Shown: piece by piece, positions 1 through 64,000 of the stretch
How positions within the stretch are numbered: the first letter of the stretch is position 1
How the letters are laid out: each line of letters starts with the position of its first letter
Source: Vandiemenella viatica
Lineage: Eukaryota; Arthropoda; Insecta; Orthoptera; Morabidae
NCBI GenBank assembly: GCA_031002005.1
Contig: JARYHS010013630.1
Coordinates: forward strand, 27,867,112 to 27,931,111
Reading direction: 5' to 3'
Length of the DNA stretch: 64,000 nt
The notes under the pieces: generated by a model
The model's input: the letters and a program-made list of their open reading frames with translations, nothing else
Told to the model about the DNA's origin: nothing
The model's database searches: none
Translations under genes and position numbers: made by a program

Positions 1-231
1 CTTGCCAATCAGTTTCAAAAATTATACATATAATAAGTTTTTTAAATGCCTTCTGTTGTGCAAAAACTGACACTTACAACTTCATTATGTTGTTTGCTAA
101 CAAATCTATATTTTTTAAAAATATAAATATTTGCTGTGGCAGGTACAAAATACAAATATTGTTACTCGACCCTTACAGTTGAAGGACAGATGTTCATTAC
201 ACACAAGGGACTCAAGGGTCCAAATGAGACA

Positions 232-416
232 ATGTTGGTTTTTCCACAACAAAGGGAATTTAAAAAAAACTTATATGCATAATTGTTGAAACTGATTGCC
301 GAGAATTATCTGTATACACATTTGAATAAATAAAAAAAACTGCCAGCAGCAAGATTTGATCCAGTATGAAGGGCTTATGAGACAAAGAGGTTGCCTGCTG
401 CGCCACACACCCCTGA
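232..416 (-). mobile_element. tRNA-derived SINE, reverse orientation
   Basis: On the reverse strand the head carries an A-box-like TGGCGCAGCAGG and a weak B-box GGATCAAATC. A T-rich linker and a body shared with the start of the window follow. Positions 1 to about 72 are the tail of a forward copy of the same SINE, seen complete at 51842-52010, so the two form an inverted pair about 160 bp apart. The 102-codon frame at 391-699 starts inside this SINE and is not a gene. Confidence 0.6.
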
Positions 417-830
417 AAATCTACCTAACGTAAGAAGTATTTGCACGCAACGGAATATTTCATTGCCAATTTTCTTGACAAAACTGAAGAAGCACATGTT
501 ACTACTTTGCCACATTACATCACTGGCCATGAGCTTTTATTACACACAGTATGAACTGAATCTGAATATTACAATTGGAAGCTTCACCTTGTTAGTTTTG
601 TTTCTTCTGACCGTCTGCTATAACTTAAAATGGACCTTGCAATGTTCATGGATTTATTTAAATTGTTACCAGATCTTCAAACCACTATGTAAAAGATAAT
701 TTTCATGTTGACTGAACAACATGCAATATGTACATTTGCTCAAATGAAAATAATTTAAGTATGTTTCACCTAAAAAAATTACTCTGAAAAAAAAAAAAAA
801 AAAATCTTATTAATCATAAAACCACATTTA

Positions 831-1023
831 GCTGGCCTCGGTAGCGTAGGGGCTAAAGTACTAGCTCTGCGTACTGAAGGTCGCCGGTTCGAGTCTGGCC
901 AACGGCATGGGTGTTTAACTGTTGTGTCTGTGAATTTCATGTCCATCCAGTGGTGTGTCTAATTAGGTGGAAAAAATTCATCAGACTGGCTGTATGGTCC
1001 AAGCTGCCGAAAGCCAAAAAAAA
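831..1023 (+). mobile_element. tRNA-derived SINE (family T2)
   Basis: The tRNA-like head has A box TAGCGTAGGGGC and B box GGTTCGAGTC, followed by a non-tRNA body that ends in an A-run. It is flanked by a near-perfect duplication, ccacattta (822-830) and cctcattta (1024-1032), as expected for LINE-driven retroposition. An acceptor stem cannot be closed and the head continues into the body, so this is a SINE and not a tRNA gene. The same copy is in block B at 52769-52961. Confidence 0.8.
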
Positions 1024-1392
1024 CCTCATTTAAAAAAATTGATAGAATGAATGAAATATTGGTAGGAATATATGTATGTTAAAACGAATGTACCTGCCAG
1101 TTCGGTCAAGCATTTTATACACTAATCTCACAACCAACAAATATAGCATTTCATTCCTACCTTCCTTTTGGAAAGAGAAGGTGGGGAACACAGATACATA
1201 TTGAAGCTAATGTAATGTAGGAAAAATAATGAGTATAAACACAAGTCTGTGAATTTTTGACAAAAGATATACTTTTTCAAAACCTGCAAATGATGGTCAC
1301 ATTTTCCACATCTCTTCGGGCTGATAAATCTTCTCCTAATTGCTTTTTAGCAATTGTTTTTACCCTTGGCACAATAACTCATTAATTCATAC

Positions 1393-1393
<1 letters not shown>

Positions 1394-1430
<37 letters not shown>

Positions 1431-1437
1431 GCTAGTG
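1394..1437. repeat. Poly-T insertion specific to copy A
   Basis: A run of about 35 T, ending in ggctag, interrupts sequence that is continuous in copy B near 53330. It is either a length-variable homopolymer, a minimal retroposed tail or an assembly artefact. Confidence 0.6.
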
Positions 1438-1801
1438 GTATCTTGTTTCAGCTAGATTGATAACTTTCCTTTAATGTTCATGTGCTCCTACAACACCTTC
1501 ACCTCATAGCATGTCTAATCAATTCTGTAACATATGATAGTCTAGTAATGATGGGCTGGTATCATTACATAGAATATTTTATCTTGAATCTCAACATTAT
1601 TGGAGGATGATAGTTGCACAACTTTTTCAGGTTGGTAGGTTTTGTATGGACCTATGTGTAGAGGAAGTGGCTGAACAAGTACACATCCATCCAGGAAAGG
1701 GGGCTTGGGTGTGCGAGTAGGATTTCCTCTTAGCCTCCTTAACTAACTCAATTACCATAATAAACTTCATATCACCTTATTCCCACATCCCTCATCACTT
1801 T

Positions 1802-3016
1802 GGGATCGTGCACAAACTACGTGGCTTGGTCCAGGGGGGGGGGGGGATTAGCTGGAACGCTACCGCTGAGCTACGTGGGGGGGGGGGGGGTCCGAGTCAG
1901 GCCACGTAGCTTTCCTTTCATAACATTTTTCTCAGTTAAAATGAGGTACAGAACACACAACAGCATGAGGATATTTATTTCCCTCAGTTAATTATCTCCG
2001 TATGTAATTTACAATTGTCTGACAAGAGAAAGCAGAACAAAATGACTTCTGGAATCAAAAGGGGAAAAAAGCTACGTGCTATGTGTGGGGGGAGGGGGGG
2101 TAGAGGCAAAAGTCGCATTGGGCTACGTGAGAGGGGGGGTTCACAGGAGGCCAAAATGGAGCTACGTGATTTATGCATGCTCCCTTTCCTGTGTATGTCC
2201 CTCTTCAATGGAAACCTCAGCTTAGCGCAAATCAAGGCTAATAATTACAGTAGTATATGCATTCTGACAACTGCCATCCATATCACACTCAAAGCTTCCT
2301 CCCTCACAGCCTTGACATTCGTCCTGTTTTCAGCATTTTTTAACTTCTCCCGACTCAATCAATCTGTTCAACCACCACACATCACAAAAATTGGATCGCA
2401 ATGCTTTTTGTGTGCACTCTATTCTTTGGCCGAGGAAATTTCAGTTTCATATGTTTTACAATCCTGATGTCATCTGTGATAAGTGATGGCTTATTTCCCT
2501 ATTCTAATTTTTTTTTTTCCAACTTAGTTTCCTTATATACAGTTGCAAGGAAACAATTGCACTGGATAGTGATATGGAATAACAAATTAGGGAGCATCCA
2601 TAAACTACATAGCTCCATTTTGGCGTCCTGTGAACTGCCCCTCCCCCACGTAGTTTGACATTCCTTTTGCCTATACACCCTCCCCTCCCTCCCTCCTGTG
2701 TGGCACGTAGATTTCAACCATATTGATTCCAGAACCTGTGTGGCACGTAGATTTTATCCATATTGATTCAAGAAGACAATTTGTACTCTTTTCTTTTGAC
2801 AGACTATCGCAAATTACGTACGGAGATAATTAAATGGCGGAAATACATATTCACATGCTGTTGTGTGTTCTGTACTTTACTTTAACTGTGACAAAAAACA
2901 TAAATGTAAAGCTACGTGGCTTGGCTCGGAACCCCTCCTCCTCCACGTAGTCAAGAGTAGCTTTCTACCCAACGCCTCCCCCTCTAGGCCGAGCCACATA
3001 GTTTATGGATGCTCCC
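1802..3016. mobile_element. Foldback-type DNA element with ~400-bp inverted arms
   Basis: The left end (1802-2190) and right end (2590-3016) are imperfect inverted copies of each other. Each outer end has a GGGA(T/G)C... tip followed by ACAAACTACGTGG or its variant ATAAACTATGTGG. Both arms carry G-rich stretches, the motif GTACAGAACACACAACAGCA and the motif TTAATTATCTCCGTA. The inner parts of the arms also pair (2120-2190 with 2590-2650, around AGCTCCATTTTGG). No transposase is present, so the element would be non-autonomous. Target duplication is unclear. The open frames at 2015-2658 are arm or loop sequence, not genes. Confidence 0.8.
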
Positions 3017-4098
3017 ATAGGACAGAGAAATGAAGCACTACCTACATCAGATGTTGGCATAATGACAGAAACAAACACAAGAAATATTGCAATTTTTTGG
3101 GTCTCGGTCCCTCGTCAGCTGTAGAACGTGTTGGAGGGTGGTTACTGTAAGCTAATGCCTCAAACAGTGACAAGAAAGATACATGTTAGGGGAAATTTCA
3201 AACAGATGACAGGGAGTGGGGGTTGTAAGTTAAATATAACACCTGAGAATTGCGAAAATAGTAAATACATAATCAAAACAAGTAATGACAACATAAAGAT
3301 ATCATTCATGACACAACTTTTTTCCAACTTAATTTAATTATTAATTCATACACCCATAAGTGATATATCAATGTTTAACATGCACATACTTTTCTCGAGA
3401 ACTGCACTATACAAGACTGAAAATAGCATAAAATTTTGTACAGTTGTTTTCAAGATTAGCATGGTCGTCATTCTTCATTTTATTCTATGCTAGGTACTCA
3501 AAGCATACTGTCATGGCAATTAGATGCTTTATCATCAAGCACTGCTCAAAACTTTGTTTTGTTCAGAATCCACAGCATTTCTTCCTCTTCTTCTTCATAA
3601 GTCGCCTTTTCCTACTGGATGTTGGCGGTCCACATAGCTAGCTCTGCGCGTGAAACTGCAGCACGGAAAGCCTCTCCTGACGTGCAGTTGTACCATCTCC
3701 AAATGTCCTTCAGCCACGAATTCCTTCACCATTTAGAGTGTTAGAAATTTACTACTTGCTTCATAAGTCATGGATGTGTTGGTAATTGAAAAGAAATGTC
3801 CCTCTCAGCCCTCAATAAGTTAAAATGATCTGTGACATACAAATACGTTAATAACATGATGAGACAATGTGACATAGCCCGTTCATCTGAGGTTTACAAA
3901 GGTGTCAATTAATGAGATTTGCTATCATCAGGCATCACCTTGCCTAGCTGATTTTAGGGGTGCAAACTTAGGCTCTTAACTGTAACCTATTAACTATCTT
4001 ACCTTATGGCCTTTTCTACAGGGCAGTCGGAGAATGGCTAACTTCACACACTGTTGACTAGCTTATCAAATCATTGCAGTCATACAGAAGAAAACATA
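3017..4098. other. No recognisable feature
   Basis: This is AT-rich sequence shared with copy B. Short open frames (3128-3337, 3444-3641) have no signal or recognisable domain. Confidence 0.6.
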
Positions 4099-5291
4099 CA
4101 CTGAAGAGTCAAAGAAACTGGTATAGGCATGCATATGCAAACACAGCAGTATGTAAACACTCATAGAGTACTGCGCAGTGGTTGGCAACGCCTATATAAG
4201 ACAACAGTGTCTGGCACAGGTGTTAAGATTGGTTACTGCTGCTGCAATGGCAGGTTATCATGATTTAAGTCAGTTTGAATGTGGTGTTATAGTTCGCACA
4301 CTAGAGATGAAACACAGCATCTCCGAGGTAGCGATGAGGTGGGGATTATCGCATTACGACCATTTCACGAGTGCATGGTGAATATCAGGAATCCGGTTAA
4401 AACATCCATTTCCGAAATCACTATGGGTGGAAAAAGATCCTGCAAGAACGGGACCAACGACAACTGAAGAGAATCATTCAAAGTGACAAAAGTGCAACCT
4501 TTCTGCAAATTGCTGCGGATTTAAATGCTGGGCCATCAACAAGTGTCACCGTGCGAACCATTAAACGAAACATCATCGATATGGGCTTTCGGAGCCGAAG
4601 GCCCACTCGTGTAACCTTGCTGAGTGCACGATACAAAGCTTTACGCCTTGCCTGGGTCCGTCAACACCAACATTAGACTGTTGATGATTGGAAACACGTT
4701 GCCTGATCCGACGATTGTATCGAGTGGATGGATGTGTACGGGTATGGAGACAACCTAATGAATTCACGGACCTGCATGTCAGCAGCGGATTGTTCAAGCT
4801 GGTGGAGGCTCTGTAATGGTGTGGGACATGTGCAGTTGGAGTGACATGGGACCCCTGATACATCCTCATACGACTTTGACAGGTGGCACATTCATACGCA
4901 TCCTGGCTGATAACCTGCATCCATTCATGTCCATTGTGCATTCCGACAGACTTGGGCAATTCCATCAGGACAATGCAACACCCCATACATCCAGAATTTC
5001 TACAGAGTGGCTCCAGGAACACTCTTCTGAGTTTAAACACATCCACTGGCCACCAAACATGAAAATTATTGAGCATATCTGGGATTCCTTACAACATGCC
5101 AATCAGAAGGGATCTCCATACCCTCGTACTCTTACAGATTTATGTACAGCCCTGCAGGATGCCAATTCCCTCCAGCACTACTTCAGACATTAGTCGAGTC
5201 CCATGCCAATATGTGTTGCTCCACTTCTGCATGCTCGCAGGGGCCCTACGCGATATTAGGCAGGTGTACCAGTTTCTTTGGCTCTTCGGTT
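4099..5291 (+). mobile_element. Tc1/mariner-type transposon, inactive
   Basis: The left end CACTGAAGAGTCAAAGAAAC and the right end, read on the reverse strand as ACCGAAGAGCCAAAGAAACT, form terminal inverted repeats. TA dinucleotides flank both ends (4097-4098, 5292-5293), as for the Tc1/mariner superfamily. The length of about 1.19 kb is typical of a one-gene element. The sequence strongly resembles a Tc1-like family that I remember as widespread in arthropod genomes. Copy B holds the same insertion at 56003-57192, so it predates the duplication. Confidence 0.9.
4247..5193 (+). pseudogene. Tc1-like DD34E transposase, broken
   Basis: The N-terminus starts MAGYHDLSQFE and continues with a helix-turn-helix region (residues about 8-40). 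The C-terminal half (4816-5193) keeps the catalytic-core landmarks QDNATPHTS (second aspartate) and IIEHIWDSL (glutamate), in the order expected of DD34E transposases, which cut and rejoin transposon ends in the nucleus. The frame is lost between the two parts: there is a frameshift after about 4380, and in-frame stops such as the TAG in caacattagactg near 4675. Copy B carries the same lesions, plus an extra base near the start codon. It cannot make an active protein. Confidence 0.9.
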
Positions 5292-5317
5292 TAATGGAGA
5301 AACATGGAACCAAGTAA

Positions 5318-5706
5318 TTATTGGTGTAGAGTCTTGGTTAAAGAAGAAAAACTAGACAGTGAGGTATTTACCAACTGTTACAGTTCACTGGTGTTCATAG
5401 ATAATGACCATGAGTTACTTGGGGTAGATTTCTAGGGTAATAAAAAAGAAAAAAAGTGATGGCTGTTTATCACAGTGGAAGAATGACTGATGAACATGAG
5501 GTTCTTGCGCAGAAATTAAATCCATACTCAGATTTCAGAAGTGAGAATAGAATAGTCATTATTGGTGGAGATTTGAACTGGATGGGAAATAAGAATAACA
5601 ATACAAGGGGACAGAGATTTTCTAATACCTTAATGAGGGGAGGAGAGTTTACGCAATTCATACAGCAGAACACTAGGGGACAAACATGTTGGATATCTTA
5701 TTAATA
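5318..5706 (+). pseudogene. LINE endonuclease fragment
   Basis: The frame around 5456-5704 contains VIIGGDLNW, a typical core motif of the apurinic-type endonuclease of non-LTR retrotransposons. This enzyme nicks target DNA to prime reverse transcription. Upstream bases (5318-5455) also align with the second endonuclease copy at 6335-6850. The fragment ends near a stop at 5704 and abuts a second LINE relic. It belongs to the LINE family called alpha here (best copy 43850-45895). Confidence 0.75.
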
Positions 5707-7586
5707 AGATGATAACCTTCCAAATGACAGGCCAGAATGTTAATCATTCACCCAACACGCTCGGTACGAGCAGTTAGGCACAGGCTACAATGTCAAGTTT
5801 TTTCAAACTTAGTGAAACTTTAGTTAAGGTAATAAAGCTATGAAATATCTTTGTAGGGATTTCAATTAGGGGTAGCTTACAGAATATAACTGACAGAAAG
5901 AAGTGTCATAGTATAGAGAGGAAGGTGGTGAAGGTGGCACAACATAACAGGGTGGAACTCGTCTACATCCAGAGAAGCCACGATCGTGCACAGTTGAGCC
6001 ATGCTATAAATAATAATGGAGATGTCGCTTCTGAAAGTAATTATTTCCATCTGGAAATTGTGCCTGTGGACACCATTGATGGGTGTGGTTTCACTAGTCA
6101 TGGCTTACACCTAAATAGAAGAGGTTAGTTTGCCAGTTGTTAGATTAAGCTATGAGGGAACTGACTTCCAGTTATGATGGAGCCTATTTCAGATTAGAGG
6201 CTACTGAACCCGAAAGCAAAAGCACGGCAAGAGAAATCATAAATATTTAAGACAAAGTGGATGCTTATGAGAAAATAAAATAGGTTGTAGCAACACACAA
6301 AAGTATTACAGTTTCATAACTTAATAGAGATACACAAACCACAAGTAGTTATAGGAGTAGAATCTTTGTTAAAGGAAGAAGTGCTTGACAGTGAGGTTTT
6401 CGCCAATGGTTACCAAAGTGAAAGAGGAGAAACTGGTGGAGGGATGTCTATATTGGTTAGCAAAGACAATTACAGTTCACTGGCATTACTAATTATAATT
6501 ATGAGTAACTTGAGGCAGATTTCAGAGATGATGAAATGAAAAACTTAGGGTATTGGCTGCTTACCACAGTGGAAGAACGAATGATGAATGTGAACCTCTT
6601 GGGGAGAAACTAAATTCTTATTTAGAGTTCAGTGGTCGGAGACAAGTGTCGAATGGTTGTTATTGGTGGGAACATAAATTTACCATGTGTCAAATGGGAA
6701 GTTAATAAGATTGATAGCAGCAGGGAAGAGAGATTTATAAATATCTTGAGAAGGGAGGAGGCTTTAAACAAGTGGTAGAGCAGAGCACAAGAGGACCGAA
6801 CATGTTGGATGTGATCCTAATAAGGCTTTATGATAAACTTGTGGGGGTCTCGAGTGACTGAAGGATTAAGAGATCACGAAGCGGATCCAAAGAATATTAG
6901 TAAACAAGTGGCCAGTGGTAAGAACAATTAAGAAATGGCACATATTTCACAACTGAAGAGATATTTCAAAGTAAGAGTCAGCATTAAGAAAGATAACAAA
7001 AGTACATTGGAGTCGAAGTGGGAACAGTTACAGGGGATAAAAATAAAGGCGGAAGAAATATTTATTTCAAAACCAAAAATAAAGAGAAGTATATAATCTA
7101 CATACTATAATCAAAAGGTGAGGAGACTAAGGACTTTGGTAAGAAGAGAAACCAACATAGTTAAGAGAGAGCAGGGTAATAGGTAACACTTGAAATTACT
7201 AAACAAGGTATTAATAACAGCAAAAAGGAAAGAAAAACCTTGGTTAGTGACGAATGTTATGAATACATGTGGACCACTAAATGATATTATGTAGAAATTT
7301 CTTTGGCCATGTTAGAAATCTGAAGGGATGTTAAGGTATTCAGACAACTGTAGATAAGGATGGAAAAGTAATAATGGATTTGAAAAAGGCAGAGATGGTG
7401 CAACTGGATGGTATCGTGAAAACATGTTCAGTCAACTGGCTCTGCTATCTTCATCAGTTGTCATGTGGCTTCCAGTGGTTGTAAGTCCCAACTGACTTGC
7501 CTCATGTCCACTTTTATCACTGTGCTGTGCCTGTCCGCTGCTACATGCCAGTGGATGTCATAGAGGATTAAAAACTGTGGTCAGAC

Positions 7587-8673
7587 TAGTGTTGTAAAAA
7601 AACAGTTTTTTTTTCTGACGTGAAAAAAAACATGAAAAAAAAAATTGAAAAAAACATGTTTTTTTTCATAACTACTAAATTTCAAATTTTTAAGGCATTT
7701 ATCACTTAATATGACTGTTTTAGAGTTTATACTAAGTACTTATCTTACTTTTAAATCTACTATAACTTTCTGGTTAAGTAGAAAAAAAAATTACAAAAAT
7801 ATTGGTAACATCGACTGAAGTTTTCTTTTACGAAAGGGGACTTCCCGAAAAGGCTAGGTTGCGTGAGAAGGAATCCCCGTTCGGCTGTTCCCCATTGTTT
7901 GGATTGATACTCGCTATTTGAACTAGTGCTGCCAGGCCCTACAAATTTATCTGTAGACCTACGAATCTTTTTTCAAAAAATTAGGAAATTTAACTACGGT
8001 TTTTTGCCTCTTTTTATTACTTGTTGTGCTTTCCTTATATTTGTATACTTGTTAAACTCACAGCGTATAGTGATACTCAGTCATTGTCAGTAATTATGAA
8101 TAATTTCCTTGCAACCGTTGGCGTAAACCAACGATTGAAAACAAATAAAGCTCCTATTTTGTATGATAATATATTTAAATTCTTAAAAGACCGTAATACA
8201 GAACTATCGGCGCAGTCTTCATTCACAGTGTGTACTTTGCTCACAATTTAAAATTGCAATCTCAAACAGCTTTTGCATGCAATACGACCGGTAAAAGAAA
8301 ATGTAACTATTTATGAAGTTATGGATCTAGAGTGGACAGAAGAAGAAACAGAAAATTCCAACTCCGACCGAACTAGTGTTGGTAGTACTGATACTAGTGA
8401 ATGTGGTTCCGACATAGAAGATGAATAAAAAATTATGTTACCTATATAGATACATTTATGAATCATTATGTAAGATATAATATGATTTAGTAAGGTTTAA
8501 AACACACATGTAAAATGTAAGTTCCATAAATAAAACTATAATTTATCAAATATATAGTTTTCTGAAAAAAAACCAAATTTAGAAAAAAAACGAGGGTGCT
8601 AAGTTTTTTTTTCATGTTTTTTTTCACAAATCTGAAAAAAAACACATTTTGTTTTTTTCAGTTTGCAACACTA
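7587..8673 (+). mobile_element. Non-autonomous hAT element, absent from copy B
   Basis: The ends TAGTGTTGTAAA and (reverse strand) TAGTGTTGCAAA are inverted repeats, flanked by a perfect 8-bp target duplication ggtcagac (7579-7586, 8674-8681). Copy B has a single ggtcagac at 59499-59506 with nothing inserted. This satisfies the hAT superfamily rule of 8-bp duplications. Subterminal regions repeat the motif catgttttttttca in both orientations, which may be transposase-binding repeats. At 1087 bp it is too short for a full transposase. Confidence 0.95.
8291..8428 (+). pseudogene. Residual acidic C-terminal coding tail in hAT element
   Basis: An open stretch ending at TAA (8426-8428) reads MDLEWTEEETENS and then a Ser/Asp/Glu-rich tail ending CGSDIEDE. 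A similar acidic tail lies at a comparable distance from one end of the hAT element at 30205-31398 (30514-30618, reverse strand). I infer that both are remains of the parent transposase's C-terminus. No catalytic region remains, and the upstream frame (8021-8251) is in a different phase. Confidence 0.45.
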
Positions 8674-9125
8674 GGTCAGACCCTTTACTGTTATCTAATG
8701 GGATAGTATGGAACCAACATTATAGCTGGAGTGGGTTCAATGGAGAGCTACTTAATTTATTCATGGAAATTACCATAGAAGACAGTTAGTACTGATATGA
8801 TAAATTAGCTACATCAAGAGTCTCTAGAAGACAGGAGAGGGATGAGCCTACTGGGAGCATGTAATGAATATTTTGGCAAAGAACTCTGGATGGATAATGG
8901 GGAGAATAATTATGAGTATTGGAAGGGAAGAGGAGATGATGACCATAAACTAGATTTTCATTTCAGCCGTAAGACTGGGAAAGGTTTTATTTGTAGGTAA
9001 GGGAGTTAGGGACTGGAGTGCCTTATTGGGGAGGTAGCTGAAACAGTTAAAGGATTTAAACAAATTTTTAAGGCATATTAGGGAACTGAAAGTGGGGCAC
9101 CAAGTTCCATTACAAGTGGTTAATT

Positions 9126-10492
9126 AATAGCAATTTTGATCTGTAAAAACTCCTATAACATTAATAATTTGAAAATAGAGACAATGATACTGCTGTTTTT
9201 GTGTTTGTCCTGGGCCTTCATCCATGGTAGGAGACAGGAAATTTTCCTCTTTCCTCCTTTTTACATAAAAATATAATAACACAAATAATTAAACATTATA
9301 TTGGGATAAAACTAAATGTAACCAAGATACTTTGTAGAAAATGATAAATTAGTGCTTTTCTTACTATTTTATATGAAGTAATTTGGTGCAAAAGTTAAGA
9401 GATGATAGCAGCCATTTTTTCAGACTTTCCATAACCACACTTCCAGAAGGGAATTCGCTAACTGTGGAAACTAGAACACTGAACGAAAGGAGGATTGTGT
9501 AGAAACATAAATGCATTATAACCTAAAAATAATACACTCTTTTCAATGCCAAGCAGAAAAAACTAAACAGAAATTGAAAACTGATGCAATGGGACTAATC
9601 CACTTGACAAGTGATGTTACTGACACAGACAAACTTCTGACATTATACATACTAGCATCTGGAGATCTTGTAACATCATTAAATAATCAACTCTTGGAGT
9701 TATATACCTGCCAAATCTTTACAAAATGTGTATCTCCTAAAAAAAGGTCTAGGATTTCAATCATTAGATATTATTATTACAAGATCTTGCCAGAGTTATG
9801 TTTCTAAAGTATTTACATTTTAATATTTTGAAAATATTATATGAATAATTCCTGATAAATATGGCCACAAAAACTTTAATTTACAAAGCATTTACAGATT
9901 TCAGCTTGGTGCTTAAGCACTAATGAACCTACAGTTTCAAAATTAAAAATGCACACCAAGGCGGAATCTGGATTTGATTCTCCACATTATTGTTTGATAA
10001 ATGAGATATCATGTGACTTCCAGGGTGATGTTAAATGGATTTTCCTCAACCCCCTTCAAACTTTTTCTCACTTGGAATTTTTATCCTCTGTCAAAAATTG
10101 TGTTTTTTTGCAACAACAAACTAACATTTTTAAAAGACATTGTAAAATTAGTCACATTTGAAAGTTTAAGCAACCACCTTCAGTAGAAGCATTATAAATC
10201 TTTTTTACAAAAATTAGCAATAACATAATAAGAAACTTAAAACTCAAATCTTATATTCCAAGACCTTGGCTCCTTGTTAAACATAGTACACCATTTTCAA
10301 AATAATTCATTACAATCAAAATCCTAGTCTTATACTTGTCAGAGATTTAATTTAATGTATAGCTACACAAAAACAAAGGCATTTATTATATTAGAAAATA
10401 TTTATTTAAAAAAAATTACACTTAAATTACACTGATTTTCAATTACATCACAAATATTTTATCTACTCACATAAAATAGAAAGTCTTGTATG
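9126..10492. other. No recognisable gene
   Basis: This is AT-rich sequence shared with copy B. The open frame at 9511-9807 is not conserved in frame between the copies (single-base indels near 9541 and 9793), which argues against coding. Confidence 0.6.
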
Positions 10493-10741
10493 AATCTCAT
10501 TGTTTCTAGAACTTTGATAACCACTGAACATAAAAAAACAGCATTATAAATGCAGCACAGAGCACTATTTTGTTAAACAGCTGTTTGGAGTAGATTGATT
10601 TTATTCATACCAAGCACTACAATCTCATTGTTTCTAGAACTTTAAACATAAAAAACAGCATTATAAATGCAGCACAGAGGCACTGTTTTATTAAAAAAAC
10701 AGCTGTTTGGAGCAGATGATTTTATTCATCCCGAGCACTAC
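10493..10741 (+). repeat. 128-bp tandem duplication (two units)
   Basis: Two adjacent units start with aatctcattgtttctagaac at 10493 and 10621. They share acagcattataaatgcagca and aacagctgtttggag, with minor indels between them. The pair is preserved in copy B (61321 and 61448). Confidence 0.85.
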
Positions 10742-11447
10742 TGCTCTCAGATTCTTCTATTATTTCCTGCAATAAAAAAATTAATTACTACTGTTGCAAA
10801 CAGGTGAAGATTTTTTCTGGCTGCAACTAATGATCACTGCCAAATAGATGACACAGCAATCACAAAATACAATACATAAAAGATAACAATAAATTATTTT
10901 TGTACCATCAGTTGAAGTTATACATTCCTGACAGTGTTGAGAATAATAAAATAGTCTCAATAGGGCAGTTACTGTTGCAATACCAAAGGAAATAGTTTGT
11001 CCTGATCTGTTTTCTTGGTTCTCTGTGTGGAGACTCATAAAAATGTATAAAAGGGTGACATGAAGGAGGAATGGGAATTATCAGATGTAAGTATTTATAT
11101 ACATAACATTTTAATTAAGTTTAGTCAGACTGAATGGATGTCAGTCTTCAGGGGTGATGGGTGGTATAGTAAACCCTTGGGTTACTGTAAGCCACAGGTT
11201 GCGACAAGGTAAAGAAATCAGTTCGGGCAGTGTAATGCTGTCCTAGCAGGAGCTATGGCCAAATAAGGACCCTAAGTCAGCAGGATTAGGCTGTGTGAGA
11301 GAGAGTCTGAACTGTAATGATGGCATTTTCCTGGAATTTGATAGGGCCAAAGGTATCCCCACTCTTATGGAAATGGTGGGATTAAGCTTAACAAAACCTA
11401 CTTGCTGAGCCACCTTGGTCTACTCAGCTGCTTGTTAACTTTGTGTA

Positions 11448-11562
11448 TTAATATAGTCTTCTCAGATGACTAGCTGAGTGAGCAGGGTATTTTGGCAATA
11501 GGAATCTCTGTCTGAGAAAACACCCTGCTCACTCGGCTAGTCACCAGAGAAGATTATATTAA
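11448..11562. repeat. Hairpin with ~46-bp arms
   Basis: The left arm (11448-11494) and right arm (11517-11562) are inverted copies around a short loop. Each reads TTAATATA(G/A)TCTTCTC then ...GACTAGC(T/C)GAGTGAGCAGGGT. It could be a minimal inverted-repeat element. It is present in copy B at 62277-62391. Confidence 0.8.
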
Positions 11563-12071
11563 TTCTCAACGCTGAAAGAAACTTTGATCTTGTGTAACTT
11601 TGTTTATTCATTGACATTTTGGCTCTGTTCCTGCCATCCTGTTTGGGAGTTGCTATGGAGGTAGACACCATGCTGAAGACAACATTGGTTCAGATTTCCT
11701 GGGAAGCTGTCGACAGCATGGTGCAGTGAGATCCTGTTCCTCGTAGAGCGTAGTCAAATGGGAGGGCACAGCACTGATTTGACAGTTATGGGTTGATCAT
11801 ATCAGTCATAAAACAATGTATTAATTACCCTTGCACTCACTCTCCAAACCCCACTTGTAGCCAAGGATGTGGTGCAATTATCCTCTATGGGAAACAGGAA
11901 ACAAGAGAAGAACAAATTGACATTATGTACATTCTAAATACTATTGTAATAAATGTAAATATCTAATTAACAGGGCAGACTTGTACTATAGTCTCGTGTT
12001 GACCAATAATTCCTGTCCACTGCATAATCCTTCTCAGGAAGTTGCGTTATTGATGAAAGTAGTAGGCAGTT

Positions 12072-12471
12072 TGTGATGATCATATGGTTATATTATAGAC
12101 GATTATGTGGTATGCAAGTATATTAATATGCATACTCCTTGAGATTGGGTTACATTAATGTTCCTTTTGTTTTGAGATGATGTTGGTTGCCAGGAGCGAC
12201 ATGTTTAAAGCCTATATGGTAGAGGCGACATATTAAGTTCGCAAGTTGGATATGTTGATTGAGAAATATTAATATGAGAAGTCCGATTTAAAGATTAACG
12301 GTCGTAATTACAACTGGTGTTGGTGGAAGTTGTTAAACCAATAACTGAATAAAAGTTTTATCAGAACAATTAAATGTCTTACGCATCGGTTCATATGTAG
12401 ATGCTAGCTATATAAGATAAAGGTGAAAAGTGGTAACTACAGACATAAGTAACCAAGAATATATCACCACA
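12072..12471 (+). mobile_element. 5' LTR of an LTR retrotransposon
   Basis: The 400-bp segment starts TGTGATGATC and ends ATATCACCACA, giving the usual TG...CA with a short imperfect inverted terminal repeat (TGTGRTGAT). It is followed immediately by TGGCGACTCGAG, the form of a tRNA primer-binding site. It begins on the exact base where homology to copy B stops, so it inserted into copy A. The corresponding uninterrupted site in copy B is at 62896-62901. The matching 3' LTR is not in the window. Confidence 0.8.
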
Positions 12472-14163
12472 TGGCGACTCGAGACAGTTTTGCTCGACAA
12501 CATGCATATGCATGGAAGTAAGGAAGCAAAATAGCGACAAAAAGAACCTGAAAAATACTGATTGACGCCGACTGAACTTTGGAGGTTAACAGACTCGGCA
12601 AGCGAAATAACATCGCAGAATTCCACGGCTGCCAACGTTGACGAGAGAACAAGCTAAGTCAACCTTTTCAAGACGCATACTTTGGGGAAATTCGCCGCCA
12701 GTTAATTTAAGTTTTGTCTTAAAAAAAAAAAAAAAATAATAATAATAAAATTGTAACAAAGGTGAACCAAAGTATACGTTCTTTGATTTTCATATTAATT
12801 TAGTTTTTTCGTATGTATATTTCCACATAGTACGAAATTTCATGTTCGCCACTATTTAAAATATATTGAATCAAGGATAAAAAAATGTATCAAGTTGGTA
12901 CAGTGCCGTATGTGGAAATATATTAATATTTACAATCCTTTACGTAAAGAATATTAGTAAACAAAAAAATATTATTTCTTGATATAAGATCATGGAGGCA
13001 GATAATATTAATAACGGTGTGGCAGGCACTGCTTCTAACAATTTAGTTCAAGCGGCAGAAACGAATGTAATGTCACCAGAAGCGACTGGACATGTTTTAG
13101 ATGAAAGTAGTACTCCACCACACATGCAGCAATACTCACCTCCATTTTTAGGATTCTCACCTCTAAATCAAAATAATTTACAGTCTCTAGGTGACCCACT
13201 AAGTAGTGAACTTGAGCTGAAATCGCTTATATTAGGGTTGTACTCAAAATTTGAATCAAAATTCAGTAACCTTGAGTCAAAATTTGAATCACAAGCAACT
13301 GAAGTGAAATCACAATTCAGTGACCTTGAATCAAAACTAGAATCACAAGCAACTGAAGTGAAATCACAATTCAGTAACCTTGAATTAAAATTGAATCCTC
13401 AGTGACCTTGAATCCAAACTTGAATTACAAGCTACTGAAATGAAAACACTATTTGATCAACAGTCATGTGAAGTCCAATCACTTAAAGATCAAATAGAAG
13501 TACAAACAAGTAAAATTTTACACAGCACACTCTCTGACAAAATAAAAGAAACTTCATCATCTCTCCATGTCGAAGTTCAAAAACAAATTACAGAACAATT
13601 TCAAGCGATGGAGGGACACTTACATACATTTGATGGTAAGCTAGTGGACAAACATAATACAACAGAGAAAATAATATCAATAATTGAATCATCCAACAGC
13701 GACATAAACAAGAACTTGGGAGAAATTCAAGATAATGTAACACATCTTAGAATTTCGCATAACGAAATTAGTTGCTGAGATAGCAGGTTCAGTTGAAGTA
13801 TATGGGACCACCCTTTTAAAGACATTTTTATGATAATATTTCCCAGTAATATGTCCTAAATAAGTATTTGTTCAAGTATAAGCAGTAAATTCAATAGTTA
13901 AATTCATTTAAACAGCTGATCAGAAACTTAACCTCAGATTTGTATAGGTAGTGTTTGACTTTCATTTAGTTTCAATAAACCAAGATATTTCGTTAGTTTA
14001 AAAGATGTTTAGGTAGATATATAGCCAGTAGATAATTAGTTTTGTTATTAAAAGATCTTACTTAGAGTCTGAATATGTTTGAAAGTGATTTGCCGGTTTT
14101 GAATTTTATCACGTAATTTTTCCACTCTAAACACAAAGCATTTAGCTATCAGGAAAACAGTTA
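12472..14163 (+). mobile_element. LTR retrotransposon internal region, truncated by gap
   Basis: The primer-binding site is at 12472-12489. A leader follows, then a gag-like coding region (12992-13778), then AT-rich sequence up to the N gap. No protease, reverse transcriptase or integrase is present on either side of the gap, so most of the element is missing from the assembly or has been deleted. Confidence 0.7.
12992..13778 (+). pseudogene. Gag-like coiled-coil protein, frameshifted
   Basis: The frame opens MEADNINNGVAG. After a Pro/Gln-rich stretch it enters a coiled coil built from tandem 18-residue units (54 bp each) of the form FSNLESKLESQATEVKSQ, about three and a half copies from 13257. 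The third or fourth unit carries a deletion near 13390 that shifts the frame. The first frame stops at 13403-13405, and the second (13440-13778) continues the coiled coil to HNEISC. Position after an LTR and primer-binding site supports a structural Gag role for a retrotransposon particle. No zinc knuckle is seen. An alternative is a captured or host coiled-coil gene. Confidence 0.6.
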
Positions 14164-15163
14164 NNNNNNNNNNNNNNNNNNNNNNNNNNNNNNNNNNNNN
14201 NNNNNNNNNNNNNNNNNNNNNNNNNNNNNNNNNNNNNNNNNNNNNNNNNNNNNNNNNNNNNNNNNNNNNNNNNNNNNNNNNNNNNNNNNNNNNNNNNNNN
14301 NNNNNNNNNNNNNNNNNNNNNNNNNNNNNNNNNNNNNNNNNNNNNNNNNNNNNNNNNNNNNNNNNNNNNNNNNNNNNNNNNNNNNNNNNNNNNNNNNNNN
14401 NNNNNNNNNNNNNNNNNNNNNNNNNNNNNNNNNNNNNNNNNNNNNNNNNNNNNNNNNNNNNNNNNNNNNNNNNNNNNNNNNNNNNNNNNNNNNNNNNNNN
14501 NNNNNNNNNNNNNNNNNNNNNNNNNNNNNNNNNNNNNNNNNNNNNNNNNNNNNNNNNNNNNNNNNNNNNNNNNNNNNNNNNNNNNNNNNNNNNNNNNNNN
14601 NNNNNNNNNNNNNNNNNNNNNNNNNNNNNNNNNNNNNNNNNNNNNNNNNNNNNNNNNNNNNNNNNNNNNNNNNNNNNNNNNNNNNNNNNNNNNNNNNNNN
14701 NNNNNNNNNNNNNNNNNNNNNNNNNNNNNNNNNNNNNNNNNNNNNNNNNNNNNNNNNNNNNNNNNNNNNNNNNNNNNNNNNNNNNNNNNNNNNNNNNNNN
14801 NNNNNNNNNNNNNNNNNNNNNNNNNNNNNNNNNNNNNNNNNNNNNNNNNNNNNNNNNNNNNNNNNNNNNNNNNNNNNNNNNNNNNNNNNNNNNNNNNNNN
14901 NNNNNNNNNNNNNNNNNNNNNNNNNNNNNNNNNNNNNNNNNNNNNNNNNNNNNNNNNNNNNNNNNNNNNNNNNNNNNNNNNNNNNNNNNNNNNNNNNNNN
15001 NNNNNNNNNNNNNNNNNNNNNNNNNNNNNNNNNNNNNNNNNNNNNNNNNNNNNNNNNNNNNNNNNNNNNNNNNNNNNNNNNNNNNNNNNNNNNNNNNNNN
15101 NNNNNNNNNNNNNNNNNNNNNNNNNNNNNNNNNNNNNNNNNNNNNNNNNNNNNNNNNNNNNNN
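14164..15163. other. Assembly gap of exactly 1000 N
   Basis: The round size suggests a placeholder gap of unknown true length. Open frames spanning it have no meaning. Confidence 0.99.
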
Positions 15164-15386
15164 GTAAAACTCATTAAGTGTGAAAATTAAATTTTCGTCC
15201 ACTATGAGTCAAGTGTTAATTTTAAAAAAAGGTAAGCTAATTGAAAATTACTTTAAAAAATAGGAATTGAGTGGAAATTTTGAATGATTTATCATTTTCC
15301 TATTTTAAATGAGCATATCCCCGTTTTTTTGTTCTCCTGAAAAATTTTGATTTTGTTACTTAATGACTTTTACCTCCAAGCAGACG

Positions 15387-16108
15387 ACCAGATGAAACAT
15401 AAATTATGTTAGATATCAGTTAGTATGTGCCACTTTCGATGAATTTCATTTAAAAAAGTGCAAAAATAGATAAAAATTCGCGAATACTGGTCAAATATAG
15501 GAAAATATTGTTTAAAAAATTATGGCACTTTCTGAGACAGAACTTATGTTGAAGTCTGGTTAATACAGAATGTTAAAGTGTTTGTTATATGTTGCGTTAG
15601 AGTAAATTCAGGTTAGGTTATTTCAACTCACCTTCTCATGGTGCCACTGATACATGGAAATCCAAAAGTGTTTGCTGAGGCGGCTTGGGCCCCACCGGCC
15701 TAAGAAGACCGGTATTATGCGCGGCCTAAAAAGACCGATATTTTGCGCGACGGTTATCCGGCTACAACGCGTTTGTATTTTTCTACGCAGCAGCTGCTTA
15801 CTGTGGGGCCCAAGCCACCTCAGCAAACACTTTTGGATTTCCATGTATCAGTGGCACCATGAGAAGGTGAGTTGAAATAACCTAACCTGAATTTACTCTA
15901 ACCAACTATAACAAACACTTTAACATTCTGTATTAACCAGACTTCAACATAAGTTCTGTCTCAGAAAGTGCCATAATTTTTTAACCAATATTTTGCTATA
16001 TTTGACCAGTATTCGCGAATTTTTATCTATTTTTGCACTTTTTAAATGAAATTCATCGAAAGTGGCACATACTAACTGATATCTAACATAATTTATGTTT
16101 CATCTGGT
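15387..16108. repeat. Inverted repeat, ~0.3-kb arms, 107-bp spacer
   Basis: The left arm 15387-15695 and right arm 15803-16108 are near-identical inverted copies; accagatgaaac at the outer left pairs with gtttcatctggt at the outer right. The GC-richer spacer has two direct copies of a unit like gcggcctaaaaagaccgata. The RNA or single strand would fold into a long hairpin. No transposon ends or target duplication are visible. Open frames at 15623-15875 are arm sequence. Confidence 0.92.
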
Positions 16109-16472
16109 ATTGAGCCCATTATGTTTCGGCCTTGTGGAGGGTCGTGTTGTTTAATGAAACTTGTGATGTTCTCATCTTCTGCATGCTCTGTTTAGTTCAA
16201 CTTCAGTACTTTAGTGTGACTTTCGACAGGTATATCTGATGTACTACTCAAGTTGTCCGATGTCATATCGGGCCGTGAACAGAATGAGTTTCATTTATGA
16301 TGGAACACCGCATCATGTCGCACGTTTTTTTTTTTCTATTTTGGTGGATGCACTCAATACACATCGTATGGCATGATGGACACCTTCTAACCATGTAAAC
16401 CGATGACATCTTTCGTATAGTGAAGTGACATAATTGTGGTGATGTTTTACCTGTTTTCATGATCTTTTCCGA

Positions 16473-16707
16473 CTGTGCACTTCCTCTGACGTGTCTATAA
16501 TGATGGTAACGTTATGCGTGTATGTGGGAGAGAGCGAGAGCCATTGTCTTTAAACGCAGACTGCCTTCCGTGTAACTGCGTTAAGTCAGTTTCTGCATGC
16601 ATATACGTTGTTTCACCTCGTTTGGTACAAACACTAGGCTAGTATGTATAGTTATCACCCTGTGCACTTCCTCTGACGTGTCTATAATGATGGTAACGTT
16701 ATGTGTG
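16473..16707 (+). repeat. 48-bp direct repeat, 187-bp period
   Basis: The segment beginning ctgtgcacttcctctgacgt occurs at 16473-16520 and 16660-16707 with almost no change. It looks like the remnant of a longer tandem array. Confidence 0.75.
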
Positions 16708-16829
16708 TTTAGACTCTGCATGTTATTGTTATGAAAATAAAGCGTGAGCAAACATGTAACTCATACAATTATGGCCTTTTGAATGAAACATCCCGCCCCT
16801 TGCATATAACAATTTCGATAGAATTAACG

Positions 16830-17213
16830 TCTAAGCATGATTTTGAACCGGTTGTGGTACTCAAAAAAGTAGGACACAGCACCAGAGTTACACTGACTTA
16901 TGAAGAATGAAACGTGCTAATCCAGTTTGGACGTAGTGTCCGACTTATTCAACACCGCATGCCCCAGATCGTAGTTCCACGCGACATACACACAATCGTC
17001 TGCCGAACGGTTCCTGGGGTTAAAATAGTATTTTTTTTTACCCAAATACTGAGCCTAACAACTAACGGTGATTCATTTTGGAGGAACCTCATCAGCGTGA
17101 AACTCGCAGTGACCGGCGCCTTGGCCGTTGCCCACGTCGAAACGCAATACCATAGACTTGTTAGCCGCGATATAGGCAGAGTGCACGGCAAGTCGAAACT
17201 CTGTTACTTTTGA
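16830..17213 (+). pseudogene. Unidentified coding family X, copy 1
   Basis: From 16830 the frame reads SKHDFEPVVVLKKVG, then RVTLTYEE and a stop (TGA, 16908-16910) exactly where copy 3 has Trp (EEWDVLI). It then continues NVLIQFGRSVRLI and stays open to the stop at 17211-17213. Shared residues with copies 2 and 3 (18360-18462, 21040-21262) show a genuine coding ancestor. I do not recognise the family. The strand pattern ending V.LT.EEW..L is loosely like the end of a PC4/Sub1-type single-strand DNA-binding domain, but this is weak. The copy lacks a start and is dead by the Trp-to-stop change. Confidence 0.55.
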
Positions 17214-18239
17214 ATGTCAATAACTTATCGAGGACTCTCGGTCAAAAATACAAGAAAAAATTTCCTTAAATGGTTAGGAATAAAAAAAATAAACATCCCT
17301 TCCTACGGACAAAAACACCACTAGCCGTGTTTTTCGCTGTCGCAGCTACTATAGGGGATAAACGGCTATTTGCGTCTAAAGTGGTACTACAACAGATTGT
17401 AATGAACAGCCGGATCGGGAATTGAACTCTCCACCTCCACATGACAGTCCCAATCCTAAAAAAACTCACCTACCGAACATTGTTGTTATATCGGCATATA
17501 AAAAATTACTCTGAAAGGAGTACTGCACATGGGCGATCCCGACACTAGTCTCGAGTGATTTTTGGGAAACGAAGGAAAATCTGACTCTAAAACGGTGCTG
17601 CATACCCTCGCGAACGATATATCCCAATGTTACTGCTCACCCACCAGACTCGGTATTCTATGATCCTCTTGACTTTTGACATCCGATGCACGTTTTCGAT
17701 GATAATAAAAATAACATCGTCACTGTTATATAGCTAACGTTCAGACTGTTAGAAATTGTGTAAAATCTTTCGTAGTAATCTTGGGGGATACTACAGCACG
17801 AATATAAAACTTTGTCTCGTAAAGTTTTTAGACTGGTTTGTGGAGGAGATATTACACTAACTTCCCTTGTTCAGAACTGACTTTGCTGGTGTTGTGATAA
17901 GCCAGTCGTCTCTACGCATTCAATAGAACCTACATCCCCAACAACTGCTGATTCATTACTTTGCTTTAAAAACTCACACATCAGGGTAGATATTCAGACC
18001 GGCATACAAGCAATAACTCTGAAAAGAAGACGAGTGGAATACATTGAAGAAAGAACATGAAATCACCTGTATGACACTGCAGAACATTAAAAATTCACCA
18101 ACCAGTCTCAAAAATTAAACCTGCATCGTCTGAAACGTGGACGAATGTAATCATTTCTGCACTGATCAGCATTTAGTCTCTGCAATAGAAAATTTTAACG
18201 GTAATTCTAAAGTAAATGAAAACGTACTGGCCTTAAGAA
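17214..18239. other. No recognisable feature
   Basis: Mixed-composition intergenic sequence. Short open frames have no support. Confidence 0.5.
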
Positions 18240-18359
18240 TTTTTTTTTCTTTTTACTTATGGTTTTACGCCTCGTCGAAGTCGAGGTAATTAGAGGCGGG
18301 ATGTGACTGGATACAAGGAACGGGAAGGTATTCGGCCATCACCTTTTTGAAGGAAGCAA
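18240..18359 (-). mobile_element. SINE S1, 5'-truncated
   Basis: On the reverse strand it reads ...aaggtgatggccgaataccttcccg... to gacgaggcgtaaaaccataag and an A-tail. This is the 3' half of the S1 SINE seen complete at 29399-29638. Its truncated 5' edge abuts family X copy 2, so the two share one artificial open frame. Confidence 0.8.
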
Positions 18360-18462
18360 CGATTTTGACGTCGTGTTTGGACGATAAACCTATCGTCAAA
18401 CGCTTAGAATCACCAGCATTGAGCTGATACACAGACGAAAACAGCAGTAGCGGGCTGGCCAT
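18360..18462 (-). pseudogene. Unidentified coding family X, copy 2
   Basis: The reverse-strand frame starts MASPLLLFSSVYQLNA, then DSKRLTIGLSSKHD and VKIVASFKKV, and runs into the SINE at 18359. It aligns with copy 3 (MCGQVLFFASVYQLNA, then DSKRLTLGLSSQRE). The shared start region suggests these are true N-termini. It is truncated after about 34 codons. Confidence 0.55.
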
Positions 18463-18677
18463 CTCTTTACACTGGCACTAGCAGTCCATTTGGGTAGTAA
18501 ACAGGTCTAGTCCGTGGTGGTGGAGGTAAACGTGTTCAGTCCTGTCCTTTGGTAAGGCTGTTACGACTGAAATACTCTGACGCCAGACAATACATACCAA
18601 GCGACATTACATTTTATTTGTAAGTACTGAGAAGTAAGGATTTGTTGTCCGGAATTATGGAGTAGTGTTCTAGTGTT

Positions 18678-19016
18678 GTGTCAACGCGAGTTAAACATCG
18701 TGCTGTTATCGAATTTTTAACTGCTGACAAAGTGATTCCTACTGCGATTCATCGTCGTTTCAATGCTGTTTATACCGGCAATGCCGTTGATATGTATACT
18801 GTAAATCGATTGGCACTAAAATTTGGTGATTGCGAGAATGTAAAGGCCATAATTGTAGATGATAAATGCAGACGACGTCTGATCACTTCAGCAAACGATG
18901 ATCATCGCATACCTCAACAATTTGATTCGACTGGTGAATCACTCAAAAAGCGTATCGCAAACCATACTGGAATATCCAAGGAATATGTCGGCTTCATTAT
19001 TGAGCAACTGGGATAG
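18678..19016 (+). pseudogene. Mariner-type transposase N-terminus
   Basis: The frame from 18678 reads STRVKHRAVIEFLT, then IHRRFNAVY, VNRLALKFGDC, DDKCRRRLITS and IANHTGISKEYVGFII. These match the paired helix-turn-helix DNA-binding half of mariner/SETMAR-like transposases. A TAG stop at 19014-19016 and frame loss follow, and no catalytic aspartates are found downstream. Only a GTG is available at the frame's start, so the initiator is lost or lies just upstream. Confidence 0.65.
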
Positions 19017-19126
19017 AACTGAATCCTCTCTCACTCCAATGCTGAATTTATTATGCAGGCATATCCCTCAACTGAAGACAACAAAACACACTCACGGTAG
19101 CCTCTGCATGCAACAACACAATTCTT

Positions 19127-19263
19127 CTTGATATTTTTTAATTTTTTAAGTCTCGTCAACAACGAGGTCAATGGACGCGAGAAAGGACTGGCGGCAAGGA
19201 CTGGGAAGGAATTTAGGCATGGTATTTTGAATGAATACCTTGGCATTCATCTGGAGTTGGTGG
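19127..19263 (-). mobile_element. SINE S1, truncated and diverged
   Basis: Reverse-strand S1 3' half (cctcgttgttgacgagact before a T-rich tail). The 5' half is diverged or missing. Confidence 0.6.
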
Positions 19264-19267
19264 TCGG

Positions 19268-19505
19268 GGTTTTCTTTTTTTTAATGGTTCTACGCCTCGT
19301 CGACATCGAGGCCTTTAGAGGCGGGGGAAAAGGACAGTGGACGACGAACGGGGAGGAATTCGGCCATGGCAAATGAAGAAATCATCCCGTCATTCGCCTC
19401 GCGTTATTTGGGGAAACCATGGAAAACTCGAATCTGGATGCCCGGACGGGGATTCGAGCCCACACCCTCAAAATTCCAGGCCAGATCTTTACCGATCACG
19501 AGGTG
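19268..19505 (-). mobile_element. SINE S1, near full length
   Basis: On the reverse strand there is a tRNA-like head with a B-box-like gggctcgaatccccgtccgg. The S1 core ccatggtttccccaaataac and the 3' end gacgaggcgtagaaccatt plus A-tail follow. It lies directly next to the previous S1 copy. Confidence 0.8.
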
Positions 19506-19594
19506 CGATAGGACTGGTGCAAGGATCGGGATGGAATTCAGGCATTGTCTTTTGAAGGAACCAACCCAACATTCACCTGAAGTACGGAGTAATG

Positions 19595-19855
19595 TCTCGT
19601 TTGGTCATTATGACCAGGGTTTTTTTATTGCCTGCGCATTCCGGCTCTATCCTAGCCTACTTGAACTTAACAGGGTGTAGAGAACCTACAGTTTAAACTT
19701 GAAACCGAACAACGGAAGTGTTAAGGCCTAACTACTTTACGACCCAAGTTGTGCAAGATGTGAAGGTCTGGTTGAGGGCTTCTGAAAATCGCAGCTGAAA
19801 CAGGGATTCGAATCCTGGACTTTTCACTTTCCCGTCAGATGGTTTAAGCACCGAA
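19595..19855 (-). mobile_element. tRNA-derived SINE T4, diverged
   Basis: The reverse strand aligns along its length with the better T4 copy at 47421-47704. It has a B-box region gattcgaatccctg, a middle aacacttccgttgt / aacacttctgtggt, and an end containing aaaccctg. The 5' head is degraded. Confidence 0.55.
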
Positions 19856-19884
19856 TGCAGTAATTTCACAAAAAACATGGAAAG

Positions 19885-19972
19885 CCGAGATCTCGATGGT
19901 CGGGGCAGGGATTCAAACCCACGTCCTCCCGAATGTGAATCCACAACATTGCATCTCACCCATCATGCTCGT
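19885..19972 (-). mobile_element. SINE S1 head fragment
   Basis: Reverse-strand head only (gtgagatgcaatgttgtgga, cgggaggacgtgggtttgaa), with the B box partly preserved. Confidence 0.5.
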
Positions 19973-20030
19973 TATTGCTGCATCATTTCACGTGTTCAGT
20001 CCTGTCCTTAGGTAAGGCTGTTACGGCTGA

Positions 20031-20814
20031 GAAACTAAGTAGTTTGTTAAAGGATTCAGGCGATTTGAGAGGGTATAATTAACTTGGATTCTTTCTAATG
20101 TAGAAGTATTCATAAACGTTACTACTTTGTGTGAATCATTGTACGTTCAAAGTAATGTGTTGAGGATGAAAGCTGTTGTTGGTGCATTCAGTTCTATAGC
20201 GCCGGAAGACGGAGTGTGGTTGGGTGAAGGGTGGAGACAACCACAACCGATCGCTGGTTGTATTCTCCCAAAGGAGGCATACTAAGCCATTGCATCAGTG
20301 GTAGGACCGCCGCCTTCTGTCCTCTGGGAACTGCAGTTTAACGTAGAATCCGAATCACTGAACGTTCAGTCTTATTTTCCATAGCTGACAGACGTTGCGG
20401 GTAAAAGTAGTAACTGTTTGTTACTGTCCTACATATTTAGTTTGCATTGTCTGTGATATGTGTGCGGAAACTCTACATGCTTGCTATTGCGATTTTTTTT
20501 GTTGCTTTACAGTTGTTCTATTTCTGATATAATAACGGTAGTACAAAACATGTAGTTACGTGTCTACAGTTGAGCTTCCATTACATCGCTGTACAGTAAC
20601 TTTCTTTCATATCAATCTTGCTACTTACCCCGTTTCGTTCACGCAACATGTAGCGTCCCAGCTAAAGATGTTTTGTCAAAGTTCACACTATTTCCCTGGG
20701 TCTCTGGTAGCAGCAATATCTGCGTAACCAGTCATTTCGGATGTTGGAAATTTCGTAATTATCGAAGCGTGATGCAAATAAAAAATTACTTCTCAGAATA
20801 GATATTTTTCAGTT
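20031..20814. other. No recognisable gene
   Basis: No coding, RNA or clear repeat feature recognised. Confidence 0.5.
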
Positions 20815-20830
20815 TTGTCCGCGAAAATTT

Positions 20831-21030
20831 CCTAGCGTGGTGGGTGAGTGGTAACGCTCTGACGACGCATTCAGGAGGGCGCTGGTTCCAATCCCCGTCT
20901 TAGCAACCATATTCTGGTTTTCCATGGTTTCCCCAAAACACTCCAGGTGGCTGTCCCCCTGCACCAATCCTTTCCCCGCCCCTAATGTGGATGAGATGTA
21001 AAGCCATACTGGCACGCTAATAATAATAAT
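20831..21030 (+). mobile_element. SINE S1, diverged
   Basis: The head cctagcgtggtgggtgagtg has an A-box-like region, and the B-box-like segment is ggttccaatccccg. The core ttttccatggtttccccaaa and the 3' end gatgagatgtaaagccatac follow, then a TAA/ATA-rich tail. Confidence 0.75.
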
Positions 21031-21039
21031 GATAATAAT

Positions 21040-21262
21040 AATATATCCAGGCCGCCGCCGATGAACATATTGGACACCGCATCCGACTCTCGAATAAGCA
21101 CGTCCCATTCTTCGAATGATAGTGCAATCTTGTTGTAGCCAACTTTTTCTAGTACCACAACAGGCTCGAACTCACGTTGGGATGACAAGCCCAAAGTCAG
21201 CCTCTTGGAATCAGCGGCGTTGAGCTGGTACACTGATGCGAAAAATAGAACTTGGCCACACA
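21040..21262 (-). pseudogene. Unidentified coding family X, copy 3 (best copy)
   Basis: The reverse-strand frame starts MCGQVLFFASVYQLNA, then DSKRLTLGLSSQREFEP, VVVLEKVGYNKIALS, FEEWDVLIRESDAVSNMF and IGGGLD. It is undisrupted for about 74 codons before it meets the tail of SINE S1 on the other strand, where the 3' end is lost. It aligns with both other copies and gives the intact Trp that copy 1 has lost. Function is unknown. The start Met is supported by the matching start of copy 2. It may be a gene of an unrecognised mobile element or integrated agent, or a multi-copy host gene. Confidence 0.55.
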
Positions 21263-21362
21263 TGGTGAGGCAGCTACGTGTTACTGCTTCAAGACAAACG
21301 GCAAGACTGGAGGAGTGAGGGTTGGAGCGAGCGTTTATTGGAAGAGTGGGAGGTGAGGCAGT

Positions 21363-21655
21363 AGTGGGAGACATGAGTCACTTGGCTTGGGGGCACAAAA
21401 CGCAAGATCGAATCCAGGAGGAGGTGATTCATACTTCGGTAATGACATATGAAGCAAAATTTTAGGTTGCAGCTGAAGGTGTGAGTCATAGAGGCAGAAG
21501 AGTGGGAGACATGAGTCACTTGGCTTGGGGGACACAAAACGCGGGTTTGAATCCAGGAGGAGGTGATTCATACTTCGGTAATGACATATGAAGCTAAATT
21601 TTAGGTTGCAGCTCAAGGTGTGAGTCATAGAGGCAGAAGAGTGGGAGACTTGAGT
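21363..21655 (+). repeat. 138-bp tandem repeat, ~2.1 units
   Basis: Units begin with agtgggagac(a/t)tgagtcac at 21363, 21501 and 21640. Each full unit includes gaatccaggaggaggtgatt. The apparent open frames on the reverse strand (21289-21658) simply reflect the repeat. Confidence 0.92.
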
Positions 21656-21745
21656 CACACAGTCGCTTATTGTTATTTAATAAAATAATAAGATCAATCT
21701 GAGGTTACAGATGAGGGTGAGGATAGATTGCAGTGGCTTATTGGA

Positions 21746-21908
21746 TTATTTAATTAGTTCCTCGGCTCCCCTACTTAATTTAATTAGTTCCTCGGCTCCC
21801 CTACTTAATTTAATTAGTTCCTCGGATCCCCTACTCAATTTAATTAGCTTCTCGGCTCCCCTACTTATTTTAATTAGTTTCTCGGCTCCCCTACTTAATT
21901 TAATTAGG
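21746..21908 (+). repeat. 30-bp minisatellite, ~5 units
   Basis: Five consecutive units of aattagttcctcggctcccc plus tacttaattt show a few substitutions. The 30-bp period keeps both strands open, giving spurious repeat proteins. Confidence 0.95.
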
Positions 21909-22339
21909 TATTTTGGTCCAGGGTACGAGCTCACGGCTGGTATTGCATCTACTGAGGGTGTTGTAGACACATAAGCCGGATGGCGTCGTGCAAGATTTAA
22001 CCATTTTTTCCAACTACTTCGTTGCTTGGAACGGAAACAAACAATTTGTTTGGTGCATTAAAGGTCGTGTTTTACACACAGAGGCACCACACACCATTTG
22101 TAAACTCTAGAACTCATTTTATTAATAAAATAAGCATACCACCTATATGTTTACAATGGCACGAGCCAACAACTGACGTCCCAAGAGACCAACTGACAGC
22201 TGGGAATTTTTTGGCGCCAATATTCAAATCATTGCATAAAAATGGAAAATTTTGCTATTTTCCGTTCGTTATTTCAAGTAATAATATTTTTTTGTATATA
22301 GTAGATGACCTGCTACAATACTGACTACTTTCCCAAAAT

Positions 22340-22760
22340 TAGTCATGTACCCCGAAACATGGACATTAGGAATACAGCAAAGAAAGAAAATTGAAGCATT
22401 TGAAATATGGTGCTACAGAAGAATGCTGAAAATTAAGTGGACAGACAAAGTAAGAAATGAACGAGTTTTTGGAATGATAGGTGAGGAAAGAAGTTTGTGG
22501 AGGAAGCTTACAGAAAGAAGAAGAGACAGGTAGGTCATATTCTGAGACATGCTGGATTGGTTGATTTGCTGGTGGAGGGAATAGTCGAAGGTAAGATCTG
22601 TAGAGGAAGACAGAGAATAGAATATATGGAGCATATAATTGATGACGTGGGTTTTAAGGGATATGCGGAGATGAAGAGATTAGCACAAGATAGAAAGGAA
22701 TGGAGTATTGCATCAAACAGTCGAAAGACTGATGACAGCGCAAAAAAAAAGAAAAGTTAA
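22340..22760 (+). pseudogene. LINE C-terminal fragment (family beta)
   Basis: The frame 22345-22533 reads ETWTLGIQQRKKIEAFEIWC, YRRMLKIKWTDKVRNERV and so on. The frame then shifts, and 22530-22760 continues GHILRHAGLVD...GKICRGRQRI. This is the region after the reverse transcriptase in insect LINE proteins of the 'endonuclease-reverse transcriptase' type. There is no catalytic core. An A-rich tail (22741-22756) marks the 3' end. Confidence 0.8.
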
Positions 22761-22919
22761 AGAACGAAATGCTCTTACTTGTGTCGAACTCGTTATGTGC
22801 ATGGATATTTGTGTGTATGTATGTGGTGTTTGTGTCTATACAACCTCCGTGTATATGTGCCTAAATATGGTTGTTATTTATTGTTCTTCCGTCTTGATTA
22901 TATTTTTTAAAGTCATATA

Positions 22920-23556
22920 ACCTTTAATTCTAGTTTGTTTACTTGACGTCTGTCAAAAACATTTGGAAGAGTGGGCCATGTTTTAAAGGTAGATATAGAG
23001 ATGCCGAGATTAGCTTCTATAAGTGTTGTGTACCATCTTTTAAAAGAGGGCGACTTCTAATAGAAAACCAGGTTGGAGCATAAACTTTAATTACCTATGT
23101 TGCGAGAGTAATTATGTTTTCAGAAGGAGTTTCCGCAGAAACATAAAAGATGGAGAATTCGGTCAGCGCGCTTGACTTTGTACAGAGATCAGCTTTCACC
23201 CACTGAGCTTTATTTGGAAAATGTAACCAGACAGGATGTCTCATAGCTAGGTCCAGAAGACACAGAACTAGTATAAACCAGAAAAAAAAACTTGCTGATG
23301 TCACTGATAAGGTTACAAGAGGTGTAGTATGCATGCTTTCCGAAATTGATATATGATCGTAACTCCGTCCTACAAAGTCATTCATTACGTTCGCATTCAC
23401 ACTAATGTGTGAAGCGGAGTTTATTTGGCACCAATACAAAACGTTTTCCATAATCACTGGCAACTTACACTACTCGTTAATTGCCAAAAGTATAAGGAAA
23501 TGTACATAACAAACAAAAAGGATCCGTTTGTTGAAGTGTACTCAGTTATTGATATG
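22920..23556. other. No recognisable feature
   Basis: Nothing supported. The reverse-strand frame 23095-23463 has no recognisable domain. Confidence 0.5.
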
Positions 23557-23567
23557 AGTGTTTCCCT

Positions 23568-23706
23568 CCCAAATCACTCCAGGCGAATGCCGGGATGCTT
23601 CCTTCAAAAGGCCATGGCTACATTCCTTCCCGTTCCTTGACCCCAGTCCTTTCTCGCGTCTAGTGACCTCGACGTCAAGAGGCGTAAAGCCATAAGTAAA
23701 AAAAAA
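23568..23706 (+). mobile_element. SINE S1, 5'-truncated, with target duplication
   Basis: It begins within the S1 core (cccaaatcactccaggcgaa) and runs to gacgtcaagaggcgtaaagc plus a poly-A tail. It is flanked by agtgtttccct at 23557-23567 and 23707-23717. Confidence 0.88.
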
Positions 23707-24024
23707 AGTGTTTCCCTGAAGTATAGGGATGTAACAGTACAAAGCAACATGAAATGGGACCTGCACATAACTAGACTGCGATTCATAGGTTGAATTTTGA
23801 ATCACTTTAACCTACGAACAAAGGAGATAGCGTTGGACTGCTGTTGTGCTGAGTCGCAAGGGATTGATTGACTTTCCAGGGAAAGTAAAGAGAAAATCCA
23901 CTCAATTCGTGATTGCTTACCACGGTTCTTACGAAAGTATCACAGAACTGGTACATAGATTGGGCTAGGTAGACAAACGATGTATGTATCGTTTGAAATG
24001 ATTGGTTAATGTGCATTACTTACT

Positions 24025-24745
24025 TTCATTTGGTCTATATGCAAGATATTTCTGATGAAAGGACAAGGGAAGCAAAATCGATAGTGTAACATTGTCACTT
24101 TCTAAGGCATTTCACAGAGTGAGCCATAAAATAATGCTAAAAAGATACAAACCACTGGAATGGATCAAAGAGTGATTTTCTGGATAGAAGAGTTCTTAAA
24201 ATGTAGAAATGCACTATTGAAATAAGTGAAAATGGAAGTGCCACAGGGTTGTTGCATTACGATCATAACTATTCGTTATTATAATCAATGATTGCGTTCA
24301 TGGTTTACAGTCAGAGATTAGGTTATTTTGCAGATGACATAATGGTATATGATAGGATCAAAATGGCAATAGTGAGTAGACTGTGAACAGCTGCAGGGTG
24401 ACCTGGATACGCTAGTTAGCTCAGCATGTCAACATGGAATGAAGATAAATTTAAAGTAGAATCTGCTTATTAGGTAGTATACACAAATACAAACAAACGT
24501 AGCTTATGATTATAAGGCGAGGAAGGAATTGCTTGTTGAAGACTAAAAATGTAAACAACTTCGTTGGTAAGGGGTAGGGGATTGGAATAAATTGCGAAGA
24601 GAAATGTGAATAATTTACTAAAAAACGCTGGAAGGATTTAAAATTAAGATTCGTAAATTGCAACAGTAGGCGGGTACACGAGATGGGGAAATATGTGAGT
24701 GTAGGGAAATTCCCACGGGGACATGCGCTCCATTGCAATGAAATA
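24025..24745 (+). pseudogene. LINE alpha fragment: RT remnant and 3' end
   Basis: This is a decayed reverse-transcriptase region. VPQGC-like, then ...QMT*W (relic of the FADDIM catalytic loop, near 24335), then the common 3' terminus with gctccattgcaatgaaataa at 24728-24747. Numerous stops and indels are present. Confidence 0.75.
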
Positions 24746-24799
24746 AATCAAGGTAAGTGTATCCGGAAGTTGTCTTGCGCTGAGGTGTGAGAGAGGCCG

Positions 24800-24950
24800 T
24801 AGTAAATAAATTGCGATGGAGTGCACCCTTTCCTGTACCCGCCAACTTTAAATTCATTCAGCGTTACTAGTAAATTATTCATCATTTCCCTTTGTAATTT
24901 ATTCCAATCTCTGATTCCCTTATAACGAAAGAAAAATATTTGTTAGAACC
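24800..24950 (-). mobile_element. LINE alpha 3' end, inverted
   Basis: The reverse strand reads gattggaataaattacaaag, then aatgatgaataatttac, then a terminus with gcactccatcgcaattta. It lies tail to tail with the forward copy just before it, so the pair makes an inverted repeat. Confidence 0.7.
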
Positions 24951-27667
24951 CGCATTACTGGCACTTGATTCTGATTCTTCGGGTTACTATTTTTCAAGAC
25001 ATGATTCTCCGAGACTTTTGTTTCTTACCGGAATTTAAAGTGACCCAACCACACACAACTCCGAATGAATGAACCATTACAGATGGAATGAACGCTGGGA
25101 GAAGATGTCCACTGAAATAGTTCCTCCAACTCCCTCCCCCCCCCCCCCCTTTTACTCACTCAAAAGTTTTATATTTTATGAATGAACTAACGTATTATTA
25201 ACGATGATAAGTGATGAACGACAGTTAGTATCCTGTAACTTTCCTTTTCCCAAACTTCTTTTTACATATTCACAATACATTTACGCTAATCATATCTGAA
25301 TTTAAAGGAGGGTTGAACTACCCACTTTATGTTTTTATGCAAACTATTTTTCACCATCTTTCGGCTTACTAACTTGTAATTACTCCGATAAATCGACAGA
25401 AAATTCTGTAGAAAATATTAAAATACTATCAGAACTATCAGAGAATAAGCGAAAATTTTTTAGGCATCTATGAACATCAAAACACGATTCCAAATAAGAT
25501 TCTTGAATGAACAGATGAATACAAAATTTCATTAAAATAAAAAGATGACGCGATCTATTGTGACATACAACTTCTGCATCATCGAGACTCGTCATCACTG
25601 TTATTCGTTCACATGCTACAAACAGATTTAATGTAGATTTCGTACATTATTAAAAAATAGGATCTAGAACAAGTACCTAGAAATATATAAATCGTATTTA
25701 ATTAAAAACAAATATAAAAACAAAAGTTGATTAAAACTTGGGAAATAAACAAGAAATTTTGTTTCATTGTGATCGTTAGCACGTTCTAATTATCGTCTTA
25801 ACATACGAAAGCAAACAGGGATAGAAATCACGGTGAGAATAAACACAGCTTTTGCTGGCGAAAGAACTATTCAATAACCGAAATAACGAATTTTTACAGT
25901 CGCCGTACTTTCTCAGTTGCTTAGAAAAGCTAATAAAAATTGGTTGGTTTCTCGAAAGTCGTAGTCGTTATTTGAGTTACATTATCTGGCGGAAATTATG
26001 ACATCAGTACCATGTATGTGTGTGATTGATGTTCCCGTCCACATTGTCAGCAACCCAATGGTTGCATCTGAGATATGTCGTCACTCTGGTCTCACTCGTG
26101 ACCGTAATTACTGTGAAAACGAAATTAACGCTCACTTACTGGGTTCTATAGGGCTGCGGCGCGGCGCATAAATTTCATGCAGTAGTTCTCGCAGCCTTCA
26201 CCACTCGCTGCTCAGGTATACTCAATCTTGTCAGGCAGAGCAAGCTAAGGTCAATCGAAAACAGACGACAAGACACTTCTGCCCGCTATAGGCCCTATTG
26301 TAAATAATAATGTCAGAAGACTAACATAGCAGAAGCGCACGGCTATTAATTAATTTATCAGCGAAGCAGTTAAATTGTGGATTGCCACAACAATGCTTGA
26401 CTTCCACACAAGTTTCACATGTGTCGCAAGATCTGCGGTAATTCCTTACATGCTGGTGCGCGCTCAACATGTAAGGTTGCCCTAGATATAACACTCTCCA
26501 CCTAAAAATATAGGATTATCGTAGAGAAGTTTCCATCCAAACGGAAAATCTGTAAATCACTCCGCCACACACTTTTAGTCAATCGCGGAGTAATAGTAAT
26601 AGTAAATTAAACGATTCAGAATACTGACATGACTAAATTACAACTCTAATAATGGACATTAAGAAACAGGCTCTTATAATCATATGCTGGCAGCTTAATA
26701 TAGCCAATAACATTACTCATCACGTGTTCAGTCTGTATGTGGATTAAATTAAAAATTAACACAGTGCTTAAAGTTAAAGCGTATCCGTCTTCGTATTGGT
26801 AATTTCAGCCAGACAGATTAGGTGACCTTTAGCTAATTACAGTTTTCGCGGAAACCTCCAAACATTAATTCAATGTAATAAAAACAAATTTTCTTTTAAA
26901 TATAAAACAACAATAACTGCGGCACCACGTTGGATATGGTGTAACATTATCACAAACTCCCCATGTTGTTTTATTATTATTTATTATTATTGTTATTATT
27001 AAATATTGAATTATGTTGCAATTATCAATTATATGTAACTGAATAATTGTACTAATGTTTGTTACTTGATTTGTAATGTTGGGTTTCAAACGGGTTAGCA
27101 TAGTGTTGTTATAATTAAGTAACAATCTTCGACGCTGGCCAACACAGCTGGATGGACAGCGATTTTTGATTGGGCGCCTGCATTGTAGCATAATAGGGCG
27201 CCGACTATCTTCCAAATGTCTCCAAATGTAAGCTATCAACTATCCTGGAAATGGTCAGCCAATTGTGAACTAAACACTCCGTTAACGGATGATATTTGGA
27301 CGAGAAAAGCCTAATTCTCCACCTTCGCCACAGGCAAGTCGTTAGCTTGGATAGTTCTAATTACGATTTTCTGGCATTTAACCATCAAGCAAATCGAGTT
27401 GTATTATATCACTGTCTGGAAATAAAAAAAAAAAAAAAACTCGCTGTTCTTGTCGAAATACTACTGAATTTAATTAATACCGTTCCTTGAAATGACTTTT
27501 AAAACACTTATGTTACATTCAAACAAATCTCAGGTAAATTTCACATGCTGTTTTAGTTTATGTTCAAGAAGGGTGAACTCGCGCTATAAAGCTTTCTCCA
27601 AGCGGTGTAACACACACACAGACCCGGTGCGCAATCAACAATCGCTACCCGTCCAGCTGTGCTTACA
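24951..27667. other. Gene-poor stretch
   Basis: No supported gene or complete mobile element over 2.7 kb. It includes a C-run at 25136-25149 and a TTA/TTG microsatellite near 26969-27000. Open frames (25380-25598, 26865-27239) show no recognisable domain. Confidence 0.55.
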
Positions 27668-27677
27668 CGCAATTGTT

Positions 27678-27927
27678 TTTTTTTTTTGTTTTTTTTTAAC
27701 TGCTTTACGTCTCTCAACAGCGAGGTCTTTAGAGACGGGAAAGGATGGGGGGCAAGGATGGGGGCAAGGAATGGGAAGGAATTCGGCCATGGAAGCATCC
27801 CGTCATTTGCCTGGAGTGATTTGGGAAACCATGGAAAACCCAAATCTGGATGCCCGGACGGGGATTCGAACCACCGTCCTCCCGAATGCGAGGCGAGAAC
27901 GCTAACCGTTACACCGCCACGCTCGGT
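27678..27927 (-). mobile_element. SINE S1, full length, 10-bp target duplication
   Basis: Reverse-strand full S1. The head has an A-box-like gtgtaacggttagcg and a B-box-like ggttcgaatccccg. The core ccatggtttcccaaatcact and the end gagagacgtaaagcag with A-tail follow. Flanked by cgcaattgtt at 27668-27677 and 27928-27937. Confidence 0.93.
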
Positions 27928-28162
27928 CGCAATTGTTGACTGAGCTGATCATTTCCACGGCAATTGTTAGCTTACATTTGGCGACCAATGCCAGGATTGT
28001 TAACAAGGGAAGGTGCAACGCTTCCAAGCTCAAGGCCTGATTGCGGTTCTTAGGAGGCTTCCTGCAATCATCGAAGTGAATTCTGAGACTGTTCCCAGTC
28101 TCCACCTCATAAACTACAAACAAAAATACATTTATAATATAAAACATAAGTTACACGTTTTA

Positions 28163-28812
28163 CTTTTCTATGGGTTTACGCCTCATAGACGTCGAGATCA
28201 TTGGGGGCTTCTATTAATGACGTGATGTGAAATAGGTGGGAGGGGGGAGGGTGAAATCTCACGAAACATCACCAAGGGGGAGGTAGGGGGGGTCAACGGA
28301 AATCTCTCACGTAAGGTTTTGAAATTCTTGTAGAATGGTAGATCTTTCTTTATTTATTTTTTCAAAAAAATGTCTTCAAATGATGCGAAGGTCGAATTTG
28401 GGGGGGGTGGCTTACAACCGCCCTTCGGAGTAGCATGAGACCTAAAAAAAGTCTCAAAAAGTTGAGAGGTCGCTTGGTAGGGTGAGGGCCCCTGAAAATT
28501 TCACGTCATTTTAGAGAGGGGGGTGGGGATCCGACCAAATCTCACGAAGTCTCACCAGAGGGGGAGGGGGGGCCGGAATTCCGGAAAAACACGTCTCGTC
28601 ATAATGGACGCCCTAATTAGAGGCGAGAAAGGACTGGGAGCAAAGAGCGGGAATGGAATTCACCCATTGGCCATTTGAAGGAACCATCGAGGCATTCGCC
28701 TAGAGTGATTTGGATAAACCATGGGATACCCAAATCTGGATGGTGGGATGAGGATTCGAATTCACGTCCTCCCAAATGCAAGGCCTGAACGTTCCCGCTC
28801 ACCCACCACGCA
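28163..28812 (-). mobile_element. SINE S1 split by another element
   Basis: The 3' end of S1 (28163-28202, ending tctatgaggcgtaaacccat) and its core and head (28614-28812) are separated by the element at 28203-28613. The S1 sequence resumes at the same point (gaggtcatt | attagaggc), which shows a later insertion. Confidence 0.8.
28203..28613. mobile_element. Short inverted-repeat element nested in SINE
   Basis: The ends GGGGGCTTCTATTAATGACG and (reverse strand) AGGGCGTCCATTATGACGAG are imperfect inverted repeats. Inside, the segment aaatctcacgaa...tcaccaa(or g)...gggggagg occurs twice in direct orientation (28252-28292, 28536-28574). The composition and the 'tccattaatgacgt' style of end recall the foldback at 1802-3016. 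No coding capacity. Confidence 0.6.
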
Positions 28813-29203
28813 TACAGATGGCAACACATTCATCCACCGAGATCAAATGCTTCAGGTCTAACAAGTCGGTTCTAACCGCGAAGGGGCTTCCAGTTCTCCC
28901 TCCTCCGTGCTTATGATTCACGCATATAGTCTGACAACTTACGATCACGTGATCCCTAGTGGTCTTAACGAAATGAAAAAAAGAGGAACAATAATTGTCA
29001 CCCAGGCTTGCAGATTAAAGGCCCGGGCACACAGAACGCGACAAGCGACAGCACCAAGTGGACGTTCTCTCGTCGCGGCACGTCACACAGGACGCGACAA
29101 CTCCATAGCGACAAATGACAGTATAGTCTATCTCGCGAAGAGATCTGTACTTCTTTATTTCTTTCTTAATAAGTTTTCTCGGGTTAGTAAATTCTTATAA
29201 AAC

Positions 29204-29740
29204 ATGTCAAGTGATGAGGAGACTCTACTTCTTTTGTTTGCACTAAGCAGAAAAAAAAGGCGGTTCTGGGTTCATGACACCTACAAAAAGAGAGAATGCC
29301 TTGGTGAATACCACCGCCTTTGCCGGGAATTGGTATCATATGAAAATAGATTTTATGCATATTTTCGTATGTCTCGAGAATGCTTCGAGAAATTACACAC
29401 CGAGCATTTCGGTGAGCTATTAACGTTCTGGCCTCGCATTCGGGAGGACGCCGGTTCGAATCCCCGTCCGGGCATCCAGATTTGGGTTTTCCATGGTTTC
29501 CCTAAAATCACTCTAGGCGAATGCCGGGATGATTCCTTCAAATGGGCTATGGCCGAATTCCTTTCCCTTTCTTGCCCAAGTCCCTTCCCGCCTCTAATGA
29601 CCTCGCTGTCGACGAGGCGTAAAGCCCAGGCAAAAAAAGAGAACCTACACAATCTGTTAAAATCAACTATATCGAAGTGCACCACGAACTGGAGAAAAGC
29701 AATTGGGATAAGAGAAAGATTATCCATTTGTATGAGTTAA
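29204..29740 (+). pseudogene. HARBI1-like Harbinger transposase N-terminus, SINE-interrupted
   Basis: The frame starts MSSDEETLLLLFALSRKKRR, then FWVHDTYKKRECLGEYHRL and FYAYFRMSRECFEKLH, the characteristic N-terminal part of HARBI1-type nucleases. SINE S1 enters after residue ~65. Past it, the protein resumes with NLLKSTISKCTTNWRKAIGI and RERLSIC, and then stops at 29738-29740. The DDE catalytic region is absent. The apparent 178-residue product is a chimaera of transposase, SINE and transposase. Confidence 0.9.
29399..29638 (+). mobile_element. SINE S1, reference full-length copy (240 bp)
   Basis: The head has gtgagctattaacgttctgg (A-box region degraded) and B-box ggttcgaatccccg. The core gggttttccatggtttccct, the motif aggcgaatgccgggatgatt and the end gacgaggcgtaaagcccagg plus A-tail follow. 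Target duplication gagaaattacac (29387-29398) and gagaacctacac (29639-29650) lies inside the Harbinger transposase, so this insertion is younger than that element. Confidence 0.95.
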
Positions 29741-30204
29741 GTTCTGTTCATTTAATGTATATTCTTAAAAACAAAACAGAAACAATGACGCTGCCCAAAC
29801 CCCTGACATCTAAGCGATAAACAATGTTATCACTTCCCCCTTGGAGGCAGCTGTGTCATTTGCGTTGCGGTCAATATTAAGAAATAGCCCTGAAACCAGG
29901 CTTATCATCACAAAGTGAAATATTCACAATAAAAATATTGACAATATTGACAATATTGACATTTTATTCACAATCAAAAGAAATAAAGATGGCTCAAATA
30001 CAAGTATTAACGATTTTAAATAATTACAGTGTAAACAACCAAACAGGAAGTGAGAAATTAACAAGAAAAAATACAATTCTGAAAGCGAAAAATAATTTAT
30101 TTATGAGCTTGAAAATTTTTCTTCAACGGCCACGTCGCTCTGTCGCGCGAAAATTCTGTAATTTTGTACAACTGTGTCGCTCGTCGCGGAGACAAAGACT
30201 GCGG

Positions 30205-31398
30205 TAGTATTGCCAACGGTTAAACTAGCTGCCCACCAGATTCAACTCCTAAAACCACCAAAAAACCACTAACAAAAAGCGGCGCTACTCTCTTAACCTC
30301 TAAATATTCCACCAAACAAATATTTGGTTATTACGAAAGAAAATAATGGGTATATTGTTAAAACAGTTAACTTTATTATTAAATAATTTTAATTTAATTT
30401 AATTGCAATGGAGCTCATTAAATACACATTAAATTTCTGTAAAATGATCAGTACAGCAACATGCAATTAGTAATTATACCAATTATCAACAAATTATTTA
30501 ATCAATTGTAATTTTATATTAAGTCATCTTCTTCAGATAAATCATTTTTGTCGGTGCCTTCATCATCAGTAGATTGATACGATTCATCGGTACCAATGTG
30601 CTTTATAACATAAATAGGTATTTCAAAGTATTGAAAAGTAGAAAATATTTATCTATTCAAACGTTTCTATTAATAATTTTCATCAATTAATTTTATTGGT
30701 TGAAAATAATAAATATTTTCTGCACAAACACCATGCTTAGTAAACTTGAATGGTTTAATCATTTGTAAAGTTGAATATCACAAAGTAAGTGTTCATATTT
30801 GACTAAAACAATAAATCAGTGGTCATGACATTACGGAATAGCGACCATTTTTTATAATAAATTAACATTATTAATCAAAATAAACGAAGAAATCGATTAA
30901 ATATTCTTAGAAACCTTAATCGATAATAATCAATTCAATTAGCTGTTATTGTACCCTTTAACGTAAAGATTCTTTTTGAGGTAAGGGTGTCAAGGATTGG
31001 AATAAGTTACCAAGAGAATTGATTAATAATTTGCCAAAAACTTTGAAAGAATTTAAAGTTAAAATTTGTAAAGGGTAAATGTAGGTGGTTGCAGAAAAGA
31101 GGGAAGATGGGTGTTTAGGGAAATTGCCACTGGAGCATGAGCTCCATTGCAATTTAATTTAATGAAATAAAAATTCAGTCAACTTCAATATTTCCTACGC
31201 AGTAAAAGTAAATACTACTGAAATAAGGTAGAAATATATTTCGAAAAGTGTAAGTGGTTTAGTGTTTGAGTTATCATCTTTTCACTAATTGAAACTGAAT
31301 TCTACTGAACCACTAGCCACTAAAAGCAATATTTCACCACTAAAAGGGGGATCGAAACCACCAGATTTAGTGGAAAATCCACTAAGTTGGCAACACTA
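30205..31398 (-). mobile_element. hAT element inserted in the Harbinger element
   Basis: Ends TAGTATTGCCAAC and (reverse strand) TAGTGTTGCCAAC. Perfect 8-bp target duplication gactgcgg at 30197-30204 and 31399-31406, both within Harbinger subterminal sequence. Non-autonomous at 1194 bp. On the reverse strand, 30514-30618 reads an acidic tail (STDDEGTDKNDLSEEDDLI, then stop) resembling that in the hAT element at 7587-8673. It contains a LINE alpha 3' end at 30962-31165. Confidence 0.93.
30962..31165 (+). mobile_element. LINE alpha 3' end inside the hAT element
   Basis: Contains gtcaaggattggaataagtt, taataatttgccaaaaact and the terminal gagctccattgcaatttaat. This makes a three-level nest: LINE in hAT in Harbinger. 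Confidence 0.85.
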
Positions 31399-31583
31399 GA
31401 CTGCGGCCCGGCGACGGATCGCTTTGTGTGTGACCGCTCTAATTCAAAATTGTGAATTACAACAATGGCGACGTCGCGCCGCGACACAATATCGCGTGTC
31501 GCTGTCGCTTGTCGCGTTGTGTGTGCCCAGGCCTTAAAAAGAACGATTGCTGGGAAAAATTGTCAGGGTACTATTTGTACTAC

Positions 31584-31957
31584 CAGTGGCGTAGCTAGGT
31601 CAACAAGGGCCCCGGTGCAAAAAATTTATTTTGGGCCCTCAGGCCAGATGGGCGACTTTTTTTTTGCTTTGTGTTAGTAGTAAGGGCCCCCTGAGCTGAG
31701 GATGGGGCCCTTGAGTTGTGCTTAGGGGCCCCCTGAGCAGTGAGAGGACCCTTAGTGAGGGGCATCCTGGGTCTCAGGGGCCCCCTTAGTCGACTGTAGA
31801 GCTAAAAAAAAAAAACGTCGCCAGTTTGCCATGAAGGCTCGTGCCCCCCCCCCCCTGAGGTGCGCTTTGAGGCCCCCAGAATATATGCTTGGGGGCCCCC
31901 TGAGCGTAGGGGCCCCGGTGCACTGCATCGCCTAGCCCCATGGTAGCTACGCCCCTG
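31584..31957. mobile_element. hAT miniature element (374 bp)
   Basis: Ends CAGTGGCGTAGCTAGG and (reverse strand) CAGGGGCGTAGCTACC, with perfect 8-bp target duplication tgtactac at 31576-31583 and 31958-31965. The interior is rich in GGGCCC-type blocks. No coding capacity. Confidence 0.95.
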
Positions 31958-32181
31958 TGTACTACAGAAATATTCCATTCGTTTCTTGCAAGTAAGAAGC
32001 TGCGTGAATAGTTCTTTGCTGATGTCTAGTTAGTGCTTCCTATCTCAGGAGCAGAGGCAGCCCCAGCAATTTTTTTAGGTGGTGCGAGATCTCATTGTTG
32101 CGCCCCAAATGTGCAATCGCTTATTCGTGATTATGGTGTCGCTATAGACAGATTGAAGATAGCAATTTTTTTACATTTTAC

Positions 32182-32345
32182 TCATATTATAAATGCAAAA
32201 GTTTGTTTGCTTGAAAGTTTTTAGTGTTTCACGTCTAAACGGCTGAACGGCTTAAAATAAAATTTGGAATAATGTATTGGTTATCTACTTTTATCGCGAT
32301 CGATAAAGTAGTTCCTGTGGGATTCAGATACGAATACGTGTAAGA
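32182..32345 (+). repeat. Dispersed repeat R
   Basis: Contains attataaatgcaaaagtttg and cgtctaaacggctgaacggc, related to 37385-37745. It resembles a repeat common in arthropod genomes whose 3' end has a GAAGTCGCGGG motif. Confidence 0.55.
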
Positions 32346-33239
32346 ATGCGTTATGAATTCCACTCGAGCAAAGCCTTGGGCAGAAGATAGTCTTTATTTA
32401 TTAATAACAACTCAAACCTCAAAAAAGTTAGTATAGGACAGCAGCGGTATGAATAAGAAACAAGAGAAGTAACAAGGAATGCTATATGTCTGAAAAAGGT
32501 TTATTTAAGCCATTGTGGCGAACTAAATGCTCACATCACCTAAAGGTCAGATTCACTTAGTTTTTAATAATTGGATTCTACACTTAACGTACCATACGTA
32601 GCGCTGTCGTCCATACGGCTAAGTACTCCCCACTCTTCACGCTCTATCTCAAGAAGGGTTAAAGCTATGAAATATTGTCTGTGACGAAATTTGTAGAGAA
32701 TTTTATGCTCTACATCTTTTAAAATAACTCAAAATAACATTTAGAGTAAAGGAAGCGAGATATTTATAAAAACCGTTTTTGTAACATTTTACCTTGATTA
32801 TCTTGACTGGCGTACACGAGATTCTATGAGACTTTTGAGCCAACTTATAAAATATCAAAACAAAGGTTAGAGCAAGAGCAAATTTTCAGCTTGTTATCTT
32901 TCATTCCGAGGTTTGCCCCTTTTTTCACCTTATTTGACTGGATTACAACCAAGAAATATATGTGATGCTTAAAGAAATTTAGCAGAAAATACAACAGATT
33001 GTCATTGGGTTAGTGAATGCCAATCTAGAAAAAAGGAAATAACTACCTACGAATTTGTAGTTGCTCTCGTCGTATGGTATGACATTCTTACAAAGATAAA
33101 TAATAAGAAAAATGTTGCAAAACGAAAAATGCAACTACATGCGGCTAAACAACACATGATGCATTTACACATTGGCTTGAAAATTATCTGGATATGGTTT
33201 CGAGTCATTATCCTTGGTAACGCCGAGAGAAACAGCTGA

Positions 33240-33930
33240 CTAAAACGATATTGACAAAGTTCATTATCGCGAGAAGGAAACGTAAGAGAACGAACTTTCA
33301 TTATGTAGGAGAAAAAATGAAGCTCTTGAATTGCATGCGGAGGAGATTTTCAAAAAAAAAAAAAAAAACTATTAGTATGTTATTGTTGACATTGTGCGCA
33401 AAAGTTGCCAACATAGATTTGAAGAACTTAAACATGATGAAAACACATTTGGTTTCATGCACAACATAAAAAGATTAAAGGAAACTAGTCATTATAAAAC
33501 TTCTGAAGCAATGCAATGACTTGCAAATATCTCTAACAATAGGACAAACATTGATATAGATGAACAAGAATTGTATGAACAACTCAATACGTTTATCCGT
33601 GTATAAGAAGTGATCCACGGAGTTATCTCGGTTATGAGATAACTAATACAAAAAAAAAAAAAACATTAACTGAAGTGTACCCCACTATCGAAGTAATTAG
33701 TCCTGAGAATTTTTCCCACTATACCTGAGACAGTTGCGTACGCAGAAAGAAGTTTTTCGTGGTTAAAAATTATTCGATGAGTCAAGTTCGACTTTCAGCC
33801 CTTTCTATTCTTTGAATTGAAAATGAAGTAGCTCATTCGTTAGATTTTTGTGCTTTAGTTAAATATTTTAGTCTTAGAAAAGCCGCAAACATCATTTTTA
33901 AATCCTTGTGTATATCTTTTAATGTACCTT
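33240..33930 (+). pseudogene. hAT transposase C-terminal half (ZMYM1/KIAA1586-like)
   Basis: Across shifting frames I read RFEELKHDENTFGFMHNIKR (about 33405-33475), then ETVAYAERSFSWLKIIR (about 33725-33777) and IENEVAHSLDFCALVKYF (about 33815-33870). ERSFS.LK is the hAT C-terminal dimerisation signature. Several frameshifts and stops. Confidence 0.75.
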
Positions 33931-34489
33931 AGTTTATCGTCAATAATTTGTCGTATTTATGTTTGATAACGTTTAATAACTCTTCTAATACAATATTTTA
34001 AAACACAAAAGTATTTATTTATGATTTTTGCATTTCTCGTCGATCATCAGAAATACGTTCTTTTGATTCTCATACTTTTCACAAAGGACAAGGGCTTCGC
34101 AAAGATCTGCCGCCCCGAACCTTGTAATGGCTAACGTCGCCGCTGGTGATAACGAACTGCGACGAGGTTAAAAACGCTATTGTCCAAAATAGTTTCGCAA
34201 TTTTTTGGTGATAGTCCATCTAAGTGCTTGAATACCACTTCCCATAGCTTTGTTGATCGGAAGAATAGAACAAAATTATTTTTTAAAGAAATCCGGACTA
34301 GTGAACTTATTTAACTGATGTTTTGGCAGCACTTGCTATTACCAAATTGAATAACAGCTACAGGGATTAAAAAATGCTCGAAGATGTAGGTTCAGAATTC
34401 TGCCTTGGTCACCTTTGTTTCTTCGTATTATATTCGATCCATTGTCATCTCTTTGGCCTCACAATCGTTGATATCCAAATAGAACTGTG

Positions 34490-35600
34490 AATAGTATCAT
34501 CGATAAACAGGCCAGTGAGTCCGGTTTCAGGGTCCCTGCCGGCTTGTTATCAACGAAACATCCACGCACTTGGGCTTTGTCTTCATTAGTGTCAACGAAA
34601 GCAATGACATCAGGAGTTCAATTCAGTGTGATGGAAAAGTATTTTGTTACACATTTCATTCGTTTTGAATATATATCCGACATTTGTCTCCCTATTAGCA
34701 ACACGCCGAAGATGCACCGTCATTACAGGGTCATATTTTCCTAGCAGTTGCAATATGCCCAGGAAGTTACCATTATTAGAAGTATTTAGTGTTTTAGATC
34801 CAAAGCTTCCTCTGAACAAGAATTTACTGCATGTTAAAAAGAATACTTTGGACATCATGCTTTCCTTGATGTTTCGTCTTCAATCTGTATTTACAAATGC
34901 TTGTCTATGACACTGAAATTGTTTAATTTAATCGACACTTCTATCCAATTGATTATGGTGTGTTGGTGATTTGAGGAAGTTTCGTGAGTTTTGAGACTCT
35001 CTGATAAGTAGCTCCAGTCATCAAATCCTTCTTTTCCCTACTAAGAATGAGACCTTCTGTTGAATAAACTTCAGTAAAAACAATATATTTTATCTGAATA
35101 TTGAGAGTAAGCAAGCTATCTTTTTTTATATTTCTCCATATGGTATTACTCTTTGAAAACGCATATTTGAAAAATGACATACATAATAATTTTTTTTTAT
35201 GCTGCTAGAATAATTATTTTATCTCTGGCTGCAGAGTCAATGAGCTACCATTTTAAAATATCGTCATAATTTATACTTTGAAAATGCGACGGTGATGGTA
35301 TACCTCATTCTGTAATATTTTGAACTGCAGACAACATTCCAGCCATAGCTAAATCTTCTCGTACATGCTGCTTTTTATCATCGTAAGCCTCGTCTGAAGT
35401 ACTTCTATGAAACGAATATAATCGTAGGCTTCTGCGGCCAGAGTCAGTTGATTCTTGGCTGTCCGCGTGGTGCCACGTCATGTTCCTTGTAGTCGACGTT
35501 TCGACCCTCATTCTGGGTTCTTCTTCCAGGGCAGAACTATTAAACAAGTTTTCTTCCGCCGCGTTTTGAATTAGTTCTGGTGACTTCTCAAATGCAAACA
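34490..35600 (-). pseudogene. hAT transposase N-terminal/central part, reverse strand
   Basis: On the reverse strand a candidate N-terminus (35601-35305, start MFAFEKSPELIQNAAEEN) has no domain I recognise. The next piece (35180-34953) is followed by 34858-34610 with NGNFLGILQLLGKYDPVMTV, which matches the central part of ZMYM1-like hAT transposases. The catalytic and dimerisation parts are not on this strand but in the opposing piece at 33240-33930. Confidence 0.65.
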
Positions 35601-35644
35601 ATTTTTAAACCATCTTAGTTTAACCTTGGTGTTGTGCGCCAGAT

Positions 35645-35647
<3 letters not shown>

Positions 35648-35690
<43 letters not shown>
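35648..35690. repeat. Poly-T tract
   Basis: Uninterrupted run of 43 T inside the hAT element. Possibly the tail of a lost reverse-oriented retroposon. Confidence 0.9.
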
Positions 35691-35691
<1 letters not shown>

Positions 35692-36148
35692 TATGTAGCA
35701 CATGTTTTGTCTGTAAAAGCATTATGCTTTATAAATATTTACGATACCAACGATAATTTCAATCACCTAAAGTCTAGAAGTGATATAAATAGATAACTAG
35801 ATGGACTCAAGAGTACAGCCCAAAACAGGTGCGGGTACCGCGGACCCGGAGAGTGCCAATTATGGGACGAGTTGTGATTTTCTTGATTCGAATAAGTCGA
35901 GCTAACTCGAGTCGCAACTCCAGTTGACTCTATTCTATGATGACATACGACTGAGCACTAAGCTGAAGCTCTTGCGTTTATAAACTCTTCTGGATGATTA
36001 GTGCGTTAAAATAATATCCAAACTGGGTTATTATAGAATTTATTTTTTGAGTAGACGATCTGTCACTGCAGTTTCGGCGCCCCCCATACGATGGCGCCCG
36101 GTGCGGTCGCACCGCTCGCACCGCCCTAGGGCCGCCCCTGCTCAGGAG

Positions 36149-36839
36149 CTGAGTGCGTGTCCACCTGGTGGCATAATGTACCTTACAGAACTTTTTAATA
36201 AAATATTGAGACATCAATATTCCAGGCACCAGATTTTTTTGCCCTGTGTAATTATCTGTTATCACACTAAAAAGCATTATTCTAAATCCTCAACTAATAT
36301 TATTTCTAGTTATTATAAAGATTAAAAAGCCCTTTGTCCTTGTGGTTCCAGATGGTCACGTTGTCTAACAGCGTTTAAAATAAACTGCGCTGTAGTTCGG
36401 CAAGCGCATCGCTTTCCACTCAAGGCCTTGTGCTTTTTCCCACGAAACCGCGTGCGGACTTGTCCCTCCCTCCAGCATAGCCCATATAAAAGAACGCATC
36501 TTTATTGCCCATCTGAGTACTTCGCAGTGTGGGGCTCGTAGTAACACTCAGCCTATCGTAAGTCCATTCAATTATGCTTGATGTTTCCTGCGTTCGAAAA
36601 TGAAATAGAATAAGCACAGGAAATAAATATTTTCTCATGGATAATCAGTACGGATTCGGAAAAGGGGGATCTGTGTAAACCATGATTAATAATTTCTTGT
36701 TATATATTGATGAAGAAATTGTAAAAAGTGAAGAGTAACGTTTAATATATCTAAATCATTTAATAGAGAAGAGCTGGTTGAAGTTTCCAATAACTTTTAG
36801 TAACTGGTGTGATTGCAGTGATGTTAAAGGATGTCTAAT
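36149..36839. other. No recognisable feature
   Basis: Nothing supported. Confidence 0.5.
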
Positions 36840-37030
36840 CTTAACAAGAGGACATATACAATCGGTGATTGTATGAATGTATGTATGTTTGTTTGTTAGT
36901 TTGTTTGTTCTTCACACAAATCCACAGTTTTCATCCGATCTCGATGAAACTTTGCACACTTATCCTTTGAAACAAGGAGAAAAATACTGTCTACATTTGG
37001 TTGAAAAATTATGTGTATAAATAACACATA
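36840..37030 (+). repeat. Dispersed repeat R-like fragment
   Basis: Contains a tgtttgtttgtt run followed by ccgatctcgatgaaactttg, a pattern shared with arthropod dispersed repeats of the R type. Confidence 0.4.
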
Positions 37031-37094
37031 TTGTCTCATAACTTCGAAATACGGCGACAGACACGTTGGATGTGGACGTCAACGTACCGTGTTT

Positions 37095-37290
37095 CCGTGT
37101 ACTGGACTGCCAGCTCAGTGGTTAAAGCGCTTGCTTACGAACGTCGTGGTCTCCTGTTCAAATCTCCGTGGAGACTAAGATTTTTAAAAATTGTTTTTGA
37201 TCGTAAGAGTCAGGCCTGGGCCGTAGGTTATTCGGATTGAATGTTTAACTGTAGATATTAGAAAGTTAAAGGTGCAATGCGAGGCAAATC
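37095..37290 (+). mobile_element. tRNA-derived SINE
   Basis: Head with A-box-like cagctcagtggttaaagcg and B-box-like tgttcaaatctcc, then a non-tRNA body. Flanked by repeat R segments. Confidence 0.6.
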
Positions 37291-37384
37291 GTAGGTAGTC
37301 TTACAATGGTGTAGGTGTACACTTTTTTACGTTATAATAATCCCTCAGGTGTTGTTCGCAGTCAGTGTGTGTGTGAACCACAGT

Positions 37385-37745
37385 AATATTATTATAAATA
37401 CGGAAGTAAGTCTCTGTCTTTTTGTTACGTTTTGACGACTAAATGGCTATATCGTTGAGATGGAATTTTATAAGGAAATCTGTATGAAGGGCACAGGATA
37501 TTTTTTCCAGTATGATTAACAGTTGTAGTCACGAAATTTTGAGAGCTTATCGAATGGTGACAGAAATATGTTGGAAATTGATTCGACGGTACAATGATAT
37601 AGTGATAGCTTTCCTGTCATATTATTCCGACTCGATATTGTTTGGGACCAATCCTTCGTTACCAACAACTTTCTATATTTAATTCTGGAAAAAAAAATTC
37701 TTAATCCACGCGTATGAAGTCGCGGGTACGGGCTAGTCTATATAT
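37385..37745 (+). repeat. Dispersed repeat R, with 3' end
   Basis: Contains attattataaatacggaag and gacgactaaatggct. It ends aatccacgcgtatgaagtcg then cgggtacgggctagt, and a TA run. A short related 3' piece (acgaacgaagtcacgggcat) lies at 38156-38180. Confidence 0.6.
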
Positions 37746-38907
37746 ATATAAAGTAACCAAACTTGGGCCCGTCTCCGAAATCGGACCCCCTCTTAATTCG
37801 CTGGTATGTACCGAATTTTGGCAGCATATATTTTAACATCCAAATATCGAAAGAAATTATGTTTTGAAGTGCAGGGTAGGGCAGAGACAAGTTATGCTAG
37901 TGTTCTCAGCAAGAGTGAATTTTTTTGCAGAGGTGCATTAAACAGCATTTTTATATCAGTGTGTTTGTTCAATATTATTCTACGAGTATACCACTGAAAC
38001 TCCAAGTTAAACCTATCAGGGGCGCCGGCTTTCAGAAAACCTCATGGGTGCTCATGCTCATTTGATGACTTAGTTCTTTTAAAAGAATTGTTTTTATTCT
38101 AAAAATACTTACGATTTCGTTAAAAAAAAAAAAAAAACTTTAAAATTCTTTACAAACACGAACGAAGTCACGGGCATCAGCTTGACCTACATAATCGTGA
38201 AAACAAAATCCACAACCCTCCAGCAGTTTTCAAATTATATATGAACAGACAGACAGCTTAGCATAACAAGACTCTGCGTTTTCAAATTCTATTTCATGCC
38301 ATTAAAATGGTTTCAGTTTTTTTGACGTGACTGGATAGCAAACTTAGAGATTTTCAAGTTTATAATTATAGTGAATAGATAACTAATGATTTTTGTACAC
38401 CTAGTAGCACTCAGAATTTTATTATTGCACCTGATTTGTGTCCGCTAGTAATTAGTACAGATATACAAAGGAAAAGGAAAAACATACTAGTGAAAAAAAG
38501 TACTAGATTGAACAATGAAGAAAGGATACATATCATAAAAATAAAAAATTAAACCATTATATTAATGTTAACATAACTTTTATTAGCAGGATAAATTTTT
38601 TAGCAAAATTTGCCTACTAAATGTACAAATATGAATTTATAATCGACCAATAATCATTAATAAACCTTTTTAAGAAGGAATATTTTATTTTATAATCTAT
38701 TTAATGATATATTTTTTTAAAATTCAAACGTATTTTGTCCAACTGCAACTCAATTTATAAATATATTAGCGATTTATTCAAGGTAAAAATCATCCACTAT
38801 TTATCGGTTTACGTGTAATACCATGTGATCATTCCGTCTTTACTAACTCATAGTTCTCCTTAAATAAGTTTAATATCCTTCTGATAATGACTATTGGGGC
38901 GTGTGTG

Positions 38908-41900
38908 TCAATTCTGAAATATTAAAACAGTTTTTAACAATTTGATGAGTTCAGGTATCATATCTTTTGTAGATACACAATGACAAATTATAAATGAAAC
39001 ATTGTCTTCTACATCATTCAGATTGACTTCTTTTGTCCGTGCAATATTTAAAAGGATGTTGCGATGAAGAATCAAACGATACACATCGAAGTCATCTATG
39101 TAGAACTCTTTCACATAACTGCTGCTTGCTCAGTAAGAAATACTGTTGTTCTGTGTTACTCAAATATCTCGTATTATTTTTAGTACCTAAAGCGCTTGTC
39201 AATGCAGCCTACGACTTTATCTAACACTTAAAAACATATTTTCCGATAAACGACAGCTGAATAGGCAAATTAGTGAGGTTCACTTGATGATAAATCGTCT
39301 ATCTTTTAAGGAATCCTTCTTATTTTTGGAGTGTTAGGTTCATCCAATTCGAAGATAATAGCCAAGTTCACAGTTTCCAGGGGTTTTTAAATTTTTCGTC
39401 AGTTCTTTGGAACAATATAATGTACTTTATAGTATTAATATTATCGAAAGATTTTTGAAGGTGTAAATAAATCTTCTGTTGCATTCATAGGTTTCACAAG
39501 ATAAAGAATTTCTATCAGAAATTTGATAATAAAAAGAGATTAAAAAAACTGAAGAATTTTTATAAACCATTTTGCTTTCGCGCCGGCTTCAACTTTCTGA
39601 CTTTTTGTGTCGTTCAAAAAACTTAGCAGGACACTATAATTGTTTAGAATAATTTTCCAAGAAGATATACGACAACACCATATTGCTGGGCAAAAATGCC
39701 TCAGAGAAAGGTTTTGAGCATCGGCAACTGTAGTGATTGAAAACAAGCTTGGCGTATCGTGAACCATTTACGGTGATAATAAGCTCTCTTACTCACACTA
39801 AATAAATCCCTCATTGCAAGCACATCTTTCATTGTGTCTTGAACAATCAGTTGCAATGAGTGCGCGACGCAATGCACATGAATTGCCCTTGCTTCGATAG
39901 CGTTAAACCACGATTGAAGGTCAGTATGCGCTCCAGTATCATTAGAGAAAAAGCAGCCCCACAATCTTTTGAATTCTCCATTCCATTCCAGGAATAAGAA
40001 ACCAAAGATGCAATCAAACAAATGAAACTGGAAAAAGCAGTTGGGTTTGATGGTATATATCCAGAACTGTTGGCCCACTATGGACCACCTACAGTAAGCT
40101 AGCTTATCAACTTCTTCTCAAATATCCTACAAACTGGAAACCTCCCACCGTTAATGAAGAAATCAAAAATATTAGCCATATTGAAACCAAATAAGGACCG
40201 CACAAAAGTGGTAAACTATCAACCAATAGTACTTCTAAGTGTCACATACAAACTCCTTGGGCGCCTGATCTACAATGGAATTTCTGAAGTAATCAATAAC
40301 CATATTCCCATAGAACAAGCAGGATATAGGTCAGGGAAAAATTGTAATGAGCAGGTTTTCACTCTCGCTTCTCATATTGAAAATGGGTTTGAGAAGAAAT
40401 CAGTAAGTGTGGTTGCCTTTTTGGATCTGTCAGCTGTCTATGACACTATTTGGCGAGAAGGAATTCTTCTGAAATTTGTAAGTATTAACCCATGTCGAAA
40501 ACTTATGGAACTACTTAACAACATGTTGAGCAATAGATACTTTCAGACATACTCTGACAATGACAGAAGCAGAATATTTATCTAAATAATGGCTTATCCC
40601 AAGGATCTGTTTTAGCACCCCTCCTATTCAATTTGTATACTCACGATTTCCCGGAAACATCTTCAAGAAAAAAAGGTTACTTACGGTGATGAAATTTGTT
40701 TGGTGATCCAGAACCCCAACTTTTCTGACGAAGAAACAACTTTATTAGCAGATGTGGAAAAGTTAGAAGAATACTGCAAGAAATTGTGCCTCTTTCTAAA
40801 TCCTCAGAAAACAGTTATTTCAACATTTCATTTACGCAACAGACAGGCTTCCAGTGTTATGCAACATCTCACCTCCAGCCCTAAGAAGATCATAAGCTCT
40901 CGTAATAATCTGGAAAAATATCCTAAGAACACTCAGCTGACATCAAGACATTATTCAAACAAAACATCAACGTTTAAATCAAGGAAACCACCACGGCACA
41001 TAACAATCAACCTTACAGAGTTCTCTTTCAACATCAACAAGCTGTGGACAACTCAATTGGGAGCAGTCATCAGTAGCCAATAAAACTCTAGTTGAAGACC
41101 CCTAGGTAGGATTACAAGATTTCGATCTCCTCAGGTGGCAGTGGAGAATCATCAATCGGATTCTAACAGGACAAGGCAGTTGGGCCGGATAGATTCTGCA
41201 AATTGTAACTGTGGAGCTACCTTACAGACAATCACATCATTTCCGACTGTCCTCTTCGGGCCTACAAGGGAACAATAGCGGAAATACATGATGCGTCGAT
41301 CAGTCCAGTTGACTGGATTACAACATTAGATCTAGAGATGTGAAATTGTACAAGCTTGTGATATGTACATTTCGTAATGTCTACCTTGTTAAATAATCAT
41401 ACGATAAATAAATAACTTACATTAGCAGCACCTATGGTATATAGACCCATACACGTTTGTTTATTTATGTCGAATCTTCTTGGTACATCATTGAAAATTT
41501 CAAACAAATTTTCGGATATTGTTGATAACGCTTTATAGAGACCCATAATAGTTTCATGTATTTTAAACATAAGCATAATGTGACTAGTTCATTATTTGAA
41601 ATAACACTAGTTTCATCAACCATAACTGAGTAACAGCATTTTGTATTGCTTTGTTTATGCCATGCAGTACTTCGTCGATCAAAATTGTTCACAGTTCGCT
41701 AGTGATAACGTGTATCAATCATCTGTATCTGCTGCATTGGATTCATGATTTTAACTGGAACATCCTGTTATCGCAGCTTCAACAATCAAATGTAATTTGA
41801 ATATTAATCTAAGTGGCCTCCACTCATTAAAAAATGAAGGTTTGAAATAAATTTTAAGAGGGTGGTTCTAGCTGTTTTCGTGTCTTCAAGTTTATTTTTT

Positions 41901-42309
41901 GATAACATGTAGTGTCCATTCGTGCCACATTCTAAGCTAGCCTTGTACAATAAACAAAAACAGTGAAGGTCAGTCTAGGAATACTTTTTTAAAACGTTTC
42001 TAAAGGGCTATTACTTGAGGAAAAATCCGCTTTGAGTGAATACCTTAGTGGACTCATCAGCTCTTGATGATTTTTTCGGCCCAGAAACGCCATTAGACAT
42101 AATTTCTTTATAGATATGTCAAAACACTGTATCTATAACAGCCAAGGAAAAATTATTTACCACTGTGAAAATTGCTCCTTTCCTCATGAATTTGGAGAAA
42201 TAACATTTTCTGGTTGAATTTGTCGAGTTGAACTAAATTGAGAAGAGCTATTAGCGCTGGGTTCTTCAGATTTGTGTACCTTACGATTTCTATCGATGAA
42301 TTTATCCAT
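38908..42309 (-). pseudogene. hAT transposase (ZMYM1/KIAA1586-like), broken
   Basis: Reverse strand, in order: a start MDKFIDRNRKVHKSEEPS (42309-42187, stop). Next, CCYSVMVDETSVISNNELVT (about 41634-41575), which fits the hAT catalytic-domain 'DET' segment. Then CMGLYTIGAANV (about 41455-41420), corresponding to the usual GYDGAANMSG motif. After the LINE gamma insertion come HVHCVAHSLQLIVQDTMKD (about 39880-39825) and LIKLLKTVLIFQN (39114-38908). The homologous order proves one ancestral transposase. Frames are lost repeatedly. Confidence 0.82.
39996..41416 (+). pseudogene. LINE gamma fragment (reverse transcriptase) inside hAT
   Basis: The frame at 40154-40585 reads NYQPIVLLSVTYKLLGRLIY, then EQAGYRSGKNCNEQVFTL and VVAFLDLSAVYDTIWREG, which carries the first catalytic aspartate block. 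A frameshifted SQGSVLAPLLFNLY block follows near 40600-40640, and then YGDEICLV-like near 40680, the remnant of the catalytic double-aspartate loop (one Asp now Glu or shifted). It ends aataatcatacgataaataa-ataa near 41400, a microsatellite-type tail. It inserted into the hAT transposase and is 5'-truncated. Confidence 0.82.
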
Positions 42310-42835
42310 TTAAACAAACAATTTTCTGAAATAAACACGATAATAACATGCGCGGTGCTCTCTCAAGGCACGAGCATTATTTCCTAGGTTGACTGACAAC
42401 GAATGAGACACTTGAGAAAGAGCCGCTAGCCGCAGCAACACAATCGCTGGCGCCGCGAAGAACGGATGACACGCGACTGGGGGAAGCTGTTTGGCTTGCC
42501 TTGTGCGTGCTCATCAGGGATCACTAATACACTTACTACAAATTGTCAGGTATTCTCCTTGGGCATGGCACGCAGTCGTGCAAGCTCGCATCGAAGGTAA
42601 GAGTGATCTCGTCGAGACGTCAGGACAATCTACGTGGCTTGTGAGGTCGGTGATACAGATATCGTTCATGTAAGTTACTGATTAGTTTAGATGTCTGTGT
42701 TCATGGGTGCTCCGCACCCACTACTTATTTCTCGTGGGTGCTGAAGCCCGCGAGCACCCACAGAGTCGGCGCCCCTGAAACCTATCCCATGTAGGAACCC
42801 TCGGCGTTCCTTAAGTTCAAACCTCCATAATTCTA

Positions 42836-43085
42836 ATTTAAATTGTATTAAATTACAATGGAAAGCACGCTCCAGTGTCAATTTCCCTAATCATCTAATT
42901 AGTATCTTATTAATTTCATTATTATTGTTATTATCTTAAATATTATCAGTGTTAAATTCCTCCCCCATCTACTTTTGCTGTTTACGAATTTTCATTTTTA
43001 ATTCCTCCAACGTTTTTGGTAAATTATTCATCACTTCCCTTGGTAACTTATTCCACTCTTTTAACCACAAAAAAACATTCCCACT
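42836..43085 (-). mobile_element. LINE alpha 3' end, reverse
   Basis: Reverse strand: gtggaataagttaccaaggg, aagtgatgaataatttacc, and terminus ctttccattgtaatttaata. Immediately left of the next hAT element. Confidence 0.8.
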
Positions 43086-43139
43086 GCCACATTTTGGCTT
43101 GTGTACAAAGTGCATGATATCGCAACGCACACACTGCCC

Positions 43140-43824
43140 CAGTGCTGCCAGCCACTTGGCTTTGAATATCCCCTACAAGGGCGCTAAAATTTCCGTAGAT
43201 TGGGTACAGATACTCGCTAACTGAAAGACTGAAACAATAATAATTGAAGATAGAGTCAGAATTAAGAATACCTTTTATTTCTAGGTCTTTAAATTCGTAA
43301 TACAAAATAATATTCCACATTGAAAGTAAGAAATATCTCTGAACATGCTTTATACTGCATCACGCTGTTGTACCTACAATTTTTTCTCTCCCTCTTTTTT
43401 TTTGGTAAGTTACATTTTCTTTGTTGACATTAAATTTAGCATATCTTATGTTAAAAACTGCGACCCCATTGATTCTCGGATATTGGTTAGGCCTTCTCGT
43501 AAGGCACTGATTTTAAGCCGAGCAAACGAGCGTGTCACCGTGCATACAGGGTGCGCGGATACTTTTGTATTACAGTCTTTTAAATCTATAATGACACAAA
43601 ATATGAGCTTTATTTCAATCGTATGTTCACACGAGCGATTGTAAGGAAAAGATCACAATTATTGACAATTCTGTAATGCATTAACACTATATGCTCAAAA
43701 TTTAACAAAACCCCAATATCAGGAAAAATCAACAAAAAATAAAAAGTATCAAAAATCCGTAGTTATTTTAACAAAATCCGAATATCCTAACTTTTTATAA
43801 AAATCCATAGAATTGGCAGCACTG
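43140..43824. mobile_element. hAT miniature element (685 bp)
   Basis: Ends CAGTGCTGCCAGCC and (reverse strand) CAGTGCTGCCAATTC, with perfect 8-bp target duplication cactgccc at 43132-43139 and 43825-43832. No recognisable transposase. Confidence 0.92.
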
Positions 43825-43849
43825 CACTGCCCTGAGCCCTGCCATGCTA

Positions 43850-45895
43850 CAACTCAGTCTCAGGCATTCAATCAACAAGAAAATAAAGAGAAGTAGGGAA
43901 CCTGTGTACTATAACAGGGAGGTGAGGAGCGCAAAAAGGTTGGCAAGAAGAGAACATAACAGAGTTAAGAGACAGCAGGGAAGTAAGGAATATTTCAAAC
44001 AACTAAATAAGGACTTGATAATAGCTAAGAGGGTAGCTAAAGGCAGGGCCGGCGTTAGGATTCTCGGGCCCCGGGTAAGCGATCTTAGCCGCCCCCCCCC
44101 CCCCCCGAAGATATTTTTACTTTACACTTTGGTTTTTTTGGATAAATTCAGGACTTTTTAATACAAAAATGTTCAAAATTATTGGTGCAGATTTTAAAAT
44201 TTTTGTTTTATTTCTGTTTATTTAGGCACTCAGGCCGGCGGGCCCCCCTTTGGTAGCGCGGGCCCCGGGTACTTTTGCCCCGCTTAACCCCCTCTAACGC
44301 CGGCCCTGGCTAAAGGTAGGTTTATGAAGAGAGTTGTCAGTGCAGGGGGATCATTGACTGCTTCATCTAGAAATTTCTATGGCTATGTTAGAAAACTGAG
44401 GGAAGGGAGGGTGATGGGGCACTTTTAAATAAGGATGGAGAAGAAATTACGGAAGATTTGAAAAAGACAGAGATATTAAGTAACTGGTTTAGTGAGTGCA
44501 TTAGGGACAATGAATCAGAAACGGGAGGGTCTAAATCGGATAAGGAGCTTTAAAAAACAATTAGAAACGAGCAGACCATAAAATTTGAAAGTCACCCTGA
44601 AGATATCATGAAGGAACTAATAACGCTGAAAAAACGTAAAGGGGCTGGTGTAAATAATATTACTACACATGTCTTTAGGATAGCTGGATGTGATACTGTA
44701 CCTCATCTTGAAATATTATTTAAATTGAGTCTGGATACTTGCTGCTTACCACAGGACTGGAAAAGTGAAATAGTAGTGCCGATACATAACAGAGGGGTGA
44801 GAAATAGAGTCGAAAATTATAGGGCAATCAGTTTGACTTCAGTGGTAGGTAAATCATTGGTTAGGGTAGGAAACGCAGTATCAAAAGAAGTGGAAGTAAA
44901 AATGGGAGGGCCACAGGGTAGCATATTGGGACCATTGCTATTCATTATTCTAATGAATAATTGTGTTGATTGTTTACTATCTGAAATTAGATTGTTTGCA
45001 GATGACATAATTCTACATAAAAGGATCAAAACGATAGAGGATTGTAAACAACTGCAGGGTGATCTGGACAGGATATCTATTTGGGTTGGTAAACATGGGA
45101 TGAAGATAAATGCAAATCAGAGTCAGCTTCTTAGATACACAAATAAAAAACTAAAGGTTGATTATGATTATAAGGTGGGGAAAGAATTGCTTGCTGAAGA
45201 CTTGAAATGTAAATATCTTGGCATTGCATTTGATTACAAGCTTAATTGGGCAGAACACTCTGGACAGGTAGTAGGAAAAGGTTTCAAAATTCAGCACTTG
45301 TTGGAGAGAGTGATGAGGGGATGAACGAGAGAAGTATAGAAATTGGGTTACAAAACTTTGGTCAGACCATTGCTTGAATATGGTAGTGTAGTTTGGGACC
45401 CACATTATGAGTATCATATACAGGAGTTGGAGAGGATGCAAAAAAGTGCTTCTAGATTTGTTTCTGGAAATTATCGCAGAATGCAATCAGTAACAGGTAT
45501 GATAAAAGAGCTGGATTGGAACTCATTGGAAGACAGGAGGAGGGTGAAGAGGGTCATGGGAGTGTACAAGTCGTATATTGGTGATGAAGCATGGAAAGAT
45601 ATTGGTGTAAGAATTAAAAGTAATGCATGGAAGGGAAATGATGACCATGACCACAAACTGACACTCGATTTCAGGCACAAGGGTGCAGGAAGATTCTCTT
45701 TTTTAAGGAAGGGTGTCAGGGATTGGAATAAGTTACCAAGAGAAATGATGAATAATTTGCCATACATGTTGTAAGAATTTGAAGTTAAAATTTGTATAGG
45801 GCAAATGTAGGTGGCTGCAGAAAAGAGGGAAGATGGGTATTTAGAGAAATTGACACCAGAGTGTGGGCTCCATTGTAATTTAAATATATATATAT
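43850..45895 (+). pseudogene. LINE alpha, best copy: linker, reverse transcriptase, C-terminus
   Basis: The basic linker (43870-44040, VYYNREVRSAKRLARREHNR) is interrupted by a hAT miniature element and resumes in frame as GRFMKRVVSAGG. The reverse transcriptase (44608-45324) has NYRAISLTSVVGKSL, GGPQGSILGPLLFIILMN and the catalytic loop LFADDIILH, but jumps straight from the first motif to VRVGNAVSKEV. The block with the first catalytic Asp (motif A) is therefore deleted. In-frame stops lie at 45322 and 45340, and the C-terminus (45343-45774) keeps VRPLLEYGSVVWDPHY and GVRDWNKLPREMM. It would copy RNA into DNA if intact. It cannot do so here. The 3' end is gctccattgtaatttaa plus a TA run. 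Confidence 0.9.
44044..44308. mobile_element. hAT miniature element in LINE (265 bp)
   Basis: Ends CAGGGCCGGCGTTAG and its exact inverse, with 8-bp target duplication gctaaagg at 44036-44043 and 44309-44316. Removing the element and one duplication leaves the LINE frame continuous. Confidence 0.97.
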
Positions 45896-45907
45896 ATATA
45901 TATATAT
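45881..45907. repeat. TA dinucleotide repeat
   Basis: About 13 TA units at the 3' end of the LINE. Confidence 0.9.
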
Positions 45908-46200
45908 CGCTGCCAGCACAGCTGTGATGGCAAGCGTCGAAGATTGCTACCTAAATACAACAACACTATGCTACTCTGTTTACTAAACAAACTACAGTCT
46001 TTGGAAATCCAGTAATAATACAAATCAACTTACAACATCAATACAATTCTTCAGGATACTTATAATTAATAGATACTACATACTTCAATAACAATAAAGA
46101 ATGAGTGATGTTGTCACAAGCTACATTGGCCTGATCTGTATGTATTCAATATTTTATTAAACTAATAAATATTTCTAAATGTTTTAGATTATATCAGGAG
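45908..46200 (+). promoter_or_regulatory. Upstream region of the cuticle gene
   Basis: No confident core promoter. The sequence aatgttttag just before attatatcaggagATG could be a splice acceptor (46186) with a short 5'-UTR exon, implying an upstream non-coding exon that I cannot place. Confidence 0.3.
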
Positions 46201-46308
46201 ATGAAAATGTGGCCAGCTCACTCCACATTATGTTGTATAGGTCTCAGTATACTGTTCACCAACATATTAGCACATCCACAAATTGGAAATCAACAACAGC
46301 CAATGCCA
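46201..46308 (+). CDS. Pro-resilin-like cuticular protein, exon 1 (signal peptide)
   Basis: The first exon encodes 36 residues, starting MKMWPAHSTLCCIGLSILFT and then NILAHPQIGNQQQPMP. It is a typical secretion signal: a basic start, a hydrophobic core at residues 9-20, and likely cleavage after NILA (residue 24). It then has a short Gln/Pro linker. Coding ends at CCA followed by GTGAGT (46309-46314), a canonical splice donor, at a codon boundary (phase 0). Next in-frame coding is exon 2 at 51018, giving ...QQPMP|YDFNW, the usual way such proteins enter the chitin-binding domain. The other Met at codon 3 is also possible. The exon is too short to be found by simple open-frame length. Confidence 0.85.
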
Positions 46309-46605
46309 GTGAGTACAGCTACTATTAAAGAAATTTTTAATTTTAACATTTGATTTAATATAACAGCTGCTATATAGTGACAATTTCTGAAGCTTTGCAC
46401 CCAGAAATTTTTTGAGAAATATAACATGTGAAGAAATTATATTTTACACAACCATATCAAAAAAGTCTGTGAGGAATGTAAGTGGCTTAAAGTAAAAAAC
46501 ATGGCTTTGGGCAAAGATTTCATTGAATCTTAGTTAGTAGGCTTTATGCAAGATATTTCAGATGAAATGGACAAGAAAGGCCAAACAGAGAGTGTAATTT
46601 CATTT

Positions 46606-46769
46606 TTTTAATTGTGATGGAGCACATGCTCCAGTAGCAATTTCCCTACACAACCATCCCCCCCCCCCCCCACTTTCCTGTACTCACGTACTTTTGCACT
46701 CTACAAATTTAAACTTTAAATTGTTTCAACTTTTTTGTAAATTATTCATCAGTTTTCTTCGTAAATACT
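46606..46769 (-). mobile_element. LINE alpha 3' end, reverse, in intron
   Basis: Reverse strand: aactgatgaataatttac and terminus ggagcatgtgctccatcaca. Contains a run of about 14 C (46659-46672). Confidence 0.7.
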
Positions 46770-46774
46770 AGATT

Positions 46775-48228
46775 TTTCAAAGAACAAACAGGGTGAGCCA
46801 TAAAATGGTGCTATATAGGTAAAAAACTATTGGAGTGGATGAAAAAGTGATTTGCTGAGTAGAAGAATTCTTAAAAGGTATGAAGTAAAAAGTAAAAGTA
46901 GGAAATGAAGTATCAAAAAATGTGGAAGTGAAAAAGCAAGTGCCACAGGGTAGCATATTTTGACCATTGTTATTAATTATTCTAATGAATGATTGTGTTG
47001 ATGTTTTACTATCAGAAATTAGGTTGTTGCAGATGACATAATGCTATATAATGGGATCAAAATGGCAGAAGACCGTAAGCAGCTGCATGGTGATCTGGAC
47101 AGGATTTATAGCTAGTAAGGTCAACATATTGTGAAGATAAATGCAAAGAAGAATCTGCTTATTAGGTACAAAGATAAAAAGAAGTAAAGTTTGACTATGA
47201 TTATAAGGTGAGGAAAGAATTGCTAGTTTCAGACTTGAAGTGTAAATATCATGGCATAACATTTGATAATAAACTCAACTAGGCAGTAAGCATTGGACAG
47301 GTTGTAGGAAAAGGTATAAAAATACTTCACATGTTGTGTAGAGTGATGAGGGGATACATCAGAGAAGTCAGGGAATTGGGTTACAAAACTTAGGTCAGAC
47401 TATCGCGTGAATATGGTGGTAGTAAAATAAAATCTTGTGGCAGTAATGACCTAGTGACAGGGTTTCTTATCGGCTGTACAATTCAGCCCTATCAGAGCCT
47501 CTTAGCCGAATCCTAGCAGGTACAGGAGACCTGCAGGTTAACATGAAATCCAAACCACAGAAGTGTTCTGGAATACTTCACATTACACAGCAAGCTGTGC
47601 CAGGGGCGAACGGCCTATGAAGATTTCTGCTGAGTCAGGGATTCAAACTGGGATCTTCTGATCTCCAGTCAGACACCTTAACTACTGAGCCACCAGGCCA
47701 CTTGATATGGTGGTGTAGTATGGAATTCATATTTTGGGTATCAAATACTGGAGTAAGAGGGGGTGCAAGGAAGAAGGGCTGCTAGATTTGTCTCTGGAAA
47801 TTACTGCAGAATTCAGTAACTGATATGATAAAGGAGCTGAATTTCGATTCACTGGTAGACAGGAGGGTGAAGAGAGTCATTGGAATGTATAAGGTGTATA
47901 TAGATGATGATGCATGGAAAGATATTGGTGTAAGAATCAGTAGTAGTTCATGAAAGGAAAAAGATGACAATGACCACACGCTAGCCTGTGGCTTCAGTCA
48001 CAAGGGGGTGGGAGGATTTTCTTCCTTAATTAAGGGGGTCATGTATTGGAATAAGTTACCAATAGAAATTATGGATAATTTACCAAAAACACTAAAAGGA
48101 TTTAAAGTTGAAACTTGTAGAGGGTAAATTTAGGTGGGCACAGAAAGAGGAAAAATGGGTATGTAGGAAAATTGTTACTGGAGCGTGTGCTCCATCTGAG
48201 TTAGATTAAACTAAATTATTATTATTAT
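46775..48228 (+). pseudogene. LINE alpha relic in intron, split by SINE
   Basis: Decayed reverse transcriptase (VPQGSIF*PLLLIILMNDCV near 46940-47000, remnant of ADDIMLYNG near 47032), then KYHGITFDNKLN-like sequence. After SINE T4 the C-terminus with DDDAWKDIGVRISSS (about 47900-47946) follows, and a 3' end gtgctccatctgag. Full of frameshifts. Confidence 0.8.
47421..47704 (-). mobile_element. tRNA-derived SINE T4, good copy
   Basis: The reverse-strand head tggcctggtggctcagtagt carries the A box, and agtttgaatccctgactcag the B box. A body of about 200 bp follows, with target duplication atatggtggt at 47411-47420 and 47705-47714. Inserted into LINE alpha. Confidence 0.88.
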
Positions 48229-48279
48229 TAAGAAGAAAGTTCCCTATAAATTTTCACAGTAATTAACCCCTAATCACAA

Positions 48280-48385
48280 CAAGGGCCGCATTTATGGTTC
48301 TGTGGGCCCCTAGGCTATAAATGTGGCACTAGCCCGTCTAGGTAGTGGCCCTTCCGACCGGGGCTGCCTCGGCTATTGATGCTTA
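48280..48385. repeat. hAT-like scrap in intron
   Basis: GGGCC-rich segment acaagggccgcatttatggt with gggcccctaggctataaatg, resembling the ends of the hAT miniature elements nearby. No second end or duplication found. Confidence 0.35.
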
Positions 48386-49237
48386 AATTCGAAATTTTTA
48401 CTAGTTGCATACATGTTACACAATCTACATGATATCTTCAACAATTTAATTTCAATTTCTGCAGTGTTACCTCACACTTTTAAATATGTAAATAAAGTTA
48501 CGCTTCTCAGTGTCTTAACTCTTCTGAATAAACAAGCGATATGGAACAATTCAAATGTTTTATGGTTAATCTTACACAATTTGACTATCTTTTCTTTTCT
48601 ACACAAACCATGCTTTCTGGAATAATAATGAACATTTTTAAACTGTATCAAGGTTCACTGATTTGCATCTGATCATTGACTGTAAGTTAAGTGGCTCTTA
48701 ACATCACATTACAACTGAATGACAATTTCAATGAAAAATAACTAACCCTGGGTCACAGACAATATTCTGAGCCCTCAGGATCCTAGCAGATGAAATAAAT
48801 TAATAATCAACTGCACTTCAACTAGTTCACACCATTTCAGTTACAAAGACTTACTCCACAAAGATTAACGATAAGATGTATGATTCGACACACAAATTAA
48901 GCTGCCTAAATATTCATTACCAACGGTATATACCTCAAAAGGTATATATTATTTCTTGTTGGCTTTAAATCATTTAAAAGTATGAAATCAAGACCAACAT
49001 AATTAATTTTACAAAACAAATTATGAGCACTATTTTAGGTGCTATCTAAACAATGATTTATTGTTGATTTGGAGTTCAATTATATATTCAAAAGGCGAAG
49101 TAGTAAATATAAATATTAACTTAAAAAATGATGTAAACTTATGAATATCAGACTCTATAAGTGACCTAAACATCACATTTTAAAGTAAAATGAATTTTTA
49201 TACACAGCTAAAATTACGATAATAATATTATTATTAT
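48386..49237. other. No recognisable feature (intron)
   Basis: AT-rich intronic sequence without a supported feature. Confidence 0.5.
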
Positions 49238-49560
49238 TAATTTAATTGCGATGAAGCTAACAGTCTGGTGGCAATTCCCTCAGTCATCCATTTACCCTTT
49301 TTTATATAAGTTTTTTTTTTAAATTTTCTTTTATAATTGGAATGTAAAATTTCTGCCCCATTTACTATTATGATTTACAAATTTTAATTCTAAATTCCTT
49401 AAGCATTTTTGGAAAATCATTCATCACTACACTTGGTAATTTGTTCCAATCCCTGACATCCTTACCAACAAAAGAAAATTTTCCCATTCCCTTACACATG
49501 AAATCGAGCACAAGCTTGTGGTCATGATCGCCTTTCCCCTTCCATGCACTAAAATGAAAA
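49238..49560 (-). mobile_element. LINE alpha 3' part, reverse, in intron
   Basis: The reverse-strand frame 49563-49368 includes AWKGKGDHDHKLVLDF, KGMGKFSFVGKDVRDWNKLP, SVVMNDFPKMLKEF and then an untranslated terminus with attgccaccagactgttagc. The coding part is unusually well preserved. Confidence 0.85.
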
Positions 49561-50049
49561 GCTCTTAGGGAATGAAAATGTGGAATAATAGAAAATGTAA
49601 ATCCAGCACTTATCAGATATGAAGGAATAAGGCACAAACATAAAAAGATAATCACATTTTACAAAATTTCAGTATGGAATATTATTTATGCACAGAGACA
49701 AGACACCTAGTTAGGATATGAGATGCACACGCACAGATTCTCATCACATGGAAGCACATTCAGCCTCCTTGCCATCTCTCTTCGAATGAAGATGTTATCA
49801 TACTGAAATATTGTATAATGGGTTTGTATTTTGGTGTTTGCCTCCTTCCTACCCTCTTGCCTTCATCTCTAGTAAATAATGTGTTTAAGTATCTTTCCTT
49901 ATTTTAATAAAATTATAAAGGACCGACACAACTATTAAGATTTAAAAAAAAAACATACAGATCATTTCATATACAATAAATATTATTTATCTACTTTTAG
50001 CTGGTGCTCATATCAATCAGAAATACTTATTGTTTCTGCAACTCAAGAT

Positions 50050-50560
50050 CATTTAAGGATAATGTCCAACGCCTCACCTCCCCCTTGTGTTTTGGCCTGC
50101 TAATCGTGTAAAGACTTCTTCCATCATTAAGGTTTCTAAAATTCCTTGCTGCATCACATTATTAATCCTATTCTATTCCACACCTGCTATATTCAAGTCC
50201 CTACCAATAATGACCATCTGACTCACATCACTGGGAGATACTAAATTCATAGTTGGAGCTCAGAGTCTTATCTTGCTCATTGATTCTTCTGCAACTGCAA
50301 CCAGATAGAATTTTACCTTTGCTTTTGGTTTCCTCTCTACTTCTAGTAATTGAAGAGATGGCTAGGAACACCAGGGAACTTTAATAGACCTTATTAACAA
50401 GTATGAATTCCCCTTTCCAATTCACTCTCTCCAAGGTATACATTGTAACTCCTGGTGAAAATCTCATTGTTTAGTACTCCTCCGTGACTCTGACCGTACA
50501 ATCCAATAGCTTCATAAACCTTACAACACCTGCTGATTACTTTAGCACATTAAGAGGTGT
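50050..50560 (-). pseudogene. LINE endonuclease fragment, reverse, in intron
   Basis: The reverse strand reads NNEIFTRSYNVYLGESEL (about 50480-50425) and then QMVIIGRDLNIAGVE (about 50215-50170) and LAGQNTRG, matching the endonuclease parts at 5456-5704 and 6335-6850 with several stops. Confidence 0.65.
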
Positions 50561-51017
50561 TTCTCCAACTCACGTGCGTTTCCAGAAAGGCATAAAGATT
50601 ACATGAAAAAACCCTAATGACAGAAGACTTCCACAAAGACATCCAGAGCTACGTGAATCAAAAAATGTGTGTGTATAGTAGAATATTACCTAGAAAAATG
50701 CTCTTCCTTTTGGACAAACACCTTTTTATAACATTGGTGTTAATACAGCACATTCAGTGTGCAGTTACATTTGGTATTTGACTCATCTATTATTAGATGA
50801 AATATATTTTATTAGACATCATAGATTTTCAGTAATATATTTCCAGTGTAAGAGTTTAAAGCAAAGAGAATGAAAAAATGATATATTAATGCAAAATTCT
50901 TAAAAGCAACTGATAATATTGAAAATTGTAATTACTTCCTTACAGAATCATTTTTTGCTTTCAAATAACCAACTGATACAAAACTTTGATCCAAATGATT
51001 TTTTTCCTTGGTTTCAG

Positions 51018-51224
51018 TATGATTTCAACTGGAAAGTAGAGGATGTACAAAGCCAAAATTTTTATGGGCAGAGAGAATCTGGCAATGAAATAGGAAGAGT
51101 TGATGGAACCTACTATGTATGGCTACCAGATGGAAGGCTTCTCACAGTAAAATATTTTGTGGATGGAGAAAGTGGATTTGTGCCGCAGATCTCTCAACAA
51201 AAAAATCCTAATCCGTTTGGATGA
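51018..51224 (+). CDS. Pro-resilin-like cuticular protein, exon 2 (chitin-binding domain)
   Basis: The final exon encodes 68 residues, then TGA (51222-51224). It is an almost pure Rebers-Riddiford (chitin_bind_4) domain: YDFNWKVED at the start, FYGQRESGNEIGRVDGTYYV in the middle, LPDGRLLTVKYFVD with the conserved LPDGR and alternating aromatics, and GFVPQIS, followed by a short tail QQKNPNPFG. The pattern is closest to the pro-resilin/RR-2-like class. These proteins bind chitin in the extracellular cuticle. With exon 1 the precursor is 104 residues, about 80 after signal removal. It lacks the Gly/Pro elastic repeats of true resilin, so 'resilin-like domain' describes fold, not elasticity. No disabling change is seen. 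Confidence 0.9.
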   Translation, partial: YDFNWKVEDVQSQNFYGQRESGNEIGRVDGTYYVWLPDGRLLTVKYFVDGESGFVPQISQQKNPNPFG

Positions 51225-51304
51225 TAAAACATCATAAGGCTTATTCTCTACAAGTGGCTTAATGCTATAGATCATAAATCTGTAAAAATATTGTCACAAA
51301 AATC

Positions 51305-51310
51305 AATAAA
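51305..51310 (+). terminator. Polyadenylation signal AATAAA
   Basis: AATAAA lies about 80 bp after the stop codon of the cuticle gene, within caataaaataag. Plausible 3' end signal. Confidence 0.55.
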
Positions 51311-51841
51311 ATAAGATTACTGGAGAGAGTATTAATGATTTGGATGCACTGAGATTCACAATTACTTGATTTCAAATCTTCAGTGGCTATTCCTATTTCC
51401 AATAACATCAAAGACTTGCAGGGATAGTACATTACTGGACATGTCTGGTTTCCTTCCCAATCACAATTCAGAACTCTTGTTCCCTCGGTGTTGCGATGTA
51501 TCTTAAAAACATACAATAAAACTTGATGTAAGAGGCTTTATGGTTACTTTCTTTTTATAGCATTAAAGCATATACATATAAAATTTTGATTTTAAGTGTC
51601 AGATTAAGTGCCTTATGTTAATATTATGAAGTGTTATTGACCTTCTGACAGAATTTCACTTACAAGGAGAGGCCGCAAATTGTAAAATTCAGATTCGATT
51701 CATACTGCGTGTAATAAAAGCTAATGGGCTAAGGTGTAATGTGACAAAGAAGTAGCACGAGCTTCTTCGCTGTTGTCAAGAAAATCAGCATTGAAATGTT
51801 CCATTCCGTTCAAATACTTTCTCTGTCAAATAGATTTGAAG

Positions 51842-52010
51842 GGGCATGTGGTGCAGTGAGCAAGCTTTCTGCTTCGTAAAACCAATATCACCACATCGAA
51901 TCTCTTTTTTATTTATTAAAATGTGTATACAGATGATTCTTGCCAATCAGTTTCAAAAATTATACATATAATAAGTTTTTTAAATGCCTTCTGTTGTGCA
52001 AAAACTGACA
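51842..52010 (+). mobile_element. tRNA-derived SINE, forward, at start of copy B
   Basis: Head catgtggtgcagtgagcaag with A-box-like segment and a degraded B box acatcgaatctc, then a T-rich linker and body that matches the reverse copy at 52170-52355. Copy A shows only its tail because the window begins inside it. Confidence 0.65.
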
Positions 52011-52169
52011 CTTACAACTTCATTATGTTGTTTGCTAACAAATCTATATTTTTTAAAAATATAAATATTTGCTGTGGCAGGTACAAAATACAAATATTGT
52101 TACTCGACCCTTACAGTTGAAGGACAGATGTTCATTACACACAAGAGGACTCAAGGGTCCAAATGAGAC

Positions 52170-52355
52170 AATGTTGGTTTTTCCACAACAAAGGGAATTT
52201 AAAAAAAACTTATATGCATAATTGTTGAAACTGATTGCCGAGAATTATCTGTATACACATTTGAATAAATAAAAAAAACTGCCAGCAGCAAGATTTGATC
52301 CAGTAATGAAGGGCTTATGAGACAAAGAGGTTGCCTGCTGCGCCACACACCCCTG
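52170..52355 (-). mobile_element. tRNA-derived SINE, reverse (copy B)
   Basis: Counterpart of 232-416. Makes an inverted pair with the copy at 51842-52010. Confidence 0.6.
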
Positions 52356-52768
52356 CAAATCTACCTAACGTAAGAAGTATTTGCACGCAACGGAATATTT
52401 CATTGCCAATTTTCTTGACAAAACTGAAGAAGCACATGTTACTACTTTGCCACATTACATCACTGGCCATGAGCTTTTATTACACACAGTATGAACTGAA
52501 TCTGAATATTACAATTGGAAGCTTCACCTTGTTAGTTTTGTTTCTTCTGACCGTCTGCTATAACTTAAAATTGGACCTTGCAATGTTCATGGATTTATTT
52601 AAATTGTTACCAGATCTTCAAACCACTATGTAAAAGATAATTTTCATGTTGACTGAACAACATGCAATATGTAACATTTGCTCAAATGAAAATAATTTAA
52701 GTATGTTTCACCTAAAAAAATTACTCTGAAAAAAAAAAAAAATCTTATTAATCATAAAACCACATTTA

Positions 52769-52961
52769 GCTGGCCTCGGTAGCGTAGGGGCTAAAGTACT
52801 AGCTCTGCGTACTGAAGGTCGCCGGTTCGAGTCTGGCCAACGGCATGGGTGTTTAACTGTTGTGTCTGTGAATTTCATGTCCATCCAGTGGTGTGTCTAA
52901 TTAGGTGGAAAAAATTCATCAGACTGGCTGTATGGTCCAAGCTGCCGAAAGCCAAAAAAAA
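52769..52961 (+). mobile_element. tRNA-derived SINE T2 (copy B)
   Basis: Counterpart of 831-1023, same A and B boxes, same flanking duplication (52760-52768, 52962-52970). Confidence 0.8.
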
Positions 52962-53699
52962 CCTCATTTAAAAAAATTGATAGAATGAATGAGATATTGG
53001 TAGGAATATATGTATGTTAAAACGAATGTACCTGCCAGTTCGGTCAAGCATTTTATACACTAATCTCACAACCAACAAATATAGCATTTCATTCCTACCT
53101 TCCTTTTGGAAAGAGAAGGTGGGGAACACAGATACATATTGAAGCTAATGTAATGTAGGAAAAATAATGAGTATAAACACAAGTCTGTGAATTTTTGACA
53201 AAAGATATACTTTTTCAAAACCTGCAAATGATGGTCACATTTTCCACATCTCTTCGGGCTGATAAATCTTCTCCTAATTGCTTTTTAGCAATTGTTTTTA
53301 CCCTTGGCACAATAACTCATTAATTCATACTGGTGGTATCTTGTTTCAGCTAGATTGATAACTTTCCTTTAATGTTCATGTGCTCCTACAACACCTTCAC
53401 CTCATAGCATGTCTAATCAATTCTGTAACATATGATAGTCTAGTAATGATGGGCTAGTATCATTACATAGAATATTTTATCTTGAATCTCAACATTATTG
53501 GAGGATGATAGTTGCACAACTTTTTCAGGTTGGTAGGTTTTGTATGGACCTATGTGTAGAGGAAGTGGCTGAACAAGTACACATCCATCCAGGAAAGGGG
53601 GCTTGGGTGTGCGAGTAGGATTTCCTCTTAGCCTCCTTAACTAACTCAATTACCATAATAAACTTCATATCACCTTATTCCCACATCCCTCATCACTTT

Positions 53700-54917
53700 G
53701 GGATCGTGCACAAAATACGTGGCTTGGTCCAGGGGGGGGGGGGGATTAGCTGGAACGCTACGCTGAGCTACGTGGGGTGGGGGCGGGGGGGTCCGAGTCA
53801 GGCCACGTAGCTTTCCTTTCATAACATTTTTCTCAGTTAAAATGAGGTACAGAACACACAACAGCATGAGGATATTTATTTCCCTCAGTTAATTATCTCC
53901 GTTTGTAATTTACAATTGTCTGACAAGAGAAAGCAGAACAAAATGTCTTCTGGAATCAAAAGGGGAAAAAAGCTACGTGCTATGTGTGGGGGGGAGGGGT
54001 GGTAGAGGCAAAAGTCGCATTGGGCTACGTGAGAGGGGGGGTTCACAGGAGGCCAAAATGGAGCTACGTGATTTATGCATGCTCCCTTTCCTGTGTATGT
54101 CCCTCTTCAATGGAAACCTCAGCTTAGCGCAAATCAAGGCTAATAATTACAGTAGTATACGCATTCTGACATCTGCCATCCATATCACACTCAAAGCTTC
54201 CTCCCTCACAGCCTTGACATTCGTCCTGTTTTCAGCATTTTTTAACTTCTCCCGACTCAATCAATCTGTTCAACTACCACACATCACAAAAATTGGATCG
54301 CAATGCTTTTTGTGTGCACTCTATTCTTTGGCCGAGGAAATTTCGGTTTCATATGTTTTACAATCCTGATGTCATCTGTGATAAGTGATGGCTTATTTCC
54401 TTATTCTAATTTTTTTTTTCCAACTTAGTTTCCTTATATACAGTTGCAAGGAAACAATTGCACTGGATAGTGATATGGAATAACAAATTAGGGAGCATCC
54501 ATAAACTACATAGCTCCATTGTGGCGTCCTGTGAACTGCCCCTCCCCCACGTAGTTTGACATTCCTTTTGCTTATACACCCTCCCCTCCCTCCCTCCTGT
54601 GTGGCACGTAGATTTCATCCATATTGATTCCAGAACCTGTGTGGCACGTAGATTTTATCCATATTGATTCCAGAAGACAATTTGTACTCTTTTCTTTTGA
54701 CAGACTATCGCAAATTACGTACGGAGATAATTAAATGGCGGAAATACATATTCACATGCTGTTGTGTGTTCTGTACTTTACTTTAACTGTGACAAAAAAC
54801 ATAAATGTAAAGCTACGTGGCTTGGCTCGGAACCCCTCCTCCTCCACGTAGTCAAGAGTAGCTTTCTACCCAACGCCTCCCCCTCTAGGCCGAGCCACAT
54901 AGTTTATGGATGCTCCC
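53700..54917. mobile_element. Foldback element (copy B)
   Basis: Counterpart of 1802-3016 with the same two-part inverted arms. Differences cluster in the G-runs (near 53733 and 53774), where lengths vary. Confidence 0.8.
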
Positions 54918-56002
54918 ATAGGACAGAAAAATGAAGCACTACCTACATCAGATGTTGGCATAATGACAGAAACAAACACAAGAAATATTGCAATTTTTTG
55001 GGTCTCGGTCCCTCGTCAGCTGTAGAACGTGTTGGAGGGTGGTTACTGTAAGCTAATGCCTCAAACAGTGACAAGAAAGATACATGTTAGGGGAAATTTC
55101 AAACAGATGACAGGGAGTGGGGGTTGTAAGTTAAATATAACACCTGAGAATTGCGAAAATAGTAAATACATAATCAAAACAAGTAATGACAACATAAAGA
55201 TATCATTCATGACACAACTTTTTTCCAACTTAATTTAATTATTAATTCATACACCCATAAGTGATATATCAATGTTTAACATGCACATACTTTTCTCGAG
55301 AACTGCACTATACAAGACTGAAAATAGCATAAAATTTTGTACAGTTGTTTTCAAGATTAGCATGGTCGTCATTCTTCATTTTATTCTATGCTAGGTACTC
55401 AAAGCATACTGTCATGGCAATTAGATGCTTTATCATCAAGCACTGCTCAAAACTTTGTTTTGTTCAAAATCCACAGCATTTCTTCTTCTTCTTCTTCTTC
55501 ATAAGTCACCTTTTCCTACTGGATATTGGCGGTCCACACAGCTAGCTCTGCGCGTGAAACTGCAGGACGGAAAGCCTCTCCTGACGTGCAGTTGTACCAT
55601 CTCCAAATGTCCTTCAGCCACGAATTCCTTCACCATTTAGAGTGTTAGAAATTTACTACTTGTTTCATAAGTCATGGATGTGTTGGTAATTGAAAAGAAA
55701 TGTCCCTCTCAGCCCTCAATAAGTTAAAATGATCTGTGACATACAAATACGTTAATAACATGATGAGACAATGTGACATAGCCCGTTCATCTGAGGTTTA
55801 CAAAGGTGTCAATTAATGAGATTTGCTATCATCAGGCATCACCTTGCCTAGCTGATTTTAGGGGTGCAAACTTAGGCTCTTAACTGTAACCTATTAACTA
55901 TCTTACCTTATTGCCTTTTCTACAGGGCAGTCGGAGAATGGCTAACTTCACACACTGTTGACTAGCTTATCAAATCATTGCAGTCATACAGTAGAAAACA
56001 TA
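54918..56002. other. No recognisable feature (copy B)
   Basis: Counterpart of 3017-4098. A CTT microsatellite (55484-55500) is longer than in copy A. Confidence 0.6.
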
Positions 56003-57192
56003 CACTGAAGAGTCAAAGAAACTGGTATAGGCATGCATATGCAAACACAGCAGTATGTAAACACTCAGAGTACTGCGCTGTGGTTGGCAACGCCTATATA
56101 AGACAACAGTGTCTGGCACAGGTGTTAAGATTGGTTACTGCTGCTGCAACTGGCAGGTTATCATGATTTAAGTCAGTTTGAATGTGGTGTTATAGTTCGC
56201 ACATTAGAGATGAAACACAGCATCTCCGAGGTAGCGATGAGGTGGGGATTATCGCATTACGACCATTTCACGAGTGCATGGTGAATATCAGGAATCCGGT
56301 AAAACATCCATTTCCGAAATCACTACGGGTGGAAAAAGATCCTGCAAGAACGGGACCAACGACAACTGAAGAGAATCATTCAAAGTGACAAAAGTGCAAC
56401 CTTTCTGCAAATTGCTGCGGATTTAAATGCTGGGCCATCAACAAGTGTCACCGTGCGAACCATTAAACGAAACATCATCGATATGGGCTTTCGGAGCCGA
56501 AGGCCCACTCGTGTAACCTTGCTGAGTGCACGATACAAAGCTTTACGCCTTGCCTGGGTCCGTCAACACCAACATTAGACTGTTGATGATTGGAAACACG
56601 TTGCCTGATCCGACGATTGTATCGAGTGGATGGATGTGTACGGGTATGGAGACAACCTAATGAATTCGCGGACCTGCATGTCAGCAGTGGATTGTTCAAG
56701 CTAGTGGAGGCTCTGTAATGGTGTGGGACATGTGCAGTTGGAGTGACATGGGACCCCTGATACATCCTCATACGACTTTGACAGGTGGCACATTCATACG
56801 CATCCTGGCTGATAACCTGCATCCATTCATGTCCATTGTGCATTCCGACAGACTTGGGCAATTCCATCAGGACAATGCGACACCCCATACATCCAGAATT
56901 TCTACAGAGTGGCTCCAGGAACACTCTTCTGAGTTTAAACACATCCACTGGCCACCAAACATGAAAATTATTGAGCATATCTGGGATTCCTTACAACATG
57001 CCAATCAGAAGGGATCTCCATACCCTCGTACACTTACAGATTTATGGACAGCCCTGCAGGATGCCAATTCCCTCCAGCACTACTTCAGACATTAGTCGAG
57101 TCCATGCCAATATGTGTTGCTCCACTTCTGCGTGCTCGCAGGGGCCCTACGCGATATTAGGCAGGTGTACCAGTTTCTTTGGCTCTTCGGTT
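56003..57192 (+). mobile_element. Tc1/mariner-type transposon, inactive (copy B)
   Basis: Counterpart of 4099-5291, TA at 56001-56002 and 57193-57194, same inverted ends. Confidence 0.9.
56145..57095 (+). pseudogene. Tc1-like transposase, broken (copy B)
   Basis: Same lesions as copy A. In addition, the initiator context reads gcaactggcagg instead of gcaatggcagg, removing the ATG. The C-terminal frame 56718-57095 keeps QDNATPHTS and IIEHIWDSL. Confidence 0.88.
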
Positions 57193-57221
57193 TAATGGAG
57201 AAACATGGAACCAAGTAATTA

Positions 57222-57616
57222 TTGGTGTAGAGTCTTGGTTAAAAGAAGAAAAACTAGACAGTGAGGTATTTATCAACTGTTACAGTTCACTGGTGTTCAT
57301 AGATAATGACCATGAGTTACTTGGGGTAGATTTCTAGGGTAATAAAAAAGAAAAAATCAGAGTGATGGCTGTTTATCACAGTGGAAGAATGACTGATGAA
57401 CATGAGGTTCTTGCGCAGAAATTAAATCCATACTCAGATTTCAGAAGTGAGAATAGAATAGTCATTATTGGTGGAGATTTGAACTGGGTGGGAAATAAGA
57501 CTAACAATACAAGGGGACAGAGATTTTCTAATACCTTAATGAGGGGAGGAGAGTTTACGCAATTCATACAGCAGAACACTAGGGGACAAAACATGTTGGA
57601 TATCTTATTAATAAGA
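57222..57616 (+). pseudogene. LINE endonuclease fragment (copy B)
   Basis: Counterpart of 5318-5706. Here the frame runs a little further, through QNMLDILLIR, because one extra A restores the phase that is lost in copy A. Confidence 0.75.
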
Positions 57617-57757
57617 TGATAACCTTCCAAATGACAGGCCAGAATGTTAATTATTCACCCAACACGCTCGGTACGAGCAGTTAGGCACAGGCTACAATGT
57701 CAAGTTTTTTCAAACTTAGTGAAACTTTAGTTAAGGTAATAAAGCTATGAAATATCT

Positions 57758-59945
57758 TTGTAGGGATTTCAATTAGGGGTAGCTTACAGAATATAACTGA
57801 CAGAAAGAAGTGTCATAGTATAGAGAGGAAGGTGGTGAAGGTGGCACAACATAACAGGGTGGAACTCGTCTACATCCAGAGAAGCCACGATCATGCACAG
57901 TTGAGCCATGCTATAAATATTAATGGAGATGTCGCTTCTGAAAGTAATTATTTCCATCTGGAAATTGTGCCTGTGGACACCATTGATGGGTGTGGTTTCA
58001 CTAGTCATGGCTTACACCTAAATAGAAGAGGTTAGTTTGCCAGTTGTTAGATTAAGCTATGAGGGAACTGACTTCCAGTTATGATGGAGCCTATTTTAGA
58101 TTAGAGGCTGCTGAACCCGAATGCAAAAGCACGGTAAGAGAAATCATAAATATTTAAGACAAAGTGGATGCTTATGAGAAAATAAAATAGGTTGTAGCAA
58201 CACACAAAAGTATTACAGTTTCATAACTTAATAGAGATACACAAACCACAAGTAGTTATAGGAGTAGAATCTTTGTTAAAGGAAGAAGTGCCTTGACAGT
58301 GAGGTTTTCGCCAATGGTTACCAAAGTGAAAGAGGAGAAACTGGTGGAGGGATGTCTATATTGGTTAGCAAAGACAATTACAGTTCACTGGCATTACTAA
58401 ATTATAATTATGAGTAACTTGAGGCAGATTTCAGAGATGATGAAATGAAAAACTTAGGGTATTGGCTGCTTACCACAGTGGAAGAACGAATGATGAATGT
58501 GAACCTCTTGGGGAGAAACTAAATTCTTATTTAGAGTTCAGTGGTCGGAGACAAGTGTCGAATGGTTGTTATTGGTGGGAACATAAATTTACCATGTGTC
58601 AAATGGGAAGTTAATAAGATTGATAGCAGCAGGGAAGAGAGATTTATAAATATCTTGAGAAGGGAGGAGGCTTTAAACAAGTGGTAGAGCAGAGCACAAG
58701 AGGACCGAACATGTTGGATGTGATCCTAATAAGGCTTTATGATAAACTTGTGGGGGTCTCGAGTGACTGAAGGATTAAGAGATCACGAAGCGGATCCAAA
58801 GAATATTAGTAAACAAGTGGCCAGAACTGAAGTGGTTATAAGAACAATTAAGAAATGGCACATATTTCACAACTGAAGAGATATTTCAAAGTAAGAGTCA
58901 GCATTAAGAAAGACAACAAAAGTACATTGGAGTCGAAGTGGGAACAGTTACAGGGGATAAAAATAAAGGCGGAAGAAATATTTATTTCAAAACCAAAAAT
59001 AAAGAGAAGTATATAATCTACATACTATAATCAAAAGGTGAGGAGACTAAGGACTTTGGTAAGAAGAGAAACCAACATAGTTAAGAGAGAGCAGGGTAAT
59101 AGGTAACACTTGAAATTACTAAACAAGGTATTAATAACAGCAAAAAGGAAAGAAAAACCTTGGTTAGTGACGAATGTTATGAATACATGTGGACCACTGA
59201 ATGATATTATGTAGAAATTTCTTTGGCCATGTTAGAAATCTGAAGGGATGGTAAGGTATTCAGACAACTGTAGATAAGGATGGAAAAGTAACCATGGATT
59301 TGAAAAAGGCAGAGGTGGTGCAACTGGATGGTATCGTGAAAACATGTTCAGTCAACTGGCTCTGCTATCTTCATCAGTTGTCATGTGGCTTCCAGTGGTT
59401 GTAAGTCCCAACTGACTTGCCTCATGTCCACTTTTATCACTGTGCTGTGCCTGTCCGCTGCTACATGCCAGTGGATGTCATAGAGGATTAAAAACTGTGG
59501 TCAGACCCTTTACTGTTATCTAATGGGATAGTATGGAACCAACATTATAGCTGGAGTGGGTTCAATGGAGAGCTACTTAATTTATTCATGGAAATTACCA
59601 TAGAAGACAGTTAGTACTGATATGATAAATTAGCTACATCAAGAGTCTCTAGAAGACAGGAGAGGGATGAGCCTACTGGGAGCATGTAATGAATATTTTG
59701 GCAAAGAACTCTGGATGGATAATGGGAGAATAATTATGAGTATTGGAAGGGAAGAGGAGATGATGACCATAAACTAGATTTTCATTTCAGCTGTAAGACT
59801 GGGAAAGGTTTTATTTGTAGGTAAGGGAGTTAGGGACTGGAGTGCCTTATTGGGGAGGTAGCTGAAACAGTTAAAGGATTTAAACAAATTTTTAAGGCAT
59901 ATTAGGGAACTGAAAGTGGGGCACAAGTTCCATTACAAGTGGTTA
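57758..59945 (+). pseudogene. LINE alpha relic, uninterrupted (copy B)
   Basis: Counterpart of 5850-9125 without the hAT insertion: ORF1-end-like piece with HGLHLNRRG (57832-58035), endonuclease region, basic linker and C-terminus. Confidence 0.75.
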
Positions 59946-61320
59946 ATTAATAGCAATTTGATCTGTAAAAACTCCTATAACATTAATAATTTGAAAATAG
60001 AGACAATGATACTGCTGTTTTTGTGTTTGTCCTGGGCCTTCATCCATGGTAGGAGACAGGAAATTTTCCTCTTTCCTCGTTTTTACATAAAAATATAATA
60101 ACACAAATAATTTAAACATTATATTGGGATAAAACTAAATGTAACCAAGATACTTCGTAGAAAATGATAAATTAGTGCTTTTCTTACTTATTTTATATGA
60201 AGTAATTTGGTGCAAAGTTAAGAGATGATAGCAGCCATTTTTTTCAGACTTTCCATAACCACACTTCCAGAAGGGAATTCGCTAACTGTGGAAACTAGAA
60301 CACTGAACGAAAGGAGGATTGTGTAGAAACATAAATGCATTATAACCTAAAAATAATACACTCTTTCAATGCCAAGCAGAAAAAACTAAACAGAAATTGA
60401 AAACTGATGCAATGGGACTAATCCACTTGACAAGTGATGTTACTGACACAGACAAACTTCTGAGATTATACATACTAGCATCTGGAGATCATGTGACATT
60501 ATTAAATAATCAACTCTTGGAGTTATATACCTGCCAAATCTTTACAAAATGTGCATCTCCTAAAAAAAGGTCTAGGATTTCAATCATTAGATATTATTAT
60601 TACAAGATCTTGCAGAGTTATGTTTCTAAAGTATTTACATTTTAATATTTTTGAAAATATTATATGGATAATTCCTGATAAATTATGGCACAAAAACTTT
60701 AATTTACAAAGCATTTACAGATTTCAGCTTGGTGCTTAAGCACTAATGAACCTACAGTTTCAAAATTAAAAATGCACACCAAGGCGGAATCTGGATTTGA
60801 TTCTCCACATTATTGTTTGATAAATGAGATATCATGTGACTTCCAGGGTGATGTTAAATGGATTTTCCTCAACTCCCTTCAAACTTTTTCTCACTTGGAA
60901 TTTTTATCCTCTGTCAAAAATTGTTTTTTTTTGCAATAACAAACTAACATTTTTAAAAGACATTGTAAAATTAGTCACATTTGAAAGTTTAAGCAACCAC
61001 CTTCAGTAGAAGCATTATAAATCTTTTTTACAAAAATTAGCAATAACATAATAAGAAACTTAAAACTCAAATCTTATATTCCAAGACCTTGGCTCCTTGT
61101 TAAACATAGTACACCATTTTCAAAATAATTCATTACAATCAAAATCCTAGTCTTATACTTGTCAGAGATTTAATTTAATGTATAGCTACACAAAAACAAA
61201 GGCATTTATTATATTAGAAAATATTTATTTAAAAAAATTACACTTAAATTACACTGATTTTCAATTACATCACAAATATTTTATCTACTCACATAAAATA
61301 GAAAGTCTTGTATGAAATAG
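59946..61320. other. No recognisable gene (copy B)
   Basis: Counterpart of 9126-10492. Indels between copies break all open frames. Confidence 0.6.
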
Positions 61321-61569
61321 AATCTCATTGTTTCTAGAACTTTGATAACCACTGAACATAAAAAAACAGAATTATAAATGCAGCACAGAGTACTATTTTG
61401 TTAAACAGCTGTTTGGAGTAGATTGATTTATTCATACCAAGCACTACAATCTCATTGTTTCTAGAACTTTAAACATAAAAAACAGCATTATAAATGCAGC
61501 ACAGAGGCACTGTTTTATTAAAAAAAAACAGCTGTTTGGAGCAGATGATTTTATTCATCCCGAGCACTA
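61321..61569 (+). repeat. 127-bp tandem duplication (copy B)
   Basis: Units start at 61321 and 61448. Counterpart of 10493-10741. Confidence 0.85.
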
Positions 61570-62276
61570 CTGCTCTCAGATTCTTCTATTATTTCCTGCA
61601 ATAAAAAAATTAATTACTACTGTTGCAAACAGGTGAAGATTTTTTCTGGCTGCAACTAATGATCACTGCCAAATAGATGACACAGCAATCACAAAATACA
61701 ATACATAAAAGATAATAATAAATTATTTTTGTACCATCAGTTGAAGTTATACATTCCTGACAGTGTTGAGAATAATAAAATAGTCTCAATAGGGCAGTTA
61801 CTGTTACAATACCAAAGGAAATAGTTTGTCCTGATCTGTTTTCTTGGTTCTCTGTGTGGAGACTCATAAAAATGTATAAAAGGGTGACATGAAGGAGGAA
61901 TGGGAATTATCAGATGTAAGTATTTATATACATAACATTTTAATTAAGTTTAGTCAGACTGAATGGATGTCAGTCTTCAGGGGTGATGGGTGGTATAGTA
62001 AACCCTTGGGTTACTGTAAGCCACAGGTTGCGACAAGGTAAAGAAATCAGTTCGGGCAGTGTAATGCTGTCCTAGCAGGAGCTATGGCCAAATAAGGACC
62101 CTAAGCCAGCAGGATTAGGCTGTGTGAGAGAGAGTCTGGACTGTAATGATGGCATTTTCCTGGAATTTGATAGGGCCAAAGGTATCCCCACTCTTATGGA
62201 AATGGTGGGATTAAGCTTAACAAAACCTACTTGCTGAGCCACCTTGGTCTACTCAGCTGCTTGTTAACTTTGTGTA

Positions 62277-62391
62277 TTAATATAGTCTTCTCAGATGACT
62301 AGCTGAGTGAGCAGAGTATTTTGGAAATAGGAATCTCTGTCTGAGAAAACACCCTGCTCACTCGGCTAGTCACCAGAGAAGATTATATTAA
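62277..62391. repeat. Hairpin (copy B)
   Basis: Counterpart of 11448-11562. Confidence 0.8.
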
Positions 62392-62949
62392 TTCTCAACG
62401 CTGAAAGAAACTTTGATCTTGTGTAACTTTGTTTATTCATTGACATTTTGGCTCTGTTCCTGCCATCCTGTTTGGGAGTTGCTATGGAGGTAGACACCAT
62501 GCTGAAGACAACATTGGTTGAGATTTCCTGGGAAGCTGTCGACAGCATGGTGCAGTGAGATCCTGTTCCTCGTAGAGCGTAGTCAAATGGGAGGGCACAG
62601 CACTGATTTGACAGTTATGGGTTGATCATATCAGTCATAAAACAATGTATTAATTACCCTTGCACTCACTCTCCAAACCCCACTTGTAGCCAAGGATGTG
62701 GTGCAATTATCCTCTATGGGAAACAGGAAACAAGAGAAGAACAAATTGACATTATGTACATTCTAAATACTATTGTAATAAATGTAAATATCTAATTAAC
62801 AGGGCAGACTTGTACTATAGTCTCGTGTTGACCAATAATTCCTGTCCACTGCATAATCCTTCTCAGGAAGTTGCGTTATTGATGAAAGTAGTAGGCAGTT
62901 CACCACATATAAACTGCCACTTGGCAAGCAGCTGGTTATAAAGCACAAG

Positions 62950-63950
62950 TTGCAAGTTGTATTGAGAGGAATGGATGCCTCCTATGACAGAATAACAGGT
63001 AGATACCTTTTGATGAAATGGAAGGCAACAGTGGATTATAGAAAAGCAGTGGTACGGATACAGGAAGCTAGTATTAATATGAAGAGAGAAGAGGAAATGG
63101 GTAAGACAGGTACATGGACTTACAATGTGAATATTTACCTAAACAACTATAAAATGTTGACAAATTCAAATATCTTGGCAGTACTCTGAGTAAAGACAAC
63201 ACCAGTAAACGTGAAATTACAAACAGAAATAATAATGCAGCAGTCTTTTATAACCAGGTGAGAACTCTGTTGTGGGACAACAAAGTTCCCAGAAAGTATA
63301 AACCTACACTATTCAAAACCTTTTACATCCCCATACTGACTTGAGCCCTAGAAACATGTACCCTGTCCAGAAGAGACAATAGTAGCCTCTGAAATGAAGT
63401 TTCTGTGAGCAATGCTTCAGAGAACACGAAAGGATAAAGTGAGGAATGAAATCAAGCAGAGGCCAGTATAAACATCAGTGTGACAAAACCCTTGCAGCAT
63501 TCTCGCCTGAGGTAGTATGGACATGTCCAAAGGATGGAGGAAGAAAGAAGAGCAAAGGGTGGCCTCACATTTGGGAGGACGGTGGTTCAAATCCCTGTCC
63601 GGGAATCCAGATTTGGGTTTCCCAACGCACTCCAGGCAAATGCCGGGATGCTTCCTTCAAAAGGCCATAGCCAAATTCCTTCCTATTCCTTGCCCCCCAT
63701 CCTTTCCCGTCTCTAAAGACTTCGCTGTTAAGAGATGTTAAAAAAAGAGTAAAGGTCTACTTTAATAGGAACATCCAAGGTAAATGACGTGTGGGAAGGC
63801 CCAAAAAGAAATTGATGGACCAAATCAAGAAGGATATAGAAGATTTGGGGCTTGTTTGGAAGACTGTTCAAGAACATCAACTTTTCTTGGACAGGAAGGA
63901 GGGGAGAGTGCTTGTGACCATCACCCGCGAGACTGGAGCTGGATAATGAT
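62950..63950 (+). pseudogene. LINE delta C-terminal region, split by SINE
   Basis: After the end of copy B, frames show an open piece (62950-63189, LRGMDASYDRITGRYLLMKW). Frameshifted segments follow with SINMKREEEMGKTG, STLSKDNTS-like and MKFLxAMLQRTRKDKVRNEI (about 63390-63450). Past SINE S1 comes VGRPKKKLMDQIKKDIEDLG (about 63795-63855) and LDRKEGRVLVTITRETGAG. This is the part of a LINE protein that follows the reverse transcriptase. Related in plan to LINE beta (22340-22760). Confidence 0.75.
63559..63745 (+). mobile_element. SINE S1, 5'-truncated, in LINE delta
   Basis: Begins within the tRNA head (ggaggacggtggttcaaatc). The S1 core ttcccaacgcactccaggca and the end gttaagagatgtt plus A-tail follow. 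Target duplication agagcaaagg (63549-63558) and agagtaaagg (63746-63755). Confidence 0.88.
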
Positions 63951-64000
63951 GATGATGAAGAAGAAGAGGAAATGGGAGAGAATTTGTGAGGTAAGGTGAA

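Follow-up and report, generated by a model that had tools for sequence, protein, structure and literature searches.

A 41–47-kb direct repeat across a scaffold gap at a Vandiemenella viatica cuticle-protein locus: a probable false haplotypic duplication

The window analysed here, a 64,000-nucleotide stretch of the Vandiemenella viatica assembly GCA_031002005.1 (JARYHS010013630.1, positions 27,867,112 to 27,931,111, forward strand), contains an open reading frame (ORF) with a chitin-binding cuticle-protein exon, which was located by ORF listing and Pfam. Three protein relatives of the exon were returned, one of them from the cockroach Diploptera punctata (64% identity), and a pattern search for resilin-type motifs gave none that fitted. 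The exon lies in one of two near-identical blocks, copies A and B, which stand on either side of a scaffold gap (Table 1). All positions are given as window coordinates, with negative values lying to the left of the window.

The original prediction described a direct repeat of ~11 kb, with its true boundaries hidden from view. Such a repeat is present in the assembly: self-comparison within the window gave three direct matches (1–1393 against 51939–53331, 99.3%; 1432–7586 against 53330–59506, 98.6%; 8674–12071 against 59499–62900, 98.7%). Its true extent is about four times longer. Block limits were taken from a self-comparison of 264 kb, comprising the window and 100 kb fetched on each side, at minimum thresholds of 93% identity and 200 bp per match. 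Copy A spans −34733..12071 (46.8 kb, 34.7 kb of it left of the window) and copy B spans 21947..62900 (41.0 kb) in the same orientation, and the fetched flanks thus bring both homology ends into view, at 12071/62900 on the right and at −34733/21947 on the left. The offset between the copies, predicted as 51 kb, is ~51.9 kb near the window start, and insertions widen it to 56.7 kb by the block's left end. The claim that all elements recur in the same order holds for the most part, the exceptions being a 1,095-bp insertion (7579–8673) and a 40-bp T-rich segment (1392–1431), both found only in A.

Genome searches covered the 3.72-Gb assembly (8,965 contigs). When positions 1000–2000 were used as a query, 2 of the 41 matches listed were full-length, at copies A and B; with 40 of 3,001 candidates scored, this count is a lower bound. 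The remaining matches listed were pieces of ~220 bp or less.

Table 1. Features of the window discussed in the text, with their positions, strand and the basis of each assignment.
Feature	Position	Strand	Basis or remark
Right part of copy A	1..12071	+	In-window match; copy A starts at −34733
Insertion, presumably hAT-like; body 7587–8673, between 8-bp direct repeats GGTCAGAC	7579..8681		Single GGTCAGAC in B at 59499–59506
5′ part of a multi-copy, putatively retrotransposon-like element close to where contig X ends	12072..13742	+	Genome search
Terminal 421 bp of contig X, with a single listed match elsewhere (77%)	13743..14163		Genome search, pairwise comparison
1000-N scaffold gap between copies A and B	14164..15163		N-run scan
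Foldback-like (long inverted repeat) element	15164..21946		Multi-copy over 15387–21934; outer terminus 21946/21947
Copy B, allelic or paralogous to −34733..12071	21947..62900	+	Self-comparison, pairwise alignment
495 bp only in B, without a target-site repeat	25303..25797		Pairwise alignment
ORF with chitin-binding cuticle-protein exon (Chitin_bind_4)	50904..51221	+	PF00379, E 2.4e-12; open in B

The 1000-N run is the only one inside the window. It was absent from the original prediction and, lying between the two copies, it changes the reading of the repeat. The sequence to its left, contig X, carries copy A, is at least 114 kb long and ends at 14163; contig Y (15164–72427, 57,264 bp) carries copy B. 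The visible bases between the copies number 8,875, of which ~8.2 kb lies in multi-copy elements. Two further 1000-N gaps occur right of the window (72428–73427 and 130381–131380), and at the thresholds given above neither of them has duplicated flanks within the 264 kb, which reach 32.6 kb to the right of the third gap. With contigs of at least 57 kb here and copies 10 kb apart, a gap falling between the copies by chance would not be very rare, so that the gap alone is weak evidence.

Pairwise alignment of A and B gave 99.13% identity over 40,280 ungapped columns (39,928 matches and 352 mismatches, or 0.87% substitutions). Of its 119 indel events, 99 span at most 10 bases and five are large, at 495–2,190 bp. 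Four of these five are insertions in A bounded by short direct repeats, with an empty site in B. The end repeats are TTATT for a 1,559-bp insertion, TAC for a 2,190-bp one, TA for a 1,430-bp one and GGTCAGAC for the 1,095-bp insertion, whose predicted hAT-like superfamily we assume from the 8-bp length of its target repeats. The repeats TAC and TA are weak evidence alone, and the two cases are carried by their inverted repeats and transposase domains. The 2,190-bp insertion ends in a 23-bp inverted repeat and holds an ORF with the Pfam domains DDE_1 and HTH_Tnp_Tc5; the 1,430-bp insertion has a 61-bp inverted repeat and an ORF with DDE_3 and HTH_Tnp_Tc3_2. These domains are of the Tc1/mariner and pogo/Tigger transposase types.

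Over 36 windows along the alignment, substitutions per kb were overdispersed (variance/mean 1.98). In the initial 1.75 kb of copy B (21947–23700), 55 substitutions (3.1%) separate it from A, compared with ~0.8% elsewhere. At the other extreme, no substitution occurs between 49776 and 52356 (2,580 bp), a tract picked post hoc that holds 12 one-base indels against 4.9 expected; 10 of the 12 are bases missing in A. Across 40 windows, small indels did not track substitution density (Spearman rho −0.18, p 0.28).

The second pro-resilin-like exon predicted upstream of position 1 was found in copy A at −1030..−710. Its presence is expected under both a tandem duplication and a haplotig placed in tandem, and it does not separate them. 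The exon of A carries a +1 and a −1 frameshift, both among the indels of the substitution-free tract, and that of B is open. This suggests, for a tract chosen after the fact, that the frameshifts are consensus errors in contig X rather than the decay of a duplicate gene.

On the right, the homology between A and B extends to 12071/62900, after which B continues into sequence other than that of X. Here contig X enters a multi-copy repeat. Of the 39 other best copies listed for this family (40 of 2,176 candidates scored), 34 start at query positions 15–24, corresponding to 12064–12073 of the window. The sequence TGTGATGATCATATGG, which begins at 12072 in X, also opens the element in the two copies inspected, L029 and L030, placing the stop of copy A at the 5′ end of the family to the base. 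Most copies listed match X no further than ~13745. The 421 bp that follow have a sole listed match, at 77% on contig C4537, which sits in L029 downstream of the same terminus, with the continuation of the element broken between; L030 proceeds differently and gave no match to them. Compared with Y beyond 62900, the head of Y and the next contig, they shared no more than chance matches of up to 24 bp. This stretch could belong to a variant internal segment of the element or be of another nature. On the side of B, the sequence past 62900 was compared with the rest of the 264 kb, and each of the best eight matches listed lies within a short dispersed repeat (63558–63742). In L029, a 900-bp copy of the X-tail repeat lies between two identical 76-bp direct repeats (L029:38–113 and L029:1011–1086), a length uncommon among target-site duplications.

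On the left, the homology adjoins a different element. At the head of contig Y, positions 15387–21934 are covered by copies, listed elsewhere in the genome (33 of 17,396 candidates scored), of a long-inverted-repeat element; none of the other copies listed covers the initial 223 bp of the contig. Self-comparison revealed an inner inverted repeat of 309 bp (15387–15695 and 15803–16108, 98%). In another foldback copy, at ~193.5 Mb on C7729, the contig of the window itself, both arms match up to 21934 (86% and 94% identity), end in ..CACTACT and are flanked by the 6-bp repeat CACATA. The arm in Y ends in ..CATCTACT, right where the homology begins (21947). In X, the foldback site falls within a copy of another repeat that continues across it unbroken; all 39 other listed copies of that repeat also extend across the site, and L034 spans it at 96.3%. 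We considered whether the left edge merely marks two unrelated copies of this other repeat, and rejected this explanation: the repeat ends ~0.4 kb inside, and the homology continues for 40 kb. A plain contig overlap would require the head of Y (15164–21946) to match X to the left of −34733; the two share short dispersed repeats but no long match. The foldback-like family further includes head-to-head copies of ~95% identity on several chromosomes and has a 30-bp minisatellite near its end.

Judged from these features, the repeat is likely to be a false haplotypic (heterotype) duplication, in which two allelic contigs were placed in tandem. Of the two options left by the original prediction, tandem duplication or haplotig, the second is favoured, short of proof, by homology ends that coincide with repeat-family termini facing one gap. 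We infer an allelic, not a paralogous, relation between X and Y, and take the two elements beside the gap, each visible on one side, to be haplotype-specific insertions. Under this model, X and Y would represent two alleles of one locus; the break of X would lie within, or directly behind, a repeat element found only on its haplotype, and that of Y in a palindrome-like foldback element found only on its own. The scaffolder would then have joined the end of X to the start of Y with a standard 1000-N gap, leaving a 41–47 kb overlap unmerged. Allelic contigs set end to start explain the gap, its mostly multi-copy flanks, the ends at repeat termini, the filled and empty insertion pairs and the ~1% divergence. 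The uninterrupted foldback site in X and the four filled/empty insertion pairs argue for the haplotig, although one-sided insertions are also possible between paralogues. The overdispersed substitutions are as expected of alleles, and paralogues could show overdispersion too. The substitution level of 0.87% falls within the heterozygosities of 0.1–1.6% given for vertebrate genomes in Rhie et al. (2021; PMC8081667). The missing overlap at the head of Y at first seemed to speak against allelic contigs, an objection weakened once this head was found to be mostly a multi-copy foldback-like element. Against the haplotig stand the first 223 bp of Y, the elevated substitution level at the start of copy B and the two other gaps, which have no duplicated flanks. 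The terminal 421 bp of X are a further weak point: apart from one weak match they fit neither the other copies of the repeat family nor the flank of B, so under an allelic origin they cannot be the far flank of the insertion, and our confidence was lowered accordingly.

A true tandem segmental duplication, with its junction inside the gap or the adjoining contig ends and one repeat element on the gap side of each unit, appears unlikely. Two direct copies ~52–57 kb apart on one scaffold, each with a cuticle exon, are what it would produce, and one-sided insertions also arise after duplication. Highly identical true duplications also break assemblies, so that near-identical units could themselves account for the contig breaks. 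A hidden junction is possible because the 1000 N need not give the real size of the gap, and the 421 bp, matching neither the flank of B nor most repeat copies, could be that junction. However, no junction is visible in continuous sequence, the stretch where it is expected holds the gap, and the end of copy A and the start of copy B coincide with repeat-family termini. In addition, 62901–72427 has no match longer than ~100 bp in 15164–21946. Given this absence and the coincidence of termini, a tandem origin needs the rest of the first unit, the start of the second and the rest of the foldback element all to be hidden in the gap, or else unit ends that happen by chance to fall on the two termini. 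A real duplication carried by one of the two chromosomes only, a copy-number polymorphism, would look identical in the assembly; it needs everything that the tandem model needs plus the polymorphism, has nothing specific in its favour, and we regard it as very improbable.

Rhie et al. (2021) describe heterotype false duplication, and give tandem copies with a gap between them for homotype errors at contig boundaries; they and Ko et al. (2022; PMC9516828) treat haploid read depth and heterozygous k-mers as proof of false duplication. Compared with the false heterotype duplications described there, the present case is similar in its two near-identical, same-orientation copies adjacent on one scaffold with an assembly gap between them and, possibly, in that one copy seems to carry local base errors. 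It differs in that both breaks lie at or near repeat elements of one copy only.

In its direct orientation and single exon per unit, the locus also resembles one in which a cuticle-protein (PF00379) region has undergone tandem segmental duplication. Unlike such a duplication, it has no junction to be seen, a gap in the interval and a frameshifted exon in A within a substitution-free tract.

The duplicated region is therefore most likely an ordinary assembly artefact and not a duplication of a gene region. Left uncorrected, it would cause what is probably a single pro-resilin-like gene to be annotated twice, with one version resembling a pseudogene. If X and Y are alleles, comparing them yields a short list of transposon insertions for which the species is probably still polymorphic. 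In the improbable event of a true tandem duplication, the locus would hold a recent duplication of at least 47 kb with a cuticle (pro-resilin-like) gene, and seven large structural changes at <1% divergence, namely five insertions in one unit and the foldback element and the 495-bp segment in the other, would imply a burst of transposon activity.

Several further features were observed in the searched contigs and in the fetched flanks. Contigs C7, C4537 and C7729 have near-equal, chromosome-sized lengths (388,957,648, 388,957,591 and 388,957,675 bases), as if they were equal parts cut from a larger chromosome. Left of the window, a tandem array of approximately four 2.1-kb units, 98–99% alike, occupies −55171..−46811, with a single related piece at −63126..−62086. 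A 724-codon ORF on the minus strand (−40371..−38200) lies ~3.5 kb left of copy A; no Pfam family scored above the cut-off in the 600 codons scanned. Right of the window, a 3.7-kb direct repeat (80518–84194 and 87941–91597, 95.9% identity, 7.4 kb apart) contains ORFs that, by eye, resemble a putative reverse transcriptase, and the ORFs at 75739–78436 similarly resemble a putative Maverick/Polinton-type DNA polymerase and its companion protein.
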